Source: Modestobacter excelsi (GTDB lineage: Bacteria > Actinomycetota > Actinomycetes > Mycobacteriales > Geodermatophilaceae). From it: a stretch of 64,000 bases of DNA. The notes below the pieces were generated by a model. That model had not been told where the DNA came from. It did not search any database and saw nothing but the letters and a program-made list of their open reading frames with translations. Position numbers and translations under genes: made by a program. Positions within the stretch are counted from its first letter, which is position 1. Every line of letters begins with the position of its first letter. Location of the stretch: NCBI RefSeq assembly GCF_005930495.1, contig NZ_SJEX01000005.1, positions 1 through 64,000 on the forward strand. Direction: 5' to 3'. Shown one piece after another: positions 1 through 64,000 of the stretch.

Positions 1-1350
1 GTTGGGGGTGAGCGGGCCGTCCGGGGTGACCGCGGTGACCAGCCCGTCGGCGACGTCGCTGGTCTCCTGGGCGCTGAGGGTGACGACCAGCCCGCGGCCG
101 GTCAGCTCCGCCTGCACGTCACCCACCGGGCGACCCACGTAGTCGGAGGAGGTGAGGTCGACCAGCTGCACGGTGGGCTGCGCGGGCGCGCTGGAGGACG
201 GGGCGCTGCTGGTCGGCGTGGTGGTCGCGCCGGACGCCGTCGCGTCGCCGCCCCCGCCGCCGCTCGTGAGCATCTGCCACCCGCCGAGGGCGACCGCCGC
301 GACGACGAGCAGCGCGAGCAGCGGGACGAGCAGGCGCCGCCGGCGCCGGTCCTCGCGCTGCTCCTCCGCCGGCTCCGGGCTCCAGTACTGGGCGGGCTCC
401 GCGGTCCAGGCTCCCCGGGGCTGGGTGGCCGGGAACTCCGCGGTCGCCGGCACCACCGCGGGCATCACGGTGGTGGCGGCGGGGCCGGCGGAGGCGACCG
501 GGCGGCCGAACGCCCGGCCGGCCATGACCTGGTCGATCGCGTCCCGGAAGGCGGCGCCGTCGGCGAACCGGTCGGCCGGGTCCTTGACCATCGCCGTCTC
601 GATCAGCGCGCGCACCGGGGTGGGGACGTCGTCCGGCAGCGGCTCGGGGTTGTCCCGGATGTGCATGAGCGCGACCTGCACCGAGCTCTCCGCGTCGAAG
701 GCGCGGTGCCCGGAGAGGCACTCGTAGCCGACCACCCCGAGGGCGTAGACGTCGCTGGCCGCGGTCGCGCGGTGCCCCTGGGCCTGCTCGGGGGAGAGGT
801 AGTGGGCGGTGCCGATGACCTGGCCGGTCCGGGTGAGCGGCACGCTGGCGGCGGAGACGGCGACGCCGAAGTCGGTGATCTTCACCGCGCCGTCGTTGCC
901 GAGCAGCACGTTGCCCGGCTTGACGTCGCGGTGCACCACGCCGGCCGCGTGCGCGGCGGCCAGCCCCGCGGCGCTCTGCCGGAGGATGGCGAGCGTGCGC
1001 TCGGGCGGCAGCCGGCGCTGGCGGCGGAGCAGCGCGGACAGCGACTCGCCGCGCACCAGCTCCATCACCAGGTAGGCCAGGTGCTCACCCCGCGGGTCGG
1101 CGGGGGCGACCTCGCCGTAGTCGAACAGCGTGGCGATGTTGGGGTGGACCAGGCCGGCCGCCAGCTGCGCCTCGGCGCGGAAGCGGGCCAGGAAGGTCGG
1201 GTCGCCGGTGTACTCGTCGCGGAGCACCTTCACCGCGACGTCCCGGTTGAGCACGGTGTCGCGGCCCTGCCACACCTGCCCCATGCCACCCGTGGCGATG
1301 AGCGCGGTCAGTTCGTAGCGCCCGCCGAGGAGTCGGCCGTTCGGTTCCAA
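1..1350 (-). CDS. Hanks-type Ser/Thr protein kinase with PASTA domain (C-terminus cut by window edge)
   Basis: Membrane-anchored sensor kinase of the PknA/PknB kind; it phosphorylates Ser/Thr on target proteins and probably senses cell-wall fragments. The start is TTG at 1350, preceded by GGGGGGAG; no ATG fits, and the frame is open for 450 codons to the window edge. Visible motifs are the Gly loop GGMGQVWQG (about residues 21-29), catalytic Lys in VAVK (41), HRD (140-142) and DFG (160-162). A proline/alanine-rich linker follows, then an Arg-rich stretch and one membrane segment (about 365-390). An extracellular segment then begins a PASTA repeat (YVGRPVGDVQAEL). The stop lies outside the window, so the number of PASTA repeats is unknown. 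The kinase assignment is firm; the ligand is inferred from family knowledge. Confidence 0.93.
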   Translation of the reverse strand, partial: MEPNGRLLGGRYELTALIATGGMGQVWQGRDTVLNRDVAVKVLRDEYTGDPTFLARFRAEAQLAAGLVHPNIATLFDYGEVAPADPRGEHLAYLVMELVRGESLSALLRRQRRLPPERTLAILRQSAAGLAAAHAAGVVHRDVKPGNVLLGNDGAVKITDFGVAVSAASVPLTRTGQVIGTAHYLSPEQAQGHRATAASDVYALGVVGYECLSGHRAFDAESSVQVALMHIRDNPEPLPDDVPTPVRALIETAMVKDPADRFADGAAFRDAIDQVMAGRAFGRPVASAGPAATTVMPAVVPATAEFPATQPRGAWTAEPAQYWSPEPAEEQREDRRRRRLLVPLLALLVVAAVALGGWQMLTSGGGGGDATASGATTTPTSSAPSSSAPAQPTVQLVDLTSSDYVGRPVGDVQAELTGRGLVVTLSAQETSDVADGLVTAVTPDGPLTPN

Positions 1351-1597
1351 CTGAGCTCCCCCCGCTGGTCGACCTCGCCCTGGTGGGCGGCGGGGTCCAC
1401 CATCCCATCCCGGGGCGGCGGGCACAGCACCTGGCACCACGCAAAAGGCGACGCCCCGCGGCGGGTCCGCCGACGGCGCGCCTCCGGCGGACCGGGTGAC
1501 GCACTGCGCGTTGTACTCCCGCACGCAGTAGGTGATCAGGTCGACCTCGTCGCGGAAGCAGCAGTGCAGGACGCCGTGCGAGAACTCCGGACCTGAA

Positions 1598-1795
1598 GTG
1601 GGCGAGCGGGTGGTCGCCGTCGTCCAGGTGCGGCAGGCGGCCGCCGTCGACCCCGCCGAGCTGCGCGCCTTCGTGAAGGCGTGGATCGGCGGGGTCGAGG
1701 CGCCGAAGGAGGTCCTGGTCTGGGACGACCTGCCGCGGTCGGAGGTGGGCAAGGTGGTCGAGCCGGAGATCCGCGCCCAGCTGCTCAGGGCGTGA
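1598..1795 (+). pseudogene. 3' fragment of an acyl-CoA synthetase (AMP-binding enzyme)
   Basis: Only the last ~65 residues of an ANL-superfamily ligase remain. GERVVAVV, DPAELRAFVKAWIGG and APKEVLVWDDLPRSEVGK match the C-terminal subdomain, including the PxxxxGK motif that carries the catalytic lysine. Nothing of the large N-terminal AMP-binding domain is present upstream, where the sequence turns into unrelated DNA next to the kinase start. The reading frame can be extended to an ATG at 1532 but those extra residues do not look like this family. I read it as a deletion scar. A functional stand-alone domain is unlikely. Confidence 0.7.
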
Positions 1796-1820
1796 GGCCG
1801 GCCCGCAGAGGCGGGGCCGG
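1796..1820 (-). terminator. Hairpin downstream of the ABM-domain gene
   Basis: GGCCGGCCCGC and GCGGGGCCGG can pair around an AGAG loop with one bulged base. The hairpin lies 11 bases past the stop of the minus-strand gene at 1831 and also just past the acyl-CoA ligase fragment on the other strand. There is no strong T-run, as is common in high-GC actinobacteria. Confidence 0.45.
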
Positions 1821-1830
1821 CGGAGGTGGG

Positions 1831-2454
1831 TCAGGCCATCTCGGGCACGCGCAGGTGCGCGAGGGCCAGGTCGAACTCGGCGACCTCGGTGATCCGGGCG
1901 CCCATCGCGGTGGCGAAGTCCTCGCGCATCGCCGCGCCCATCTGGCGGGAGCGCATCAGCGCGTCCCGGCTCTCGTAGGTGACCGCGGCCGAGGCCCGTC
2001 CGGTCATCCGGTCGATCATCAGGCTGACGCTGCAGAAGCCGGGCAGCTCCTCCATCCGCGGCAGCAGGGTCATCCGGAACGCGTCGACCATGCTGTCCAG
2101 CGATTCCCGGTCGCCCTCGGTCCAGATCACCCGGGCGCAGGCGTCCGGGCCGGCCGGGTGCACCCGGTGCAGCGCGGCGATCTCCCACTCCTGGACGTCG
2201 ACCGTGTCGGCCCGCAGCACCTCGGCGGCCTTGCTCCGGGAGTCCCGGACGCTGGCCGCGCTGGCCTGCATCGCCTCCTCGGTCGCCCACGCGGCGGTGA
2301 TGATGCACCGGCCCGCTTCCCGGTCGGCGAGCATCGACATCCCGACGCAGCCGCTCATGTGCTGCAGCATCGGCCAGACGGCGTCCCGCGCGTACTCGAT
2401 GCCCTCGTCGACGGCTCGTGGGTCGCCGCGCACGGTGGTGGTCCTGGCGTACAT
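1831..2454 (-). CDS. Antibiotic-biosynthesis-monooxygenase (ABM) domain protein
   Basis: A 207-aa protein made of two dimeric alpha/beta-barrel (ABM-like) halves. The first half has an N-terminal strand RTTTVRGDPRAVDEGIEY, followed by GCVGMSMLADREAGRCIITAAW. A second copy of the pattern is seen around ELPGFCSVSLMIDRMTGRAS. Such proteins are small oxygenases or heme/quinone-handling enzymes, but no substrate can be read here. The start ATG at 2454 has GGGAGGAG about 8 bases upstream. It ends just before a hairpin. It is not obviously co-transcribed with the amidase, which lies 194 bp upstream on the same strand. Confidence 0.75.
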   Translation of the reverse strand: MYARTTTVRGDPRAVDEGIEYARDAVWPMLQHMSGCVGMSMLADREAGRCIITAAWATEEAMQASAASVRDSRSKAAEVLRADTVDVQEWEIAALHRVHPAGPDACARVIWTEGDRESLDSMVDAFRMTLLPRMEELPGFCSVSLMIDRMTGRASAAVTYESRDALMRSRQMGAAMREDFATAMGARITEVAEFDLALAHLRVPEMA

Positions 2455-2648
2455 GCCAGCGCTCCTCCCTGGCGATGCCCCTGCGGCATCGCCGCAGGTC
2501 GAACTGTCCTCGCGGGACGCCGTCCGGCCGGGCCGCGCGGCGTGCCGGGACCGGACGACGGCGCGTGCGGACCCTCCGCACACCCCCGTGCACCCGCCGC
2601 CGCACTGCTCGCCGTCGGCGGTGCGGGGACGTCGCGGACGGTGGGGAG

Positions 2649-4055
2649 TCAGGCGGTGAGGAGGCGTTCGATTCGGGCGCAGGCGGTGAGCAGGGCGGCG
2701 TCGGCGCCGGTCCGGCCGATGAGCTGGACGGCGAACGGCAGGCCGTCGTCCGTGCGTCCGGCCGGCAGCGCCACGGCGGGCTGACCGGTGACGTTGAACG
2801 GGCCGGTGAACAGCCCCTCCACCTCGCCCTCGGGGGTGTCGATCGGGGGTGTCGTCGCCGGCGCGACGTAGGGCGCGGCCGGCCCGAGCAGCACGTCGAC
2901 TCCGTCGAGCAGCGCCTCGGCGGCGGGCAGCAGCTCGGCGCGGCGGGCCAGTGCGCGGTCCCGGGCGGCGGGGTCCGCGTCCCGGGCGGCTTCGAACAGC
3001 CGCAGCGTCTCCGGGCCGTACCAGTCGGGCTCGGTGCTCACCCGCTCGCCGTGCACCGCCCAGGCCTCGGGCAGCAGGACCGGCACCAGCAGGTCGCCGA
3101 GCTCGGTCAGCACGTCGTCCCGGACGTCGATGAGTTCCGCGCCCGCCTCGGCGAGCCGGTCGAGCAGCGCGCCGGTGCGCTTGGCGAGCTCCGGCTCCAG
3201 CGCGGGGTGCGCGAGCTGACCGATGAGGACGCCGATCCGCAGCCCGTGCACCGGCGCCGGGTCGTCGGCCGCGGTCGCCAGCTCCGGCCGGTCGGCGATC
3301 ACCGCGAGCACCCGGGCGGTGTCCCGGATGGTCGCGGCCAGCACGCCGACGTGGTCCAGGGTCGGCGACAGCGGGGTGACACCGTCGACCGGCACGAGCC
3401 CGGAGGTCGGCTTGATCCCGACCACGCCGCAGTAGTGCGCCGGCAGCCGGATCGACCCGCCGGTGTCGGTGCCGAGCGCGGCCGGGACGACGCCCGCGCC
3501 GACGAGCGCGGCCGACCCGCCGCTCGACCCGCCCGCGGTGCGATCGGGCCGGACCGGGTTGAGCGCCTCGGGCAGGTCCGGGTGCGGCGCGCCGGCTGCG
3601 TACTCGAGCAGCGACGTGGTCGCGACGACGTCGGCGGCCGCGGCGCGCAGCCGGGCGACGACCGGGGCGTCCCGGGCGGCGGGGGAGCCGCCCATCGCGC
3701 GGGGGTTGCCGTCGCCGCGGACGGACCCGGCGACGTCGATCATGTCCTTGACCGCGACCGGGGTGCCGAGCAGCGGGCCCTCGGGAGCGCGGGGTGGGGC
3801 CGGCAGCACCTGGACCACCGCGCGCAGCGGACGACCGAGCCGCTCCAGACCCTCGTAGGCGGCGAGCAGGGTGAGGTTCGCCGGCTGCGCGCTCCGCCCG
3901 CCGTCCGCGATGGCCTGCTGCAGCGCCGCGACGAGGTCGGCCAGCCGGGGGTGTGCTGGCGCGAGGTCGGCCCAGCGGGGATCGGCGAGGACGTCGTCCG
4001 TGCTCAGCCCGGTGAGGGCGGCGACGGCCCGGACGAGCGGGTCGGACGGCGACAT
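2649..4055 (-). CDS. Amidase signature family enzyme
   Basis: A 468-aa cytoplasmic amidohydrolase that cleaves C-N amide bonds; the substrate is not determinable. The Ser-cisSer-Lys triad is complete: Lys103 in VAVKDMIDV, the cis-serine in TAGGSSGGSAALV (about 173-185) and nucleophile Ser201 in GTDTGGSIRLPA. The length is normal for the family (450-500 aa). I prefer the ATG at 4055 to the longer open frame because the preceding residues are Arg/Pro-rich and not family-like, and the amidase fold starts at once after this Met. There is no signal peptide. The sequence lacks the features of the GatA subunit operon (no gatB or gatC beside it), so it is a stand-alone amidase rather than the tRNA amidotransferase. 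Confidence 0.9.
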   Translation of the reverse strand: MSPSDPLVRAVAALTGLSTDDVLADPRWADLAPAHPRLADLVAALQQAIADGGRSAQPANLTLLAAYEGLERLGRPLRAVVQVLPAPPRAPEGPLLGTPVAVKDMIDVAGSVRGDGNPRAMGGSPAARDAPVVARLRAAAADVVATTSLLEYAAGAPHPDLPEALNPVRPDRTAGGSSGGSAALVGAGVVPAALGTDTGGSIRLPAHYCGVVGIKPTSGLVPVDGVTPLSPTLDHVGVLAATIRDTARVLAVIADRPELATAADDPAPVHGLRIGVLIGQLAHPALEPELAKRTGALLDRLAEAGAELIDVRDDVLTELGDLLVPVLLPEAWAVHGERVSTEPDWYGPETLRLFEAARDADPAARDRALARRAELLPAAEALLDGVDVLLGPAAPYVAPATTPPIDTPEGEVEGLFTGPFNVTGQPAVALPAGRTDDGLPFAVQLIGRTGADAALLTACARIERLLTA

Positions 4056-4153
4056 GGCCGGACCCTGACCAGCAGCCGGAGGGTCGCCCTCGGCGCGAGG
4101 ACATCCGGCGGTCCCAGGCGCCGAGCGCCGGGGAGGGCATGGGGCCCTTCCGG

Positions 4154-4588
4154 TCAGGAGGTGGAGGAGGTGTCGATCGTCGCCAGGCCCTCGGCCGACC
4201 AGGCAGTGACGAGGGCGTGATCCCCGGACAAGGCGACGGTCGTCGGGTCGGCGAGGCGGGCGGCGGCAGCGCAGTGGACGGCGTCGAACCCGCGGAGCGC
4301 GTGCCGGCGGGCCAGTTGAGCTGCTGAGTCGACCAGCTGATCGTCGATGTCGAAGAGGTCGAACTGCAGCCACAGCTGGTCGAGACCCGCGAGGCTCGCG
4401 TCGTGCTCCGGACGTCCCAGGCGGCCCAGCCAAGCCGCGCGGGCCAACGCCGCGGCGGCTTCGACGTAGGTCAGCCTGGTCGTGACGAGTGTGGCCGCGG
4501 AGTCTCAGGTACGCCGACAGACGGGTCCGCCCGGTTCGTCGTCCACCAGGAGCGGGATGACCGCCGACGTGTCGAAGTAGGCGATCAT
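4154..4588 (-). pseudogene. vapC: VapC-type PIN-domain toxin, interrupted by an in-frame stop
   Basis: Read through one TGA, this is a 144-residue PIN ribonuclease, the usual VapC size. It opens MIAYFDTSAVIPLLVDDEPG with the first catalytic Asp. Codon 28 is TGA, then the same frame continues through TYVEAAAALARAAW (second acidic residue), RGFDAVHCAAAARL and LSGDHALVTAW (third and fourth acids). The position reads RRT-stop-DSAAT, where a Trp codon (TGG) would fit, so a single G-to-A change is the simplest cause. The ATG overlaps the stop of the antitoxin gene (ATGA). Toxin activity should be lost unless the stop is read through or is a sequencing error. Confidence 0.85.
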
Positions 4589-4843
4589 CCCCGGTCTTCG
4601 GCGACGAGCTCGGTCACCGGGCCCGTGGCCTGAACGGGCACCGGTCGAGAGCGGACCGGCTGTGCTGCAGGACGGACCACGCCCTCTGCGACCAGCTCCT
4701 CGAGGACGGTGGGCGCGTTGACCGGCACGATGCGTGCGATCGGATGCCCGTGATCGGTGACGGTCACCACACGCACCGGCCCGGACGGCGGCGAGGTGTC
4801 GGCTCAGCCCGTCGCGCAGCTCCTTGATCCCGATGGCGCGCAC
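4585..4843 (-). pseudogene. vapB: Phd/YefM-type antitoxin of the VapBC pair, frameshifted
   Basis: GTG at 4843 follows GAGGAG by six bases and begins VRAIGIKELRDGLSRHLAAV, a typical Phd/YefM N-terminus. Near 4770 the frame shifts: the rest (RVVTVTDHGHPIARIVPVN and the toxin-binding tail) is encoded in another frame down to the stop at 4585. A CGCG-to-CG contraction (loss of two bases) would explain it. Both halves match one antitoxin of about 85 residues. Together with the stop codon in the overlapping toxin gene the module appears dead. A pair of sequencing errors is the alternative. Confidence 0.78.
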
Positions 4844-4950
4844 GACCAGCTCCTCAGATGTCGCCACTTCTCAGGGATACAGAGTAGCCACCTGTGGTGA
4901 TCGTCGTCCCGATCGCTCGGTCGGTCGTTCGAGGTCGCCACGCGCTCCAG

Positions 4951-4972
4951 CGCTGAAGGCGCGCCTTCGGCG
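4951..4972 (-). terminator. Hairpin downstream of the dioxygenase gene
   Basis: CGCTGAAG and CTTCGGCG pair around GCGC, with one G-T wobble. It sits 10 bases beyond the stop of the minus-strand dioxygenase gene. No T-run is present. Confidence 0.4.
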
Positions 4973-4981
4973 AGACGGAGC

Positions 4982-5845
4982 TCAGGCGGCCTGGAAGGAG
5001 CGCTTGGACAGGCCCATTGAGTAGCCGTTGATCGCGGTGGCGACCGGCGCCTCCGGGTCGGTGGCCGCGCCCAGGGTGACGAACAGCGGCGTGAAGTGCT
5101 CGACCGTCGGGTGGGCGTAGGGCATGCCCGGGGCGGCCGAGCGGAAGCGGGCGAGCTCGTCGACGTCCCCGCGGGCGAGCGCGTCGGCGGCCCAGGCGTC
5201 GAAGTCGCGCGACCACTCGGGGACGACGGTGCCGGTGAACATCTCCCGGGTCAGGAACGGCAGCCCGTGGGTCATGAACCCGCTGCCGATGACCAGCACG
5301 CCGTGCTCGCGCAGGGTCCGCAGCCGCGCACCGAGGCCGAGCAGCGTCGAGGCGTCGTGGGTCGGCATCGACAGCTGGAGCACCGGGACGTCGGCGTCGG
5401 GGTACATGACCTTCAGCGGCACCCACGCGCCGTGGTCGAGGCCGCGGCTCCGGTGCTCGTGCAGCTCCTCGCCGTCCGGCAGCACCGACATGACCAGCTG
5501 GGCTAGGTCCGCGGCCGACGGGGTGTCGTACCGCATCCGGTAGTACATCGGCGCGAAGCCGCCGAAGTCGTAGACCAGCTCGGTGCCGGCCTGGGTGCTG
5601 CTGATCGACAGCGGCGCGGACTCCCAGTGCGCGCTGACGATCAGGATGGCCCGCGGCTTGGGCAGCGCCCGGGCCCAGGTGTGCAGCTCGGTCATCCAGG
5701 CGGCGTTCTCGAAGGTCGGCGGGGCGCCGTGGCTGAGGTACAGGCTCGGCAGCGCGCCGTCCTCCGGCGTCCACACCTGCTGCGGCGCGGACGCCTCCAG
5801 CTCGGCGTGCCGCTGCAGGTGCGTGGTGAACGGGTGCTGGGCCAT
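4982..5845 (-). CDS. Class III extradiol dioxygenase, DODA/YgiD type
   Basis: A 287-aa member of the LigB/4,5-DOPA dioxygenase family; these metal enzymes cut catechol-like rings or related substrates. Likely metal ligands are seen at YLSHGAPP, VSAHWE, DHGAWVPL and in the HPTVEHFTPLF motif near the C-terminus. The start MAQHPFTTHLQRH and the end (KRSFQAA) match complete family members. It stands alone on the minus strand. The short region upstream (5846-5947) is shared with the divergent DUF4916 gene and should hold both promoters. The substrate is unknown; bacterial relatives are usually annotated generically as dioxygenases. Confidence 0.88.
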   Translation of the reverse strand: MAQHPFTTHLQRHAELEASAPQQVWTPEDGALPSLYLSHGAPPTFENAAWMTELHTWARALPKPRAILIVSAHWESAPLSISSTQAGTELVYDFGGFAPMYYRMRYDTPSAADLAQLVMSVLPDGEELHEHRSRGLDHGAWVPLKVMYPDADVPVLQLSMPTHDASTLLGLGARLRTLREHGVLVIGSGFMTHGLPFLTREMFTGTVVPEWSRDFDAWAADALARGDVDELARFRSAAPGMPYAHPTVEHFTPLFVTLGAATDPEAPVATAINGYSMGLSKRSFQAA

Positions 5846-5947
5846 GCCGCGACCATACGCCTTTTGTTTGAAGGTTCAAGTACCAGCGTGAGGAGTGCCA
5901 CGCCCCGCCGTCAGGAGAGTCCGGCTGCCGTCGGCTAGACAGTGGGC

Positions 5948-6478
5948 ATGACCGAGGTGACGCACTCCGATGCCGGCTGGCTCTCCCGCGAGGAGATGGA
6001 CGCCGCCCGGGAGCGGTTGCCGATCCTCTACGTCGACGCCGTCCCGGTGCGGGTGGACGACCACGGCGTCGTCACCGCGGTCGGTCTGCTGCTGCGCATC
6101 GGGCAGGACGGGCAGGTCAAGCGGGCACTGGTGTCCGGGCGGGTGCTGTACCACGAGCGGGTCCGCTCGGCGCTGCTCCGGCACCTGGAGAAGGACCTCG
6201 GCCCGCTGGCGCTGCCCCGGGTCCCGTCGGCGCCGCAGCCGTTCACCATCGCCGAGTACTTCCCGACCCCGGGCGTGACGCCGTTCCACGACCCCCGGCA
6301 GCACGCTGTCTCGCTGGCCTACGTGGTCCCGGTCGGGGGCGACTGCGCGCCGCAGCAGGACGCACTGGAGCTGACCTGGTTCGCCCCGGACGACGTCCGG
6401 GACCCGGCGGTGCTCGCCGAGCTCGCCAACGGCCAGAGCACGCTGCTGCTGCAGGCCCTGGCGCACCTCGGCGTCTGA
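5948..6478 (+). CDS. DUF4916 Nudix-like protein
   Basis: A 176-aa protein with the pattern of actinobacterial DUF4916, a Nudix-fold family: WLSREEMDAARERLPILYVDAVPVRV at the start, then GLLLRIG, KRALVSGRVLYHERVR and PFTIAEYFPTPG. I see no classical Nudix box (GX5EX7REUXEEXGU), so hydrolase activity is doubtful. ATG at 5948 is taken; a GTG two codons earlier (5942) is possible. It is transcribed away from the dioxygenase. The role is unknown. Confidence 0.75.
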   Translation: MTEVTHSDAGWLSREEMDAARERLPILYVDAVPVRVDDHGVVTAVGLLLRIGQDGQVKRALVSGRVLYHERVRSALLRHLEKDLGPLALPRVPSAPQPFTIAEYFPTPGVTPFHDPRQHAVSLAYVVPVGGDCAPQQDALELTWFAPDDVRDPAVLAELANGQSTLLLQALAHLGV

Positions 6479-6514
6479 CCGAGGGCGACGCCGTCCCCAG
6501 GGGGTACCGATCCG

Positions 6515-6528
6515 CGGTCGGCCGACCG
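6515..6528. promoter_or_regulatory. 14-bp perfect palindrome upstream of DUF4407 gene
   Basis: CGGTCGGCCGACCG is its own reverse complement and lies about 40 bases before the ATG at 6569. It could be an operator for a dimeric regulator. High GC makes short palindromes more likely by chance, so this is a weak call. Confidence 0.25.
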
Positions 6529-6568
6529 ATACCGGGTCTGAACAACCCTGGGAGAGGACGTCGTCTGC

Positions 6569-8068
6569 ATGAGGGCCCGCAACAGTTCCGTCGGTGACCG
6601 CCTGGCCGTGCTCGCCGGAGCACGGCTGGACGTGCTCACGGTCGCCCCGGGCTCCCGCGCCAAGTACGTGGCGCTCGGTGGTGTCCTGCTCAGCACGGGG
6701 GGGCTGGCGGCCGTGTCGGCGGCCTTCGCCGTGCACATGGCCCTCGGTGCGCCGTGGCTGCTCGCCAGCGTGATCGGCCTCGGCTGGGGCCTGGTGATCG
6801 TCAACCTGGACCGGATGCTGCTGGTCGGCATGGGCCACGACGCATCCGTCTTCCGCAACGTCGCGATGGCGGTGCCGCGGATCGCGCTGGGCGTCCTGCT
6901 CGGCACGGTGATCTCGATGCCGCTGACGCTGCAGGTGTTCAACAAGGAGATCGACGCGACGATCGTGACGCTGCAGGCCGAGGCGGCCGACCAGTTCACC
7001 GCCGAGCTGGACGCCGACGCCCGGTATGCGCAGATCCCCGACCTGCAGCAGAGGATCGCCACCGAGCAGGCCGTGCTGGCCGGCGGCGGGCAGACCGACT
7101 CGAACGCCGATCCGCGGGTGACCGCCGCGCAGGCCGACCGGGACGCCAAGCAGCAGGCCTACGACGCCGCACTGGCGAGCTACGGCCAGCTGCAGGCCAA
7201 GGCCCAGTGTGAGCTCGACGGCACCTGCGGCTCGGGTAGGCCCGGCGAGGGCGACGCCTACGTCTCCGCCGCCGCGGCGGCCGCGCAGCAGGCCACCGTC
7301 CGGGACGCCGCCAAGGCCGAACTGGACGCCGCCGACGCTGCGCTCGTCGACGCCCGGACGACGGCCGGCGCGGACGCCGCCAGCAACGGCGCCCGCAGCG
7401 TCGCGATGGCGCAGGCCGACCTGGCCACCGACCAGGCCGAGCTGGCCCGGCTGACCGCGCTGCGCACCGCCGAGCAGGACGCGTTCGCCGCGCAGAACTC
7501 CCAGGCCGACGGGCTGCTCGCCCGGCTCGAGGCGATGGACCGGCTGGCCGAGGACCGGCCGGCCGCCGGCACCGCGCACGTGATGCTCTTCCTGCTCTTC
7601 CTGTCCGTCGAGCTGCTGCCGGTGCTGATGAAGACGCTGCTCAACTTCGGTGAGCCCAACGCCTACGAGGTGCTGGAGAAGCTGCGCGACGAGGAGGACG
7701 TCGAGGCGGAGAAGATCCGCCGGGACGGACGCCAGCGCGCGGTGCAGGCCCGCGCCGACCTGGTGGTCGCCGCTGAGACCGACCGGATGGCCCGGGAGAT
7801 CCTGGACCGGGAGATCGCCGCCCGCGAGGAGGCCGAGCGCCGGGAGGCCCGCCGGCAGGCACGCCGCGGCCGGTTCGCCCGGATCCTGCGCAACGCGACC
7901 CGCACCGACCGCCCGGTCCCCTCGGCGACCGGGGTCGCCGAGCCCACGCTGGACACCGGTGAGCTCGAGGCGCTGATGACCGCCCCGTCCGCCGTCCGCC
8001 CGTGGCCGCTGCCGGCGCCGCGCCCGGCCGCGGAGCTGTTCACCCCGGTGGAGTCCCGCGAGCGCTGA
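6569..8068 (+). CDS. DUF4407 membrane protein with long coiled coil (copy 1)
   Basis: A 499-aa integral membrane protein. Three hydrophobic segments lie near the N-terminus (about residues 31-60, 61-85, 100-125), with the family-like motif WGLVIVNLDRMLLV. A long Ala/Gln/Glu-rich helical region follows (about 130-320), probably coiled coil, then a fourth membrane segment, HVMLFLLFLSVELLPVLMK (about 333-355). The tail is highly charged and Arg/Glu-rich with a proline-rich end. Family function is unknown. A paralogue sits at 18837. It runs into a strong terminator shared with the convergent serine hydrolase gene. Confidence 0.85.
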   Translation: MRARNSSVGDRLAVLAGARLDVLTVAPGSRAKYVALGGVLLSTGGLAAVSAAFAVHMALGAPWLLASVIGLGWGLVIVNLDRMLLVGMGHDASVFRNVAMAVPRIALGVLLGTVISMPLTLQVFNKEIDATIVTLQAEAADQFTAELDADARYAQIPDLQQRIATEQAVLAGGGQTDSNADPRVTAAQADRDAKQQAYDAALASYGQLQAKAQCELDGTCGSGRPGEGDAYVSAAAAAAQQATVRDAAKAELDAADAALVDARTTAGADAASNGARSVAMAQADLATDQAELARLTALRTAEQDAFAAQNSQADGLLARLEAMDRLAEDRPAAGTAHVMLFLLFLSVELLPVLMKTLLNFGEPNAYEVLEKLRDEEDVEAEKIRRDGRQRAVQARADLVVAAETDRMAREILDREIAAREEAERREARRQARRGRFARILRNATRTDRPVPSATGVAEPTLDTGELEALMTAPSAVRPWPLPAPRPAAELFTPVESRER

Positions 8069-8083
8069 CCCCACCCGACCCGT

Positions 8084-8124
8084 ACTGGCCCCGACCCCGG
8101 CAACTCGCCGGGATCGGGGCCAGT
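8084..8124. terminator. Bidirectional terminator hairpin
   Basis: An 18-base stem, ACTGGCCCCGACCCCGGC against GCCGGGATCGGGGCCAGT with one mismatch, closes on the 5-base loop AACTC. It lies between the convergent ends of the DUF4407 gene (8068) and the serine hydrolase gene (8162), so it can serve both strands. Confidence 0.75.
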
Positions 8125-8161
8125 CGGCGTTCGGGACGGCGCGGGCTCGTTCGCCGGTCGG

Positions 8162-9409
8162 TCAGCTCTCCGGGATCAACCCTGCTGCGTCCAGCGTCTC
8201 GTACAGCGTCTGCATCAGCGGCCCGACCTCGTCATGGGCATTCTCGACGGCGCTGTTCAGGGTGAAGGCGATGCCCAGTCCGGAGTCCGGGAAGTAGGCG
8301 TGCACGGCGCGGAATCCGAGGGTCTCGCCCTCGTAGAACCAGAACGAGCCGAGTTCCGGATTGTGGAGCTCGGCGATCCCCAGACCGAACCCCTGGGGGT
8401 CGGTCGCCGACGTGCTGTCGATGGGCTGGCCGGTCGTGGTCGAGACGAGGCTCTCCAGCTCGGCCTGCTGCTGGGACGGGAGCAGCCGGCCACCGTAGAG
8501 CGCGCGTTCCCAGCGGGTCATGTCGCTGGTGGTGCTGATGATCGCCCCGGCAGAGCGCGCCCAGGACAGCGTGTCCCGGCTGACGTCCCGGCCCAACAGC
8601 TGGGTCAGCGGGAAGTCGTGGTTGAAGAAGTAGCCGGCGGGTTCGCGGTCGGTCACCCAGGCCGGGTAGACGTCGGGGCGGTAGTGCAGGTCGCGCAGGC
8701 CCAGCGGCTCGATGAGGCGGCGGTACAGCTGGTCGGAGTAGCTGTGCCCGGTCACCTTCTCGATGATCATCTCGGCGAGGACGTAGTTCGTGTTCGAGTA
8801 GCTGTAGCCCGACGTCGCCGGAGCGTCGAGCACGTAGCCGACCAGCCGCTCCTGGGAGAAGTAGGTGTGTGGGTCGGCGGCGTAGTCGGCGTACCAGGCC
8901 GGCTGGTCGTCGTAGGTCGGGATGCCGCTGGTCATGTTCAGCAGCCGCCGGATGGTCACGTCCCGCCACTGCGGGTACTGCGGCAGCCACGTCCCGAGCG
9001 TGTCGTCGATGGACAGCCGGTGCTGCGCCTCCAGCTGCAGCAGCAGCACGGCGGTGAACGCCTTGGTGTTGCTGCCGATCTGCCAGACGGCATCCGGCCG
9101 CACCGGCACGGAGCCGCCGAAGGTCGTGGTCCCGGCGCTCACGTCGATCGTCGACCGGCGGCCGGGCAGGCTGACGCTCAGGCCGGCGGCCGAGACGTGC
9201 TCCGCCGCGCCGCGGTCGCGCAGGTACGCGTCCAGGTCGGCGCGGAGCTGCGCGGCGACATCGTCGCCCTTCTGACCGGACGGCGCGGCGTGCGCGGGCA
9301 CGTTCCCCGCGATCGGAGCCACGAGGCCCGCGAGCACGAGCAGCATGACGACGAGGGCGCGGGTCAGCGCGGCTCGGGGGATCAGGTGAGGTGCTCGGTG
9401 TTCGGTCAT
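8162..9409 (-). CDS. Secreted serine hydrolase, beta-lactamase/D-alanyl-D-alanine carboxypeptidase fold
   Basis: A 415-aa exported enzyme of the class C beta-lactamase/penicillin-binding fold (Pfam Beta-lactamase). The N-terminus has basic residues, then a hydrophobic core (VVMLLVLAGLVAPIAG) ending at a PAHAAP-type signal cleavage site. The SxxK motif is GSNTKAF, with the catalytic Ser and Lys. The YxN motif is YSNTN. A glycine-rich YEGETLGF stretch sits where the third motif is expected. ATG at 9409 has GGAG upstream; the longer frame adds residues before the signal peptide that do not belong. The substrate (peptidoglycan peptide or an ester) cannot be told. Confidence 0.87.
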   Translation of the reverse strand: MTEHRAPHLIPRAALTRALVVMLLVLAGLVAPIAGNVPAHAAPSGQKGDDVAAQLRADLDAYLRDRGAAEHVSAAGLSVSLPGRRSTIDVSAGTTTFGGSVPVRPDAVWQIGSNTKAFTAVLLLQLEAQHRLSIDDTLGTWLPQYPQWRDVTIRRLLNMTSGIPTYDDQPAWYADYAADPHTYFSQERLVGYVLDAPATSGYSYSNTNYVLAEMIIEKVTGHSYSDQLYRRLIEPLGLRDLHYRPDVYPAWVTDREPAGYFFNHDFPLTQLLGRDVSRDTLSWARSAGAIISTTSDMTRWERALYGGRLLPSQQQAELESLVSTTTGQPIDSTSATDPQGFGLGIAELHNPELGSFWFYEGETLGFRAVHAYFPDSGLGIAFTLNSAVENAHDEVGPLMQTLYETLDAAGLIPES

Positions 9410-9594
9410 CGGAGGCTCCACCCGGGAACATCGAAGGTGTCGAGCGAGTGGCCCACCGTTCCGCAGGCGGAGCGACCCGTGGTGGCTGGGAATTGCGGTG
9501 TGCACGCGCAGACGGCGCGTCCCTACGCCTTGGCAGTGCCGGCTCCGGTCAGCACGACGTCCCAGCTGCGGCGAAGCGGTGCCACGCTGACTGC

Positions 9595-9882
9595 ATGAGC
9601 AGGCCGGTGGAGGTGACTGCCCTGGCGATCAACGTGACGATCCCGGAGGCGCTGCGCTGGACGGACACCCGGCGCGGCGAGGAGTTCCAACTGACCACGC
9701 TCAACGTCCGGCTGCTGCCCGACGGGCACCTCGCGGCCATGGCCTACGGCAGGCCGACCGCCGGTGGCCGCGGCACGTACGTCTCGTTCCGGGTGCCCGA
9801 CCGGCCGGAGCTGGCGGCGCTCGTGTCCGAGGCCGCCGGCCGCGCCGGGGAGCTGTGGGCCGCACACCACGGCCTCGGCTGA
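9595..9882 (+). CDS. Small conserved-looking hypothetical protein
   Basis: 95 aa, beginning MSRPVEVTALAINVTIPEALR. It has a beta-rich middle (TLNVRLLPDGHLAAMAYGRP) and an alanine-rich C-terminal helix. No motif or family is recognised. ATG at 9595 is preferred to the longer frame from 9391, which overlaps the start of the divergent hydrolase gene. Codon use is like that of its neighbours. Confidence 0.55.
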   Translation: MSRPVEVTALAINVTIPEALRWTDTRRGEEFQLTTLNVRLLPDGHLAAMAYGRPTAGGRGTYVSFRVPDRPELAALVSEAAGRAGELWAAHHGLG

Positions 9883-9971
9883 CCGGCGGATCGGACTGGT
9901 TCCCCGGGGGTCGTCGGCGGACCAGATTGCCCGGCGACGGCACCTCCGCCGTCCGCCCCCGGGAGGCAGCC

Positions 9972-10318
9972 GTGACCCGCACCCCGCAGGAGATCTCGCC
10001 CACCACGCGAGCGCGTTGATGGCCGGTGACGTCGACGATCTCGTCGCCGACTACGCCGAGGACGCGGTCCTCATCACCCCGGCCGAGGTCTTCCGCGACC
10101 GGGACGGCGTCCGGGGGTGGGTCAAGGGGATGCTCGCCGACCTGCCCGACGCGACCTGGGACGTGCCCACACAGGTCTTCGAGGGCGACGTCCTGTTCAT
10201 CGAGTGGTCGGCAGTCGGCACGTCCAGCCGGGTGACCGACGGTGTGGACACGTTCGTCTTCGTGGACGACAGCATCCGGGTGCAGACGGTGCGGTGCACC
10301 CTGGAGAAGACGGGCTAG
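9972..10318 (+). pseudogene. SnoaL-like/NTF2-fold protein with a 1-base frameshift after the start
   Basis: GGGAGG precedes GTG at 9972, which opens VTRTPQEI. The frame then breaks. One inserted T near 9995 (ATCT to ATCTT) would give QEIFAHHASALMAGDVDDLVADYAEDAVLI and continue without a stop to 10318. These are the hallmarks of SnoaL-like polyketide-cyclase/limonene-hydrolase fold proteins, about 115 aa. As it stands the ribosome site drives a short peptide ending at the TGA overlapping 10016. Translation of the main body could only begin at ATG 10018 without a good ribosome site. It is either a recent mutation or a base-calling error. Confidence 0.72.
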
Positions 10319-10319
10319 C

Positions 10320-11078
10320 TCAGGTCTTCGGGAAGTTCCGCTTGGCGTACTTGCCGGCCGAGCGCATCGCGGCGACGTTGACCGCGGCTCCCACTCCACC
10401 GCCGGCCAGGGGAACCGCTCGGCCGAGGTTGATGACGCCCTTCGTGCCGAACTTCGTGAAGAGGCGGAAACCGACCTTCTTGTTGATCTCGATGAGCACC
10501 TTGCCGGGCAGCTGCTTCAGCGCCGCCATGGCCGCCTTCGTCCCCAATTGCGCGCCCACCTCGGCGGCGATGCTGGCCCCGCCGGCTCCCAGCAGCGTCA
10601 GCAGGACAACGCTCCTGACCTCATGCGAGTCGACGTCGTAGCCGCGGAGGTGGGCAACGCCGGCGACGCAGCGCGCCGACAGCGAGTAGAGGACCGCGAT
10701 GTCGGCGGGGATCGACACCGGGAGCGCGAACACCCCGCCGAGCCCGGTGGCGAAGCCGCTCGCCGCGACGAGCCGGGTGTGCGTGGAGATCAGTCGCTGG
10801 ATGGCGACCTCGACGTCGACGTGCTGTGTTCGGTGCTGCTCGGCCACCTCGCGGGCGCCTTGGAGCGGTCCGATGCCGTCAACGCCAGCGGCGAGGACCT
10901 TGTCGACGAGCTTGGTGACAGCGGTGTCATTGCCTGCGAGCCCGTCGGGCCCGTCTCCGCCCACTGACTCGTGATGGTCGGTCACGCTGGTCATCTCGGT
11001 CACCCCGTGTGTCGTCGTGTTGAGCGTCTGCCCGGCAAGCAGTCCGTCGGCTTGGACCCGGCGGCGAGCGTCACTCAC
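10320..11078 (-). CDS. EcsC family protein
   Basis: 252 aa by the longest frame (GTG 11078); ATG at 10994 gives 224 aa and is equally plausible. The body has the EcsC-like pattern of hydrophobic, Gly/Ala-rich helices, for example ASGFATGLGGVFALPVSIPA, then YSLSARCVAGVAHLRGYD and KQLPGKVLIEINKKVGFRL. EcsC proteins are peripheral or membrane-associated, and their biochemical role is unclear. The gene meets the SnoaL-like gene end to end with one base between stops. Confidence 0.72.
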   Translation of the reverse strand: MSDARRRVQADGLLAGQTLNTTTHGVTEMTSVTDHHESVGGDGPDGLAGNDTAVTKLVDKVLAAGVDGIGPLQGAREVAEQHRTQHVDVEVAIQRLISTHTRLVAASGFATGLGGVFALPVSIPADIAVLYSLSARCVAGVAHLRGYDVDSHEVRSVVLLTLLGAGGASIAAEVGAQLGTKAAMAALKQLPGKVLIEINKKVGFRLFTKFGTKGVINLGRAVPLAGGGVGAAVNVAAMRSAGKYAKRNFPKT

Positions 11079-11103
11079 CTGCCCGGGTCAGAGTTGGAAG
11101 CAG

Positions 11104-11400
11104 TCAGGCGGTGACGCGGCGCCCGTGCAGGTGGCCCTCGAGGCCGAAGTAGACCTTGCCGGTGGCGGCGCCGTCGCAGACCTCGCAGGTTGCCCCGGGC
11201 CGCTCCCCGGCCTCGTCCAGCCGCTTGCGCAGCCGGCGGGCCGTCGTCTCGCCGTCCACCAGGTCCTGGAGCCAGGTCTCCAGACCACCATCGTCGGGGG
11301 GGACGACGTCGCGCGACCTCTTCCGAGTCTTCACAGTCCCGGTTTCGGCAGGGAGAGCCGTGGAATCGCCGGGAACGGTGGCCGGGTCGATCCGGCGCAT
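11104..11400 (-). CDS. Small CxxC-containing hypothetical protein
   Basis: 98 aa from ATG 11400, or 76 aa from GTG 11334. The N-terminal part is basic (KTRKRSRDVV). The middle is a charged helix, LQDLVDGETTARRLRKRLDE. The end carries CEVCDG, a possible metal-binding CxxC, and YFGLEGHLHG. I recognise no family. The alternative start is a judgement call, because neither start has a strong ribosome site. Confidence 0.45.
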   Translation of the reverse strand: MRRIDPATVPGDSTALPAETGTVKTRKRSRDVVPPDDGGLETWLQDLVDGETTARRLRKRLDEAGERPGATCEVCDGAATGKVYFGLEGHLHGRRVTA

Positions 11401-11439
11401 CCCACCTGCCCCATGCGTCACTCCGGTCAGTGGGCCACG

Positions 11440-11663
11440 GTCCCGCGCGACTTCGCCGTGCCCCCGTCGGCGGCCAGGATCAGCGCAGTGGCGGAAGATC
11501 GTCGAGGTCGAGCCCGTTCGACGCGCACTTCGGTGGACAGTCCCCGGATCGTGCTGGTGATCGAGGCGACGGTCGCCCGGCTCAGGTGCGGCCGGACGAG
11601 CTCCCTGGTCAGCACGAGGACCGGGCGTGTCTCGTCCAAGGGGGCCAGGTGGATCGGCCGCAT
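11440..11663 (-). pseudogene. mazF: MazF-like toxin, frameshifted and truncated
   Basis: Starts MRPIHLAPLDETRPVLVLTR and reaches TVASITSTIRGLSTEVRVE, a clear PemK/MazF N-terminal half (strand, loop and the TSTIRGLSTEV motif). Near 11500 the frame shifts. A neighbouring frame still shows NGLDLDDL where the family has NGL(D/E)xDS. The remaining C-terminal third is then unrecognisable. The ATG overlaps the stop of the antitoxin gene in ATGA. The endoribonuclease is therefore probably inactive, although the antitoxin gene is intact. Confidence 0.72.
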
Positions 11664-11896
11664 CAGTCGACGTCGTCCGGCGGCATCGCGACGACGTGCT
11701 CGGCCAGCCCGTCCAGGTCGTCGCTCGGTCCAGCCCCCAGGATGGTGGCATCCCGGGCAGCCAACTCCCGGCGGCGCTCGCGTTGAAGGGCCTGGCTGAC
11801 CGCCGCAGCGCGGGAGGACGCTCGCCCGTCGGCCACGAGCTGATCGATGAAGCGGACGAGTTCTTCCGGCAGGCGGACGGCGATCTGCGTGCTCAC
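11663..11896 (-). CDS. mazE: MazE-like ribbon-helix-helix antitoxin
   Basis: 77 aa. MSTQIAVRLPEELVRFIDQLV is the DNA-binding strand and first helix of a ribbon-helix-helix repressor, followed by SSRAAAVSQALQRERRREL. The acidic tail (DDLDGLAEHVVAMPPDDVD) would bind the toxin. It is intact, with a GTG start, and overlaps the broken MazF-like gene by four bases. It may persist as an autorepressor of a toxin-free locus. Confidence 0.8.
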   Translation of the reverse strand: MSTQIAVRLPEELVRFIDQLVADGRASSRAAAVSQALQRERRRELAARDATILGAGPSDDLDGLAEHVVAMPPDDVD

Positions 11897-12041
11897 TCGT
11901 GCATGGTCCTGCAGTGGGATTCAGGAGTGGTACCCCGCGCAGGTCTCATCGACGGTGCGGCTCCTGTCAGCTTCGCGGACGGAGGGCGACGACATCCAGG
12001 CCGGATGCAACCGACCTGGCTCCCCGCTGGATGATCAGCAC

Positions 12042-13055
12042 ATGCCGCTGCCTGGGGTGCCGCTGGAGAAGCTGGGTTTCCTGACGATCGGGCTGTTCGA
12101 CGGGGACGACCCCGGGCCGGGTCACGAGTCGACGCTGCAGGTGATCGAGCTGGGGGAGCGGCTGGGCTTCGACAGCGCGTGGCTGCGCCACCGGCACCTG
12201 CAGTACGGGATCAGCTCACCGGTCGCCGTCTTGGCCGCGGCGACGCAGCGGACGTCGCGGATCTCGCTGGGGACGGCGGTGACCCCGCTGGCGTGGGAGA
12301 ACCCGCTGCGGCTGGCCGAGGACCTGGCGACGGTCGACGTGCTGTCCGGTGGCCGGCTGAACCCGGGGGTAAGCGTCGGACAGCCGATGCACTGGGACGA
12401 CGTCAAGGCCGCGCTGTACCCGGACACCGCGGACGTCGAGGACTTCTCCTACGAGCGGGTGGCGCGGCTGCGGCGGCTGATCGCGGGGGAGCCGGCGTCG
12501 TCGTTCCGCGGCAAGGAGGGTGTGGTCGAGGAGTGGTCGGACCGGGTGCAGCCGCACTCGCCCGGGCTGGCCGACCGGCTCTGGTACGGCGGGGCGTCGC
12601 TGAGGTCGGCGCAGTGGGCGGGGGAGCAGGGGATGAACTTCCTGACCTCGAGCGTGATCAGGGCCGAGTCCTCTGCCGATTTCGCGAGCGAGCAGGCGAG
12701 CCAGGTGCAGGCATTCACGGCAGCCAACCCGACGGGCCGGGTGTCGCAGGGGCTGGTGGTGATCCCGACGGACTCGGCCTCTTCTGAGCAGGTGGAGAGG
12801 TACCAGGCGTACGTCGACGCCCGGACGCCGCGGACGACGACGCCGCAGGGCCCGGCGCGGATGATGTTCGCGGTCGACCTGATCGGGACGTCGGAGGAGA
12901 TCGCCGAGCAGCTGTACGCCCATGCCGGCTTCCGCGAGGTGGCCGAGGTGGTGTTCGCGCTGCCGTTCAGCTTCGAGCACGAGGACTACGTGCAGATCCT
13001 CACCGACATGGCGCAGCACCTCGGCCCCGCCCTCGGGTGGCACCCGTCCCGGTAG
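12042..13055 (+). CDS. LLM-class flavin-dependent oxidoreductase
   Basis: A 337-aa bacterial-luciferase-fold enzyme using FMN or F420. Family signs are LGFLTIGLFDGDDPGPGHES, ELGERLGFDSAWLRHRH, SPVAVLAAATQRTSRISLGT (the usual PxVxLAAxAxxTxRIxLG pattern), NPLRLAEDLATVDVLSGGRL and DRLWYGGASLRSAQWAG. ATG 12042 directly begins the barrel. The last 45 bases of its coding homology are repeated at 14347-14391, in a remnant of a second copy. The substrate is unknown. Confidence 0.88.
   Translation: MPLPGVPLEKLGFLTIGLFDGDDPGPGHESTLQVIELGERLGFDSAWLRHRHLQYGISSPVAVLAAATQRTSRISLGTAVTPLAWENPLRLAEDLATVDVLSGGRLNPGVSVGQPMHWDDVKAALYPDTADVEDFSYERVARLRRLIAGEPASSFRGKEGVVEEWSDRVQPHSPGLADRLWYGGASLRSAQWAGEQGMNFLTSSVIRAESSADFASEQASQVQAFTAANPTGRVSQGLVVIPTDSASSEQVERYQAYVDARTPRTTTPQGPARMMFAVDLIGTSEEIAEQLYAHAGFREVAEVVFALPFSFEHEDYVQILTDMAQHLGPALGWHPSR
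12968..13012. repeat. 45-bp direct repeat, copy 1 (inside LLM oxidoreductase gene)
   Basis: The 45 bases starting CAGCTTCGAGCACGAGGACT are identical to 14347-14391. The two copies bracket the GIY-YIG gene. They come from the 3' part of the oxidoreductase gene and its decayed duplicate, not from a mobile-element terminus. Confidence 0.85.
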
Positions 13056-13204
13056 GCGCCGTCGTCGTCAACTTGGACTTGATTTCGTCGACCCAGCACC
13101 CGTTGAACACCTGAGGCCTCACTACGGCCGAAGCTCAAGCGAGAGGCGGGCACTGGGCGTTCAGCGCCGGGTGATGGAGCGGGTGCATTGGTGAGGGAGG
13201 CGTC

Positions 13205-14164
13205 GTGAGTGGTAAGCAGATCAGGCTTTTCTTGGCAGACGGCACCCCGGGCGGGCTGCTCACCGCGGAGATCATGAACTGGACCGGGTCAGTGATCGCC
13301 GCACCGCGGTCGGACCTGGCGGAGCTGCTCAAGCGGCCTGAAGCAAGGCGCACCGGCGTCTATCTGTTGATCGGTGATGACCCCGATTCTCCTGGTCGCG
13401 ACCTTGTTTACATCGGTGAGGGAGACGATGTCGGCAAACGACTGTCTCAGCACGCCAGGGACGACTCGAAAGACTTCTGGTCACGGGCCGTGGTGCTGAC
13501 CAGTAAGGACGCGAACCTCACCAAAGCCCATGCGCGGTACTTGGAGGCGCGGTTCATCGCCATCGCCACGTCGGCTGGCCGTTCGCGTCTGCACAACGGC
13601 ACGGCCCCCGAGCCAGTCGCGTTGCCCGAGGCAGATCGCTCGGACATGGAGTACTTCGTCAGTCAGGCGAAAATTGTCTTGCCGGTGCTCGGCGTCAATA
13701 CGCTCCGTGCCTGGCAGTCGGCTACGAAGGCCGCACCGCGGCCTGGACAGTCAGAGTCGCCCGCTCCACGAGAGGACCTTCCGATACCGCGCTCACCCGT
13801 TTTTCAGCTCGGGCCCACGCGGGCGGGTGCCCACGCAACGGCACAGGAAGTTGACGGTGAGTTCACCGTCCGAGCTGGCTCGTTGGCCCGCCTTTGCTGG
13901 GGCGGAACCCCGGGCAGCTATCAGAAGCTCAGGCAACGCCTTGAGTCAGACGGTGTACTGATCCCCAGCGCGAACAATCTGACGATGCGCTTCGCCCGGG
14001 ACTACGTGTTCGCCAGCCCGAGCGCCGCGGCCGCCGTGGTCTTGGGTCGCAACGCCAACGGTCGACTTCTTTGGTCTGCCGAGCGGACCGGGCAGAGCTA
14101 CGCCGTCTGGCAAGAGGCCCAGTTGGCAGCGGCGGAATTGGAGATCAACGAGCGGAGCCACTAG
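13205..14164 (+). CDS. GIY-YIG nuclease-domain protein with DUF4357
   Basis: 319 aa. The N-terminal half carries the GIY-YIG fold: GVYLLIGDD, LVYIGEGDDVGKRLSQH (the YIG strand and catalytic Arg) and YLEARFIAIA with the conserved Glu. After a proline-rich linker (about 180-215), the C-terminal part GTPGSYQKLRQRLESDGVLI and FASPSAAAAVVLGRNANGR matches DUF4357, which is often fused to such nucleases. Codon use is visibly less GC-extreme than in the flanking genes. The gene sits between an intact oxidoreductase gene and a 3' remnant of the same gene, so it is probably acquired. The likely role is DNA cleavage, perhaps in defence or repair. Confidence 0.82.
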   Translation: MSGKQIRLFLADGTPGGLLTAEIMNWTGSVIAAPRSDLAELLKRPEARRTGVYLLIGDDPDSPGRDLVYIGEGDDVGKRLSQHARDDSKDFWSRAVVLTSKDANLTKAHARYLEARFIAIATSAGRSRLHNGTAPEPVALPEADRSDMEYFVSQAKIVLPVLGVNTLRAWQSATKAAPRPGQSESPAPREDLPIPRSPVFQLGPTRAGAHATAQEVDGEFTVRAGSLARLCWGGTPGSYQKLRQRLESDGVLIPSANNLTMRFARDYVFASPSAAAAVVLGRNANGRLLWSAERTGQSYAVWQEAQLAAAELEINERSH

Positions 14165-14250
14165 TTCCGTTCAGTGTAAGAGTGGCCGAACCTTACGCAG
14201 GCAGGTTCGGACCGACTGGTGTGCCGGAGACATCGCGTCAGGGGCTGAAC

Positions 14251-14434
14251 CCGGTGATGCTCGCCCTCGACCTGATCAGGATGTCGGAGCGGTCGCCAAG
14301 CGGTCTACGTCCAGGCCGGCTCCCAGGGTGGTTTCGCGCTGCCGCTCAGCTTCGAGCACGAGGACTACGTGCAGATCCTCACCGACATGGCCGGGAACCT
14401 CGGCCCCGCGCTCGGCTGGGCACCCGAAGGCTGA
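14251..14434 (+). pseudogene. 3' remnant of a second LLM oxidoreductase gene
   Basis: The sequence closely follows the 3' end of the gene at 12042-13055: VMLALDLIRMSE at the start and ALPLSFEHEDYVQILTDMAGNLGPALGWAPEG at the end, with an altered, shortened middle. Only about 60 codons survive, and they have no start. It lies just after the GIY-YIG gene. Confidence 0.8.
14347..14391. repeat. 45-bp direct repeat, copy 2
   Basis: Identical to 12968-13012; part of the oxidoreductase remnant downstream of the GIY-YIG gene. Confidence 0.85.
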
Positions 14435-14482
14435 GTCGACCTGACACGGCCCAGCGGCTCCTACTGGCCGAGCGCCGGCTAA

Positions 14483-14935
14483 TCACCCCCGCCGCTGCGG
14501 CCACACGCGTCGGGAGATCAGCTGCTGCACCGACCGGCCGTCGAAGACGTGGAAGCTGCACCCCTGGTCCAGCATCGGCGTGACGGCTTCGTCGAGCAGG
14601 TCCAACCACTCCTCGTCCCTCTCGGTCGGGTCCTCCGCCAGCTGCCCGGGGCGTTCCAAGGTCAGGGTGAGGTGCAGGTCGTCGGGGTCGCAGCGTTCGG
14701 ACTCGGCGACGGCATCGTGCAGCGCAAGGAGCCCGCTGACGAGGGTCAGCGTCCCGTGTTCGGGCACTTCGTCGATCGGGACAAGGGTGGGCACCATGGT
14801 GCCGTCGGGGCGCAGCCAGGCCAGCCACAGCGTGTGGCCCTCGAGCGGGCCGGGCGTCAGCAGGTCGGCCCACCGCTGGGTGAGCTCGACGTCGTCGGTC
14901 ACCGGGATGCTCGGAGCGGAGTGTGCCGTCGTCAT
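14483..14935 (-). CDS. Hypothetical actinobacterial protein
   Basis: 150 aa from ATG 14935 (MTTAHSAPSIPVTDD); the frame extends to 14992 but the added residues look like non-coding sequence. It contains QRWADLLTPGPLEGHTLWLAWLR and an acidic stretch, LAEDPTERDEEWLDLLDEAV. No catalytic motif is seen. The composition suggests a soluble alpha/beta protein. I do not recognise the function. Confidence 0.6.
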   Translation of the reverse strand: MTTAHSAPSIPVTDDVELTQRWADLLTPGPLEGHTLWLAWLRPDGTMVPTLVPIDEVPEHGTLTLVSGLLALHDAVAESERCDPDDLHLTLTLERPGQLAEDPTERDEEWLDLLDEAVTPMLDQGCSFHVFDGRSVQQLISRRVWPQRRG

Positions 14936-15031
14936 GTCCCAACCGTGGCAGAGGTCGGGCATTGCTCGCCGTCGTTGTCCACAGGTCAGCACCCCTGCCC
15001 AACGCTCGCCCGGACGCTGGCCGCTGCCCGG

Positions 15032-15063
15032 CGGCCCGCTCGCCCGAGAAGACGAGCGGGCCG
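15032..15063 (-). terminator. Terminator hairpin
   Basis: A perfect 11-base stem, CGGCCCGCTCG with CGAGCGGGCCG, around a 10-base loop, ends 8 bases beyond the stop of the minus-strand membrane-protein gene at 15071. No T-run follows. Confidence 0.65.
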
Positions 15064-15070
15064 TGACAGG

Positions 15071-15520
15071 TCAGGCGTTGGTGGGCAGGAGGGTGTCGCC
15101 GCGAGCCTCGACGGGAGCGGTCGTCGTCCGCCGCGCTCGAGGCGTCGTGAGCAGTGCCAAGCCCGCCCCGAGCACCAGCAGCCCGAGGAGGGCAGGGATC
15201 CGCTCGTCGTTCGGGACGATCGGAGTGACGGGGGTCGAGACGGCGTCCCGGGTGAGCGCTTCGTTCTGCTGCCTGGCCAGGATCTCGAGCAGGTCCTTGG
15301 TCACCCAGCCGTTGACGACGGTTTGTTGCGGCGCGCCCTGAGCCCTGTTCTCGTTCAACTCGTAGTCGGAGAGAGCCTGGCTGATCGCACTGCTGCGGTC
15401 GGTCACTGAATCCTGGACCTGCACCTCAGGCATGACCGGCTTGTCCGGTGCCATGAGCAACCAGACTGCGATGGCTGCGGCGACCAGCGCCAGCGCTCCT
15501 GCACGACGGACGACGATCAC
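15071..15520 (-). CDS. Small two-TM membrane protein, function unknown
   Basis: 149 aa. It has an N-terminal membrane segment (ALALVAAAIAVWLLMA, about 8-25). A hydrophilic, probably extracytoplasmic region of about 80 residues rich in Gln/Asn/Asp follows, then a second membrane segment (IPALLGLLVLGAGLALLTT, about 108-126) and a basic C-terminus (PRARRTTT) typical of the cytoplasmic side. No enzymatic motif is seen. A good hairpin follows the gene. Confidence 0.62.
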   Translation of the reverse strand: MIVVRRAGALALVAAAIAVWLLMAPDKPVMPEVQVQDSVTDRSSAISQALSDYELNENRAQGAPQQTVVNGWVTKDLLEILARQQNEALTRDAVSTPVTPIVPNDERIPALLGLLVLGAGLALLTTPRARRTTTAPVEARGDTLLPTNA

Positions 15521-15676
15521 AGTGCTCCTCGTGGGGGATCCCCGCGTCGCCAGCGACTCGGGGCACTTCGTGGATGGTTCGGCAAAGATCGCTAGGCCAG
15601 GTCGGCACAGGCCGCGGTGCTCACGTATCGCTGAGACACGGACCCTGCTGACCGCGCGGCATGGATGGTGAGGGCG

Positions 15677-16114
15677 TCAGGGACAGGTCTCGGAGAGCTT
15701 GACCACCCCGAAGTCGATCTGTCCCTCGGCGTTGCCGGTGACCTGCTGGCCGGCCGGGACGCTCTGGTCGCAGACCTGCCAGTCGCGGTCCAGGACCTGC
15801 ATGCGGCTGCCCAGGGCGTCGTGCGACGTGCTGAACATGACCCCGAGGCTCTGCATCGCGTCCTGGGCGTCCTGCAGCACCTGCCCCGTCATGTCGGGCA
15901 TCGGGAAGTCGACCCCGGCCGGTGTGGTGGCGGTTGCGACCGGCGCCTGCGCGGACGTCGGTGAGGCGGTCGTCGGGACAGCGGCGGGAGCCGGGGCCTG
16001 ACTCGTCACGGTGACGGTCGCCGGACTGGCGATGGCCTCGTCGTCCCCTCCACAGCCGGCGAGGAGCGGTAGGCCGGCGGCCAGGACGATCGCGATGCTG
16101 GTGTGACGCTTCAA
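15677..16114 (-). CDS. PASTA-domain lipoprotein
   Basis: 145 aa with a TTG start at 16114, chosen because GGGGGA lies just upstream and the next residues form a lipoprotein signal: KRHTSIAIVLAAGLPLLAGC, with the lipobox LLAGC. The longer frame to 16216 would bury that signal. A Thr/Ala/Pro-rich spacer follows (about 30-65). Then comes one PASTA-like module, PMPDMTGQVLQDAQDAMQSL to CDQSVPAGQQV. It is likely anchored outside the membrane and may bind cell-wall muropeptides. It is separate from the PASTA kinase at the left edge. Confidence 0.75.
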   Translation of the reverse strand: MKRHTSIAIVLAAGLPLLAGCGGDDEAIASPATVTVTSQAPAPAAVPTTASPTSAQAPVATATTPAGVDFPMPDMTGQVLQDAQDAMQSLGVMFSTSHDALGSRMQVLDRDWQVCDQSVPAGQQVTGNAEGQIDFGVVKLSETCP

Positions 16115-16450
16115 GAGATCCCCCAGTGTGAGTGTGCTGTGCACGGCGACGCTATGACGCGACCAGCGGGATTCCGGGCTGCAGTAGTGCCGAAATTCGA
16201 CAGGGTGCTTGGACAAGGCCAGATCTCGGTTGGGCTCAAGGAGCTGACTCGTCCTACCGACTCCACTCGGCGGACCGGCGGACCGGCGGGCTCGCTGCCT
16301 GGCGCATGCCGACGCCCATGGACGGACCGCATGCCTTCGAGTGAGGGTGTCGTCGCTTTGCGTCGACAGACGCGCCTATAGCTGAACTTGATGGTTTCGG
16401 ATCCGGTTCGGTCTCTTCCGCGTCACCGATCGACCCCGCAGGGTGTGCGC

Positions 16451-16864
16451 ATGACATCAGCGGAGCTGGTCGGGAGCAGGCCCCCTCGGCGTGCGCACGC
16501 CCGGCTCATCGTCGCGCTGGACGGGACGGCGGAGACCTCGGCGGACCTCGTGCGGGCACTGCGCGACGCCGCTCGCCATGAGGGCACCGTCCTCGCCTGC
16601 GCCGTCGTCAACGCGCGAGCCGACGACGTCGAGCGCGCGCTGGTCCGTGCCGGGCTGGAGGCACAGGTCAGCCAGGCCGTCGACGAGTCCGGTGTGCACG
16701 GCCGCTGTGAAGCCACCCTGCTGGAGCCGGCGGTGTTCGAGGCGCTGTCCGGGGCGGCCCGCGGCGGCACCATCGTCGTGGTCCAGGAGCACCACCGCAC
16801 GGTGCTGCGTTGCGCGCCCGTCCGCACACCCGGCCGTCCACTGGTCCGGCCCCACCTGAGCTGA
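16451..16864 (+). CDS. Hypothetical protein
   Basis: 137 aa from ATG 16451. After a basic leader, ARLIVALDGTAETSADLVRA and GTVLACAVVNARADDVERAL form an alternating alpha/beta pattern faintly like universal-stress proteins, but the Gly-rich ATP-binding motif is absent. A further strand, GGTIVVVQEHHRTVLRCA, ends the fold. Family not recognised. The gene ends 31 bp before the lipase gene and may be co-transcribed with it. Confidence 0.5.
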   Translation: MTSAELVGSRPPRRAHARLIVALDGTAETSADLVRALRDAARHEGTVLACAVVNARADDVERALVRAGLEAQVSQAVDESGVHGRCEATLLEPAVFEALSGAARGGTIVVVQEHHRTVLRCAPVRTPGRPLVRPHLS

Positions 16865-16895
16865 GACCTCCAACCCGCCGACGGGGTACCGGACA

Positions 16896-17786
16896 GTGCC
16901 GTTCTCGTCCGTCCGGCGGTCCGCCGTGCTGGCTCTCGCTGCGGCCGCCGTGCTCGCCGTCGTCTCCTGCAGCTCCGGTGACGACGCCGCATCGGGGTCA
17001 TCGGGGTCACCGGCCAGTTCGTCCTCGACCGAGGGCGGTACCTACCTCGCGCTCGGTGACTCGGTGCCCTTCGGGTACCGCGGCGGCGAGGCGAACACCG
17101 AGTACCAGGACGCCGCCAACTTCTCCGGCTATCCCGACGCCGTCGGCGACGAGCTGGGCCTCGACGTCCTCAACGCGGCCTGCCCCGGCGAGACGACGGC
17201 GAGCTTCCTCGACGCGACGGCCCCGAGCAACGGCTGCGAGAACACACCGGCCCTGCCGGCCGGGTTCCGCACCGTCTACCCGCTGCACGTCGACTACGCG
17301 TCGGCGCAGCAGTCGCAGCTGGACTACGCGGTGCAGACGCTCGAGGCCCGGGACGACGTCGAGCTGGTGACCCTGCAGATCGGCGCCAACGACGCGTTCC
17401 GCTGTCAGGCGACCACCCCGGACCGGTGCACCACCGAGCTGGCCGGCGTCGTCGACACGGTCGGGAAGAACGTCGCCACGGTGCTCGACGCGCTGCGCAA
17501 CGGCGCCGGCTACGACGGCACGATCGTCGTCGTCACCTACTACTCGCTGGACTACGCCGACGCCACGACGACGACGGGCACCCAGCTGCTCAACACGGCG
17601 CTCACCAACGCCGCGGCGACGGCCGACGCCGAGGTGGCGGACGCCTTCGCCGCGTTCGAGCCCGAGGCCGAGGCCGCCGGCGGGAGCTCGATCGCCGCCG
17701 GGCTGGTTCTGCCGGGCGACGTGCACCCGAGCGAGGACGGGCAGCGCCTGCTCACCGACGCCGTGATGTCCGCCGTCAACGGCTGA
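16896..17786 (+). CDS. SGNH/GDSL-family lipoprotein hydrolase
   Basis: A 296-aa exported esterase or lipase. GTG at 16896 opens a signal, RSAVLALAAAAVLAVVSC, with a lipobox Cys followed by a Ser-rich linker. Block I is YLALGDSVPFGYRGG with the nucleophilic Ser, block III is LQIGANDAFRC, and block V is GDVHPSEDGQRLL with the catalytic Asp/His pair. The cysteines in CPGETT, NGCENT, RCQ and RCTTE may form disulphides. The substrate is unknown. A hairpin follows the stop. Confidence 0.87.
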   Translation: MPFSSVRRSAVLALAAAAVLAVVSCSSGDDAASGSSGSPASSSSTEGGTYLALGDSVPFGYRGGEANTEYQDAANFSGYPDAVGDELGLDVLNAACPGETTASFLDATAPSNGCENTPALPAGFRTVYPLHVDYASAQQSQLDYAVQTLEARDDVELVTLQIGANDAFRCQATTPDRCTTELAGVVDTVGKNVATVLDALRNGAGYDGTIVVVTYYSLDYADATTTTGTQLLNTALTNAAATADAEVADAFAAFEPEAEAAGGSSIAAGLVLPGDVHPSEDGQRLLTDAVMSAVNG

Positions 17787-17800
17787 CCTCGTCGCTCGCG

Positions 17801-17837
17801 TGACCACCCGGACGGGTGCGGCACGTTCGGGTGATCA
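17801..17837 (+). terminator. Hairpin after the SGNH hydrolase gene
   Basis: TGACCACCCG pairs with CGGGTGATCA (one mismatch) across a 17-base loop, 14 bases after the stop. The loop is long and no T-run follows. Confidence 0.3.
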
Positions 17838-17956
17838 GCGGAACGGTAGGTAGTTGTTGCTGATAGCAAGTGTCGAGGACCTCGGGCCGATGACACACGC
17901 CTGGTCTGCACGAGTTGCCAGGAAGCGGGTTCGTCGCCCGTCACCCGAGGGAGAAC

Positions 17957-18835
17957 ATGTTCCGCCATCCGCTGCACCGCGATCCGCTGGTCGTCATCTG
18001 GGCGCTGCTCATGGCGGTCATCAGCTTCATCGCGCTGAACGACAACACCACCTGGAGCGGGCACCTCGAGGCGGATCGGGTCGCGGGCTTCCTGCGGGAT
18101 GTCAGCGCCGCGCTGCTCTGGTCCTTCCTGATGTTGCTGCTGGCCGCATGGCTGCGGTCGCGCGCGGGACTGCCGATGGCCCGTCGTCCTCGACGATCGT
18201 CGTCCCCGCTGCCGCCCGCGCTGCCGTGGACCGACCGGTGGATCAGGGACTGGCGCGAAGAAGATGCACAGCGGCAGGCCGGTAAACCGGCCGAGGATGG
18301 CCCGGCCAGCCCGACATCCGCCACCTGCCGGCACGGGGTGACCCTGGACGCGGAGGTGCCGGCCGAGCAGACGCCCGTGCTGCGGGCGCTGTCGGTGAGT
18401 CACACGATCGTCCGTCCCGGCTCCAGCGTGAGCGTGACGTGGTGCTTCGAGAACGCGCTCGACGTCGTCGTCGACGGACGCGCCGGGCAGCCGCCCTGCG
18501 GTGAGGCGCTGGTGACGATCGATCACAGCCGCCGGGTGGAGGTCGTCGGTCGCAATCGTCGCGCCACGACGCCAGTTGCCACGGCAACGGTGGTGGCGAT
18601 GGCGGTACCGCAGGTGGACCTGCCGACGGTCTCCGCCCCACCACCGGTGTCCTTGCGCTCGGACGTCGCGGCGACGGTGGGCACGGCGACGCCCATCACG
18701 CAGCGGCTGGACGACTTCTGGGCGACGCAGGAGGGGCTCCGGCCGCAGCTGCACGCGCCCGCACGGCTCGTGGGTGTTCCCGAGCCGGTGATCACCAGGT
18801 TGCGACGAGCGCACCGGACGACGGGGGACAGCTGA
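17957..18835 (+). CDS. Membrane protein with C-terminal beta-rich domain
   Basis: 292 aa. ATG 17957 is preceded by GAGGGAG. It has two N-terminal membrane helices (VVIWALLMAVISFIALN, about 12-28; ALLWSFLMLLLAAWL, about 49-64), then a basic proline-rich stretch. A beta-sandwich-like part follows (VSHTIVRPGSSVSVTWCFEN to VEVVGRNRR), resembling Ig-like or stress-sensing folds. The stop overlaps the start region of the DUF4407 gene with one base between (TGAGATG), so the two are almost certainly one transcript and probably one complex. I do not recognise the family. Confidence 0.6.
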   Translation: MFRHPLHRDPLVVIWALLMAVISFIALNDNTTWSGHLEADRVAGFLRDVSAALLWSFLMLLLAAWLRSRAGLPMARRPRRSSSPLPPALPWTDRWIRDWREEDAQRQAGKPAEDGPASPTSATCRHGVTLDAEVPAEQTPVLRALSVSHTIVRPGSSVSVTWCFENALDVVVDGRAGQPPCGEALVTIDHSRRVEVVGRNRRATTPVATATVVAMAVPQVDLPTVSAPPPVSLRSDVAATVGTATPITQRLDDFWATQEGLRPQLHAPARLVGVPEPVITRLRRAHRTTGDS

Positions 18836-18836
18836 G

Positions 18837-20294
18837 ATGAGCGTTCGACATGTGCTGAAGGGCACGAGCTCGGCCATCGGGGCGACAGTGGGGAAGCTCA
18901 ACCGGCGTGCCGTCGCTGAGCAGCTCCTGACGATCTCGGGTGCCAACCGGGACGTCCTGCGGGATGCCCCCAAGGAGCGGACCAAGCAGGTCGCCATGGG
19001 CGCGGTGCTCGTCTCGACCGCCGCCATCGCGGCCGTGTCGGCGGGCTACGCGTTCCACCTGGCGCTGCACCTCGCTGTGCCGTTCGCCGTCCTCGCCGGC
19101 GCAGCGTGGGGGCTGATCATCCTCAACCTGGACCGCTGGCTGATCGTCTCGTCGCCGCGGCTGACCACCAAGCTCGGCACGCTGGGCATGGCGCTGCCAC
19201 GCGTGTTGCTCGCCGTCCTCATCGGCGCCGTCATCTCGACGCCCCTCACGCTCGCCATCTTCAGCGCCGAGATCAGCACCGAGGTGAAGGTCATGGCGGC
19301 CGAGGAGGAGGACGCCTTCAACGAGCAGTTGGCGACGGACAGCCGGTACCAGCAGCTGCCGGCTCTGCAGCAGCAGGTCCTCGACCTGCAAGCCGACCTC
19401 GCGGACGGGGTCACGGACGCCGACGTGATGAACGACCCGGCCGTCGTGGACCTGCAGCAACGGCTAGATGAGGTCACCGCGCAGTACAACGCCGCCGCAG
19501 CGGCCTACCTCTGTGAGAAGGACGGCACGTGCGGCACTGGGGTTCCTGGCACTGGTCAGGCGTCCGAAGACAAGAGGGCAGAACGCGACCGACTGGAGCG
19601 GGAGGTGAAGGCGCTTGAGGCGCAGCTGGACCCCTTGAAGTTCCAGGTGAAGCAACAACTGCAGGCTGAGGACGACAAGAAGTCCGCCGACCAGCAGGTG
19701 CAGCTGGCTGCTCTGCAGACACAGATCGCTGACACCCAAGCGGCCAAGGACGCTGAGATCGCAGCCCACCGGGCGGCAGTCGGTCAGGGCGACGGCATCC
19801 TGGCCCGGCTGACCGCTCTCGGTCGGATCCAGCACGACAACCCGTCCTTGGCGACGGCGCACTGGCTGCTGTTCGCCTTCATGACGGCGCTGGAGTGCCT
19901 GCCCATCATCTTCAAGACGATGCTCGCGCTCGGTCCGCCGTCCCTGTACGAGCGACTCGTCGCTCTCGACGAGGAGAAGGCCGAGACCCGCGTCCGGCTG
20001 CGCATGCAGACCGAGTACGAGGAAGCCGAGACGCTGGCCCGATCGGCGCTGGCTGCGGCGGAGGCGCGGGCGGCCAGGACGTTGGAGGCGGAGTCCCGGG
20101 CGACGGGGATGGTCCTGGACGCGCAGCTGGCCGTCACCCACGCCGGCGTGCGCCAGTGGCGGGACGAGCAGCTCGGGCGGACGCCGCAAGCCGCCGGCGA
20201 GGCTCCCTTCGCGTCCGACGCCGAGCTGGAGGCGTTCTACCGCGAGCCCGAACTGGGTCCGGCCGGGTACACCGGCGTCGCCGGGATGGCCTGA
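18837..20294 (+). CDS. DUF4407 membrane protein with long coiled coil (copy 2)
   Basis: 485 aa, clearly paralogous to the protein at 6569. The shared layout is AVLVSTAAIAAVSAGYAFHL, WGLIILNLDRWLIVSS, VLLAVLIGAVISTPLTLAIF, then about 190 residues of Glu/Gln/Ala-rich helix and a fourth membrane segment, HWLLFAFMTALECLPIIFK. Both copies carry a CExDGTCG-like spot inside the helical region (LCEKDGTCGTG here, QCELDGTCGSG in copy 1), which could form a disulphide. It is translationally coupled to the preceding membrane-protein gene. Family role unknown. Confidence 0.85.
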   Translation: MSVRHVLKGTSSAIGATVGKLNRRAVAEQLLTISGANRDVLRDAPKERTKQVAMGAVLVSTAAIAAVSAGYAFHLALHLAVPFAVLAGAAWGLIILNLDRWLIVSSPRLTTKLGTLGMALPRVLLAVLIGAVISTPLTLAIFSAEISTEVKVMAAEEEDAFNEQLATDSRYQQLPALQQQVLDLQADLADGVTDADVMNDPAVVDLQQRLDEVTAQYNAAAAAYLCEKDGTCGTGVPGTGQASEDKRAERDRLEREVKALEAQLDPLKFQVKQQLQAEDDKKSADQQVQLAALQTQIADTQAAKDAEIAAHRAAVGQGDGILARLTALGRIQHDNPSLATAHWLLFAFMTALECLPIIFKTMLALGPPSLYERLVALDEEKAETRVRLRMQTEYEEAETLARSALAAAEARAARTLEAESRATGMVLDAQLAVTHAGVRQWRDEQLGRTPQAAGEAPFASDAELEAFYREPELGPAGYTGVAGMA

Positions 20295-20307
20295 CCGGTT
20301 GCCGAGG

Positions 20308-21093
20308 TCAGACCGGTGTGGGCACCCTGTGCACGAGTTCGGCGATCTCCCGCTTGACCTCATTGAACGCCGGTGAGGTGACGTCCCGGTCGGCGAGCTC
20401 GACGGGCACGATCCGGCTGATGTGCCCGGGTACGCCGTGCGCGGCGCCGCCGGTCATCACCACCACCCGGTCGGCCAGGAACACCGCCTCCTCGATCGAG
20501 TGCGTCACGAAGACGACCGTCGTCCGGGTGTCGACGTGGATGCGCTTGAGCTCGGCCTGCAGGTCGGAGCGGGTCAGCGCGTCCAGCGCGCCGAACGGCT
20601 CGTCCATGAGCAGCAGCGACGGGTCGTTGGCGAGCACCCGGGCGATCGCGACCCGCTGCTGCATCCCGCCGGAGAGCTGCGCGGGGTACGTGGCGGCGAA
20701 CCGGGTCAACCCGACGGCGGTGATGAACCGCTCGGTGATCGCCGCGACCTCCGCCTTCGGCAGCTTCTTGCGGGCCGGGCCGTACGCGACGTTCTCCCGC
20801 ACGGACAGCCAGGGGAACAGCCCGTAGTCCTGGAAGACGACGCCCCGGTCGGGGCCGGGCCCGGTGACCGGCGTCCCGCCCACCTCGACGGCGCCACTGG
20901 AGGGCTGCTCGAAGCCGGCCAGGATGCGCAGCAGGGTGCTCTTGCCGCAGCCGCTGGCGCCGACAACGGCGACGAACTCGCCCGAGGCGATGGTCAGGTC
21001 GACGTCGGCCATCGCGGTGACGGCGCCGGCGTAGGTCTTGGTCAGCCCGGCGATCCGGACGTCGGCCGTGCGGCCTGCAGTCAGCTGTTCCAT
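20308..21093 (-). CDS. ABC transporter ATPase, nitrate/sulfonate/taurine type
   Basis: 261 aa. It powers uptake through the permease encoded next to it. Walker A is GASGCGKST, the Q-loop is VVFQDYGLFPW, the signature is QLSGGMQQRVAIARV, Walker B is LLLMDEPFGALD and the switch His is in VFVTHSIEEAVFLADR. This matches the SsuB/TauB/NrtD subfamily. ATG 21093 has AGGAG upstream. It is the last gene of a three-gene minus-strand operon (binding protein, permease, ATPase) and ends 13 bp from the convergent DUF4407 gene. Confidence 0.93.
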   Translation of the reverse strand: MEQLTAGRTADVRIAGLTKTYAGAVTAMADVDLTIASGEFVAVVGASGCGKSTLLRILAGFEQPSSGAVEVGGTPVTGPGPDRGVVFQDYGLFPWLSVRENVAYGPARKKLPKAEVAAITERFITAVGLTRFAATYPAQLSGGMQQRVAIARVLANDPSLLLMDEPFGALDALTRSDLQAELKRIHVDTRTTVVFVTHSIEEAVFLADRVVVMTGGAAHGVPGHISRIVPVELADRDVTSPAFNEVKREIAELVHRVPTPV

Positions 21094-21102
21094 GTCAGGC
21101 TC

Positions 21103-21969
21103 CTACTTGATCAGCGGGCGGTCGCGGAACAGGACACGGAACACCAGCATCAGCAGCCGGTCGGAGAGGAAGCCGGCGACGGCGATGCAGATCATCCCGA
21201 CGACGATCTGGTCGGTCTGGACGACGTCGCGGGCCAGGAAGATCGTCGAGCCCAGGCCGGTCGGGACGCCGGTGCTCTCGCTCAGCACGAGGATCACCCA
21301 GGACAGGCCGAGGCCCACCCGCATCCCGTTGACGATCGCGGGTGCCGCGGCCGGCAGCACCACCCGCAGCAGCGTGCCGACGCCGGAGGTGCCGAGCATC
21401 CGGGCGGCCTCCAGCAGCCGCTCGGGCACCTGCCGCGCGCCGCTGATCGTGCCGAGCACGATCGGGAAGAAGGCGGACAGGGTGATCAGGAAGATCGAGG
21501 CTTGGTCGCCGTAGCCGATGAGCAGCGCGACCAGCGGCACCCAGGCCGTCGCCGGGATCGGCCGGAAGAGGTTGATCATCGGGTCGAACAGGGCGTTGGC
21601 GGTGACGAAGCGGCCCATCAGCACGCCGAGCGGGACGGCGACCGCCGTGGCCAGCGCAAACCCGGACAGGACCCGCAGCGCGCTGGCCGGCAGGTCCTCC
21701 CAGAGCAGGTTGCTGAAGGCGTCGTCCCGGGTGCCGATCGCGTAGTTCGCCAGGCCGCGGGCGACGTCGGCGGGGTAGGGGAGGAAGCCCATCCGGATGC
21801 CGAAGGGCAGCTCCCAGGCGTTCTCCCGGCCGACGTGCCACAGCAGCAGGAACAGCAGCGGGACGGGCAGGCCGAGCAGGACGGTGCGCAGCCGGCCGCG
21901 CCGTCGGCGCACCGGCGGCGCCGGAACGGTGGGGGCCGCGGCTGCGACGGGAACGGTGGCGGTGGTCAT
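21103..21969 (-). CDS. ABC transporter permease, nitrate/sulfonate/taurine type
   Basis: 288 aa. ATG 21969 follows GGGAGGAA. It has a basic N-terminus, then a first membrane helix (TVLLGLPVPLLFLLLWHVG) and about five more. The EAA-like loop reads LLEAARMLGTSGVGTLLRVV and LPAAAPAIVNGMRVGLGLSW, the contact site for the ATPase. It sits between the binding-protein and ATPase genes. Confidence 0.9.
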   Translation of the reverse strand: MTTATVPVAAAAPTVPAPPVRRRRGRLRTVLLGLPVPLLFLLLWHVGRENAWELPFGIRMGFLPYPADVARGLANYAIGTRDDAFSNLLWEDLPASALRVLSGFALATAVAVPLGVLMGRFVTANALFDPMINLFRPIPATAWVPLVALLIGYGDQASIFLITLSAFFPIVLGTISGARQVPERLLEAARMLGTSGVGTLLRVVLPAAAPAIVNGMRVGLGLSWVILVLSESTGVPTGLGSTIFLARDVVQTDQIVVGMICIAVAGFLSDRLLMLVFRVLFRDRPLIK

Positions 21970-21990
21970 GCGGTGTTCCTCCCGGCAGGG

Positions 21991-22025
21991 GAGGGGCGCC
22001 GGCGCGGATCGCACCGGCGCCCCTC
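21991..22025 (-). promoter_or_regulatory. Intercistronic hairpin between binding-protein and permease genes
   Basis: A 12-base perfect stem (GAGGGGCGCCGG with CCGGCGCCCCTC) around an 11-base loop lies in the 61-bp gap. Stems placed here often protect the upstream binding-protein message or damp read-through, giving more binding protein than permease. Confidence 0.55.
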
Positions 22026-22030
22026 GGAGA

Positions 22031-22999
22031 TCAGGTCTCGGGTGCGAAGGAGGCGTCGACGAGCTCGTCCGCGGTCGGGGCGGTGTCGATCAGGCCCAGG
22101 TCGACCATGGCGGTGGCGAGCGCCTCGACCTGGCCCTGGTACTCCTCGCTCAGGTCGGCGCGCAGCCAGAAGTTCTCCAGCGCCGACTCCAGCACGGCCT
22201 GGTCGCCGCCGAACTCCTGGACCATCTCCGGGAGCCACTCGTCGATGTTGTCGGTCATGTAGGCGGTGGTCGCGGCGTGCGTGTCGACGACCTTCTGCAC
22301 CAGCTCGGGGTCGTCCTCGACCAGCGACCCGGTCGTGACCAGGCCGATGTTCACCTTGCCGATCGGGGTGTCGTAGGGGTCGGTGATCGGGTGGCCGCCG
22401 GCGGCAGTGGCGAGGGAGACGGCGATCTCGGTGCCGAAGAAGGCGTCGACGGAGCCGCTGGTGAAGGCCGAGGCCATCTCCGGCGGCGGGACGGCGACCA
22501 GCTCGAGGCTGCTCGGGTCGACGTCGTTCTCGGCCAGGATCAGCCGCATCGCCACCTCGGGGGCGCTGCCCTGGATGTAGCCGACCTTCTTGCCGACCAG
22601 GTCGGCGACGGTGTCGATGTCGTCCCCGCCGATGAACCCGGAGCCGCCGTCCGCGGCCGAGGCGACGATCCGCAGGTCACGGTCCTGCGAGATGCCGGAG
22701 ATGGTTGCGGTGATGCCGGTGATGGCGAAGTCGACGGTGCCGGAGGAGACCGCGTCGGTCAGCGCCGGGGTGCTGTCGAGCGTGACGACCTCGAACTCGA
22801 CCCCGTCGACCGCGTGGTTCTCGTAGAGGAACGGCGCGTAGAAGTGCGGCTGACCGCGCAGCGTGCCGACGGTGACCGTCTGCGTCTCCCCGCTGCTGCC
22901 CGACGCCTCGGCGGAGTCGGAGCCGCAGGCGGCCAAGGAGAGGACGGTCGCGGCGACGGCGGTGCCGGCGAGCGCGCGGCGGACGGCAGAGGGGCTCAA
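22031..22999 (-). CDS. ABC transporter substrate-binding lipoprotein (SsuA/TauA/NMT1-like)
   Basis: 322 aa. TTG at 22999 is supported by GAGGAG six bases upstream. Lipoprotein signal: ALAGTAVAATVLSLAAC with lipobox LAAC. The mature part begins TVTVGTLRGQPHFYAPFLYE and has AITGITATISGISQDRDLRI and ADLVGKKVGYIQGSAPEVAM, the pattern of periplasmic binding proteins for sulfonates, taurine, nitrate or aromatic nitrogen compounds. The exact ligand cannot be read. It is the first gene of the transporter operon. Confidence 0.88.
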   Translation of the reverse strand: MSPSAVRRALAGTAVAATVLSLAACGSDSAEASGSSGETQTVTVGTLRGQPHFYAPFLYENHAVDGVEFEVVTLDSTPALTDAVSSGTVDFAITGITATISGISQDRDLRIVASAADGGSGFIGGDDIDTVADLVGKKVGYIQGSAPEVAMRLILAENDVDPSSLELVAVPPPEMASAFTSGSVDAFFGTEIAVSLATAAGGHPITDPYDTPIGKVNIGLVTTGSLVEDDPELVQKVVDTHAATTAYMTDNIDEWLPEMVQEFGGDQAVLESALENFWLRADLSEEYQGQVEALATAMVDLGLIDTAPTADELVDASFAPET

Positions 23000-23138
23000 C
23001 GGGTCTCCTCAGAGGCGGCGGCAGCGCGGGGGTGCGCTGTCGGCCCGCACTCAACGGGCCGTCGAGGCGTCATCCGTGTCCGGGCTGTAACGAGTCCGTG
23101 AAGTGACCTTCGCGTGACCTGACGGGTCTCGGCACGCT

Positions 23139-23171
23139 CGTGCTCTGCTGCCACCACGGCAGCAGAGCACG
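23139..23171 (-). terminator. Strong hairpin, 14-bp perfect stem
   Basis: CGTGCTCTGCTGCC pairs perfectly with GGCAGCAGAGCACG around ACCAC. It lies directly after the stop (23173) of a small minus-strand frame and is not downstream of any other recognised gene. It is therefore both a terminator candidate and support for that small gene. Confidence 0.6.
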
Positions 23172-23172
23172 A

Positions 23173-23355
23173 TCACGCAGGCGGCCAGTTGCGCCGAGGG
23201 AGCAGCGGGGCAGTGGTGCGTCCGTCGCCGACGTGCAGGCTGCAGTCGACGCCGTCACGTTCGCGGACGATCGACTCGATCACTGCGCAGCAAGCGTCAT
23301 CGGCGGTGGCGGGCCCAGGCCGCTCCAGGCACATGACGTCTCGCAGTGGGCACAC
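23173..23355 (-). CDS. Possible small Cys-containing protein
   Basis: 60 aa from GTG 23355, or 53 aa from an internal ATG. The sequence is not the Arg/Pro-rich type of shadow frames: ATADDACCAVIESIVRERDG and VDCSLHVGDGRTTAPLLPR look like a folded small domain. No family is recognised and the ribosome site is weak. The perfect hairpin two bases after the stop is the best argument that it is real. Confidence 0.45.
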   Translation of the reverse strand: MCPLRDVMCLERPGPATADDACCAVIESIVRERDGVDCSLHVGDGRTTAPLLPRRNWPPA

Positions 23356-23418
23356 GGCTGCCGTGTTCCGGGTGCGGAGGCGTTGCTACCGCAGTGTTCC
23401 CGACGGCAGCATCGCGGC

Positions 23419-23649
23419 ATGAGGGTGAGCGTCAGCTTGTCCGACGACGATGTGGCTCTCCTGGACGAGTTTGCCCGCGCCGCCGGTCTGAAGGGGCGGT
23501 CCGCCGTGATCCAGCACGCGCTCCGGCTGCTCCGGCGAGCTGAGCTCGAGCAGGACTACGCCGCGGCGTGTGAGGAGTGGGAGGTCTCCGGCGAGCAGTC
23601 GACGTGGGACGTCACAGCGGGCGACGGCGTGATCGATGCGCCGCGGTGA
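23419..23649 (+). CDS. Solitary ribbon-helix-helix antitoxin-like protein
   Basis: 76 aa. MRVSVSLSDDDVALLDEFAR and KGRSAVIQHALRLLRRAELE form a ribbon-helix-helix DNA-binding domain, followed by an acidic tail, EEWEVSGEQSTWDV, of the kind that binds a toxin. No toxin gene follows. The next bases are a scrap of a deaminase gene, so the partner was probably lost by a deletion with its breakpoint at the stop codon. Confidence 0.75.
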   Translation: MRVSVSLSDDDVALLDEFARAAGLKGRSAVIQHALRLLRRAELEQDYAAACEEWEVSGEQSTWDVTAGDGVIDAPR

Positions 23650-23750
23650 GTGGACGTCGTGGTGCTGGACGACCCCGAGTGCATCGGGCTGATGGAGCAG
23701 TCATCGCCCGCGAGCCCGGGCTGTGGAACGAGAACATCGGCGAGCCGTGA
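23649..23750 (+). pseudogene. 3' scrap of a cytosine/nucleoside deaminase gene
   Basis: About 100 bases match the 3' end of the deaminase gene at 31260-31709 (VVVLDDPECIGLMEQ, then after a one-base loss REPGLWNENIGEP) at roughly nine in ten positions by eye. Only the final 33 codons survive. Confidence 0.8.
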
Positions 23751-23934
23751 ACCGCTCGGCGGGCGTCGCCGGCTGACGAGCACGAGGGCGCCGTCCGGTG
23801 CCCGCCCGCATCGCGCGTCAGGCGGAAGCCGGCTCCCTCTCGCTCTCGACGTGGGGTGCCCTGCGGAGCGCCGTCACGGTGCGCTGACCGGCTCTGCGAG
23901 CCGTTGGTGGTGATCTGGTCCTGCTGATGAGGCG

Positions 23935-24699
23935 TCACGCGGGCTCGGCGACCGAGTAGCTGGTCATCCTCGCCTGGAAGGACGCGCCGTTGCCCCCGAT
24001 GCCGACGAGCTGGACGCCGGGAGGGCCCTCGCCGAGCGGGTCGTCGTCGACCGCCGACAGGGTGGGCTCGCCGTCCACGCTGAGCCACAGCTCCATCGTC
24101 TCCGACGTGGGGACACAGGCTGCCTGCACCTGGTGGGGCGTGGTGAGGTCGACGCCGGTCTCGGTCGTGGCCAGGATCTGGCCCTTGTCGGGCGTGCGGT
24201 CCCCGCTCGACGTCCGGCTGATCAGCATCACGTCACTGCCGATGCTGAGTGAGTAGAACTCGCCACCGCCCTGCCCGTCCATGACGTTGTTGCAGGTGAC
24301 GCCGACGAGCGCCGAGCCCTCGGGAGCGCTCACGGTCGCGGTCACGACCACGGACTTCGGCGGAGACGCAAGCAGGGCGTCCGGCCATCCGGCGAGCCCG
24401 GCGGGGGGCGTCATCGCCACGACGTACTCGCCGGCCTCGAAGGTCACCCCGGGGCCCGTGCCCCAGCCGTTCCGGTCGTCGTCCATCTCGTCGGAGAGGA
24501 CGACCTGACCGGGGGTGGGTGGCGGACCCGTGGGGGTCGCCGCCGCCGCGGCGCTGGTGGTCGCCGGGGTGTCCGAGGACGACGGTGTGCCGGATGCGCC
24601 GGCGGCCTGGCTCGTGTCCTCGTCGGACGAGCAGCCCGTGAGCAGCGCAGCGAACACCGCGGCGCTGATCGTTGCCGTACTGAGGACACGCTTGTCCAT
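23935..24699 (-). CDS. Secreted lipoprotein, function unknown
   Basis: 254 aa from ATG 24699, which has GGGGAGTGG upstream. Signal: RVLSTATISAAVFAALLTGC, lipobox LLTGC. A Thr/Ala/Pro linker (about 25-60) leads to a beta-rich domain: VVLSDEMDDDRNGWGTGPGV, EFYSLSIGSDVMLIS, MELWLSVDGEPTLSAVDDD, and a closing strand, FQARMTSYSVAEPA. The pattern is that of a concanavalin-like jelly roll found in actinobacterial secreted proteins. No catalytic residues are identified. Confidence 0.68.
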   Translation of the reverse strand: MDKRVLSTATISAAVFAALLTGCSSDEDTSQAAGASGTPSSSDTPATTSAAAAATPTGPPPTPGQVVLSDEMDDDRNGWGTGPGVTFEAGEYVVAMTPPAGLAGWPDALLASPPKSVVVTATVSAPEGSALVGVTCNNVMDGQGGGEFYSLSIGSDVMLISRTSSGDRTPDKGQILATTETGVDLTTPHQVQAACVPTSETMELWLSVDGEPTLSAVDDDPLGEGPPGVQLVGIGGNGASFQARMTSYSVAEPA

Positions 24700-24879
24700 G
24701 ACCACTCCCCGTCTGCGGCCCTGCTCCGGTGCAGGACCGCAGAAGGTAGGCCGCACCGGCCGCGCGGGGAGCGGTGCGGCCGCCACCGAGACCCGTCAGG
24801 ACCTTTCCGACGGCGCGTGGTGAACGAGCGGCAGCGGCTGTGGACGCAGGGTCACCACGTCAGGCCGAAACGGCATCGG

Positions 24880-26442
24880 TCAGCGCTGCGCCGTCCCCGC
24901 GTCGGCCCCGGCCCGGCCGCCGTTGAGCCGCAACCGCCAGCACAGCAGGGCCAGGTCGAGCGCGGTGCGGACCTCGCGCTGCTCCAGGTCCACCCCGCCC
25001 AGCAGCTGGGACATCCGCTCGACCCGCCCGTACAGCGTCTGCCGCCGGATCCCGAGCATGTCCGCGGCCCGGCTCTTGCTCATCCCGGCCACGAACAGGG
25101 TGTCCAGGGTCATCACCAGGCCGGCGCCGGTCCGGGCGTCGTGCTGCAGCAGCGGGCCGAGCTGCGCCAGGGTGAACCGTTCCAGGGCCGCGTCGTCGAC
25201 CACGGTCAGCAGCAGCTGGTAGAGCGCGACGTCCTCGGACAGCACCAAGTCCGACGCCGTGGCCATCCGCACCGCGAGGTCGGAGGTGTCCAGCGCCGAC
25301 TGGAGCGACCCGGCCAGCGCGGGCACGTCGTCCACCAGCGGCCCGGCGCACACCAGCACGCCGCCCATGGCACCCAGCCGGGTGTTGAGGTCGGCGGTGA
25401 GCGCGGCCAGCGCACGGCGGGTGCCCGCCCGGGGCACCGCCGCGGCCAGCAGCACGTGCCCGTCCCGCTCGGCCACCATCGCGGCGGGGAGGTGGCGCGC
25501 CGCGCGCTCCTGCACCGTCTGCAGCCAGCCCGGCAGCGTCGAGCGGGAGGACCGCGACCGCACCACGCAGCCGACGACGGAGTGCCCCGGCCGGACGACG
25601 AACCCGACGCCCAGCGCCCGCGACGCCAGGTCCCCGGTGGTGGCGTACCGGCCGGTCATCAGGTCGGTGAGCAGCTGGGCGGCGGACAGCCGGCGGCTGC
25701 TGGTGCCCGACGGTGACCGCTGCACCTCCAGCGCGAGGAGCGGGCCGGCCGCCTCCGCGGTGGCCCGGGTCCGCGGGCCGGCCGGCCCGTGCAGGGTGAG
25801 CCGGCCCCAGACCCGGCCGCCGACCAGGACGTCCACGCCGTCCCCGGGCTCCTGGACGGCCGATCCCGCGACCAGCTCGCCGTCCGCGGTGACCAGGCCG
25901 GCCGGCTGGCCGCTCAGTTGGGAGCAGGCGCCGACGAGCCCCACGACGCCCGGGCTCTCGGCCATCGCCTGCAGCAGCCGGTTGCGCTGCTCGGCGACCT
26001 CCCGCAGCGCGGTGACCTCTTGCTCGAGGATCGCCGCGTGGGCGGCCTCGGTCACCTCGATGAAGGGCACCACGCCGTGCAGCAGCACCACCGGCAACCC
26101 GACCCGGGCGGCCTCGTCGAGCAGCGCGGGCGGCGCGGTCGGGAAGCTGCGCCCCAGCTCCAGCAGCAGCGCGGCCAGCCCCACCCGGGCGAGGGCGGCG
26201 GCGTAGGCCCGGTGCGCTTCCGGCGGCAGCGCGACCAGCCCGAGCCCGGTGGTGAGCAGCGCCTCCCCGCCCTTGAGCAGCGGCGCGATGTCCTGGATCT
26301 CGCTGGTGTGCACCCAGCGGACCACGCGCTCGTCCAGCCCGCCCTGGTGCCCGGCCAGCTCGGGGCGGGCGCCCTGCACCGCCGGCAGCGCCAGCAGGTC
26401 GCGCAAGGTGAACGGCACGCGCGCACCGTACAGAACGTCCAC
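24880..26442 (-). CDS. PucR-family transcriptional regulator
   Basis: 520 aa (GTG 26442; a GTG at 26418 is also possible). The N-terminal purine-catabolism regulatory domain begins FTLRDLLALPAVQGARPEL and includes GGEALLTTGLGL and VGLPVVLLHGVVPFIEVTEA. A GGDEF-like middle follows. The C-terminal helix-turn-helix is seen in FVAGMSKSRAADMLGIRRQTLYGRVERM. It is divergent from the BMP transporter/deaminase operon with 105 bp between, so it very probably controls that operon in response to a purine or pyrimidine signal. The regulator class is firm; the ligand is inferred. Confidence 0.9.
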   Translation of the reverse strand: MDVLYGARVPFTLRDLLALPAVQGARPELAGHQGGLDERVVRWVHTSEIQDIAPLLKGGEALLTTGLGLVALPPEAHRAYAAALARVGLAALLLELGRSFPTAPPALLDEAARVGLPVVLLHGVVPFIEVTEAAHAAILEQEVTALREVAEQRNRLLQAMAESPGVVGLVGACSQLSGQPAGLVTADGELVAGSAVQEPGDGVDVLVGGRVWGRLTLHGPAGPRTRATAEAAGPLLALEVQRSPSGTSSRRLSAAQLLTDLMTGRYATTGDLASRALGVGFVVRPGHSVVGCVVRSRSSRSTLPGWLQTVQERAARHLPAAMVAERDGHVLLAAAVPRAGTRRALAALTADLNTRLGAMGGVLVCAGPLVDDVPALAGSLQSALDTSDLAVRMATASDLVLSEDVALYQLLLTVVDDAALERFTLAQLGPLLQHDARTGAGLVMTLDTLFVAGMSKSRAADMLGIRRQTLYGRVERMSQLLGGVDLEQREVRTALDLALLCWRLRLNGGRAGADAGTAQR

Positions 26443-26547
26443 CGTTCACCCACAGGTAATGACACGGCGTCTCTTGGGATCGACCCCACCGCGGACCTAG
26501 CGTCCTCGCCAACCGACCGCCGGGGTCGCCACAGGGAGGGAGGGCCC
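26443..26547. promoter_or_regulatory. Divergent promoter region, regulator / nucleobase uptake operon
   Basis: A 105-bp gap between the divergent starts of the PucR-type regulator and the binding-protein gene. It is the only place for both promoters and for the regulator's operator. It ends in a strong GGGAGGGAGG ribosome site for the binding protein. I could not pick a convincing -35/-10 pair or inverted repeat by eye. Confidence 0.5.
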
Positions 26548-27645
26548 ATGCCCTCGATGTCCAGCACGCAGCAGACCGCCGGCCGACGCCGGCGCGCAGG
26601 TTCGGCGCGGCCGGGGCTGGTCGCGGGCATCGCGGTGTCCGCCCTGGTGCTGGCCGCCTGCGGTGGCACCACCGGCGAGGAGAGCGGCGGCTCGTCGTCC
26701 TCGGCCGACGACGGCACGATCTCGGTCTTCGGCGCGTTCGCCACGCCGCTGGAGGAGCCCTGGGACGGCGCGATCCACGCGGCGCTGACCGCCGCCGCGG
26801 ACGACGGCGAGATCGAGTACCAGCACGTCGACGACCTGGGCACCGCCGACGAGATGGAGCGGGCGCTGCGCGACATCATCGCCACCGAGGACCCGGACGT
26901 GATCATCGGCGACGCGTTCGCGGCGGAGGAGGCGGTGCGGGAGGTCGCCGCGGAGTTCCCCGACACGGCGTTCGCCTTCGGCTCCGGCGGCGCGGAGCAG
27001 GCACCCAACTTCAGCGTCTTCGACAACTGGCTGCAGGACCCCGCCTACCTGGCCGGGATGCTGGCCGGGGGGCTGACGAAGACCGGCACCATCGGCGTCG
27101 TGGGCGCGATGCCCATCCCCGAGGTCAACCGGATCGTCAACGCCTTCACCGCCGGCGCGCAGGAGCAGAACCCGGCCGCCCGGGTCACCGTCTCCTTCAT
27201 CAACTCCTTCTTCGACCCGGCGACGGCCAAGCAGGCCGCCGAGGCGGCCATCGCCGGCGGGGCCGACGTGCTGTTCGCCGAGCGGGACGGCGTCATCGCC
27301 GCGGCCGAGGAGAACAAGCTGCCGGTGTTCGGGATGATGGTCGACCAGCAGGAGCAGGCCCCCGAGTACGTGGTGTCCTCGCTGATCTGGGACATGCGCC
27401 CGACGGTCGACGCGGTGGTGGGCGCGGTCGCCGACGGGAGCTATCAAGCCTCCAACCTGGCCGAGTACTCGTTCATGAAGAACAAGGGCAGCTCGCTGGC
27501 CCCGATCAACACCGGGACGGCGTTCCCGATCCCGGCCGAGCTGACCGCCAAGGTCGAGGAACGGCAGGCGGCGATCCTGGACGGCAGCGTCGTCACCCCC
27601 GTCGACGAGAACGAGCCGGCCGGCTCCACCACGGTCGGGGAGTGA
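26548..27645 (+). CDS. BMP-family substrate-binding lipoprotein
   Basis: 365 aa, ATG 26548 after GGGAGGGAGG. Lipobox: VSALVLAAC. The mature part is a basic-membrane-protein/PnrA-like periplasmic binding fold: VFGAFATPLEEPWDGAIHAAL, DPDVIIGDAFAAEEAV, FAFGSGG, DPAYLAGMLAGGLTKTGTIG and AERDGVIAAAEENKLPVFGM. PnrA-type proteins bind nucleosides or bases. It is the first gene of the uptake operon, and its stop overlaps the ATPase start. Confidence 0.9.
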   Translation: MPSMSSTQQTAGRRRRAGSARPGLVAGIAVSALVLAACGGTTGEESGGSSSSADDGTISVFGAFATPLEEPWDGAIHAALTAAADDGEIEYQHVDDLGTADEMERALRDIIATEDPDVIIGDAFAAEEAVREVAAEFPDTAFAFGSGGAEQAPNFSVFDNWLQDPAYLAGMLAGGLTKTGTIGVVGAMPIPEVNRIVNAFTAGAQEQNPAARVTVSFINSFFDPATAKQAAEAAIAGGADVLFAERDGVIAAAEENKLPVFGMMVDQQEQAPEYVVSSLIWDMRPTVDAVVGAVADGSYQASNLAEYSFMKNKGSSLAPINTGTAFPIPAELTAKVEERQAAILDGSVVTPVDENEPAGSTTVGE

Positions 27646-29261
27646 CCCCGGTGGCCGCCGCCCGGAGCGGGGACGTGTCCTCGCTCCGGGCCGCCCCGCT
27701 GGTCGAGCTGCGGGGCATCACCAAACGATTCGGGTCGCTGCTGGCCAACGACGCGATCGACCTGTCCGTCGACGCCGGCCAGGTGCTGGCCCTGCTCGGG
27801 GAGAACGGCGCGGGCAAGAGCACGCTCACCCGCATCCTGTACGGGCTCAGCCGCGCCGACGCCGGGGAGATCCGGATCGCCGGGAAGCCGGTCACGATGA
27901 CCTCGCCGGCCGACGCGCTGGCCGCGGGGATCGGCATGGTGACCCAGGAGTTCACCCTGGTCGGCCCGATGACGGTCACCGAGAACCTGATGCTGGCCGG
28001 CTCCCCGCTGGGCCGGGTGGACCGGAAGGCCGCCCGCGCCCGGGTGCTGGCGGCGTCCGAGCGGCTGGGCGTGCCGGTCGACCCGGACGCCGTCGTCGAG
28101 CGGCTGTCGGTGGGGGAGCGGCAGCGGGTGGAGATCCTCAAGGCGCTGCTGGGCGACTGCCGGCTGCTGGTCCTCGACGAGCCCACCGCGGTGCTGGTCC
28201 CGGCCGACGTCGACCTGCTGTTCGCCTCCATCCGGCGGCTGACCGCGGAGGGCATGGCGGTCGTGTTCATCTCGCACAAGCTGCACGAGGTGGTCGACCT
28301 CGCCGACCGGATCGGCGTCCTGCGGCGGGGCCGGCTGGTGGCCGACCTGCCGGCCGAGGGCCTGGACCCGGTGGCGATCGCGGCGCTGATGGTGGGCGCG
28401 GCCGGGCCCGCGGACGCCGACCTGCCGGACGACGTGGTGGACGAGGCGCTGGCGACCGCGGTCGGCCTGGACGGCGCTGCACCGTCGACCCAGGCCGGGC
28501 CGGTCGACCAGGGCCGGCCGGCCGCCCTGCAGGTCACCGGGCTCAGCCTGGCCGGCGACCCCCGGCCGCGGCTGGACGACGTCTCGCTGACCGTGCGCGC
28601 CGGGGAGATCGTGGGCGTGGCCGGGGTGTCCGGCAACGGCCAGACCGAGCTGGTCGCCGCGCTGTGCGGCACCACCCCGGTCACCACCGGCACGGTGCGC
28701 GTCGGCGACGCCGAGGTCACCGGCCTGGACGTCGCCGCGCGGCTGCGGGCCGGGCTGGGCCGGCTCACCGAGGACCGCCGCGGCAGCGTCGTGCTCGGCA
28801 TGAGCGTGGAGCAGAACCTGGTGCTGGAGGACCTGGACCGGTTCCGCACCGGGCCCTTCCTCAGCCGCCGCCGGGTCCGGGCGCACGCCGAGGCGCTGAT
28901 CGAGCGCTTCGACATCCGGGCCGCCCCCGGCGACCCGATCCGGTCGCTGTCCGGCGGCAACATGCAGAAGGTGCTGCTCGCCCGGGCACTCGAGCGCGAC
29001 CCCACCGTGCTGGTCGCCTCCCAGCCCACCCGGGGCCTGGACGTCGGCGCCTGCCAGTACGTCTACGCCCAGCTGCGCGCGCTGCGGGACGCCGGCAGCG
29101 GGGTGCTGCTGGTGTCCGAGGACCTCGACGAGCTGATCGGCATCGCCGACCGGATCGTCGTGCTCTCCGGCGGCCGGCTGGTCGGCGAGGTCGCCGCGGC
29201 CGACGCCACCCGCGAGGCGCTCGGTGTGCTGATGACCGGCTCGAGGGAGCACGCGGCATGA
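27642..29261 (+). CDS. Nucleoside-type ABC transporter ATPase (two ATPase domains)
   Basis: 539 aa with two fused nucleotide-binding domains, as in sugar/nucleoside importers. The first domain has Walker A GENGAGKST, signature LSVGERQRVEILKAL and Walker B LLVLDEPTAVL. The second has GVSGNGQTEL in the Walker A position, LSGGNMQKVLLARAL and VLVASQPTRGLD. The second Walker A (no GKS/T) and Walker B (Gln in place of Asp-Glu) are degenerate, as is common in this class. GTG 27642 overlaps the preceding stop. Confidence 0.92.
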   Translation: MTPVAAARSGDVSSLRAAPLVELRGITKRFGSLLANDAIDLSVDAGQVLALLGENGAGKSTLTRILYGLSRADAGEIRIAGKPVTMTSPADALAAGIGMVTQEFTLVGPMTVTENLMLAGSPLGRVDRKAARARVLAASERLGVPVDPDAVVERLSVGERQRVEILKALLGDCRLLVLDEPTAVLVPADVDLLFASIRRLTAEGMAVVFISHKLHEVVDLADRIGVLRRGRLVADLPAEGLDPVAIAALMVGAAGPADADLPDDVVDEALATAVGLDGAAPSTQAGPVDQGRPAALQVTGLSLAGDPRPRLDDVSLTVRAGEIVGVAGVSGNGQTELVAALCGTTPVTTGTVRVGDAEVTGLDVAARLRAGLGRLTEDRRGSVVLGMSVEQNLVLEDLDRFRTGPFLSRRRVRAHAEALIERFDIRAAPGDPIRSLSGGNMQKVLLARALERDPTVLVASQPTRGLDVGACQYVYAQLRALRDAGSGVLLVSEDLDELIGIADRIVVLSGGRLVGEVAAADATREALGVLMTGSREHAA

Positions 29262-30331
29262 GGTTCGTGCTCCGCGGCCGCGAGCCCCGCTGGCTGGCCG
29301 CGGCGGCCGCCGGCCTCGCCGTGGTCGCCACGCTGGCGCTGACCGCCGGGCCGATCCGGCTGGCCGGCGCGGCGCCCGTGTCGGCGTTCGAGCGGTACGT
29401 GGTCAGCCCGCTGAGCACCGGCAACGGCATCGCCGAGGTGCTGCTGGCCGCCACCCCGCTGCTGTTCACCGGGCTGGCCGTGGCCATCGCCTTCCGGGTC
29501 GGCTACTACAACATCGGCGCCGAGGGGCAGTTCCTCGTCGGCGCGATGGCGACCACTGCGGTGGCCCTCGCCCTGCCCGACCTGCCGGCTGCTGCCGCGC
29601 TGCCGCTCGGGCTGGTCGGCGGCGCGCTGGGTGGGGTGGCCTGGGCGTTCCTGCCGGCCTTCCTGCGCCGGCGGGCCGGCATCGACGAGGTGGTCACCAC
29701 CCTGCTGCTCAACCCGGTCGCGGTGCTGCTGCTGCAGGGCATGCTCAACGGGCCGTGGCGCAACCCGGACACCGGGTTCCCCGACTCGGCGACCTTCGGT
29801 GTGGGCTACCGGCTGCCGGAACTGTTCGGCAGCCGGGTGCACGCCGGGCTGCTGGTCGGGCTGGTGCTGGTCGCCGTCACCGCGGTCGTCATGTCGGCCA
29901 CGCCGCTGGGCGTGCGGCTGCGCGCGGCCGGGCAGTCCCCGGCGGCGGCCGAGTTCTCCGGCGTCCCGGTCGGGCTGCTGCAGTGGCGCAGCGCGCTGGT
30001 CTCCGGCGGGCTGGCCGGGCTCGGCGGGGCGTCCCAGGTGCTCGGCGTGCAGCACCAGCTCACCGGCAGCCTGGCCGCCGGGTACGGCTACACCGGCGTC
30101 GTCGTCGCCACCCTGGGCGGCCTGTCCGCGGTCGGAGTGCTGGCCGTCGCGCTGCTGCTGGGCGACGTCCAGGTCGGGGCGCAGGGCGCCTCGATCGCGC
30201 TGCAGCTGCCCAGCCAGATGGGCGGGGTGCTGACCTCGGTGCTGCTGCTGACGGTGGTGGCGGCGCTGTCGGTGCGGCACTACCGGCTGGTCCGGCGGAC
30301 ACCCCGGTCACCGCGACCGGTGGAGGGCTGA
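29258..30331 (+). CDS. Nucleoside-type ABC permease 1
   Basis: 357 aa; ATGA overlap with the ATPase gene. About nine hydrophobic segments. Characteristic BPD_transp_2 motifs are AFRVGYYNIGAEGQFLVGAM and RRRAGIDEVVTTLLLNPVAV (the motif between helices), with RLRAAGQSPAAAEFSGV in the cytoplasmic loop. It pairs with the next gene. Confidence 0.9.
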   Translation: MRFVLRGREPRWLAAAAAGLAVVATLALTAGPIRLAGAAPVSAFERYVVSPLSTGNGIAEVLLAATPLLFTGLAVAIAFRVGYYNIGAEGQFLVGAMATTAVALALPDLPAAAALPLGLVGGALGGVAWAFLPAFLRRRAGIDEVVTTLLLNPVAVLLLQGMLNGPWRNPDTGFPDSATFGVGYRLPELFGSRVHAGLLVGLVLVAVTAVVMSATPLGVRLRAAGQSPAAAEFSGVPVGLLQWRSALVSGGLAGLGGASQVLGVQHQLTGSLAAGYGYTGVVVATLGGLSAVGVLAVALLLGDVQVGAQGASIALQLPSQMGGVLTSVLLLTVVAALSVRHYRLVRRTPRSPRPVEG

Positions 30332-30334
30332 GCC

Positions 30335-31234
30335 GTGGACTTCCCCGTCGTCGCGGTGCTCGCCGCGACCCTGACCATCGCCACCCCGCTGGTGTTCGGC
30401 GCGCTCGGCGCGCTGCTGGGCGAGCGGACCGGCGTCCTCAACCTCGGCATCGAGGGCACCCTGTACGCCGGTGCCTTCATCGGGTTCCTGGTCGCGGCGC
30501 GCACCGGGTCGCTGGCCCTGGCCACGCTGGCGGCGGTGGTCGCCGGGGCGCTCGCCGGCGCGCTGATGGCGCTGCTCGCGGTGACCCTGGGAGTCAACCA
30601 GCACGTCGCCGGCATCGGCATCACCCTGCTGCTGGTCGCGGCCTGCGACTTCACCAACCGGCAGCTGTTCGGCGGTGGCCAGCAGACCGTGACCGAGAAG
30701 TTCGGCCGGCTGTTCGCCGGGGGCGGCATCGTGGCGCAGTACCCGATGACGTTCGTGGCGTTCCTGGTGCTCGCCCCGGCCGTGTGGTGGGTGCTCCGGT
30801 CGACCGGGGCGGGGCTGCGGCTGACCGCCGTCGGCGAGAACCCGGAGGCCGCGGACACCGCCGGCATCTCGGTGGCCCGCACCCGGTGGACGGCGCTGGT
30901 CGTCGGCGGGGCGCTGATGGGCCTCGGCGGGTCGTTCCTGACCCTGTCGGTGCTGGGCACCTTCACCCTCGACATCGTCAGCGGGCGCGGCTGGATCTGC
31001 ATCGCGCTGGTCATCTTCGGCCGCTGGAAGGTCGTGCCGGTGGTGCTCGGCGCGCTGCTGTTCGGCCTGTTCGACGCCCTGCAGCTGCAGCTGGCGATCA
31101 CCCCGGCCTTCGGGTCGATCCCCAACGAGCTGCTGATCGCGCTGCCCTACCTCGTCGTCATCGCCGCGCTGGCCGTCCGTGGCCGCGGGGTGCGCTACCC
31201 GGGGGCGTATCTGACCGCCTACCGCCGGGCCTGA
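30335..31234 (+). CDS. Nucleoside-type ABC permease 2
   Basis: 299 aa; GTG start 3 bp after the previous stop. Motifs are GERTGVLNLGIEGTLYAGAF, LGVNQHVAGIGITLLL and LRLTAVGENPEAADTAGISV, diagnostic of the second permease of BMP/nucleoside importers. It is followed 25 bp later by the deaminase gene. Confidence 0.9.
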   Translation: MDFPVVAVLAATLTIATPLVFGALGALLGERTGVLNLGIEGTLYAGAFIGFLVAARTGSLALATLAAVVAGALAGALMALLAVTLGVNQHVAGIGITLLLVAACDFTNRQLFGGGQQTVTEKFGRLFAGGGIVAQYPMTFVAFLVLAPAVWWVLRSTGAGLRLTAVGENPEAADTAGISVARTRWTALVVGGALMGLGGSFLTLSVLGTFTLDIVSGRGWICIALVIFGRWKVVPVVLGALLFGLFDALQLQLAITPAFGSIPNELLIALPYLVVIAALAVRGRGVRYPGAYLTAYRRA

Positions 31235-31259
31235 ACCCCACGTCCCCTGGAGGTCGTCC

Positions 31260-31709
31260 ATGTCCGTCGATACAGAGCTTCTCGCCCACGCCGTCGCCGA
31301 GGCCCGCAAGGGCCGGGACGAGGGCGGGGTGCCGATCGGCGCCGCGCTCGTCGTCGACGGGCAGGTGGTCGCCGTCGGGCACAACCGGCGGGTGCAGCTG
31401 AACAGCGCCATCCGGCACGGCGAGACCGACTGCCTGGAGGACGCCGGCCGGCTGCCCGCCTCGGTGTACGCCCGGGCCACGATGGTCACCACGCTGTCGC
31501 CGTGCGACATGTGCACCGGGGCGATCCTGCTGTACAAGATCCCGCGGGTGGTGATCGGGGAGAACCGCACGTTCTACGGCGGGGAGGACCTGCTGCGCTC
31601 CCGCGGGGTGGACGTCGTGGTGCTGGACGACGCCGAGTGCATCGGCCTGATGGAGGAGTTCATCGCCCGCGAGCCCGGCCTGTGGAACGAGGACATCGGC
31701 GAGCCCTGA
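31260..31709 (+). CDS. Cytosine-deaminase-like zinc enzyme
   Basis: 149 aa of the cytidine deaminase-like fold, closest in pattern to fungal-type cytosine deaminase. Zinc ligands His53 (HGETDC), Cys82 and Cys85 (SPCDMCTGAILLYKIP) and catalytic Glu55 are all present. The C-terminal pattern VVVLDDAECIGLMEEFI to EDIGEP also fits that group. It is the last gene of the uptake operon, so imported cytosine or a related base would be deaminated at once. Related purine or creatinine-type substrates cannot be excluded. Confidence 0.85.
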   Translation: MSVDTELLAHAVAEARKGRDEGGVPIGAALVVDGQVVAVGHNRRVQLNSAIRHGETDCLEDAGRLPASVYARATMVTTLSPCDMCTGAILLYKIPRVVIGENRTFYGGEDLLRSRGVDVVVLDDAECIGLMEEFIAREPGLWNEDIGEP

Positions 31710-31737
31710 GGTCCGGATGTTCCTATCGATGGTCAAG

Positions 31738-32460
31738 CGGTTGAGGCGAGTTTTTCGAAGTCCGCGAGTAGCGCCGTGTGGACTTTTGGGACGACGTAGC
31801 GCTTGAGGCAGCGCATGACCTCTTTCTTGCTTAAGCCCTGGCCGGTGCGGCGGGCGACGTAGGCGCGAGTGGGCTGGTGGTAGCGCATGCGGCAGCACAA
31901 TGCGGTGGGTCGCTGCGTTGGCGGCGCGGTCGCCGCTGCGGTTGAGCCGGTGTCGGTCGGTGCGTCCTGAGCTGGCCGGCAGGGGGCTGATCCTGACCAG
32001 GTGGGCCAGCGCGGCCTCGCTGCGCAACCGCTCGGGGTTGTCCCCGGCCGTGGTCAGCAGCTGCCCGGCTACGTCCGGGCCGGCGCCGAAGAGGGCCGCC
32101 GTGCGCGGCGCGATGGTCTGCGCTGCCGGGCGCAGCCGTGCGTCAGCGCGATCTCTTCATGAAGGAGCTGAATGCGGCGGGCGACCGCGCGCAGCGCGGC
32201 CTTGGTCGCCTTCACCGGCTCCAGCAGTCGGGCGGAGTCGACGCGGAAGCCGGCGCACCGGGTCACCAGCTCAGTGCTCCCCAGCCCGGCCAGGTCCGCG
32301 CGCAGCTGCTCGGGGGCAGACCACTAAGCCGTGCAGCTGGTTCCAGGCCGCGGTGCGCGCCTTGACCGCACCGCGGCGGGCCACCCGCAGTGTCCGGATG
32401 GCTTACACCGGGGCCGGTGCGGGTCTTCGGCGCGCCGGTCGCGGTGCCGGCCAGCACCGC
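31738..32460 (-). pseudogene. IS110-family transposase remnant
   Basis: Three minus-strand frames together rebuild the middle and C-terminal parts of an IS110 transposase: RRGAVKARTAAWNQLHGLVV, FRVDSARLLEPVKATKAALR, the helix-hairpin region (AALAHLVRISPLPASSGRTD, then HRLNRSGDRAANAATHRIVL) and the end, YVARRTGQGLSKKEVMRCLK, then RYVVPKVHTALLADFEKLA. At least two frameshifts and loss of the N-terminal catalytic part make it dead. It abuts the IS21 remnant. Confidence 0.85.
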
Positions 32461-32468
32461 CCGGGCGG

Positions 32469-32671
32469 CGCTATGAACGCGCCTCGCTCATCGTGACCAG
32501 CAACGGCCCTTCGGCCGCTGCAGTGAAGTCTTCGGCGATGAGATTGTCGCCGCCGCGATGATCGACCGACTCGTCCACCACGCCGAGGTCATCGCCCTCA
32601 AAGGCGACAGCTACCGCCTCAAAGAGCGCGACCTCGGCCGCCGCACCAACCCGACCAACATCGACGACTGA
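32469..32671 (+). pseudogene. istB: IS21-family istB helper ATPase, 3' remnant
   Basis: The last ~67 codons of IstB: YERASLIVTSN, after a one-base loss PFGRCSEVFGDEIVAAAMI, then DRLVHHAEVIALKGDSYRLK and ERDLGRRTNPTNIDD before the stop. The ATP-binding domain and istA are absent. Confidence 0.85.
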
Positions 32672-32681
32672 CCCACCGGAG

Positions 32682-32735
32682 GGGGTCCACTTTCACCCGT
32701 CGCTACGGGGTCCGTTTTCAGCCGTCGTTGACAGA
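32682..32735. mobile_element. Terminal repeats of the IS21 remnant
   Basis: Two tandem near-copies of a ~25-bp unit (GGGGTCCACTTTCACCCGTC and GGGGTCCGTTTTCAGCCGTC) followed by GTTGACA lie just after istB. This is the multi-copy end structure usual for IS21. It marks the right end of the transposon scar. Confidence 0.7.
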
Positions 32736-33105
32736 CAGGCAGGCAGTTGATCACCCGACCCCGCGAAAGCGGTCTTCGCGCGCACCTGCTCCTTGAGGTC
32801 CACTTGATCTTGGCGTCCCGCCGACCATGTCGACGCGGTGGTGATCCATCCCCTTCAGCGTGCCGTCGCCGAGTCCGCGGCGGCCGACGCGCTGGTGCAG
32901 GCATCGTCGCAAGACGCCAGCCCGCGTCGAGCTACGCTCGCCCCTTCAGGTGCTCCGCGAGGGCGACGAGCCCGGCAACAACCTGCGTCGCGTCCAGTCT
33001 GGGCCTGGTAGCGGAGAACGGTCTGCTTCGAGGGAGCTCGGTGGAACCTCACTTGCCCCTTACCGCGGGCGACACAGCCCAAATGACGAGCACGGGAGCC
33101 ACCGC
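32736..33105. other. Intergenic stretch without recognised gene
   Basis: 370 bp between the IS21 end and the first island gene. No frame looks protein-like. It must contain the promoter of the DUF499 operon, and CGGGAGCC precedes its ATG. I see no clear operator. Confidence 0.4.
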
Positions 33106-36090
33106 ATGACCTTGCTGAGCACCATCACGCCACGCAAAGACGTGATGGCCGGGGAGCTGACTGAGAGCCGCTTCGCAGCAGGCCTGGAAGATGTTGCCGC
33201 TGGCACCGCCGCGGACACATACGGCGATCCGGGGACCTTCTTCGCGCAGACCTACCCGAGCGAGGGTCTGCGAACGCTACTGAACGAGGCTCTGGGTCGT
33301 CTGCTCGGCACCAAGCCGGACGCCGCGAGCGTTCTCCGACTTGAAACCAACTTCGGTGGCGGCAAGACTCACAACCTCATCGCGCTCTTCCACGCCACGC
33401 GCAGCGGAATCCCCGACCCCCTTGCCGCTGAGTTTATGGATCCGGCGGTCCTTGCCGGCGGAGATGGACCAACGCCCTCCGTCGCGGTGTTCGTCGGGAC
33501 GACAGCCGGAGCGAGCACGTTCCCGGCAGTCGACGGGATCTCGGCGAACACGCCGTGGGGGTACCTGGCGCTGCAGATCGGCGGCAAGGCCGGTTACGAG
33601 ATCGTCCGTAAGGACGACGAGACGATGAGCGCGCCGGGCAGTGATCAGCTCAAGCGAGTCTTTGACGGTAAGCCCGTCCTTATCCTCATCGACGAGATCG
33701 CCCGGTACCTGTCTGCAGCCGGGGCACGCAAGGTCGAAGACAGCAACCTGGCCAAGCAGACTTTGTCCTTCCTTATGGCCCTGTTGGAAGCCGCCGACAG
33801 CAGCGCGCGAGTCGTCGTTGTCATTACCACCGCCGGCGAGACTGACGCCTTCGCCGGAGACACCGAGTCCCTAGCGTTGACGCTGAGGGAGGTGTCCAGT
33901 CTGCTCGCCCGCAAGGAGCTGGTCCTGCGCGCGAGCGGCGAGGCGGACCTGCCCAAAATCCTTGCCCGGCGGCTGTTCGAGGCGGACCTCGCGGGCCTGC
34001 CCGCCCGCCAGGAGGTAGCTGCCAGGTATGCCGACGCCGCAGAGGCCGCGCACGCGGCCGGCCTCGACCTGCCGACGGAGACGATCGCCGGCGCGTGGTC
34101 GAAGGAGGTCGAGGCGAACTACCCCTTTCACCCGGACTTGATCCGCGTACTAGACAAGCGGCTCTCCACGATTCCCAACTTTCAGCGCACCCGGGGGGCC
34201 CTCCGGCTGCTCGCCCGGGCCGTCCGCACTATCTGGGAGAACGGAGAGCCGCTGGAGCTGATCCACCTCCACCACATCGACCTATCCGTGCCCTCGCTCG
34301 CGGAGGACCTGTCCAGCCGCATCGACCGCGCGCTGTACGAGCCGGTCATCCGTGCCGACATCGCGCAGCAGACCGGGGGAACCCCTAGCCACGCCGACGA
34401 GGTCGATCGGCGGATGGGGACCCCGTACGCGCGCCGGCTCGCCACGGCCGCGTACCTCTTCAGCCTGACGAGGGAGGTCCCGGGCGTGGCCGCCAGCGAC
34501 CTCTACGGCGCGGTCCTGACGCCGGGCGACGACCAGAATCTCATCATCAAGGCACTCGACGGCCTCGAAAACTCCTGCTGGTACCTGCACTCCGACCTGC
34601 GCGGCTACCGGTTCTCCACGGAAGCAAGCCTGGTCCGTCTGGTTCAGGAGGCCGAGGAGAAGATCCTCGGCAGCAAGGTCCGCGAGCGCGCCACAAAGAT
34701 TCTCTCTGAACAATTCAAGGATTCAGCCTTGAAGGTCCGTCGGGCATGGGAGGACGCCAAGGTTCCCGACAACAGCGAGGACGCTTACCTCGTCGTCTAC
34801 CACTGGGACGACTTCGGCGACGAAAAGGGCCTCGACCCGAGCACGGGGGAGGTCCCGCAGAAGGTCAGCGAGACGTTCGAGAAGGCCCCGAATGGCGGCG
34901 TCCGCGATTTCCGCAACCGCCTAATCTTCCTCGCGCCCAGCCGTGACGGACACGACCCTATGCTCGCCAAGGTGCGCCGCCTGCTCGCGCTTGAGCAATT
35001 GCGAGGCACTCCTGAGCTGCTGGCGAGCCTAGGTAAGGACAAGCAGGGCGACGTCGCCAAGCAGGCAGCCGAAGCGCAAGCCGAAGCCCGCGTCGCCGTG
35101 TGCAACCACGTCAACGTCCTCTATGTTCCGGACAAGGACGGGCTGGAGACCGTTGTACTCGGGACGGTCACGTCGGCGAGCCTGCTCAGCAATCAGACGG
35201 ACGCCATCCTTGAACGCCTCGACTCCATGGAGAAGACCCTCGTCGCGGGCAGTAAGCCGCTCGATCCTGCCTACGTCCGGAGCAAGCTCGGAGCGAAGTT
35301 CGACTCGCCGCAGCCGACGCTCGAGGTAGTGAGAACTTTCGCTCGCAGGCCGGACCTCAAACTCGTGCTGGACCGGCAGCAGCTGGTCAACCTCTTGATT
35401 GCCGGAGTCCGCAACGGCGTCTGGGAGTACCAGGCCCCCGACGGCGGTGCAGCGGGCTGGTCCACAAAAACAAAGCCCGGACCGACCCCGCGACTCGGCG
35501 AAGACACGCTGCTGCACCCGCCTGGCTCGTATGTTGATCCGGGTCCGGAGCCCTGCCCGCTGTGCGGCACAGTCCACACCGGGCCTTGCGACGACGACGC
35601 TGGCACCGGCGACGACGGTGAGCAGCCCGCGAGCACGCAGTTCGACGGGTCCGGTGCAGCCGGACCGGCCCTAGTCAACGCCCGACAGGCTGCCGTTGAC
35701 GCAGGCCGTACGCACGTCCGCGCAGTTCGCGTCCATGTCGCGTCGCTCGGCGACGGCGCAGGCAAGGAGCTCCAGCGGCTGCTCACCGTCGCCGCCGGTG
35801 CCGGCAGCACCGCACAGACGACCTACGACATCACTGCCCGTGTCGACCTCGACGCCGCCGAGCACGAAGTGAACATCGATTTTCGGGGCAGCCCAGCCGA
35901 GTACGCCCCGCTGCGAGAAGCGCTGCGCTCCCTGCTCGGACGCCCCGCGGATCTCAAGGCAGCCATTGACGTGACCTGGCCGGCCCCCGTGGAGCTCCAG
36001 GGAGACGATGTCGCGGGCGTGGTCGCAGCTGCCCAGTCGACCGGACCCACAAGGTGTGACGTCCGCCTGACGACCGAGGGAACCGCATGA
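33106..36090 (+). CDS. DUF499 family AAA-type ATPase
   Basis: 994 aa from ATG 33106 (GGGAG upstream); the open frame reaches 32860 but the added residues are Arg/Pro-rich noise. Walker A is NFGGGKTHNL (about 82-91) and Walker B is VLILIDEIARYL (about 190-201). Other family-like blocks are YPFHPDLIRVLDKRLSTIPN and NFQRTRGALRLLARAVRTIW. Near residues 818-829 CPLCGTVHTGPC could bind zinc. DUF499 ATPases occur beside DNA methylases and helicases in phage-defence loci and resemble the BrxC/PglY role of BREX. It is the first gene of a four-gene operon, and its stop overlaps the next start in ATGA. The substrate is probably DNA or a partner protein; this is inferred. Confidence 0.88.
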   Translation: MTLLSTITPRKDVMAGELTESRFAAGLEDVAAGTAADTYGDPGTFFAQTYPSEGLRTLLNEALGRLLGTKPDAASVLRLETNFGGGKTHNLIALFHATRSGIPDPLAAEFMDPAVLAGGDGPTPSVAVFVGTTAGASTFPAVDGISANTPWGYLALQIGGKAGYEIVRKDDETMSAPGSDQLKRVFDGKPVLILIDEIARYLSAAGARKVEDSNLAKQTLSFLMALLEAADSSARVVVVITTAGETDAFAGDTESLALTLREVSSLLARKELVLRASGEADLPKILARRLFEADLAGLPARQEVAARYADAAEAAHAAGLDLPTETIAGAWSKEVEANYPFHPDLIRVLDKRLSTIPNFQRTRGALRLLARAVRTIWENGEPLELIHLHHIDLSVPSLAEDLSSRIDRALYEPVIRADIAQQTGGTPSHADEVDRRMGTPYARRLATAAYLFSLTREVPGVAASDLYGAVLTPGDDQNLIIKALDGLENSCWYLHSDLRGYRFSTEASLVRLVQEAEEKILGSKVRERATKILSEQFKDSALKVRRAWEDAKVPDNSEDAYLVVYHWDDFGDEKGLDPSTGEVPQKVSETFEKAPNGGVRDFRNRLIFLAPSRDGHDPMLAKVRRLLALEQLRGTPELLASLGKDKQGDVAKQAAEAQAEARVAVCNHVNVLYVPDKDGLETVVLGTVTSASLLSNQTDAILERLDSMEKTLVAGSKPLDPAYVRSKLGAKFDSPQPTLEVVRTFARRPDLKLVLDRQQLVNLLIAGVRNGVWEYQAPDGGAAGWSTKTKPGPTPRLGEDTLLHPPGSYVDPGPEPCPLCGTVHTGPCDDDAGTGDDGEQPASTQFDGSGAAGPALVNARQAAVDAGRTHVRAVRVHVASLGDGAGKELQRLLTVAAGAGSTAQTTYDITARVDLDAAEHEVNIDFRGSPAEYAPLREALRSLLGRPADLKAAIDVTWPAPVELQGDDVAGVVAAAQSTGPTRCDVRLTTEGTA

Positions 36091-36500
36091 CCCGTAACGA
36101 GGTGTACCGCTGCCTGATCGAGCGCGACGAGGACGGCCGGGTCAAGGCGCTGAGTGTCGAGGCTACGGACCTCGAAGGCGCAGAACGGAGCGTGCGGGTC
36201 AATGGGTACCGGGCGATCCACGTCGCGGCCGGGGCGCAGGAAGTGCTGCGTTCCGCGCGTCTCCGCGGACGGGACTGGACCAGCGGGGAGCCGATCGTCG
36301 TCGACGCACAAGTCGGCGCGCACGTAGAGCTCCTGCTCCGTGCGGTGAAGCCGCTTCAGCGAGTCGATCGCATCGGGACAGTGGCCGACGGCGTGGCCGC
36401 CATGAGCCGCGAGGAAGCGGCCTACTGGCACGCCCAGACGAGTCGCCGTAACGGACTGCGGGCCCTACGCCTGCTGCTCGCCGAGGGAATCAAGCGGTGA
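36087..36500 (+). CDS. Small protein between DUF499 ATPase and DUF1156 methylase
   Basis: 137 aa. Its start and stop overlap both neighbours by four bases (ATGA and GTGA), so it is a genuine operon member made in step with them. It opens TRNEVYRCLIERDEDGRVKA. A beta-strand-rich first half is followed by RVNGYRAIHVAAGAQEVL, and the C-terminal helix ends RNGLRALRLLLAEGIKR. No catalytic motif is seen. I do not recognise the family; a bridging or specificity subunit is a guess based only on position. Confidence 0.8.
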   Translation: MTRNEVYRCLIERDEDGRVKALSVEATDLEGAERSVRVNGYRAIHVAAGAQEVLRSARLRGRDWTSGEPIVVDAQVGAHVELLLRAVKPLQRVDRIGTVADGVAAMSREEAAYWHAQTSRRNGLRALRLLLAEGIKR

Positions 36501-39445
36501 CCGCCCCTAGCCTCATCGACCAGTGGTTCCCCGCTCAGCAGATCGGAGCGGAAAGCCTCCGCGAACGCGGCAGCGCCAAGGCTTTCCCGCCGGTCAACTT
36601 CCTGCACGTCTGGTGGGCACGCCGACCGCTGTCCGGGAGCCGCGCGGCCATTATGGGATCCATTCTGCCCGCGTGGCCGTCCACCGAGCAGGCGGCGGAT
36701 AGCGACGCGGCGGCGGTGCTGCGCGGACTCCAGGCGGAGTTCGGTACAGAGACGGAGTACCGCGAGTGGTTCATGGAGCTCGTTGGCATCCCCAAGGGCA
36801 AGGACCCAGCTCTCGCTCGTGCAGCCATCGCGGCCGCGGTAGCGGCCGGCAACAAGACCGAAGGCAACGCCTACGGTTACGACCGCGCCTTCACCCGTTC
36901 ACCTCAACCAGAAGAGATCCAACGGCTGCAGCGACTGAGCGCGCTGCGCGCCGGTTCATCGGGCCGCGCACGCCCCGTCGTCCTCGACCTGTTCGCCGGC
37001 GGCGGAAGTATCCCCTTCGAGGCGATGCGCCTCGGTTGCGACGCTGTGGCGAACGAACTTAACCCGGTCGCTTCCGCCGTGCTGCAAGGCACTCTCGGCG
37101 CGGTTCACGACTTCGGTCCTGACCTGGGGGACGACATCGCGCGGTGGGGAGCTAAGTGGGCCCAGGCCGCGAAGTCGCGTCTGGAGGCGTTCTTCCCGAG
37201 CGACGAACAGGGGGCGACGCAGTCCTACATCTGGGCGTTCGCGGTGCCCTGTCCCACCACGGGACGGCCGACCCCGCTCGCTCCGAACCTGTGGCTTCAG
37301 CGGGGCTCAGACGCGGTGCGCCTTCTCGTCGATGAGGCCACCGGGACGCTCAAGCCAACGGTCGTGCACGGCGATGAAGCGCTTAAGTACGGTGACCGCG
37401 CCACGTACAAGAGCGGGGTTGCGGAAAGCGTCTGGGAAGGCGGGGCGACCTTCTCCGGGGAGTACATCCAGCAGCAGGCCCAGGCGGGCAACGGGTCCTA
37501 TGTCTTACTTGCCGTCTGTTACGCGCAAGGCAAGAGCCGCCGCTTTCGCACGCCTGACGCCAACGATCTCGCTGCTGTCGAGAACGCCGAGAAGGAGCTC
37601 ACGCGTCTCCGCCCCGGCTGGGACGTCGAAGGGCTCGTTCCCGACGAGGCCGTGCAGCCAGGGCACAAGACCGACGAGCTGCTGCGAATGGGCCTCAGGC
37701 GCTGGTCAGACCTGTTTATGCCGCGCCAGCTGTTAGCCAACACCGTGTTCCTTGAAGAACTCATCGCACTTCAGGGGCCAATGCAGGCCGAACTCGGGGT
37801 CGAGCGCGGCCGCGCGGTCGCGCTGCATCTGGCCTACGCACTAGATCGATGCCTCGACTACAACAGCCGTCTCTGTAGCTGGCACGCAGGGCGCAGCATG
37901 ATCCGTAACGGCTTTGACCGGCATGACTTCGCCTTCTCTTGGACCTGCGCCGAGTTCGAGTCGGGACGGCTACTTCTGCCGTGGGCAATTGCCAACGCAG
38001 CCAAGAACCACGCCAACCTCAGCAGGCTCGTGCACGGAGGGCAGCCGCGGATCGGTGACGACGAGGTGCTCGGTAAGCCGCGCGTGCTCCGGGGCAGCGC
38101 AATCTCAGTCGACCTGCCGGCAGGCTCCGTGGACGCGGTCATCACGGACCCGCCCTATTACGACAACGTCATGTATGGAGAGCTCAGCGACTTTTTTTAC
38201 GTCTGGATCAAGCGATCTCTGCGCGATGTCTGGCCGCAGTTCTGCGACCTGCCCATCACGGACAAGCACGCCGAGGCGGTAGCCAACCCTTCGCTGTTCA
38301 AGGACGTCGCCACGCACGCGGGACGAGGCAGGCGCGAGGTAGGCACGTCGACGGCAGCCGAGCTTGCCAGCGTCCACTACGAGGACTTGCTCACCAGGTC
38401 CTTCCAAGAGGCGCACCGCGTGCTCGCCTCAGAGGGCGTCCTCAACGTCATGTTCACGCACAAGCGCGTCGATGCCTGGGACACGCTGGGCGCAGCGCTG
38501 CTCAACTCCGGTTTCGCGATCACGTCCTCATGGCCCATCGCCACAGAGTCGGAGACTTCCCTGCACCAGGCCAAGAAGAACTCGGCCCAGTCGACCATCC
38601 TGCTGAACTGCCACAAGCGCGGCAGTACGCAGCCCGCCTACTGGGCCGACATCCGTCGTGACGTCGAGGACGCTGCCGTCGAGGCCGTCGGACGGTTCGT
38701 CGGCCACGGGCTCAAAGGCGTCGACCTCACCCTCGCCACGTACGGCCCGGTGCTGGCCGTGCTGTCTCAAAATTGGCCGGTCTTCACGGGGGAGCTCGAC
38801 AAGTCCGGGAATCCGGAGATCCTGCGCCCCGACATCGCACTCGACCTCGCGCGCGAGAAGGTCGCAGTGCTGAAGAAGCGAGGACTCCTTGGCGGTAAGG
38901 ACGTCGAATTCGACCGGGTCACCGACTGGTGGCTGCTCGCCTGGTCAGACTTCGAGGCGGCCGAGTTCCCCGCAGGGGAGGCACTCAAGCTGTCCCTCGC
39001 GACCCACCTGGATCTGGACGATCTGACGAAGGCACACAAGCTGATCAAGGCGGCGTCCGGCAAGGTGACCCTGTTGACGCCGGCGCAGCGGCGGACGGCG
39101 AAGGGGCTCGATGCCGACGCTTCCACCTATCGGACGCTGGTGGACGCGCTGCACGCACTCATGCTCGTCTACAGCGAGGACGGCACGCGCGAGGCTCAGA
39201 AGTGGCTGGTCACCCACGGGCTCGCGGACGACAGCAGCTTTGAGAGCCTGGTACGCGCCGCCATCCACGCGGTCCCTAGGCAGAAGCAGCAGGGCGAGTT
39301 CGTGCGCCCCGAGGCTCGAATTTTGGACTCCCTCCGAAACGCCTTCTTCGAAACTATCCCTCTTCCCCCGGACCGTGACGAGCTCATCGCCGCCGCAGCC
39401 GCCGCAGCCGCACAGCGGGCCGCGGGCAGTCCTCGGCTGTGGTGA
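36497..39445 (+). CDS. DUF1156 adenine-specific DNA methyltransferase
   Basis: 982 aa, GTG start overlapping the previous stop. The N-terminal DUF1156 block is WFPAQQIGAESLRERGSAKA and FLHVWWARRPLSGSRAAIMG. The SAM-binding motif VLDLFAGGGSIPFEAMRLG lies at about residue 160. The catalytic motif ITDPPYYDNVMYGEL (DPPY) lies near residue 551, about 390 residues later, so a large insertion separates the two. The end has VLNVMFTHKR and SWPIATES, usual for the family. It probably makes N6-methyladenine to mark self DNA for the operon. No separate specificity (HsdS-like) subunit is present, so recognition may lie in the insertion or in the partners. Confidence 0.88.
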   Translation: MTAPSLIDQWFPAQQIGAESLRERGSAKAFPPVNFLHVWWARRPLSGSRAAIMGSILPAWPSTEQAADSDAAAVLRGLQAEFGTETEYREWFMELVGIPKGKDPALARAAIAAAVAAGNKTEGNAYGYDRAFTRSPQPEEIQRLQRLSALRAGSSGRARPVVLDLFAGGGSIPFEAMRLGCDAVANELNPVASAVLQGTLGAVHDFGPDLGDDIARWGAKWAQAAKSRLEAFFPSDEQGATQSYIWAFAVPCPTTGRPTPLAPNLWLQRGSDAVRLLVDEATGTLKPTVVHGDEALKYGDRATYKSGVAESVWEGGATFSGEYIQQQAQAGNGSYVLLAVCYAQGKSRRFRTPDANDLAAVENAEKELTRLRPGWDVEGLVPDEAVQPGHKTDELLRMGLRRWSDLFMPRQLLANTVFLEELIALQGPMQAELGVERGRAVALHLAYALDRCLDYNSRLCSWHAGRSMIRNGFDRHDFAFSWTCAEFESGRLLLPWAIANAAKNHANLSRLVHGGQPRIGDDEVLGKPRVLRGSAISVDLPAGSVDAVITDPPYYDNVMYGELSDFFYVWIKRSLRDVWPQFCDLPITDKHAEAVANPSLFKDVATHAGRGRREVGTSTAAELASVHYEDLLTRSFQEAHRVLASEGVLNVMFTHKRVDAWDTLGAALLNSGFAITSSWPIATESETSLHQAKKNSAQSTILLNCHKRGSTQPAYWADIRRDVEDAAVEAVGRFVGHGLKGVDLTLATYGPVLAVLSQNWPVFTGELDKSGNPEILRPDIALDLAREKVAVLKKRGLLGGKDVEFDRVTDWWLLAWSDFEAAEFPAGEALKLSLATHLDLDDLTKAHKLIKAASGKVTLLTPAQRRTAKGLDADASTYRTLVDALHALMLVYSEDGTREAQKWLVTHGLADDSSFESLVRAAIHAVPRQKQQGEFVRPEARILDSLRNAFFETIPLPPDRDELIAAAAAAAAQRAAGSPRLW

Positions 39446-42400
39446 CCGCACCGCCTGCCGCGGACGACGTCCTGTCGCTGCGCACTTTGGACCTACCGCC
39501 GGGGTACGACAGTGGGGACGACGTACTCAACGGCTTCTACGTCCCAGCGTTGAAAAAGGCCGTCTCCTACTCACGTTCGGTCGGTTATTTCCGGTCGTCC
39601 TCGCTGGCGGTTGCCGCGCGGGGTATGTCGCGGTTTCTTAACAACGGTGGGTCGGTGCGGCTGCTCTGCGGTGCCGCCCTGACGCCGCAGGACCTCGAGG
39701 CGCTGCAGGGCAAGGAGACGATCACTGGCGAATTGGCGGATCGCCTGGCCGCCGGACTCGTCACGAGCAGCGAGGTCGACCGCCGGCGCATGGAGGTTCT
39801 CGCGTGGCTCATCAAGGAAGGACGGTTGGAGGTCAAGGTAGCGATTGCCGTCGACGGCGACGGGAAGCCCCTGCCCGACCAGGAGAACAACCCGTACTTC
39901 CACGAGAAGATCGGGGTCCTGAAGGACCAGGCCGGTGACGCCATTGCGTTTCAGGGCAGCATCAACGAATCTCTCACGGCTTGGACTCGCAACTTTGAGT
40001 CGTTCAGCGTATACAGCAGCTGGGACGGCACGGCCGGGCATTTCGCGTTCTGGGCCGCCAAGTTCGAGAAGCGCTGGAACGGCGACATCTCCGGATTCAA
40101 GCTCTACGGCCTGCCCGAGGCTGCAGAGAAGGCGCTCCTTGCCCTGGCACCCGACACAATGCCTGGGGAACGGGACGCCGAGGAGCCGCCGCCGGTCGGC
40201 GAGCCGAGTACCGTCGCCAACTTCTTGCTGGCTGCGCCCAGACTCCCTTGGGCCGGCGACCTGGCCGAGGAGACGAGCGGTGTCCGGCTGTTCCCACATC
40301 AACGCCAGAACGTCGCCCGGCTCGCCGGCATGTACCCACGGTCCTGGCTGGTCGCCGACGAGGTAGGACTTGGCAAAACGGTCAGCGCCGGCATGAGCCT
40401 GCGGTACCTGGTCCTCAACGGCGAGGTGCAGAAGGCCCTGGTGCTGGCGCCGGCGAACGTCTGCCGGCAGTGGCAGGACGAACTGTTCGAGAAGTTCGCG
40501 CTGTGGGTGCCACGCCTCGACCAGGGCAAAATTTACGGTGCGCACCCGGATGATGTCTCACCAGCGGGCGCGAACCCCTACGCGGATCACCCCCTGCTGC
40601 TCGCATCGAGCCACCTCGCCCGCCGGCCTGAGCAACAGCGGCTCCTGTTGGCGGCAGCGCCGTACGACCTGATCGTCGTGGACGAGGCGCACCATGCCCG
40701 ACGACAGCACGGGTCCGAGGACCGGTACAGGCCGAGCAGACTGCTGGACCTGCTGGACTCCGTGAACCGGCAAAACGCCGCCCGCGCGATATGGCTGATG
40801 ACCGCCACCCCGCTGCAAACAGCGGCCGTTGAGCTGGTCGACCTGCTGCGGCAGACAGGCCTGTCGGGACCTCTGACTGACGAAGCGGCGTTTGTACGCT
40901 TCTACGGCGAGTTGTCCAAGACCGACGACAGGCGGGCCGCGTGGGCTTGGCTGGCCGAACAGGTCCGGAGAACCCCGGCGCTTCCCAGGACCGGCGCGGA
41001 GGACGCCGCGGCGTCGGACATCGTGCGCCGCCTTGGTCAGGTTCGGTCCGAGATGGTGTTCCGCTTCGGGCACGACGGGGTCGCGGCCGAGCAGCGTGTC
41101 GCGGAGCTTGGGCCTGACGGACGAGAGGCTCTCCGGGAGTGGCTTCGAGCGCTCGGCCCGGTGAGGCAGTACGTGGCCCGTCACAGCCGCGCCACGCTGA
41201 AGGTCTACCGCAAGCGCGGCCTCATCACCGAGAATCTCGCTGACCGCAACGTCCAGCCGCACGTCGTTGACTTGGAACCGGCGGAGCAGCAGCTTTACGA
41301 GGACCTCGAAGCGCTCATTGACCGCCTCCTGGAGGCTCACGGCAAGCGGCGGGGAGCTGGATTCGTCTTGACCGTGTACCGCCGCCGGTTGACTAGCAGT
41401 TGGGCCGCCATCCACAAGACGTTGCTCAAGCGCCTCGCCAGCGAGGAAACGTTTTTGGAGCAGTCGCTCCTCGATGACGACCAGGATGAGTACGGCGACG
41501 ACGAGGACGCAGCGGGTGTCATTGACACCGTCGCCGTCCCGCTGACCGCTCAAGACCTAGTCGACATGCGGGCGTACGCCGACCGGATTGACCGAGTCAG
41601 TGACGGCAAGTTCTCCGTCCTGGAGCAGCACCTTGAGGACGCCAGGGGTAACGGCCACAGCTCTATCGTCTTTACTCAGTTCACGGACACGCTCGACTAC
41701 CTTCGGGACCGGCTCCACCACCGGTACCGCAGCCATCTCGCAACCTTTACCGGGGACGGCGGGCGGGTGTTTCGCGAGGACCAGGGCTGGGTGAAAGTCA
41801 GCAAGCGTGACTTGGTGGAAGCGGTCAGGGCCCGGACCGTCACCGTCCTGCTCGCCACCGACGCGGCGAGCGAGGGCCTGAACCTCCAGACGTGCAGCTA
41901 TCTCATCAACTACGACATGCCCTGGAACCCAATGAGGGTCGAGCAGCGGATCGGGCGCGTCGACCGTCTCGGGCAAGTCCGTGACGTCGTGGAGATCCGC
42001 AACTTCTTCATCGAAGGAACCGTCGAGGAAGAGGTCTACCGGGCCTTGGCCTCCCGCATCGACTTGTTCAGCGGCATCGTCGGCGGCCTGCAACCCATCC
42101 TGGGGGCCGTGGAGGGGGCCTTCCGCGATGTCTTCAAGTCACCTGCAAGCGAGCGAACGAAGGCCCGCGAGGCGCGCATCGAATCACTAGTGAGCCTCGT
42201 CGAGTCCAATCCGGGAGCGGGCCTGCCTCTGGACGTCGAGGAGGACCCACTACCCATCCCCACCGCCGAACCCGGCCCAGTGACGCTCGCGGATCTCCGG
42301 GAGGTCGTCATCGAGCGGCTCGGGGCAGTCTTAGAGGCCCCCGGACGACCGATCACCACAGACCCGGCACGAGTGAGTCGCGATCCTGAATCCTGGGTCG

Positions 42401-43020
42401 CACTTGCGACCTACGGTCATCCCCGCCTCGACGGCGCGCTTGCGAAGCACTCGCAAGGGACGACCGAGCCTTCTCTCGTGCTCCTGTCCGACGGAGATCG
42501 GGGGCCCGTTGTCGTCGTCCGCTCGGACACCGTCCCGCCCCGGCCGGCGTCCAAGCTCGCCGACGTCGACGGCCTCGGCCCGTCAGTCAACAGGCCGGAG
42601 GCCGAGGCGAGCGCCGAAACCTTGCTGGCCCGCGCGCAAGCAAGCAGGCGGGCCCGGTACGACGCCGTAGGCGCGCGCAACGAGGCGGATGCCTTGGAAA
42701 AAATCCGGGAGCGCTTCACGACCATCGTAAATGCGGTGATGGCCGACGCAGTCGCGGCCGCCCGCGCGGCCGGCGGCACGACCGAGCCCGGGCTGCTGTG
42801 GTTCGACCTCAAGGACGAGACGGGGATGCTGCGCTACCTCGACGCAATGCGTGGGCAACTAAATCTCGACAAGGGCCCCTTCTTGCGGCCACCTCAACAC
42901 GACGATGGTGAGCGGCGGCTCGACGAGATTGAGTGGGCGCGGAGGAAGCACTCCTATGGCGAGCAGATTAGGGCACTGGCCGGCGAGTTTGCGGTACTTC
43001 GCGCTCGCGGACCTGCGTAG
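39442..43020 (+). CDS. PLD-domain SNF2-family helicase
   Basis: 1192 aa; GTG 39442 gives a GTGA overlap (GTG 39439 is also possible). The N-terminal phospholipase D-like domain has YSRSVGYFRSSSLAVAARG and one H-x-K motif, YFHEKIGVLKDQAGDAIAFQ with GSINES (about 152-175). The SNF2 motor has Walker A ADEVGLGKTVSAG (about 305), DEAH box VVDEAHHARRQ (about 413) and TATPLQTAAVELVDLL. Its C-lobe has LLATDAASEGLNLQ and QRIGRVDRLGQ (about 810-845). A charged C-terminal region of about 300 residues follows. A nuclease-plus-translocase role on foreign DNA is inferred; PLD domains can also serve only in binding. It is the last gene of the operon. Confidence 0.88.
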   Translation: MTAPPAADDVLSLRTLDLPPGYDSGDDVLNGFYVPALKKAVSYSRSVGYFRSSSLAVAARGMSRFLNNGGSVRLLCGAALTPQDLEALQGKETITGELADRLAAGLVTSSEVDRRRMEVLAWLIKEGRLEVKVAIAVDGDGKPLPDQENNPYFHEKIGVLKDQAGDAIAFQGSINESLTAWTRNFESFSVYSSWDGTAGHFAFWAAKFEKRWNGDISGFKLYGLPEAAEKALLALAPDTMPGERDAEEPPPVGEPSTVANFLLAAPRLPWAGDLAEETSGVRLFPHQRQNVARLAGMYPRSWLVADEVGLGKTVSAGMSLRYLVLNGEVQKALVLAPANVCRQWQDELFEKFALWVPRLDQGKIYGAHPDDVSPAGANPYADHPLLLASSHLARRPEQQRLLLAAAPYDLIVVDEAHHARRQHGSEDRYRPSRLLDLLDSVNRQNAARAIWLMTATPLQTAAVELVDLLRQTGLSGPLTDEAAFVRFYGELSKTDDRRAAWAWLAEQVRRTPALPRTGAEDAAASDIVRRLGQVRSEMVFRFGHDGVAAEQRVAELGPDGREALREWLRALGPVRQYVARHSRATLKVYRKRGLITENLADRNVQPHVVDLEPAEQQLYEDLEALIDRLLEAHGKRRGAGFVLTVYRRRLTSSWAAIHKTLLKRLASEETFLEQSLLDDDQDEYGDDEDAAGVIDTVAVPLTAQDLVDMRAYADRIDRVSDGKFSVLEQHLEDARGNGHSSIVFTQFTDTLDYLRDRLHHRYRSHLATFTGDGGRVFREDQGWVKVSKRDLVEAVRARTVTVLLATDAASEGLNLQTCSYLINYDMPWNPMRVEQRIGRVDRLGQVRDVVEIRNFFIEGTVEEEVYRALASRIDLFSGIVGGLQPILGAVEGAFRDVFKSPASERTKAREARIESLVSLVESNPGAGLPLDVEEDPLPIPTAEPGPVTLADLREVVIERLGAVLEAPGRPITTDPARVSRDPESWVALATYGHPRLDGALAKHSQGTTEPSLVLLSDGDRGPVVVVRSDTVPPRPASKLADVDGLGPSVNRPEAEASAETLLARAQASRRARYDAVGARNEADALEKIRERFTTIVNAVMADAVAAARAAGGTTEPGLLWFDLKDETGMLRYLDAMRGQLNLDKGPFLRPPQHDDGERRLDEIEWARRKHSYGEQIRALAGEFAVLRARGPA

Positions 43021-43059
43021 CTAGGACGAAAAAGCTCTCACGCAAGTCTCGACGAGTGT

Positions 43060-43300
43060 CACCTTATGGGAGGACGGCACAACGGTCGTTGAAGCGCTGG
43101 TCGCCGCGAGCCAGGCCTACGTTGCAATCAGAGATGTTCATGGCGCCGGGCCGGGCCGGTCACCGCAAGCAAGCTGCTCGCCAGGAAGCGGCCGGACCTC
43201 GTGCGGGTACAAGAACAAGTCATCATCGAGGCCGTTGGACCGGACCGTTTTGGCAACCGCTGCGGCGAAGCCGTGGGCAGAGAGACGATGTGGACGGCTC
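43060..43300 (+). pseudogene. Fragment resembling a DUF6308-like protein
   Basis: Two frames together give VVEALVAASQAYVAIRDVHG and, after a shift, VTASKLLARKRPDLVRVQEQ and VIIEAVGPDRFGN. The K-LL-A-KRP-L-P/R-x-x-D/E pattern is like the core of DUF6308-type proteins. There is no proper start or conserved end. It fills the 305-bp gap between two convergent genes. Low confidence in the family name; higher confidence that it is a broken gene. Confidence 0.4.
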
Positions 43301-43325
43301 CCCACAGGACTGACGAGTTGTGTAC

Positions 43326-46300
43326 TCAGTCAGGCGCGATCGGGGCCACGCTCGCGCCGGTGGGTGAGAGGAAGAGCAGCGATGGCGAGCTGACCGTCGC
43401 GCCGGCAGCGGTCAGCATGGTCGCGTAGCCGGTGATTTGTGGGCGGTAATACGTGACCCGGGCAGCCAGCGCGCTGGCCGGGATGGCGTCGGTCTTGTAG
43501 TCGATGACGACCAGCGACCCGTCGTCCTCGCGGTAGACGAGGTCCACGTACCCCTCGAGCACTGTTTCGTTGTGCTGCACGGTCCCGACGTACATCTCCC
43601 GCCAGTGCTGGTGGGCCGCGGCCCGCTGCACCACCTCGGCCCCCAACGCCGACCGCACCAGCGCGGTCACGACGTCCGCGTGGTCCTCGACGGCCTCGGC
43701 CGCGCACTGAGCAGCCACGGCTTCGTCCAGTCCAGCTTCAGTCGCCAGATCAACGGACTGGAGTACGCCGTGCAGGGCGCGACCGATCGCCGTTCCGTAT
43801 CGCCCCTTCGACCACGGTGGCAGGTCAACGTTAAGGCCACCCTTGGCGCTGCCCGCAGTGTCCTCCGCCTCGCTCAGCGCAACAGCCGGCTCCGTACCCT
43901 CCAGACCCGACGCCGAGATCGCCGAGGTCCGCCGGCTCGCCGCGCGCACCGCCTCCATCGCGGCCAACCACTCGTCGTACGCCGGTGGCTGCACCGCCGC
44001 CGGCTTGGCGCTCTCGTGGACGTCGACGTCTTCCTCGCTCAGCGTCCAGGACTCCGCGCCCGATGCGGCCTGTCCGTCGTCGGCCAGCAGCCGCGCGCTG
44101 CTCGCTGTCGCCGATGCCGCCGACCGGTGCAACGACACCACCAGGTGGTCCCGAGCCCGAGTGGCCGCGACGTACAGCAGCCGCCGGCGCTCCCGGTCGT
44201 CCATCTGCTCGTCGATCGGCGCTGCCACGTCGAAGTCGCCGGTGGTGACGCCCTTGCGCAGCGACACCTCGTAACCGCCCTCGCGAGTCCACAGCACCCG
44301 GACGCCCGACGGGTTCCGCGGCTGCGCAGTCATGCCGCTCATCACCACGATCGAAAACTCGAGCCCCTTGGCTCCGTGCACGGTCATGATCCGCACTGCG
44401 TCGGTGTCGGTCTCCGGCAGCGCAGCCTCGACCACACGCGACGTCTCCTCACCCTGCTGCGCGGCCCACGCCAGGTACGCCCGCAGCCCACCGTGCTCGG
44501 ACTCCGACCATGCCCGAGCCTGGTCCACCACGAACCGCAGCCGGCGCCACTGGTCTCGGGCCCGCGGGCTGGTGGCGGCGACCTCGAGCATGCGGCGGTC
44601 GCTGACCAGCTGAGCAAGTACCTCGCTCGGCGCCATCCACCGCGCCGCGTAGTACAGCCGCTGCAGGTAGGCCAGCGCCTGGCTCACCGGGTGCTCGGCG
44701 CGGTCGTCGTCCAGTGGCGCGATCACGTTCAGTGCGCCGCCGTCGCGCTTCCATGTCCACAGGTCGTCGTCACCGCAGCCGAACAGCGGTGACCGCAGCG
44801 CCGTCACCAGCGCGAGGCCGTCGCTGGGGTCGGCGATCGCCCGAACGGCGGCCAGCAGGTCGCGGACCTCCTGCGCTTCGTAGACCAGCGAGCTCGACTC
44901 AGCCCGGTACGGGATGCCGGCCCGGTCGAGGGCGTCCTCGAGGAAGGGCAACGACGTGCGCGCGGGCAGCAGGATCGCGACGTCGTCCAGCCGGGCGGAC
45001 CGCCAGCTGCCGTCGATGCACACCGGCCACTGGTCGGCGATCGCCTTCCGGACCACGCCGGCAACGTCGGCGGCCTCGCGCTCCCGGAGGGCCGTCGCCT
45101 GCGGCTTGTCCTGGTGACCGTCGGCGCCGAGGACGACGACGGCCGGTGCGCCGGACTGTGGCTCGCGGTGCGGCCCGAGCGGCTGGAACGCCGGCTGCTT
45201 GTCCTGCTCGGCGACGATCAGCCGGCCGAAGACAGCGTTCACCCACGAGACGATCGGGCTGACGGTCCGGAAGTTGGTGGTCAGGCTGACCTGCTCACCG
45301 ATCACCTGCTGCGACCGCAGGTACATGGCGATGTCGGCCCGCCGGAAGCGGTAGATCGACTGTTTCGGGTCGCCGACCACGAACAGCGACCCGGGCGGGA
45401 CGACGACGTCCTCCCACCGCTCGGCACTGGCCGCCGCCCCGCCGGCGATCCGGACTGCCAGCTCGATCTGGATCGGGTCGGTGTCCTGGAACTCGTCGAG
45501 CAGCAGATGGCGGTAGCGCGACTGCAGCGCGGCCCGGACATCAGCACCGGCCTCGCCACGGAGGACGTCGCGGGCGATGACCAAGAGGTCGTGGAACTCC
45601 AGCCGGCCGGCGGCGCGACGTTCCTGCGCTGCTTCCAGGACGCGGGCGGCAATCCACCGGCTGAGTGCACGAAGCGTCGGCTCGAGGACAGCGGCCACCA
45701 CGTCGGCCGCGTCTGCCACCACGTGCTTGCAGTCGTCCTTCAGCGCATCGAGCAGCGCCTTGCCGCCCCAGTTGTTGGCCTTCCCGTAGCTGAACTTCAG
45801 AGCGGCCGCGGCACGCAGGACCTCGAGCTGCTGCCCCGGGTCACCCGCGGCTGCCAGGGCTTCCGCCCAGGCGGCGAACTTGTGCAGCGAAGGGAGGAAC
45901 TTGTCTTCGCCGCTGGTGCACTCGTCGGCCCGTGCCACGAGGTCGGTGGTGCGTTGGATCAGCTCTTCGATGCCGCGAAGCTCGGCACGGTCCAGCGCTT
46001 CGTCTGTCAGCACCCGCTCGGCGACGAGATCCCAGTCGGCGTTGAAGAGCTTCGCCAGCGAGCGGAGGTTCTCCAGCGTCACGCCTGCCGACATGGCCAG
46101 CAGCAGCGGCTCGGCGATGTCGTCGTCGTCCAGCAGCTGGCGCCGCTGTTCGGCCCATCGCTCCTCGAAGGAGACGGCCGAGCTCAGCTCGTCGGCGACC
46201 TCGATCAGCGGCGGCAGGCCGGCTTCGATCGGATGCTCGGCCAGGATCCGCTGGGCGAAGGAGTGCAGCGTCCCGATGGCTGCGCCGTCCAGGTCCTCGA

Positions 46301-46559
46301 GAGCTTCCTGCGCCCGGTCGTCCGTTTCCTTCTCGAGCGCGGCTCGCAAGCGGTCGCGCAGTTCCGCGCCGGCCTTCTCGGTAAAGGTCACGGCAGCGAT
46401 GCACCGCATCGGGACGCCGTCGACCAGCACCAGCTGTTTGATGCGGTTGACCAGACTCGCGGTCTTGCCCGACCCGGCACCCGCCTCGACGAACAGCGTT
46501 GCGCCCGTGTCCTCGGCAATCCGCCGCCGACCTTCGTCATCCGCCAGGGGAGTGGTCAT
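43326..46559 (-). CDS. AddA/RecB-like UvrD helicase with C-terminal nuclease
   Basis: 1077 aa. ATG 46559 overlaps the stop of the AddB-like gene (ATGA). Superfamily 1 motifs are Walker A EAGAGSGKTASL (about 25-36), AAVTFTEKAGAELRDRL, IGTLHSFAQRIL, LLLDEFQDTDPIQIEL (Walker B), VVGDPKQSIYRFRRADI, VHGAKGLEFSIVVMSG and LLYVAATRARDHLVVS. The C-terminus has a PD-(D/E)XK nuclease, EGYVDLVYREDDG and LVVIDYKTD. With its partner it would unwind and degrade DNA ends, as AddAB does. Its place inside the island rather than in a housekeeping locus suggests a defence variant, which is inference. Confidence 0.9.
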   Translation of the reverse strand: MTTPLADDEGRRRIAEDTGATLFVEAGAGSGKTASLVNRIKQLVLVDGVPMRCIAAVTFTEKAGAELRDRLRAALEKETDDRAQEALEDLDGAAIGTLHSFAQRILAEHPIEAGLPPLIEVADELSSAVSFEERWAEQRRQLLDDDDIAEPLLLAMSAGVTLENLRSLAKLFNADWDLVAERVLTDEALDRAELRGIEELIQRTTDLVARADECTSGEDKFLPSLHKFAAWAEALAAAGDPGQQLEVLRAAAALKFSYGKANNWGGKALLDALKDDCKHVVADAADVVAAVLEPTLRALSRWIAARVLEAAQERRAAGRLEFHDLLVIARDVLRGEAGADVRAALQSRYRHLLLDEFQDTDPIQIELAVRIAGGAAASAERWEDVVVPPGSLFVVGDPKQSIYRFRRADIAMYLRSQQVIGEQVSLTTNFRTVSPIVSWVNAVFGRLIVAEQDKQPAFQPLGPHREPQSGAPAVVVLGADGHQDKPQATALREREAADVAGVVRKAIADQWPVCIDGSWRSARLDDVAILLPARTSLPFLEDALDRAGIPYRAESSSLVYEAQEVRDLLAAVRAIADPSDGLALVTALRSPLFGCGDDDLWTWKRDGGALNVIAPLDDDRAEHPVSQALAYLQRLYYAARWMAPSEVLAQLVSDRRMLEVAATSPRARDQWRRLRFVVDQARAWSESEHGGLRAYLAWAAQQGEETSRVVEAALPETDTDAVRIMTVHGAKGLEFSIVVMSGMTAQPRNPSGVRVLWTREGGYEVSLRKGVTTGDFDVAAPIDEQMDDRERRRLLYVAATRARDHLVVSLHRSAASATASSARLLADDGQAASGAESWTLSEEDVDVHESAKPAAVQPPAYDEWLAAMEAVRAASRRTSAISASGLEGTEPAVALSEAEDTAGSAKGGLNVDLPPWSKGRYGTAIGRALHGVLQSVDLATEAGLDEAVAAQCAAEAVEDHADVVTALVRSALGAEVVQRAAAHQHWREMYVGTVQHNETVLEGYVDLVYREDDGSLVVIDYKTDAIPASALAARVTYYRPQITGYATMLTAAGATVSSPSLLFLSPTGASVAPIAPD

Positions 46560-49500
46560 GCGGCGCCTCCGTCGGGCAGCGGTTCGATCAGGGTGACGAG
46601 CTCGCTGAGTCGCGGATCGTGCTTCTTGTCCTCCCACCGGCGGCGGCTCTCGGCGTGGCCGATGCCGTCGGGGTTGCAGTAGCTGCACTGCACGTAGGAG
46701 TAGTCGGGCCCGACCGGCGGACGCGCGGGGAAGAGGCCGGAGCGGATGCCGGTCACGATCGTCTGCAGCGTCTCGGCGTAGGTGCGCTCCACCGCGTCGG
46801 TGAGCGGGACCTCGATGCGTCCCTTGTCCCGGCGGACGAACCAGTAGGCGGCTTCCACCTCGGCGTCCTCGCCGTAGGCGTCCCGCGCCGCGTGCGCGTA
46901 CACGGGGAGCTGGAGTTTCGTGCCGCCTTCAACGGGATTGCTCTCGCTGAGGTTCTGGAAGGCCCGGTTGCTCCCGCTCTTGATGTCGGTGACGTACAGC
47001 CGGCCGTCGATGTCCCGGTCGACCTTGTCCGCGGAGCCACGCATGAGCAGCATGCTGCCGTCGGGCAGCTGGATGGCCACCGGTTCGGCACCGTGCATGC
47101 CGAAGGCGAGTTCGCTCGCGATGACGGCGGCGCGGTGCTCGCGGCGCCACTCGTCGTCAGCGATGAGCATCGCCTGCAGGTCGGCTTGCACCCGGGCCAG
47201 GGTCTGCTCCCACAAACGCGGGTGACCGGTGCGTCCCTGGGCGGCGAACTTGTCCGCCTGCTCCTGGGCGATCTGCGACAGCCGACGACGCTGCTCGTCG
47301 GTCCACGGCTCGCCGTAGGCCGGGAGTTGGTCGGCGAACTCGTGGACCAGCGCGTCGAAGCTCGCGTGTATCAACGTGCCGATGTCGGCCGCGCTGATGG
47401 TGATGACGTCCTCGGGCTGCTCGACCGGCGAGATCCCGAGGAGGCGTTCGACAAAGTAGGTGTGCGGGCAGCCGGCGTACTTCTCCAGCGCCGTGGGCGA
47501 CACCGACCCGCTGCCGGCGGTGTGGTCGGGCAGGCCGGTGACTGCGGTCAGGTCCCCGTCGAAGCGGGTGAACCGGTCGCTGGCGCGCCCCCGCTGCAGA
47601 GCGCGGGCGGCCGCGGCTACCGGGTCGTCGACCTCGAGCCCAGCGTGCGCGGCTTGCGTCCGCCACTCCTGCTCCGTTGCCGGCCGGCTCGTGCTGACGA
47701 GTGAGCCGGCGAAGGAGGCCGACGTCGTCATCCAGCTGGTCGGCGGGGCATCCCACTCGGTCGCCGACAGGCGGGGTCTCCCCGAGAGGAGGCGGAGCGT
47801 CGGCAGCAGCCAGCGACTGGGCAGGTGCTGGCTCTTGGTGCGCAGATCGCCGCGCGGGAAAGACGCCAGGACGTTGGGTGCCGCCGCGAAGGCGGCGAGC
47901 AGGTGCCGGTGCTGGGTGTCCAGGCGCTCCCGGTAGCCGACCAACTGGCCGCCGGTGACGTCCCGGGCTCGCTCCGGGAGCAAGGGGTCCTCCCGCAGCC
48001 GGCCGGGGAACACCGCCTCGGCCAGGCCGAGGACGAAGACGGCGTCGGCGTCGAGGCCCACAGCGGCCGACACGGGGGCGACGAGGACGCCGTCACCGAA
48101 GCGTCCGACGCGGGGAAGTGCACCCTCCAGCTGAGTCGCGACGGTCTCCCGCAGGGCGGCGAGGTCGGCTCCGGCTCCAGCGAAGGAGTCGAGGACAGCG
48201 AAACCTCGAAGCGCCTGCTCGACCGCCACCGCGGCGTACTGCTCCTCCGCGGGCAGGCGGGTCAGCTGTTCCGCCTCACCGATGAGGTCGTGCAGCACCG
48301 CCAGGCCCCATGCACTCAACTCACCCCACGAGCGCAGTTGCCGGGCGGTGGCCAGACGGCCCCTCAGGTCCACGACGAAGCCGCGAAGCCGCTCGGCGTT
48401 CTCGATGCTCGCCGTCAGCCGCTCGACGATGCCGGGCCGGACGTCCTGCCGAGCTTGCTCGTCGGCGAGCCGGTCGCGCTCGTCGCTGATGAAGCGGATG
48501 AGCCGGCTGTCCCAGTCAGCACCGTGGACGATGCCGGCAGAGCGGGAGAGCCGCTCCCAGCGGGCGACCGGGATGCGCTCGCCGCCCGGACCGGTCATAG
48601 GGACGGTGGCGAGGACCCGGAACAGGTCGCTGCGCGGGACGTCACGGTCAGGGCCGCTGCCGGCGAGATCGAACAGCTCGAGAACGGCGCGGGAAACCGC
48701 GCGCTCGTGGACGGGCCGAGTGCCGGGACCGTTGATGGTGATCCCGGCGGCGGTGAGGTGTTCGTGGAGCAGCCGGGCGTAGGGGTTCTGTGCGGCGTAC
48801 AGGACGGCGACCCGGTGCGCCTTCGTGGTCCGCAGGGCGTGGACGACCTCCCGGACGACACAGCGCACCTCGTCGTCGGCGTCCGATGCGGTGAGCACCC
48901 GGGTGGCCGTCGGCAGCGCCGCGGTGTCCGGCGCAGTCGCGCCGATGCGGTCAAGCGAGCGCTGGACGGCAGCGTCGGCTTCGGCGTGTCCGGTCCAGCC
49001 GGTGACGGTCCGGACGTCCGACGCGCCGGTCAGCGCGGTGATGAAGGCAGCTTCGGCTCGGTTGAGCGCCTGGGGAAGATAGAGGACGACGGCGCCGATC
49101 TCCTTGACCTTCCCCGGGTCGCTCTCGCAGAGGTCGGTCGCGGTGCGAAGCAGATCGGTCTGGTCGTACCACTGCCGGGCGAGTGCGGCGACGACCGAGC
49201 GGTGCAGGCGGATGAGGTCGGGGCCGGGGGGCTGGACCGTAGTCAGCGCGTCGAGCGCGGCGTCGTCGAGGTCGCGCAGCTCCCGGCTGGCCTGGACGAG
49301 GGCCTGCACCGTCGCGGGGTGCTCCTTCACCTGCTCGAACACACCGGCGTCGCGCTGCAGCGCTGAGCGCCAGGCCGCGGCGATGACCGGTCCGGTGGCG
49401 GGGCGTCGGTCATGTAGCGCGGGGGCCGCGAGCTGCTCCGCCAGGCGGGTCACGGTCGTCGGGTACAGGGCGGCGACGCCAGAGTGGCCGTCGCCGAGGC

Positions 49501-49642
49501 CGTGCGCGAGGAAGCGGCGAGCCACGATGCCGGCGATGTTGTTGGGCACCAGGATGGTCACCGGCGTCATCGGGTCGCCGTTCTTGGCCTCGCGGACAAC
49601 GTCCCGAAGCTCCTCGAGCGCAGCGCGCCCGTATGCAGTCAT
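46556..49642 (-). CDS. AddB-like PD-(D/E)XK nuclease
   Basis: 1028 aa from ATG 49642, with GGGGGAAC just upstream (a GTG 21 bases earlier is less likely). Where AddB relatives may carry a nucleotide site, this reads TILVPNNIAGIVARRFLA, with no GxxGxGK, so the helicase half is probably inert. The middle holds VFVLGLAEAVFPGRLREDPL. The nuclease core is RGSADKVDRDIDGRLYVTDI followed by KSG. Cysteines flank it: YAGCPHTYFVERLL before, and CSYCNPDGIGH after. AddB proteins normally use four Cys for an iron-sulphur cluster, and the fourth is not at its usual place here. It is coupled to the AddA-like gene. Confidence 0.87.
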   Translation of the reverse strand: MTAYGRAALEELRDVVREAKNGDPMTPVTILVPNNIAGIVARRFLAHGLGDGHSGVAALYPTTVTRLAEQLAAPALHDRRPATGPVIAAAWRSALQRDAGVFEQVKEHPATVQALVQASRELRDLDDAALDALTTVQPPGPDLIRLHRSVVAALARQWYDQTDLLRTATDLCESDPGKVKEIGAVVLYLPQALNRAEAAFITALTGASDVRTVTGWTGHAEADAAVQRSLDRIGATAPDTAALPTATRVLTASDADDEVRCVVREVVHALRTTKAHRVAVLYAAQNPYARLLHEHLTAAGITINGPGTRPVHERAVSRAVLELFDLAGSGPDRDVPRSDLFRVLATVPMTGPGGERIPVARWERLSRSAGIVHGADWDSRLIRFISDERDRLADEQARQDVRPGIVERLTASIENAERLRGFVVDLRGRLATARQLRSWGELSAWGLAVLHDLIGEAEQLTRLPAEEQYAAVAVEQALRGFAVLDSFAGAGADLAALRETVATQLEGALPRVGRFGDGVLVAPVSAAVGLDADAVFVLGLAEAVFPGRLREDPLLPERARDVTGGQLVGYRERLDTQHRHLLAAFAAAPNVLASFPRGDLRTKSQHLPSRWLLPTLRLLSGRPRLSATEWDAPPTSWMTTSASFAGSLVSTSRPATEQEWRTQAAHAGLEVDDPVAAAARALQRGRASDRFTRFDGDLTAVTGLPDHTAGSGSVSPTALEKYAGCPHTYFVERLLGISPVEQPEDVITISAADIGTLIHASFDALVHEFADQLPAYGEPWTDEQRRRLSQIAQEQADKFAAQGRTGHPRLWEQTLARVQADLQAMLIADDEWRREHRAAVIASELAFGMHGAEPVAIQLPDGSMLLMRGSADKVDRDIDGRLYVTDIKSGSNRAFQNLSESNPVEGGTKLQLPVYAHAARDAYGEDAEVEAAYWFVRRDKGRIEVPLTDAVERTYAETLQTIVTGIRSGLFPARPPVGPDYSYVQCSYCNPDGIGHAESRRRWEDKKHDPRLSELVTLIEPLPDGGAA

Positions 49643-49827
49643 GCGTTCCCCCGTGATCCGCACTGCGGCGACCGTAACAGCGCTAGGTGATCGCGCAGCT
49701 GCATTTCGTCACACCTGCACCTGCGGTCACGCTGGTTGAAGATCCGGGTGTCGCTGTTCCTGAATGGGCGATGACGGATGGCATGGTCCGCGACGTTGGT
49801 CTTTCGTCGGTCACTAGGGGTTGCCAG
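49643..49827. promoter_or_regulatory. Shared region between divergent AddB-like and hydrolase genes
   Basis: A 185-bp gap from which both modules are transcribed in opposite directions. It holds the GGGGGAAC ribosome site of the AddB-like gene and the AGGGG site of the hydrolase gene. No clear promoter boxes or operator were found by eye. Its sharing suggests co-control of the two modules. Confidence 0.45.
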
Positions 49828-51576
49828 ATGTCCGTTCGCGTTGTCTTTCTCCACGGCGTGGGCGCGAGTCCGACGACGCTGGCCTGGCTCCCAGCCCTCA
49901 ACGCCAACCTGGTCCAGCTCGGTGCGGATGAGTTGGACGAGTCGTCTGTCTGTCTGCCTCAGTACAGCGATCTGCTGTCGACCGCCAACATCGGCGCCCC
50001 GTTGCCGCCGCTCACCTACAAGTCCGTCAACGAGATCGCAGAGGGTCGGGCTTACGAACTTCGGCAGGCCCGTTTGGAGCGCTGGCTGAAAGCCGACGCA
50101 GAAGCGTCCGGGATGGGCTGGGACGTCGTGCCGACATCTGTCGTGGACTTCGCCGTCTGGGCCGCTCTTGGTCTCAAGCCTGCCGAGGTGCTTGACCAGG
50201 CAGCCCGCTACGTCACGGACGACAAGCTCCGTGGAGCGGTGCTGAAGCGCGTGCTGGTGCAGTTCCCATCGGCCGGCTCGGTGGTGGTGATCGGGCACAG
50301 CCTCGGGTCTCTGATCGCCATCGACCTGTTGGACCAGTTGCCCCCCGACGTCCACGTGAAGCGCCTCATCACCATGGGCAGTCCTGCCGGATCGCGGACG
50401 GTGCATGACAAGGGGGAGCGGTTGCTCCGCAAGTTCCCGCACATGCGGGTTGACGACTGGGTCAACTTCTACGGTGTCGGCGACGTGATCACCGGAGGGC
50501 GCGGACTCGGCGCCGTGTTCCCAGAAGCACATGACGTCCGGCTGGCGATCGGCGCCAGCCATGAGGCGGTCTATTACTTCCAGCGACCACTCGTGGCGGA
50601 GGTGGTGGCTGATGCACGCGCACCGCGCAGCTCGGACGTCGTTCCCGCATCCCCGCTCGTCGAGGCAGATGCTGACGCCACGGAGGTGCTCAGCCTCTTT
50701 GGTCTGACGTTCGCGCACCACGTGGCTGAGAACATCGTGGACGACGAGAAGCAGCAGCGGTACCGGCAGGCTCTCTCCGTTGTGCAGGCGGAGATGGCAC
50801 AGGAGCTTCGTGAGCGAGCCGAAGCGGATGGTCGGCCAGTATCGGCGGCGGTTGCCGCGCTGGTGAACGCAGCCCGGCCGCGCCTCGCACACGTGTCCCG
50901 TCTCGAGGATGTGCTCGACGTGCTCGTCATCGGCGCGATGACCAATCTGGTTGCCCCCTACGAGATCAACGCAAGTCGCGCCGTCGAGGGAGCGATGCGG
51001 GACATGTGCGTCGACCTCGGGCTGCGCGGCAAGTGGGGACTGGACGTGTACCAGGCTGTCGTCGCCGTGAAATCGGTGGTTCGTGACGTCAGCGGGCTTC
51101 GTTGGCCCGCCATCGCTCTTGGCGCCGCCGGCGTTGCGCTCAGCGCGGCTGGGCCCTTGGGGATGGCTCTGTGGACGCGGGACCGTCGGACCGATGCGGC
51201 CGCCGACATGTTGCACGCTCCGGGGGCCCTCAGCGATGGCAGCAAATTCTCGGCCATGGCCGCCGCACTCGGTCAAGCGGAAAGTAAGGCATCGGCTGCT
51301 ACCACGCCCATCGCTCAGCTAGCCACGGACCTCGTGATTCGAGTGGCTGTAGAGCAAGCGCGGGACAACGTCCCCGGCGTGAGGCGAAACGATGAAGCCT
51401 GGTTCCTCTTAGCTGAGAAGGAAAGGGACATCGCTGCGGAACTGCGGAAGCTCTCTACCTTCAGCGACCCTGGCGGAGCCGGTATCGGGGAGCTGAAGCA
51501 GAAGCAGGAACTGGTCAAACGCCTGATCAACTACATGATCGAGAACGGCCTCGGACCGGACGGCTCAGACGCGTGA
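49828..51576 (+). CDS. Alpha/beta-hydrolase (lipase-like) protein of the island
   Basis: 582 aa. ATG 49828 is chosen because AGGGG lies seven bases upstream and the fold begins at once: SVRVVFLHGVGASPTTLAWL. The nucleophile elbow is VVVIGHSLGSLIAIDLL with Ser158. The likely acid and His lie in NFYGVGDVITGG and the region after SHEAVYYF. The C-terminal half (about 290-582) is not hydrolase-like. It includes a hydrophobic stretch, AIALGAAGVALSAAGPLGMA (about 430-450), that may touch the membrane, and then charged helices. It is the first gene of an operon with DUF6361, PLD and SNF2 genes. A toxic lipase or esterase effector is an attractive guess, not proven. Confidence 0.75.
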   Translation: MSVRVVFLHGVGASPTTLAWLPALNANLVQLGADELDESSVCLPQYSDLLSTANIGAPLPPLTYKSVNEIAEGRAYELRQARLERWLKADAEASGMGWDVVPTSVVDFAVWAALGLKPAEVLDQAARYVTDDKLRGAVLKRVLVQFPSAGSVVVIGHSLGSLIAIDLLDQLPPDVHVKRLITMGSPAGSRTVHDKGERLLRKFPHMRVDDWVNFYGVGDVITGGRGLGAVFPEAHDVRLAIGASHEAVYYFQRPLVAEVVADARAPRSSDVVPASPLVEADADATEVLSLFGLTFAHHVAENIVDDEKQQRYRQALSVVQAEMAQELRERAEADGRPVSAAVAALVNAARPRLAHVSRLEDVLDVLVIGAMTNLVAPYEINASRAVEGAMRDMCVDLGLRGKWGLDVYQAVVAVKSVVRDVSGLRWPAIALGAAGVALSAAGPLGMALWTRDRRTDAAADMLHAPGALSDGSKFSAMAAALGQAESKASAATTPIAQLATDLVIRVAVEQARDNVPGVRRNDEAWFLLAEKERDIAAELRKLSTFSDPGGAGIGELKQKQELVKRLINYMIENGLGPDGSDA

Positions 51577-52778
51577 GCTCCACGCTCAGATGGTTGGACT
51601 TCTCCGCCGAGGAGCAACGCCGGACCCGCGAGATGCTGCGGCTCTTCGAGGAGAAGGAGAGCCGCGACGAGCTGGGCATCGGCCAGGTGCGCGACGCCTT
51701 CTCGGACCTGCTCTTTCCCGGCACCTCGGTGCTGCTGACCCGCGCTCGGTACTTCCTCATCATCCCGTGGTGCGGTCAGTACGCGGACAGCACCGCGCAC
51801 TACCGGCGGGGACGGCAGACCCTGGACATGGTCGAGCGCAAGGCGCTGGTGGCGCTCAAGGCCGCAGCGCCGGGCGAGCCGGGGATCATCGGCGCGTACG
51901 CCGGTACCGCGGTGAAGAACCTGCCCTCCGTCCTCTACAAGCAGGCGCTTGAGCGCTACGGCATTGCTCGCCCCGCCGTCGAGAGCGGTGTCCTCGCCGA
52001 GGAAGGGGTGGGGGAGCACGTCACCCGCGACGCACCCGGTCAATGGGTGTCCTCACTGCCGGCAGCGCCGTCAGGGTTTCCCGACGCCATCGACGGTGGG
52101 GTGCGGCTGTCGCGGGAGGAGGCAAGATGGTTGCAGGACCAGATCACCGCAGCCACCCCGGACTCCTACCTGACGCACGTCCTGCTGTCCGATTGGCTCG
52201 TGGAAGGCGTGGAGTGGCCGTGGAGCCACCCCGCTGTCGAGACCGCGCCGGCTGAGATGGCAGCGGTCGTCGACGACGCAGAGCTCTTTTCCCTGGCGAT
52301 GCACGGCGCGGCGCTGCTCTACAACCTGCTCATCAGCGAGTGGTACGAGAGCAAGGAGTTGAGCAACGTCGCTGACCCGGTGGAGGCCTACCGGGAGGCC
52401 CTGGCCGATTGGGCCGACCAAGTGCTCGCGCATCCGAAGCGGAACTCGTGGGACACCGGCGCCATGTGGCGGCGGGTGATGAGGCAGAACCCGCGCGTCG
52501 AGGGCAATGTCCGCGCCCGCCGGTTCATCAGCGACTGGCTCGACGTCTTCGTCCGCGGCGAAGTCGATTCACTTGCGGACGACCATGCACTCCGGCAGCT
52601 CATCAAACAGCGCGAACGCGCCATCAAGGGCGCGCAGTCGCGACTGGCCAACGAGAAGCTCCTGCGCAGCTGGGCCGGTGCCTCCGGCAGCCGGCGGCTG
52701 GCCTACCGATGGGGCAACGTGGCCGGGCTCATCGCCGACATCCACGACGGATTGGAGTCGTCCGATGCTCGAGCCTGA
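51573..52778 (+). CDS. DUF6361 family protein
   Basis: 401 aa; GTG overlaps the hydrolase stop (GTGA). Family pattern: LRWLDFSAEEQRRTREMLRL, EEKESRDELGIGQVRDAFSD and LLFPGTSVLLTRARYFLIIP (with WC following). The rest is helical with ALYNL-like and WDTGAMWRRVMRQNPRV blocks. No catalytic motif is recognised. The family typically lies next to PLD and SNF2 genes, as here, so it is probably a structural or recognition subunit of the same complex. Confidence 0.8.
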   Translation: MSSTLRWLDFSAEEQRRTREMLRLFEEKESRDELGIGQVRDAFSDLLFPGTSVLLTRARYFLIIPWCGQYADSTAHYRRGRQTLDMVERKALVALKAAAPGEPGIIGAYAGTAVKNLPSVLYKQALERYGIARPAVESGVLAEEGVGEHVTRDAPGQWVSSLPAAPSGFPDAIDGGVRLSREEARWLQDQITAATPDSYLTHVLLSDWLVEGVEWPWSHPAVETAPAEMAAVVDDAELFSLAMHGAALLYNLLISEWYESKELSNVADPVEAYREALADWADQVLAHPKRNSWDTGAMWRRVMRQNPRVEGNVRARRFISDWLDVFVRGEVDSLADDHALRQLIKQRERAIKGAQSRLANEKLLRSWAGASGSRRLAYRWGNVAGLIADIHDGLESSDARA

Positions 52779-54537
52779 CGGCCGCTCACTGCTGCTCGAC
52801 TCTCTCCGCCCGCCGGAGGGATACCGACTCGACTACGGCGTGGCGACGACCTTCACGCTGCACCTCGACACGGCCCTGTCGGTCCCACTGTCGTTCCTGT
52901 CCCGGCGGCTGGCGGACTCCGGTGACCCCATCGCCCTCATGGAGGCAGTCCGGGCAGCGGCTGACCGGCTCGACGTCTTCCACCAGGCCGGCATGATCGC
53001 CATGCCACCCTCGCGGTCGCCCATCTTCTCCTTCCTCGAGCCGGTGTTGCACGCGGTGCGCCGACCCAAGGCAGGACATCTGTTCCACCCCAAGCTGTGG
53101 GTTCTCCGGTACCTCGCGGACGACGATGCCAGCGACGTCCGCATGCGGCTGATCGTGCCCAGCCGCAACCTCACGGCCGACCGCAGCTGGGATCTCTGTC
53201 TCCAGCTGGACGGGCAGCTCAGCCCAGAGCCCCTCGAGATCAACGGTCCGATCGCCGACCTGCTGACCGCGTTGCCTGGCATGTGCCTGTCAGCCATGCC
53301 CCCCGAGCGCACGTCGCGACTCGACGCTCTAGCGAGCGACCTCCAGCGGACAGAGTGGGAATTACCCGAGCACGTCGAAGAAATCTACTTCGACGTCCTG
53401 CGCCCCGGACACTCCCTGAGCGACGACTTCTTCGTCGGCGATCAGCACCTGGTCATCTCGCCCTTCTGCACTGACGGCGGGCTTGCCACCGTCACCGGCG
53501 GCACGCCGGCGACGGTCGTCAGCCGGCAGGAGAGCCTCGACGCGCTGACCGCGGGCGTCCTCGATCGACACGAGGCATTCGTCCTCGATCCGCTGACCAG
53601 CGAGATGGAGGACAAGGGGGACGGCGCCGAGCTGAGCGCAACCGGACTGACCGGTCTACACGCCAAGTGCTTCATCCTGCGATACGGCAAGGAGGCGTGG
53701 ATCCGGGTTGGTTCGGCCAACGCCACGGAAGCCGCCTTCAACGGCAACGTCGAGATCCTCGTCTCGCTTGTCGGGTCGGCGGCGAAGCTGGGGGTGCTCG
53801 ATCTCTTCAAGCCCGAGAGTTCGCTGCGGAGCATCCTCACGGAGTACTCACCGCAGACGGCCACTGATGAGGACGACGTCGCAGATCAGCTCGGCGACCT
53901 GCTGGTCGATCTCGCCAGTGGCAAGTTCACCGCCTGGGTCCAGACGACGGACGACGGTCACCGGGTGCGCCTGCAAGGCCCTGGCCTACCGCCGCTGCCG
54001 GCCGGGGCACGCGTCACCGTCCGCCCCGTCACGGTGCCCGAGTTCGCCGCCGAGGTGCCGCCGGAGCAGCTCATCGATGTCACGTTCGGGCCCATGGAGA
54101 TCGACCAGATCTCGGCCTTCATGATCATCACAGCGACGACTCAGGACGGTGTCACGGTGAGCGCCGTCGTCCTCGCTGACCTCGTCGGCGCACCGGAGAA
54201 CCGCCTCGACGAGATCATCGCCCGGCAGGTGGACACCCCGGAGAAGTTCCTCCGCTTCCTCGCGCTGCTGCTCGGCATGGGACAGCCCGCCTGGGCGGCG
54301 GGGATGGCGCCGGCGGGAAGCGCCGGCGCATCCGCCGGAACCGCATTCGAGGCACCGGGGTTGCTGGAGCTGCTGATGCGTGCGCTCGTCGAGCATCCGG
54401 ATCGGCTGGACGACCTGGCCCGCCTCGTCAAGCGGCTCGGCGCGCAGACAGACCGGGGGAGCGTCCTCCCGGACGGGTTCAGTGATATCTGGGCGGTCGT
54501 GGACGCCGTTCGCCAGGACAAGGAGATTGCCGCGTGA
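52765..54537 (+). CDS. Phospholipase D-family protein
   Basis: 590 aa; ATG 52765 lies inside the end of the DUF6361 gene (14-base overlap). Two HxK half-sites are visible: GHLFHPKLWVLRYL with VPSRNLTADRSWD (about 107-150), and GLHAKCFILRYGKEAWIRVG with SANATEAAFNGNVE (about 297-330). This is the PLD-like nuclease or phosphodiesterase layout, though the classical Asp spacing of HxK(x4)D is not kept in the first site. It is likely the cleaving or DNA-binding subunit for the helicase encoded next. There is no signal peptide. Confidence 0.82.
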   Translation: MLEPDGRSLLLDSLRPPEGYRLDYGVATTFTLHLDTALSVPLSFLSRRLADSGDPIALMEAVRAAADRLDVFHQAGMIAMPPSRSPIFSFLEPVLHAVRRPKAGHLFHPKLWVLRYLADDDASDVRMRLIVPSRNLTADRSWDLCLQLDGQLSPEPLEINGPIADLLTALPGMCLSAMPPERTSRLDALASDLQRTEWELPEHVEEIYFDVLRPGHSLSDDFFVGDQHLVISPFCTDGGLATVTGGTPATVVSRQESLDALTAGVLDRHEAFVLDPLTSEMEDKGDGAELSATGLTGLHAKCFILRYGKEAWIRVGSANATEAAFNGNVEILVSLVGSAAKLGVLDLFKPESSLRSILTEYSPQTATDEDDVADQLGDLLVDLASGKFTAWVQTTDDGHRVRLQGPGLPPLPAGARVTVRPVTVPEFAAEVPPEQLIDVTFGPMEIDQISAFMIITATTQDGVTVSAVVLADLVGAPENRLDEIIARQVDTPEKFLRFLALLLGMGQPAWAAGMAPAGSAGASAGTAFEAPGLLELLMRALVEHPDRLDDLARLVKRLGAQTDRGSVLPDGFSDIWAVVDAVRQDKEIAA

Positions 54538-57500
54538 CGCGCTTTGATGCCGGCCCGGTGCTCGCCGGACTCAAGGACTTTCAGCGAGCCACGGTTGAGC
54601 ACGTGGCTCGCCGGTTCTTCGCCGATCCTCAACCGACGCGGCGCTTCCTCGTCGCCGACGAGACGGGCCTGGGGAAGAGCGTCGTGGCCCGCGGTGTCAT
54701 CGCCAAGACGCTCGAGCACCTCCAGGACGACGACTCGGTCGACCGCATCGACGTCGTCTACATCTGCTCGAACGCCGACATCGCCCGGCAGAACCTCGCC
54801 CGACTGGAGGTCACCGGTAGCCGGGCCACGCACATGTCCACGCGCTTGACGATGCTGGCCATGCACACCGCGTCGTTGAACGGCGCCGCGTCGGACATGA
54901 TCGACAAGCCGGTCAACCTCGTCGCGTTCACGCCCGGGACGAGCTTCGAGCAGGGCTGGCGAACGGGACAGGCCGAAGAGCGAGCTCTCATCTACCTGTT
55001 GTTGGAGGAGCAACTGGGACTCTCCGGCTGGGCCCGCCGCAGCGCCCTCCAGGCGCTCCGGGCCACCACCCGGTCCTACGGACGGTTCGAGGACGTCGTC
55101 GAGAACCTCCGTTGGACCTTGAACGGCGGCCCTGATCCCGTCATCGCGGAAGCCTTCGGGCGGGGGATCAAGGAGGACGACCTCGCGCGGCGCGCTGAGG
55201 AGTTGTTCGACGACGTCGGCCGACGCCACGAACTCTCCGGCGAACTCCGGCAACGCGCGACCGGGCTGATCGGAGAACTCCGGGGCCGGCTTGCGCGGGC
55301 TTCGATCGAGTCCTTGGAACCCGACCTCGTCATCCTCGACGAGTTCCAGCGGTTCAAGAACCTGCTTTCGGTGGAGCAGGGCGGTGAGAGTGCCGAGCTG
55401 GCTCGAGAGCTCTTCGACTACGGCCAGGCCAAGGTCCTGCTGCTGTCGGCGACGCCGTACAAGCCCTTCACGTTGGAGCAGGAACGGCTTGCTACGGGGG
55501 AGAGTCACCACAAGGACTTCCTGGAGACGCTGCGTTTCCTCAACGGGGACCCGGACTGGCTGAACCAGGTGGACGGGGCGCTGGCGGACTACCGCGATGC
55601 CCTGTCGCGCGCCGCTTCCGCCTCGGAGTCTGCAGGGCGTGTTCGGGAGCTCCTCACGACCGTCATGACACGGGCCGAGCGTCCGCGCCTCGGCACCGGG
55701 GAGATGGTGCAGGAGCGGCGCACCGAGCTCGCCGACCTGACCGCGGACGACGTCCGCGGGTACGTGCGGCTCCGCGAGCTCGCCTCCGCACTCGACGCCA
55801 ACGCGACACTCGAGTACTGGAAGTCGGCGCCCTACTTCATCAACTTCGTCGAGGGCTACCAGCTCGGCGACAAGCTGAAGAAGGCACTCGCAGACGGCGT
55901 CACACCCGGTGTCCGGGAGCTGGCCGCGCGTACCCAGCAGCTCGACACTGCGGCCATCTCGTCGTTCAAGCCCATGGATCTGGGCAACGCCCGGCTGCGC
56001 CGTCTCGCCGAGGACACAGTCGACAAGGGCTGGGCGGAGCTGCTCTGGCTGCCGCCGTCCATGCCGTACTTCACGCTCGGGGCGCCCTTTGCACAGCACG
56101 CCGCTGCTGGCATCACCAAACGCCTGATCTTCTCGTCGTGGTCGGCGACGCCCACGGCCATCGCAGGGTTGCTCAGCTACGAGGCAGAGCGTCGCATCGC
56201 CGGCGACGTGCTGACGGAGAACTCCGTGCAGGCCCGTGCCTCGGTCGCCAGCCGGCTGGACTACCGCCTCGACGACGGCCGGCCTGCGGCGATGAGTGCT
56301 CTCGCGTTGTTCTGGCCGCATCCGGAACTGGCGCGGCTGGGCGATCCGTTGACCGTTGCCCGTTCGCGCCCCGGTGAGATGTTGAGTGCAGCCCAGCTCG
56401 AGGGTCTTGTCCGGGATGCACTGCAGGTCTCGTCGACAGAGGAGGGAGTCCCGGAGCAGGACGGCGACACCGCGGTGTGGGGTCGCTTCTTCGCCTGGCC
56501 CGGAGCCCTTCCCGACGATGTCGGCGCCGATCTGTTGCCCCTTCTGGCGGGCAGTTCCGCGGAGTTCGCGCCAGGGGCCTCGCAGGATGACGTGGAGAGC
56601 CGCGCCGGTTTGAGCGGCCACGTCGAGCAGGCTCTCCGGACGATCGCCAGCGGCGGCTCAGCCGGCCTCCAGCGCCGGAACAGTCTCGCCAGGGACGTCG
56701 TCCGGCTGGCCGTGCACGCGCCCGGCAACATCGCGTGGCGGGCACTCGCCCGCGTCCTCGACGAGAGGGACGACGTCACCGCCGGTGAGCACTGGCGCGC
56801 GGCAGCACACCTGGCTGCTGGCCTCCGGTCGCTGTTCAACCGCCTGGAGAGCACGCTCATCATCGGCCAAGGCGATGGTGGCGGCGCCTACTGGCGTGCA
56901 GTCCTGAAGTACTGCGCCGCTGGCAACCTGCAGGCCGTCCTCGACGAGTACGTGCACCACCTGCGGAGCTCGCTGTCCGACGCGCCGCTGACCGGGGAGA
57001 CGCTGTTCGACCTCGCGGATGACATGGTCAGCGCGCTCACCCTGCGCGTGGCGAACTACGGGCCCTACTACCCGCTCGATGAGCACGGGCCTCGGCTGCG
57101 CAGCCGCTTCGCGCTCCGTTACGGGTCGGCGCGGGGGACAGCTGCCGACGCCGCCGAGGGCGTGCAGGCCCGTCAGCAGGATGTGCGCTCGGCGTTCAAC
57201 AGCCCGTTCTGGCCGTTCGTCCTGGCGACCACCTCGGCTGGCCAGGAGGGCATCGACTTCCACTGGTGGTGCTCGGCAATCGTCCACTGGAACACCCCGG
57301 CGAACCCGGTCGACTTCGAACAGCGCGAGGGGCGGGTGCACCGATTCGGTGGCCACGCCGTGCGACGCAACGTGGCGGCGGCCCACCGAGAAGAAGCGCT
57401 CAGCTCTGAGGCCTCGGATCCGTGGAAGGCGGCTTACGACGCCGCAAACGAGGCGACTCGGGAGCAAGGTGACTTCGCGCCGTACTGGGTCTACGGCGGC

Positions 57501-57725
57501 GATGCCAAGATCGAGCGGCACGTGTACCCGTACGCCTTGAGCCTTGACGGGCCGCGTTATGACCGGCTGAAGCGGGACCTGGCCCTCTACCGACTCGCCT
57601 TCGGGCAGCCTCGTCAGGAAGACCTGCTGAAGCTGCTCGATCGGCGGAGTGACGAGGAGATCGACGCCACCGACGTCATAGACCTGCGGGCGCCCTCGCG
57701 AGTGGGCCACGGCGATGGACTATGA
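54534..57725 (+). CDS. SNF2/DEAD-like helicase
   Basis: 1063 aa; GTG overlaps the PLD stop. Walker A is VADETGLGKSVVARGVI (about 40-56). The Walker B box is ILDEFQRFKNL in place of DEAH. Motif III is LLLSATPYKPF. The second RecA domain ends TTSAGQEGIDFHWWCSAIVH and DFEQREGRVHRFGGH (about 900-945). The long insertion between the lobes is usual for restriction-type SNF2 enzymes. It likely translocates on DNA and drives the PLD partner. It is the fourth gene of the hydrolase operon. Confidence 0.85.
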   Translation: MTRFDAGPVLAGLKDFQRATVEHVARRFFADPQPTRRFLVADETGLGKSVVARGVIAKTLEHLQDDDSVDRIDVVYICSNADIARQNLARLEVTGSRATHMSTRLTMLAMHTASLNGAASDMIDKPVNLVAFTPGTSFEQGWRTGQAEERALIYLLLEEQLGLSGWARRSALQALRATTRSYGRFEDVVENLRWTLNGGPDPVIAEAFGRGIKEDDLARRAEELFDDVGRRHELSGELRQRATGLIGELRGRLARASIESLEPDLVILDEFQRFKNLLSVEQGGESAELARELFDYGQAKVLLLSATPYKPFTLEQERLATGESHHKDFLETLRFLNGDPDWLNQVDGALADYRDALSRAASASESAGRVRELLTTVMTRAERPRLGTGEMVQERRTELADLTADDVRGYVRLRELASALDANATLEYWKSAPYFINFVEGYQLGDKLKKALADGVTPGVRELAARTQQLDTAAISSFKPMDLGNARLRRLAEDTVDKGWAELLWLPPSMPYFTLGAPFAQHAAAGITKRLIFSSWSATPTAIAGLLSYEAERRIAGDVLTENSVQARASVASRLDYRLDDGRPAAMSALALFWPHPELARLGDPLTVARSRPGEMLSAAQLEGLVRDALQVSSTEEGVPEQDGDTAVWGRFFAWPGALPDDVGADLLPLLAGSSAEFAPGASQDDVESRAGLSGHVEQALRTIASGGSAGLQRRNSLARDVVRLAVHAPGNIAWRALARVLDERDDVTAGEHWRAAAHLAAGLRSLFNRLESTLIIGQGDGGGAYWRAVLKYCAAGNLQAVLDEYVHHLRSSLSDAPLTGETLFDLADDMVSALTLRVANYGPYYPLDEHGPRLRSRFALRYGSARGTAADAAEGVQARQQDVRSAFNSPFWPFVLATTSAGQEGIDFHWWCSAIVHWNTPANPVDFEQREGRVHRFGGHAVRRNVAAAHREEALSSEASDPWKAAYDAANEATREQGDFAPYWVYGGDAKIERHVYPYALSLDGPRYDRLKRDLALYRLAFGQPRQEDLLKLLDRRSDEEIDATDVIDLRAPSRVGHGDGL

Positions 57726-57982
57726 CTGCCGAGCCACCGGAGCAATTCGGGCGCTTCCTCTTGACATTCTCATGGCACGAGGCCGCCGAGCTGTGCTGGC
57801 GGCTTAGGGCACAGGATCTACGAGACTGCCCGGCTGGGGTCAACGACTGTCTGGCGATCATGCGACCCCGTCTCACTGTTGACTCGGTTCAGGACGCCCG
57901 CGCCGGAGAGGGCAGGACGACCTGCCTCCCAGCGATCATCGCTGCCAGAAGTCCCGGCGATGTGAAGTTGGTAAAGAGTTGA
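57722..57982 (+). CDS. Small protein at the end of the hydrolase operon
   Basis: 86 aa; ATG overlaps the helicase stop (ATGA), which supports translation. QFGRFLLTFSWHEAAELCWR and LRAQDLRDCPAGVNDCLAIM look protein-like in the first half. The second half is less convincing, so the true protein may once have been longer. Family not recognised. Confidence 0.5.
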   Translation: MTAEPPEQFGRFLLTFSWHEAAELCWRLRAQDLRDCPAGVNDCLAIMRPRLTVDSVQDARAGEGRTTCLPAIIAARSPGDVKLVKS

Positions 57983-58040
57983 CGATCGACGACCTCACAA
58001 CTGAAGGCTCACTTGTCGGGCGGAGATGGCGAAGCTACTC

Positions 58041-58062
58041 GTCGGAATGACTCGTATCCGAC
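58041..58062. promoter_or_regulatory. Inverted repeat upstream of the RapA-like gene
   Basis: GTCGGA and TCCGAC with a 10-base spacer, about 65 bases before the start at 58129. It could be an operator. Six-base arms are short, so chance occurrence is possible. Confidence 0.3.
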
Positions 58063-58128
58063 AGGAATGATCCAGGTCGCCTTTTTGTGATCTGCTGATG
58101 GCGGTCTCTAGCGGGGGAGTGAAGAAGG

Positions 58129-61100
58129 TTGTTCGGGTACACGGCGGAACAGGTCAGGGCTAGTTGCGGGTACCACCCCGAAGCGCGGGACGCATCGGAT
58201 CTAGCCGGGGTCGTTCCTGGTATCGACGCTCTGTTCGTCGGACCACCTCGGTTGGAGCAGCGCGACCTTTTTGGGGAGGTTCGTCACCTGAACCAGCCAG
58301 AAGTGGAGCTCCCCGAGGGGGTGTACTGGTTCTCACGATCCACGCAAACCCGGTCCATGGTCGTCTCTCGTGGCGCGCCGGCCGGCACGAGCCAGCGCGT
58401 CGAAAGTGATGCGCTCTCGGAGGATCACGCCCTGCGCGACGCAGAGGCGTGGATGGACCACCTCTGGCCGCTCGGAGCCGATGTTCCCACTCCGCAGTTT
58501 GCGGTCAACGACGACGTCATGGTCATCAATTCGGGCCGTGACCACCCTGTGCGGGCCCGCCGGTTTGCGGCTGGGCAATGGATTTACGAACTGCGGGTGG
58601 ACGGACGGCAAATCGCCTTCGGCGAGGACATGCTGACTGGGCTGCAGTCCAGTGACACGGTCCATGACTGGATCCGTCAGTCTCCCGACACTGCTCGTCG
58701 GCTGAGCGCCACGCTGACGCGCGCGAAGCTCGCCGGCGCTTTCACCGACACGCTCTTCTCGTTCCGCGCGACGCGGACCCTCTTTCGCCCCTACCAGTTC
58801 CGCCCGGTCATTCGGATGCTCGAGTCGGGCAAGTCCCGCATCCTCATCGCCGACGAGGTCGGGTTGGGCAAGACCATCGAGGCAGGCCTCGTGTGGACGG
58901 AGCTAGAGGCGCGGAAGTCCGCCGATCGAGTGCTCGTTGTGTGCCCGGCATCGCTGGTCGCCAAGTGGCGTCGCGAGATGGAGGACCGGTTCGGCTTCCA
59001 GCTGATTGAGCTATCGGGAGCCGCAGCCAGCGATTTCGAGCAGCGAGCACGGGAGAACCGCCTGCCGCGACGCTTCGCTTACATCGTCAGCCTCGAGCGT
59101 CTTCGCATGTGGGAATCGATGGAGGAGCTGGCCAGTCTGGCGGGGCCGTTGAGTCTCGTCATCGTTGACGAGGCCCACAACATGAGGAACGTGAGCACTG
59201 CGTCTCATCAGGCGGGGACGCTGTTGAGCGAATGGGCTGAGGCGCTCGTCTTACTGACGGCGACACCCATCAACCTGCGCAACGAGGACCTGTACAACCT
59301 GCTGGACTTGCTTTCTCCGGGCGACTTCGGTGACGCCGGATCCATGGAGCTGCAGCTGGAACCCAACGTCGTCCTCAACCGCGTGGGTGGCCTCCTCGCA
59401 GCTCCAGGTGTCGAAGGCGCGACTCGGCTACGAGCGCTGGACCAGATGCGCTCCCTCTCCATGGGGCGACCTTTGGTCAGTCGGAGCGAATTCGCGTCAC
59501 TGCGCGAGATCGTGGGACGAGACGACCTGAGTCCGCGAGACATCGTGCAGGCACGGCGCTACCTCGCCGAGCTCAACGTCCTGTCCTCCGTCTTCACCCG
59601 CACTCGACGGGTTGAGGTGGACGAGAAGAAGGCCGTACGGCACGCCATGGACACGCAAGTCGTGTGGACCCCCGCGGAGTTGCGGTTCTATGACGAGTAC
59701 GTCACGTGGTGCCGCAATCGTGCTGCGGCCGCTGGTCAGCCGCCGGGCTTTGCGATGCAGATGCCTCTGCGCTTGGCTTCTGCCTGTCTGCCGGCTGCAC
59801 GGGCAGCGGTTCTGCGGTGGAGCGTCGAGGACGAAGTCGCAGACGAGGACTCGACAGTGCTGCCGGCGACGTCGAAGGCTCCGATGCTTAGGCCTCACGC
59901 GGAACTTCTGCAGGCGGCAGATGCCATCGCCGACGTCGATAGCAAGTTCGACGCCGTCGCTCCAAAGCTGCTTGATGTGGTCAATGCGGGACGTCGAGCG
60001 CTGCTCTTCACCTTCTCGCGCCCGACGCTCGCCTACCTGGAACGCCGGCTACGGGATCAGTGCCGGGTTGCCGTTCTCCACGGTGGCGTCGACCGCGACC
60101 GCAGGAACGAGGTCATCGCCGACTTCCGAGCAGGCCGGTACGACCTCGTGCTGGCCAACAAGGTCGCAAGCGAAGGGTTGGACTTCGAGTTCTGCTCGGT
60201 GATCGTGAACTACGACTTGCCGTGGAATCCCATGGAGGTCGAGCAGCGCATCGGACGCATCGATCGGATCGGACAGGCGGAGGAGAGAATCTCTATCCTC
60301 AACGTCTGGTGCCCTGCGGCTCTCGACGATCGCATCAAGCAGCGCCTCCTCTCTCGAATCGGGGTCTTTGAGGGCAGCATCGGGGCGCTGGAGCCAATCG
60401 TGACGGACCACCTCAAGGCACTCCAAGACGTCGTCTTCGACTTCGCTTTGAGTGACGAACAAAGAGCAGCGAAGGCCGACCATGCCCTGGCCGCCATCGA
60501 GGAGCAGCGCAGCAGCCTCGAAGATCTCGCGACGGCCACGCCCTTCCTGCTAGGGGCATCGACCACAGATGTCGCCGGCCTGGAACAGGACCTCGTGGCC
60601 TCAGGTCGCTATGTAGGCACGGCGGAGCTCCAACACGTGCTCGAAGACTGGGCTTCTTTTTGCCAAGCTCCCCCTCCCGTGGTGATTGACCAGGGAGTGG
60701 GTCTGCGCCTCCGGGGAAACCGGGACATGGCCGACCGACTTCACCGCCTCGTCGTCGACGAACGGTTGAGCCGCGAAGAGGCTGGCCGATACGAACGCGC
60801 TCTCCGGAACGAGGAGGAGTTGCACCTCGTGCTTGACCAGGAGACCGCACGGACGAGCCAGACAATGGACCTGCTGTCGGCGCGACACCCGCTCGTCTTG
60901 GCTGCTGTCAACGTCCCCGAACATCGTCGTGCTCGCTTCGCGATTGTCCGTGTGGCGGCCCGGGGAGAGCTGGAGCCGGGAACCTACGTCGTCGAGCTGG
61001 CGGTGGCGCGGTGGGAGGCGCCGCGCGCGGGCCAGGAGATCTGGGGAACTGCCGTCGGGGCCGATGGTCGGCCGGCTGGCGACGAGTACGTGGATGTCCT

Positions 61101-61482
61101 GCTCGCGAGACTGGCCACCGGTGGGCTGCAGGAGGGGCTGCGGCCGGTCCCGGACTCGCTTGGTAGGTGCGTGGACTCCCTACAGGGGCTCATGGACGAC
61201 CGGATGCTCCGCGAGAATGAGCGACGCCGACGCGAGATCACTGCGCTCATCGAGTCTCGCCGAGTCCTGCTCAAAGACCAGCACGAGCGGGCGCGTGCCT
61301 CAATCCATGCGCGCCGACGCACGGCTCACGAGCGGGGCAAGAGCCGAGGCGTAAAGCTCTTCGACAGCCAGTTGGCTAGCCGCGAGGAGGCTCACCGGCA
61401 GACGTTGAGCGAGCTGGACAAGACTGGCACGCCCGACGTGACGGTGTCTCCGCTCGCCATTTGTGTCTTGGAGGTGGGCTAG
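58129..61482 (+). CDS. RapA-like SNF2 helicase
   Basis: 1117 aa from TTG 58129, with GGGGGAG about 10 bases upstream; an in-frame stop at 58120 rules out a longer form. Walker A is IADEVGLGKTIEAGLVW (about 240-257) and the DEAH box is VIVDEAHNMRN. Motif III is LLTATPINLRNEDLYNLLDL. The C-lobe has LANKVASEGLDFEF and EVEQRIGRIDRIGQ (about 680-715). The C-terminal third is helical and very charged. The layout matches SNF2 proteins annotated as RapA-like, which act on RNA polymerase or, in DISARM (DrmD), on phage DNA. It overlaps the HelD-like gene by one base (TAGTG). Motor activity is clear; the target is inferred. Confidence 0.85.
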   Translation: MFGYTAEQVRASCGYHPEARDASDLAGVVPGIDALFVGPPRLEQRDLFGEVRHLNQPEVELPEGVYWFSRSTQTRSMVVSRGAPAGTSQRVESDALSEDHALRDAEAWMDHLWPLGADVPTPQFAVNDDVMVINSGRDHPVRARRFAAGQWIYELRVDGRQIAFGEDMLTGLQSSDTVHDWIRQSPDTARRLSATLTRAKLAGAFTDTLFSFRATRTLFRPYQFRPVIRMLESGKSRILIADEVGLGKTIEAGLVWTELEARKSADRVLVVCPASLVAKWRREMEDRFGFQLIELSGAAASDFEQRARENRLPRRFAYIVSLERLRMWESMEELASLAGPLSLVIVDEAHNMRNVSTASHQAGTLLSEWAEALVLLTATPINLRNEDLYNLLDLLSPGDFGDAGSMELQLEPNVVLNRVGGLLAAPGVEGATRLRALDQMRSLSMGRPLVSRSEFASLREIVGRDDLSPRDIVQARRYLAELNVLSSVFTRTRRVEVDEKKAVRHAMDTQVVWTPAELRFYDEYVTWCRNRAAAAGQPPGFAMQMPLRLASACLPAARAAVLRWSVEDEVADEDSTVLPATSKAPMLRPHAELLQAADAIADVDSKFDAVAPKLLDVVNAGRRALLFTFSRPTLAYLERRLRDQCRVAVLHGGVDRDRRNEVIADFRAGRYDLVLANKVASEGLDFEFCSVIVNYDLPWNPMEVEQRIGRIDRIGQAEERISILNVWCPAALDDRIKQRLLSRIGVFEGSIGALEPIVTDHLKALQDVVFDFALSDEQRAAKADHALAAIEEQRSSLEDLATATPFLLGASTTDVAGLEQDLVASGRYVGTAELQHVLEDWASFCQAPPPVVIDQGVGLRLRGNRDMADRLHRLVVDERLSREEAGRYERALRNEEELHLVLDQETARTSQTMDLLSARHPLVLAAVNVPEHRRARFAIVRVAARGELEPGTYVVELAVARWEAPRAGQEIWGTAVGADGRPAGDEYVDVLLARLATGGLQEGLRPVPDSLGRCVDSLQGLMDDRMLRENERRRREITALIESRRVLLKDQHERARASIHARRRTAHERGKSRGVKLFDSQLASREEAHRQTLSELDKTGTPDVTVSPLAICVLEVG

Positions 61483-63497
61483 TGAGCGTGCCGGATCCGG
61501 CCGTCCTCGCCGACGAGCGGGCGCGCAACAAGCGGTACGTGCAGACGCTGACGGACAAGGCCAGCCGAGTGGTTCGAATTGCCAAGCCTCGCGTATCCGA
61601 CGACACCAAGAACAGGAAGGGGGTGAGGCAGCTCGAACGGCCGATTCCGCAACCATTTGTCGGACGGATGGGTCTGGCTGCACCAGACCCCCTCCTGCAG
61701 ACAGACAGCATCTACATCGGGCAGTGGTATGCCCGCGAACGCGACTTCGTGGTCATCAGTTGGGCCGCACCTGCGGCGGATGCCTTTTACGGCCACGGCC
61801 CCGGTGCGGACCTGCTCGGCGACGTGCAAGTCACGAGGGCCTTCACGCCTCGCGGTGACGAGATCGTGGCCTACGACGACGAGCGCCGGGACTCGGGAGA
61901 CGGCGAGACGGCCTTCGATCGCAAGGCGGCACTGGTGGTGCCGCGGCCGCCGGCGCGCGCTCGAGATGCAACGGCTGCCGTTGTCAGCCCGCGCGCGGCT
62001 GCGCCTCCATACAGGAAGGCGATCGCTACGCAGCCGGCTGAGCGATCGGTCCCAGCCTCGGCGCCGGCCGATCCGGCTACGAGCGGGCGAGGGACGCCGA
62101 TCGGTTCGCGCGAGCCTGACGCAACAGCCCTTCGGCACAGGAAGGCGCTGCTTCGGACCTTGGCCATCCCTCGGCGGGCAGGGCTCCAGCAGGTGCTAGC
62201 GACTCTGCAGCCGCGGCAACACGACCTGGTCAAGTGGGATTCAGCGAGACCACTCGTGGTCCAGGGTCACCCCGGTGCCGGGAAGACGATCGTCGCGGTT
62301 CACCGCGCCGCTTACCTGATGCACCCGGACCGGGAGGGTGCTCCAGTCGCGGGCAAGGTGCTCCTCCTCGGGCCCACCGAGAATTACGTGAAGCACACGA
62401 CGCATGCCGTCCGAGACCTCGTGCCAGATGGCGGGGTCATCGTTCGCAGTCTCGGTGAGCTCTTCCAGAAGCTCGTTCCCGATCTGGACGTCAGACGCGC
62501 AGCTGAGGACGGCCGCGCCGAGACCTACCAGGACTTCGATACGGGGCTCTGCACCTTGGTGGATTCGGCCGCAGGAATGTTGCGCCGGCGAGGCGGCCTC
62601 GACGAGGCCAAATCGAGGTCCGAGGCGGCGCGCATGATCTACGAGGAGCTGCACGCCAAGGCGGTTTTCGCCTCGCCGGACTGGATTCCTTACCTCCGCG
62701 CGTTACCAGACTGGAGCACGGCTCTGTGCACCGAACGTCTGTCGCCGCTCCTGGCCTATTGCGCGTTGGCTTCAGGCTTGCATCGCTTCGAGTCGCCGGG
62801 GCACGTCATCGTCGACGAGGCTCAGGACGTGCGACCGATCGAGTGGCGCATTCTCCGCTCACTGGTGCGCCCGAATGTCGGCTGGACCCTGGTTGGTGAC
62901 ATGAACCAGCGCCGCTCGGACCACAGCAGCCTGTCTTGGAAGCAAAGCCTCGAGTTCCTGAATCTCGCCGTTGACACCCACATCGAGGACTACCGAAGCG
63001 TCTTCAGATCAACAACGGCGATCCACAAGTTCGCAGGGCACCTCCTGCCGAGCCAGGAGCGACATGGCGTGCCCGTGCAGGAGGAGGGACGTCGCCCAAC
63101 CATCTTGAAAGTGCGTCCGGCCGACATGTCCACGGCGATCGTCACAGCTGGGGCCAAGCTGGCACGAGAGCACCCCGGAGGTACGGTGGCTGCTATCGGC
63201 GTTGAGCATTCTTCGCTGCGTGCGGCATTCGCCAGACACGGTTGGCGGGCGCGTGCGGCGGGCAGCGATGAATACTCGGATGGGCAGCTCACCGTGCGGG
63301 TGCTCTCTGCGAATGATGCCCGGGGCTTGGAATTCGATGGTGTCGTTGTAGTCGAGCCGATCGACTTCCCCAAGAACTTGGGGCGTCACGGACTCCTCTA
63401 CACAAGCCTGACACGAGCCAATCGTTCCCTCGCGGTCGTGCACTCCAAGGCACTTCCGGACCAACTCCGGCGCGCCCCCGCCGACCGAATCGACTGA
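61482..63497 (+). CDS. HelD-like superfamily 1 helicase
   Basis: 671 aa from GTG 61482, with GGAGG about 8 bases upstream. The N-terminal part has the HelD-type helix (LADERARNKRYVQTLTDKAS) and YIGQWYARERDFVVISWAAP, the counterpart of the YIGR...DWRAP motif. A Pro/Ala-rich linker (about 155-215) replaces part of the usual middle. SF1 motifs are Walker A QGHPGAGKTIVAVHRAAYL (about 261), VIVDEAQDVRPIEWRIL, LVGDMNQRRS, SANDARGLEFDGVVVVEP and LYTSLTRANRSLAVVH. Classical HelD releases stalled RNA polymerase. Here it is the partner of an SNF2 motor, probably in defence. Confidence 0.85.
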   Translation: MSVPDPAVLADERARNKRYVQTLTDKASRVVRIAKPRVSDDTKNRKGVRQLERPIPQPFVGRMGLAAPDPLLQTDSIYIGQWYARERDFVVISWAAPAADAFYGHGPGADLLGDVQVTRAFTPRGDEIVAYDDERRDSGDGETAFDRKAALVVPRPPARARDATAAVVSPRAAAPPYRKAIATQPAERSVPASAPADPATSGRGTPIGSREPDATALRHRKALLRTLAIPRRAGLQQVLATLQPRQHDLVKWDSARPLVVQGHPGAGKTIVAVHRAAYLMHPDREGAPVAGKVLLLGPTENYVKHTTHAVRDLVPDGGVIVRSLGELFQKLVPDLDVRRAAEDGRAETYQDFDTGLCTLVDSAAGMLRRRGGLDEAKSRSEAARMIYEELHAKAVFASPDWIPYLRALPDWSTALCTERLSPLLAYCALASGLHRFESPGHVIVDEAQDVRPIEWRILRSLVRPNVGWTLVGDMNQRRSDHSSLSWKQSLEFLNLAVDTHIEDYRSVFRSTTAIHKFAGHLLPSQERHGVPVQEEGRRPTILKVRPADMSTAIVTAGAKLAREHPGGTVAAIGVEHSSLRAAFARHGWRARAAGSDEYSDGQLTVRVLSANDARGLEFDGVVVVEPIDFPKNLGRHGLLYTSLTRANRSLAVVHSKALPDQLRRAPADRID

Positions 63498-63733
63498 GTC
63501 GTCGAGTCGAGAGCGCTGTGCCATCCAGGGCGATCGTGCTGCGAGAACACCGGTGAACCATCGCTTGTAGCGCGCGAAACTCGGTACCAGCCGAGATACC
63601 CGAGTTGTAAAGCCGCGGCGTCGATCTGCCAGGAGCGATTGCAAGTTTGCGCATTCTCACGCGGTTCAGTCGCGCTTCGCTCCGCACTCTTGTCAGCCGC
63701 GAAGAGCCGTCCCATTTCTCTGTCGTAGCTTGA
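63498..63733. other. Gap between convergent genes, nothing recognised
   Basis: 236 bp between the HelD-like gene and the stop of the DUF3427 gene. Open frames here look like shadows. No convincing hairpin or repeat was found. Confidence 0.4.
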
Positions 63734-64000
63734 TCACGCGACTCTCGCCGCGTGGAAGATGTCGCCAGGAAGTGCATGGTCGAGGTGCCAGAGGATGCGC
63801 ATCGGGCGCTCGCCGGTGTGCGAGACGTAGGACATCGGGCCGGCGTACATGTACGGCGGAGTGCCGAGTGTTCCGTCAGCGGTCTTGGTCTCGCGGACGA
63901 AGAGGTGCACCGACGTCCCCATGTCCCGGTGATGGATGTACCGCTGGCCCGTTGGCGACTGTTCGGCTGTTGTGTTCTGTGACTCCCACTGGAAGAGCGT
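63734..64000 (-). CDS. DUF3427-domain protein, C-terminal end only
   Basis: The last 88 residues of a minus-strand gene that continues beyond the window. TLFQWESQNTTAEQSPTGQR, then SVHLFVRETKTADG, YMYAGPMSYVSHTGERPM and ILWHLDHALPGDIF are the signature C-terminal block of DUF3427. In full-length proteins this block follows a DEAD/DEAH helicase, often with an N-terminal PLD domain. The island therefore probably extends to the right of this window. Confidence 0.85.
   Translation of the reverse strand, partial: TLFQWESQNTTAEQSPTGQRYIHHRDMGTSVHLFVRETKTADGTLGTPPYMYAGPMSYVSHTGERPMRILWHLDHALPGDIFHAARVA

What the first reader, a model, noticed from the sequence alone, without database searches (positions are those of the whole stretch)
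33106..64000. A 30-kb run of nucleic-acid-processing genes that looks like a multi-module defence island
Between the transposon scar at 32.7 kb and the right edge nearly every intact gene is an ATPase, helicase, nuclease, methylase or PLD-type protein, arranged as four complete overlapping operons plus one cut by the edge. Seen directly: motifs and overlaps. Known: these families cluster in phage-defence islands. Inferred: anti-phage role.
Basis: partly seen in the sequence, partly recalled or inferred. Interest (0 to 1): 0.8.

Follow-up and report, generated by a model that had tools for sequence, protein, structure and literature searches.

The report
Defence-gene hotspot with HelD-like helicase pair
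A soil actinobacterium carries a swappable block of probable virus-defence gene sets at one chromosomal hotspot; most sets belong to known kinds, but one pairs two motor proteins whose closest solved relatives recycle RNA polymerase, and that pair deserves a test.

Summary
Contig positions 33.1-69.5 kb (33.1-64.0 kb in the window) hold five modules. M1: a DUF499-centred BREX-related operon with DUF7680 in the slot where type-2 systems have DUF3780. M2: an accessory AddB-AddA-like helicase-nuclease pair. M3: ZacABC, a PADLOC-named system, behind a lipase-like gene with an exchanged allele. M4: a DrmD/RapA-like Snf2 helicase joined to a HelD-derived ATPase. M5: a SauUSI-like PLD-helicase-DUF3427 enzyme, cut by the window edge. 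In same-genus genomes (Modestobacter, inferred) the site holds other cargo: another ZacABC plus type I R-M plus Druantia-like genes in one, an ARMADA-like operon beside the left flank in another. As an island this is a new member of a known kind. Least familiar is M4: adjacent genes in 5 genomes from at least two classes (one copy decayed), not always paired, whose HelD-like partner lacks about 140 residues of HelD's RNA-polymerase-clearing insertion and has lost its DWR motif. No module has been tested against phage.

The parts
33106..36090 (+). M1 gene 1: DUF499 AAA+ ATPase (HmaC/DUF499-like), 994 aa
   Evidence: PADLOC HmaC 275 bits, DUF499 158 bits; Pfam DUF499 118 bits; NF042962 203 bits, below its cut-off of 1200
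36087..36500 (+). M1 gene 2: DUF7680, 137 aa, in the slot that holds DUF3780 in type-2 BREX-related operons
   Evidence: Pfam DUF7680 100.5 bits; same slot in L031, L032 and plasmid loci; profile comparison with DUF3780 probability 54, E 1.3e-4
36497..39445 (+). M1 gene 3: DUF1156-type DNA adenine methylase (HmaB-like), 982 aa, DPPY motif
   Evidence: PADLOC HmaB 217 bits; Pfam DUF1156; NF042963 231 bits, cut-off 1000; motif
39439..43020 (+). M1 gene 4: N-terminal PLD (HKD-type) nuclease fused to a Swi2/Snf2 helicase, 1193 aa
   Evidence: PADLOC PLD_Helicase 254 bits; NF042964 351 bits, cut-off 1100; H-K-D..GSxN region and DEAH box
43326..46559 (-). M2 gene 2: AddA-like UvrD helicase with C-terminal PD-(D/E)XK nuclease, 1077 aa
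   Evidence: Pfam UvrD-helicase and PDDEXK_1; addA 262 bits, cut-off 708; best solved relative AddA, E 1.6e-45
46556..49663 (-). M2 gene 1: AddB-like PD-(D/E)XK nuclease, 1035 aa
   Evidence: Pfam PDDEXK_1 101 bits; addB 40 bits, cut-off 904; nuclease motif read by eye
49687..51576 (+). M3 gene 1 (X): alpha/beta-hydrolase (GHSLG) with C-terminal region, 629 aa; overlaps ZacA by 4 bases; exchanged allele
   Evidence: Weak Abhydrolase match, below cut-off; homologues match Abhydrolase_6/Lipase_3/PGAP1 weakly; 40-41% to six other family X genes
51573..52778 (+). M3 gene 2: ZacA (DUF6361), 401 aa
   Evidence: PADLOC ZacA 395 bits; Pfam DUF6361 170 bits
52765..54537 (+). M3 gene 3: ZacB, PLD-type protein with two H-x-K motifs, 590 aa
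   Evidence: PADLOC ZacB 537 bits; PLDc_2 22.6 bits, below cut-off; motifs read by eye
54558..57725 (+). M3 gene 4: ZacC, SF2 helicase, 1055 aa
   Evidence: PADLOC ZacC 1119 bits; DEAD and Helicase_C
58357..61482 (+). M4 gene 1: DrmD/RapA-like Swi2/Snf2 helicase, 1041 aa (1117 aa from the first start, 58129)
   Evidence: PADLOC DrmD 391 bits; NF038317 297 bits, below its cut-off of 610; best solved relative RapA E 6e-33
61482..63497 (+). M4 gene 2: HelD-derived SF1 ATPase, 671 aa; DWR motif altered to SWA, shortened RNAP-clearing insertion
   Evidence: NF041258 HelR 132 bits, below its cut-off of 1100; only solved relatives are HelD, E 5e-27 and 1e-20; spacing and motif
63734..64000 (-). M5, cut by the window edge (continues to contig position 66841): SauUSI-like PLD - helicase - DUF3427 protein, 1035 aa
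   Evidence: PADLOC mREase_IV 947 bits; Pfam PLDc_2, ResIII, DUF3427

Best explanation
It is a variable defence hotspot of a Modestobacter-like actinobacterium, loaded with five modules that probably attack foreign DNA in different ways. M1 is expected, from its family, to methylate self DNA at adenine and use the DUF499 ATPase plus PLD-helicase to detect and cut unmethylated DNA. M2 probably degrades the DNA ends so produced, beside the host's own AdnAB. M3 probably uses the ZacC helicase to find or open invader DNA, the ZacB PLD protein to cut it, and ZacA (fold unknown) as sensor or scaffold; the exchanged hydrolase X would be a membrane-attacking back-up effector. M4 is a two-ATPase machine of a DrmD/RapA-like translocase and a HelD-derived ATPase that I think acts on invader DNA or on complexes bound to it. 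M5 would cut DNA with modified cytosine, like SauUSI. Shown: gene content, families, gene overlap, patchy distribution, cargo turnover at the site. Inferred: the activity of every module and the roles inside M3 and M4.
For: Family matches; solved relatives. Same-genus relatives with different defence cargo at the site. ZacC in 5 of 23 genus genomes, own included. ZacA, B and C all found in 75 of 80 loci (the best 80 of 99 found). Own modules recur as separate units in other combinations and orders: Blastococcus L036 has M4-M3 with M2 further on; G400 has M4 tail-to-tail with M5; G408 has M3 and M5. AddB-AddA pairs lie within about 10 kb of ZacABC in 5 of 80 loci, although substantial AddB-like genes are in only 6 of 245 other genomes of the class.
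Against: No phage test exists here for any module. NCBIfam cut-offs for the anti-phage equivalogs are missed by wide margins in M1 and M4. DUF7680 and X match no PADLOC model. In 6 of 6 AddAB loci found independently of Zac, no ZacABC lay in the 10.6-20 kb read, so the M2-M3 link is loose. The divergent ZacABC of G403 has no X match at E 0.01. In G408 and G400 only the right flank was found beside the cargo, and G401 has its two flanks on different contigs. Lower third-position GC also occurs in other genes of the window. No fold could be predicted.
Confidence: 0.87

Rival explanations
1. The block is a set of DNA repair and recombination genes acquired together, with defence incidental: AddAB-like, UvrD-like and Snf2 helicases act in repair.
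For: M2 is closest to AddAB and M4 to RapA/HelD among solved proteins, families with housekeeping roles.
Against: Patchy distribution, cargo turnover at the site, and M1, M3 and M5 belong to restriction-like or defence-named families. The own genome has other PDDEXK_1 helicase-nuclease candidates.
Confidence: 0.07
2. M4 is an ordinary antibiotic-tolerance or RNA-polymerase-recycling pair (HelR/RapA) that happens to lie in a defence island.
For: Only solved relatives of the second gene are HelD and best solved relatives of the first are RapA; HelR proteins of high G+C actinobacteria can take rifampicin-stalled RNA polymerase off DNA (start of the abstract of PMC10719064 in the listing).
Against: The HelD-like protein has Walker A to motif II spacing 183 against 321 and 325 in one HelD and one HelR, so most of the CO-domain/PCh-loop insertion (Msm residues 261-503, passages of PMC7749160) is missing; the DWR motif said to be absolutely conserved in HelD (passage of PMC8655204) is SWA here and NWA in L261. 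One other HelD homologue (G473) has spacing 254, so size varies in the family. The first gene is nearer DrmD than RapA.
Confidence: 0.2
3. The block is one integrated mobile element rather than a site that collects separate modules.
For: Modules lie together between two flanking genes found side by side with other cargo in relatives; M4 and M5 are tail-to-tail both here and in G400; a 78% AddB start fragment lies beside X in M. lapidis, as AddB does here (L035/L269).
Against: No tRNA gene in the window; no integrase appeared among the proteins scanned from the block, though no search for one was made; module order and combination differ in L036, G400, G408, G403.
Confidence: 0.15

Closest known systems
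DUF499-centred BREX-related (BR) systems, type 2 (also named Hma); NAR 2026 PMC12839542, sections 29, 30 and 33 and passages read
   Same: DUF499 ATPase, small protein, DUF1156 N6-methylase and PLD-Swi2/Snf2 helicase in that order
   Different: The small protein is DUF7680, not DUF3780; the paper reports DUF3780 in 98% of type-2 taxa and its main text does not contain the word DUF7680
ZacABC (PADLOC-DB 2.0.0 models)
   Same: ZacA, ZacB, ZacC in order with 395, 537 and 1119 bits
   Different: An overlapping alpha/beta-hydrolase precedes ZacA here and in the 6 family loci of the scan, not consistently in other taxa and not in the divergent ZacABC of G403
AddAB helicase-nuclease
   Same: AddA-like UvrD + PD-(D/E)XK subunit and AddB-like nuclease subunit, addB before addA
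   Different: Accessory and patchy (6 of 245 other class genomes), beside defence genes here; scores far below the AddAB cut-offs
ARMADA type II (ArmA BrxHII/RapA-like, ArmB methylase, ArmC YprA, ArmD GajB-like with RelE domain); preprint PMC12458937, passages read
   Same: M4 also joins a RapA-type Snf2 helicase with an SF1 helicase
   Different: No methylase and no YprA helicase; the SF1 protein is HelD-derived and only 25% alike to the ArmD-like protein of G401, in the helicase part
SauUSI type IV restriction enzyme (PMC3874153, passages read)
   Same: PLD nuclease, ATPase/helicase, C-terminal DUF3427 in that order
   Different: Specificity for modified cytosine not tested; actinobacterial sequence

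Membership tests
Defence island / defence hotspot | Several defence systems side by side | tested here: met
   10 of 12 genes match PADLOC models against 2 of 10 flank controls
Defence island / defence hotspot | Variable cargo between conserved flanking genes in related genomes | tested here: met
   Own 38.7 kb, G403 38.2 kb, G402 21.5 kb between the flanks, with different content
Defence island / defence hotspot | Anti-phage effect of its modules | not testable with these tools
   Needs phage assays
BREX-related type-2 system | DUF499 ATPase, DUF1156 N6-methylase and helicase encoded together | tested here: met
BREX-related type-2 system | N-terminal HKD nuclease on the helicase | tested here: met
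   PLD_Helicase and NF042964 matches, the latter from residue 32; H-x-K..GSxN region at 155
BREX-related type-2 system | Stand-alone DUF3780 protein in the locus | tested here: inconclusive
   DUF7680 sits in the slot; distant relation to DUF3780 suggested by profile comparison (probability 54, E 1.3e-4; 9 and 3 sequences, 3 of the 9 chosen by position)
ZacABC | ZacA, ZacB and ZacC adjacent and in order | tested here: met
   same order in the complete loci
AddAB helicase-nuclease | AddA-like helicase-nuclease plus AddB-like nuclease with nuclease motifs | tested here: met
   scores below curated equivalog cut-offs
HelD / HelR RNA polymerase recycling factor | DWR motif in the N-terminal domain | tested here: not met
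   SWA here, in L036 and L204, NWA in L261, NWR in L202; DWR in 3 of 3 HelD/HelR compared
HelD / HelR RNA polymerase recycling factor | Full CO-domain/PCh-loop insertion between Walker A and motif II | tested here: not met
   Spacing 183 against 321 and 325; another HelD homologue has 254
DISARM | DrmA, DrmB and DrmC with the DrmD-like helicase | tested here: not met
   No gene of the block has DrmA or DrmB as its best match; DrmC appears only as a weak second match to ZacB, 19.8 bits
ARMADA type II | YprA helicase and PglX-like methylase with the two other helicases | tested here: not met
   Neither lies in the M4 operon
SauUSI-like type IV restriction enzyme | PLD - helicase - DUF3427 architecture | tested here: met
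SauUSI-like type IV restriction enzyme | Cleavage of 5mC/5hmC DNA with ATP | not testable with these tools
   Needs a biochemical assay

The most novel reading that the evidence does not exclude
M4 is an undescribed two-gene defence system, in which a HelD-type RNA-polymerase recycling motor has been stripped of most of its polymerase-clearing insertion, lost its DWR signature, and been coupled to a DrmD/RapA-like Snf2 translocase to act on invader DNA or on transcription complexes bound to it. Beside it, Zac operons carry an exchangeable lipase-like effector.
Probability: 0.35. Interest if true: 0.65.

Novelty: new member of a known kind. Interest (0 to 1): 0.42.

Why it matters
The site is a ready source of candidate systems in a little-studied soil actinobacterial family. 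M4 would link RNA-polymerase recycling motors to phage defence, a question that can be put directly: does the HelD-derived partner still touch RNA polymerase? The exchanged hydrolase in front of ZacABC, 40-41% identical while the core stays at 82-88% among three Modestobacter loci, points to the part of Zac that may be under arms-race pressure. DUF7680 widens the type-2 BREX-related definition to operons in haloarchaea, cyanobacteria and actinobacteria that a search for DUF3780 may miss.

Tried and rejected
Rejected: the minus-strand ORF 49639-51276 as a third gene of M2 (no family match; codon usage favours the plus-strand ORF). M4 as a reduced ARMADA (its SF1 partner is only 25% alike to an ArmD-like protein). 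M4 as DISARM (no DrmA/DrmB). M2 as the housekeeping enzyme (patchy; another adjacent PDDEXK_1 pair in the genome).

Led nowhere: the origin of the Zac name (paper searches, the last of which showed 20 of 164; PADLOC web server paper searched for the word: no occurrence in the main text). A HelD link to phage defence in print: the searches (2 papers; 8 of 154 shown) listed none that holds it, and the main text of PMC8655204 does not contain the words phage, defence or defense; this is not proof of absence. A paper search on AddAB and defence islands (10 of 59 shown) was seen as a listing only. Viral contigs: no confirmed relative of the HelD-like protein. Plasmids: 59 records match the HelD-like protein, none over 80% of its length. 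Profile of ZacA and sequence of X against solved structures: one weak match for ZacA (E 0.077) and none for X. Repeats at the left edge: only short imperfect pairs. The alignment used wrong reading frames for four of five HelD loci (L180, L186, L193, L195); these four were left out. L254 was fetched for an ArmA gene and not analysed. Two loci fetched late (L268, L269) proved to be the same contigs as L034 and L035.


Full report
What is there. The window is positions 1-64000 of a 126,092-base contig of a 5.26 Mb genome. The genus is inferred to be Modestobacter: three same-genus genomes (G408, G689, G399) have Zac contigs with the lengths of named Modestobacter contigs (409,440, 239,567 and 89,886 bases), and for two of these a stretch of sequence was found identical. 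Codon-based gene calling shows third-position GC of 0.75-0.89 in the genes of 33.1-69.5 kb, against 0.97-0.99 in the four genes just to the left; genes of 10.3-20.3 kb also include low values, so the mark is not unique. The block begins after a deaminase gene at 31.3-31.7 kb and a broken stretch, and ends before an ADP-ribosylglycohydrolase gene at 70.4-71.8 kb. Beyond the window it holds M5 (63734-66841), a 550-aa protein without matches and an HD-domain protein. No tRNA gene lies in the window.

More than chance. PADLOC models match 10 of the 12 genes of 33.1-63.5 kb at E<=1e-3, 8 above 100 bits. Of 10 hand-picked flank proteins 2 match, 1 above 100 bits. Several PADLOC families are broad helicase or ATPase families, so the strong and specific matches carry the weight: ZacA/B/C 395/537/1119 bits, mREase_IV 947 bits for M5, DrmD 391, HmaC 275, PLD_Helicase 254, HmaB 217.

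A hotspot, not a conserved block. Among 28 relatives searched, 16 in the genus, the left and right flank DNA were located separately. In G403 the flanks are 38.2 kb apart on one contig, in G402 21.5 kb, in the own genome 38.7 kb. G403 carries there a homologue of the 550-aa protein (45%), another ZacABC (42-52%), a type I R-M system and Druantia-like DruL4/DruE4 (2048 bits). G402 has the HD gene (70%) and only about the last 95 residues of M5. G401, whose flank DNA is 93-95% identical to the own but lies on two contigs, shows none of the modules in the 20 and 10 kb read beside its flanks and has no ZacC; beside the left flank it carries a methylase, a 2059-aa YprA/DruE-like helicase and a UvrD/GajB-like helicase, which I read as ARMADA type II (ArmA not checked). 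G408 and G400 show M3 with M5, and M4 with M5, beside the right flank, but their left flank was not found next to the cargo. Four further genomes read on one side (G398, G399, G407, G409) showed none of the modules in 10.8-19 kb; G399 has its ZacABC on another contig. ZacC is in 5 of 23 genus genomes, own included; one frame has a stop.

M1. Gene order and families match type-2 DUF499-centred BREX-related systems (sections 29, 30 and 33 and passages of PMC12839542). The small protein is DUF7680. Pfam DUF7680 is in 3 of 396 phylum genomes, own included; the two others have the same operon (in one the small gene is seen by the Pfam search only). In plasmids 27 records hold a match; of five inspected, DUF499 lies directly upstream in 5 and a DUF1156 methylase, or a piece of one, within the next three genes in 4; in the fifth, Nostoc, it lies some 6.6 kb further. 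DUF3780 occupies the slot in 3 of 3 inspected operons with anti-phage-annotated genes. Profile comparison gives probability 54, E 1.3e-4; 3 of its 9 DUF7680-side sequences (L224-L226) were unnamed small proteins chosen by position, 20-24% identical to the own. A distant relation is likely but unproven. Scores against NCBI's anti-phage equivalogs are far below their cut-offs, so this is a divergent branch.

M2. AddB-AddA order is kept in the 6 substantial class-level homologues (6 of 245 other genomes; 10 further genomes have only short weak matches). In the Zac loci the pair occurs in 5 of 80, two of these cut by the locus end, in differing places and directions, and AddB fragments occur in two more; in one of those, M. 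lapidis, the AddB start (residues 3-60, 78%) lies divergently beside X as it does here. As a rough figure of mine, about 0.01 such loci in 80 would be expected if places were random; the searches differ in method, so this is only an order of magnitude. None of the 6 independent AddAB loci has ZacABC in the stretch read. I infer an accessory end-degrading helicase-nuclease that cleans up cut foreign DNA.

M3. ZacA, B and C are all found in 75 of 80 loci (the best 80 of 99). Of the five others, four (L064, L073, L086, L094) are short contigs or contig ends and one (L110) has a partial ZacC without A and B. X precedes ZacA in the 6 loci of Modestobacter, Blastococcus and Klenkia, overlapping it by 4 bases in five and by 1 in the sixth as called, and here by 4. 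Against a fixed link: the divergent ZacABC of G403, same genus, has no X match at E 0.01; a homologue of the 550-aa island protein lies upstream of its ZacA instead. Elsewhere the upstream gene is not consistent: among 53 loci with an upstream same-strand ORF (of 72 that could be read) the other groups have at most 3 members. X homologues also lie near Zac in L106 and L078 and away from Zac in L025; 13 of 396 phylum genomes, own included, match X at E<=0.001, some over short parts. Identity shows exchange: own X is 40-41% to the six others, which are 59-95% among themselves, while own ZacA/B/C are 82-88% to the three Modestobacter loci. The GHSLG motif is kept in own X and in the six family homologues; in L106 it reads AHSLG. 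The homologues aligned have a Gly/Ala-rich hydrophobic stretch that is shortened in own X. My reading of X as a membrane-acting effector is inference.

M4. The Snf2 protein is nearest to DrmD models and its best solved relatives are RapA. The second protein's only solved relatives are HelD, and its best NCBIfam models are HelR/HelD, far below cut-off. The genes overlap by one base here and by four in L261. Adjacent pairs: own, Blastococcus L036 (85/73%), G400 (86/71%), G263 of another class (45/34%), and a decayed copy in G436. Against a strict pair: G038 has a lone homologue of the second gene, and G008 and G116 have Snf2 homologues (39%, 31-34%) without it, G116 at a contig end. The Snf2 protein at E<=1e-60 is in 4 of 296 phylum genomes, own included; only two candidates per genome were scored, so this is a lower bound. 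HelD relatives as such are common: 77 of 81 genomes of the order match the second protein at E<=0.001, but of the places listed only own and G038 cover its whole length. Walker A to motif II spacing is 179-183 in four pair members against 325 (HelR) and 321 (HelD), 254 in another HelD homologue and 211 in the lone G038 protein. The missing stretch corresponds to the HelD-specific insertion (Msm 261-503) that enters the polymerase main channel (passages). The DWR motif, called absolutely conserved in HelD (passage), is SWA/NWA in the pair members and DWR in 3 of 3 HelD/HelR compared. So the protein is HelD-like by sequence but fails two defining features. RapA-like defence helicases as a group resemble RapA, so the Snf2 gene alone says nothing about RNA polymerase.

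M5. PLD, ResIII helicase and DUF3427 with 947 bits to a type IV model is the SauUSI architecture as described in PMC3874153 (passages).

Judgement. As an island this is ordinary in kind and well supported. The pieces with new information are the DUF7680 slot, the exchanged hydrolase and, above all, the M4 pair.

Noticed in passing
contig positions 66959-68611 and 68770-69471 (L006:6959-8611 and 8770-9471, minus strand): A 550-aa protein without Pfam, PADLOC or NCBIfam match and an HD-domain protein close the island; homologues sit at the same site in G403 (550-aa protein, 45%, upstream of its ZacA) and G402 (HD, 70%).
   Followed up: partly
window 31741-32746: Broken sequence that looks like transposase remnants between the deaminase gene and the first island gene; the one ORF scanned had no Pfam match, so identity is not established.
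   Followed up: partly
L157:6922-19989 (G401): A close relative carries, beside the left flank, a methylase, a 2059-aa YprA/DruE-like helicase and a UvrD/GajB-like helicase, which looks like ARMADA type II.
   Followed up: partly
L203:6117-12261 (G436): A decayed copy of the Snf2/HelD-like pair with a split Snf2 gene and a stop in the HelD-like gene.
   Followed up: no
L262:5012-7705 and G008:C12:64672-66426: G008 has an Snf2 (M4-like) homologue and an X homologue about 12 kb apart without ZacABC or a HelD-like gene in the stretches read, possibly another defence island.
   Followed up: no
G000:C22:5034-9010: Two adjacent long frames (1143 and 1185 aa) with PDDEXK_1 domains, probably the housekeeping AdnAB of this genome.
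   Followed up: no
L218 (Microbacterium chocolatum plasmid 3): A 14-kb plasmid carries an AddAB-like pair annotated in pieces (46% to the AddB-like protein here).
   Followed up: no
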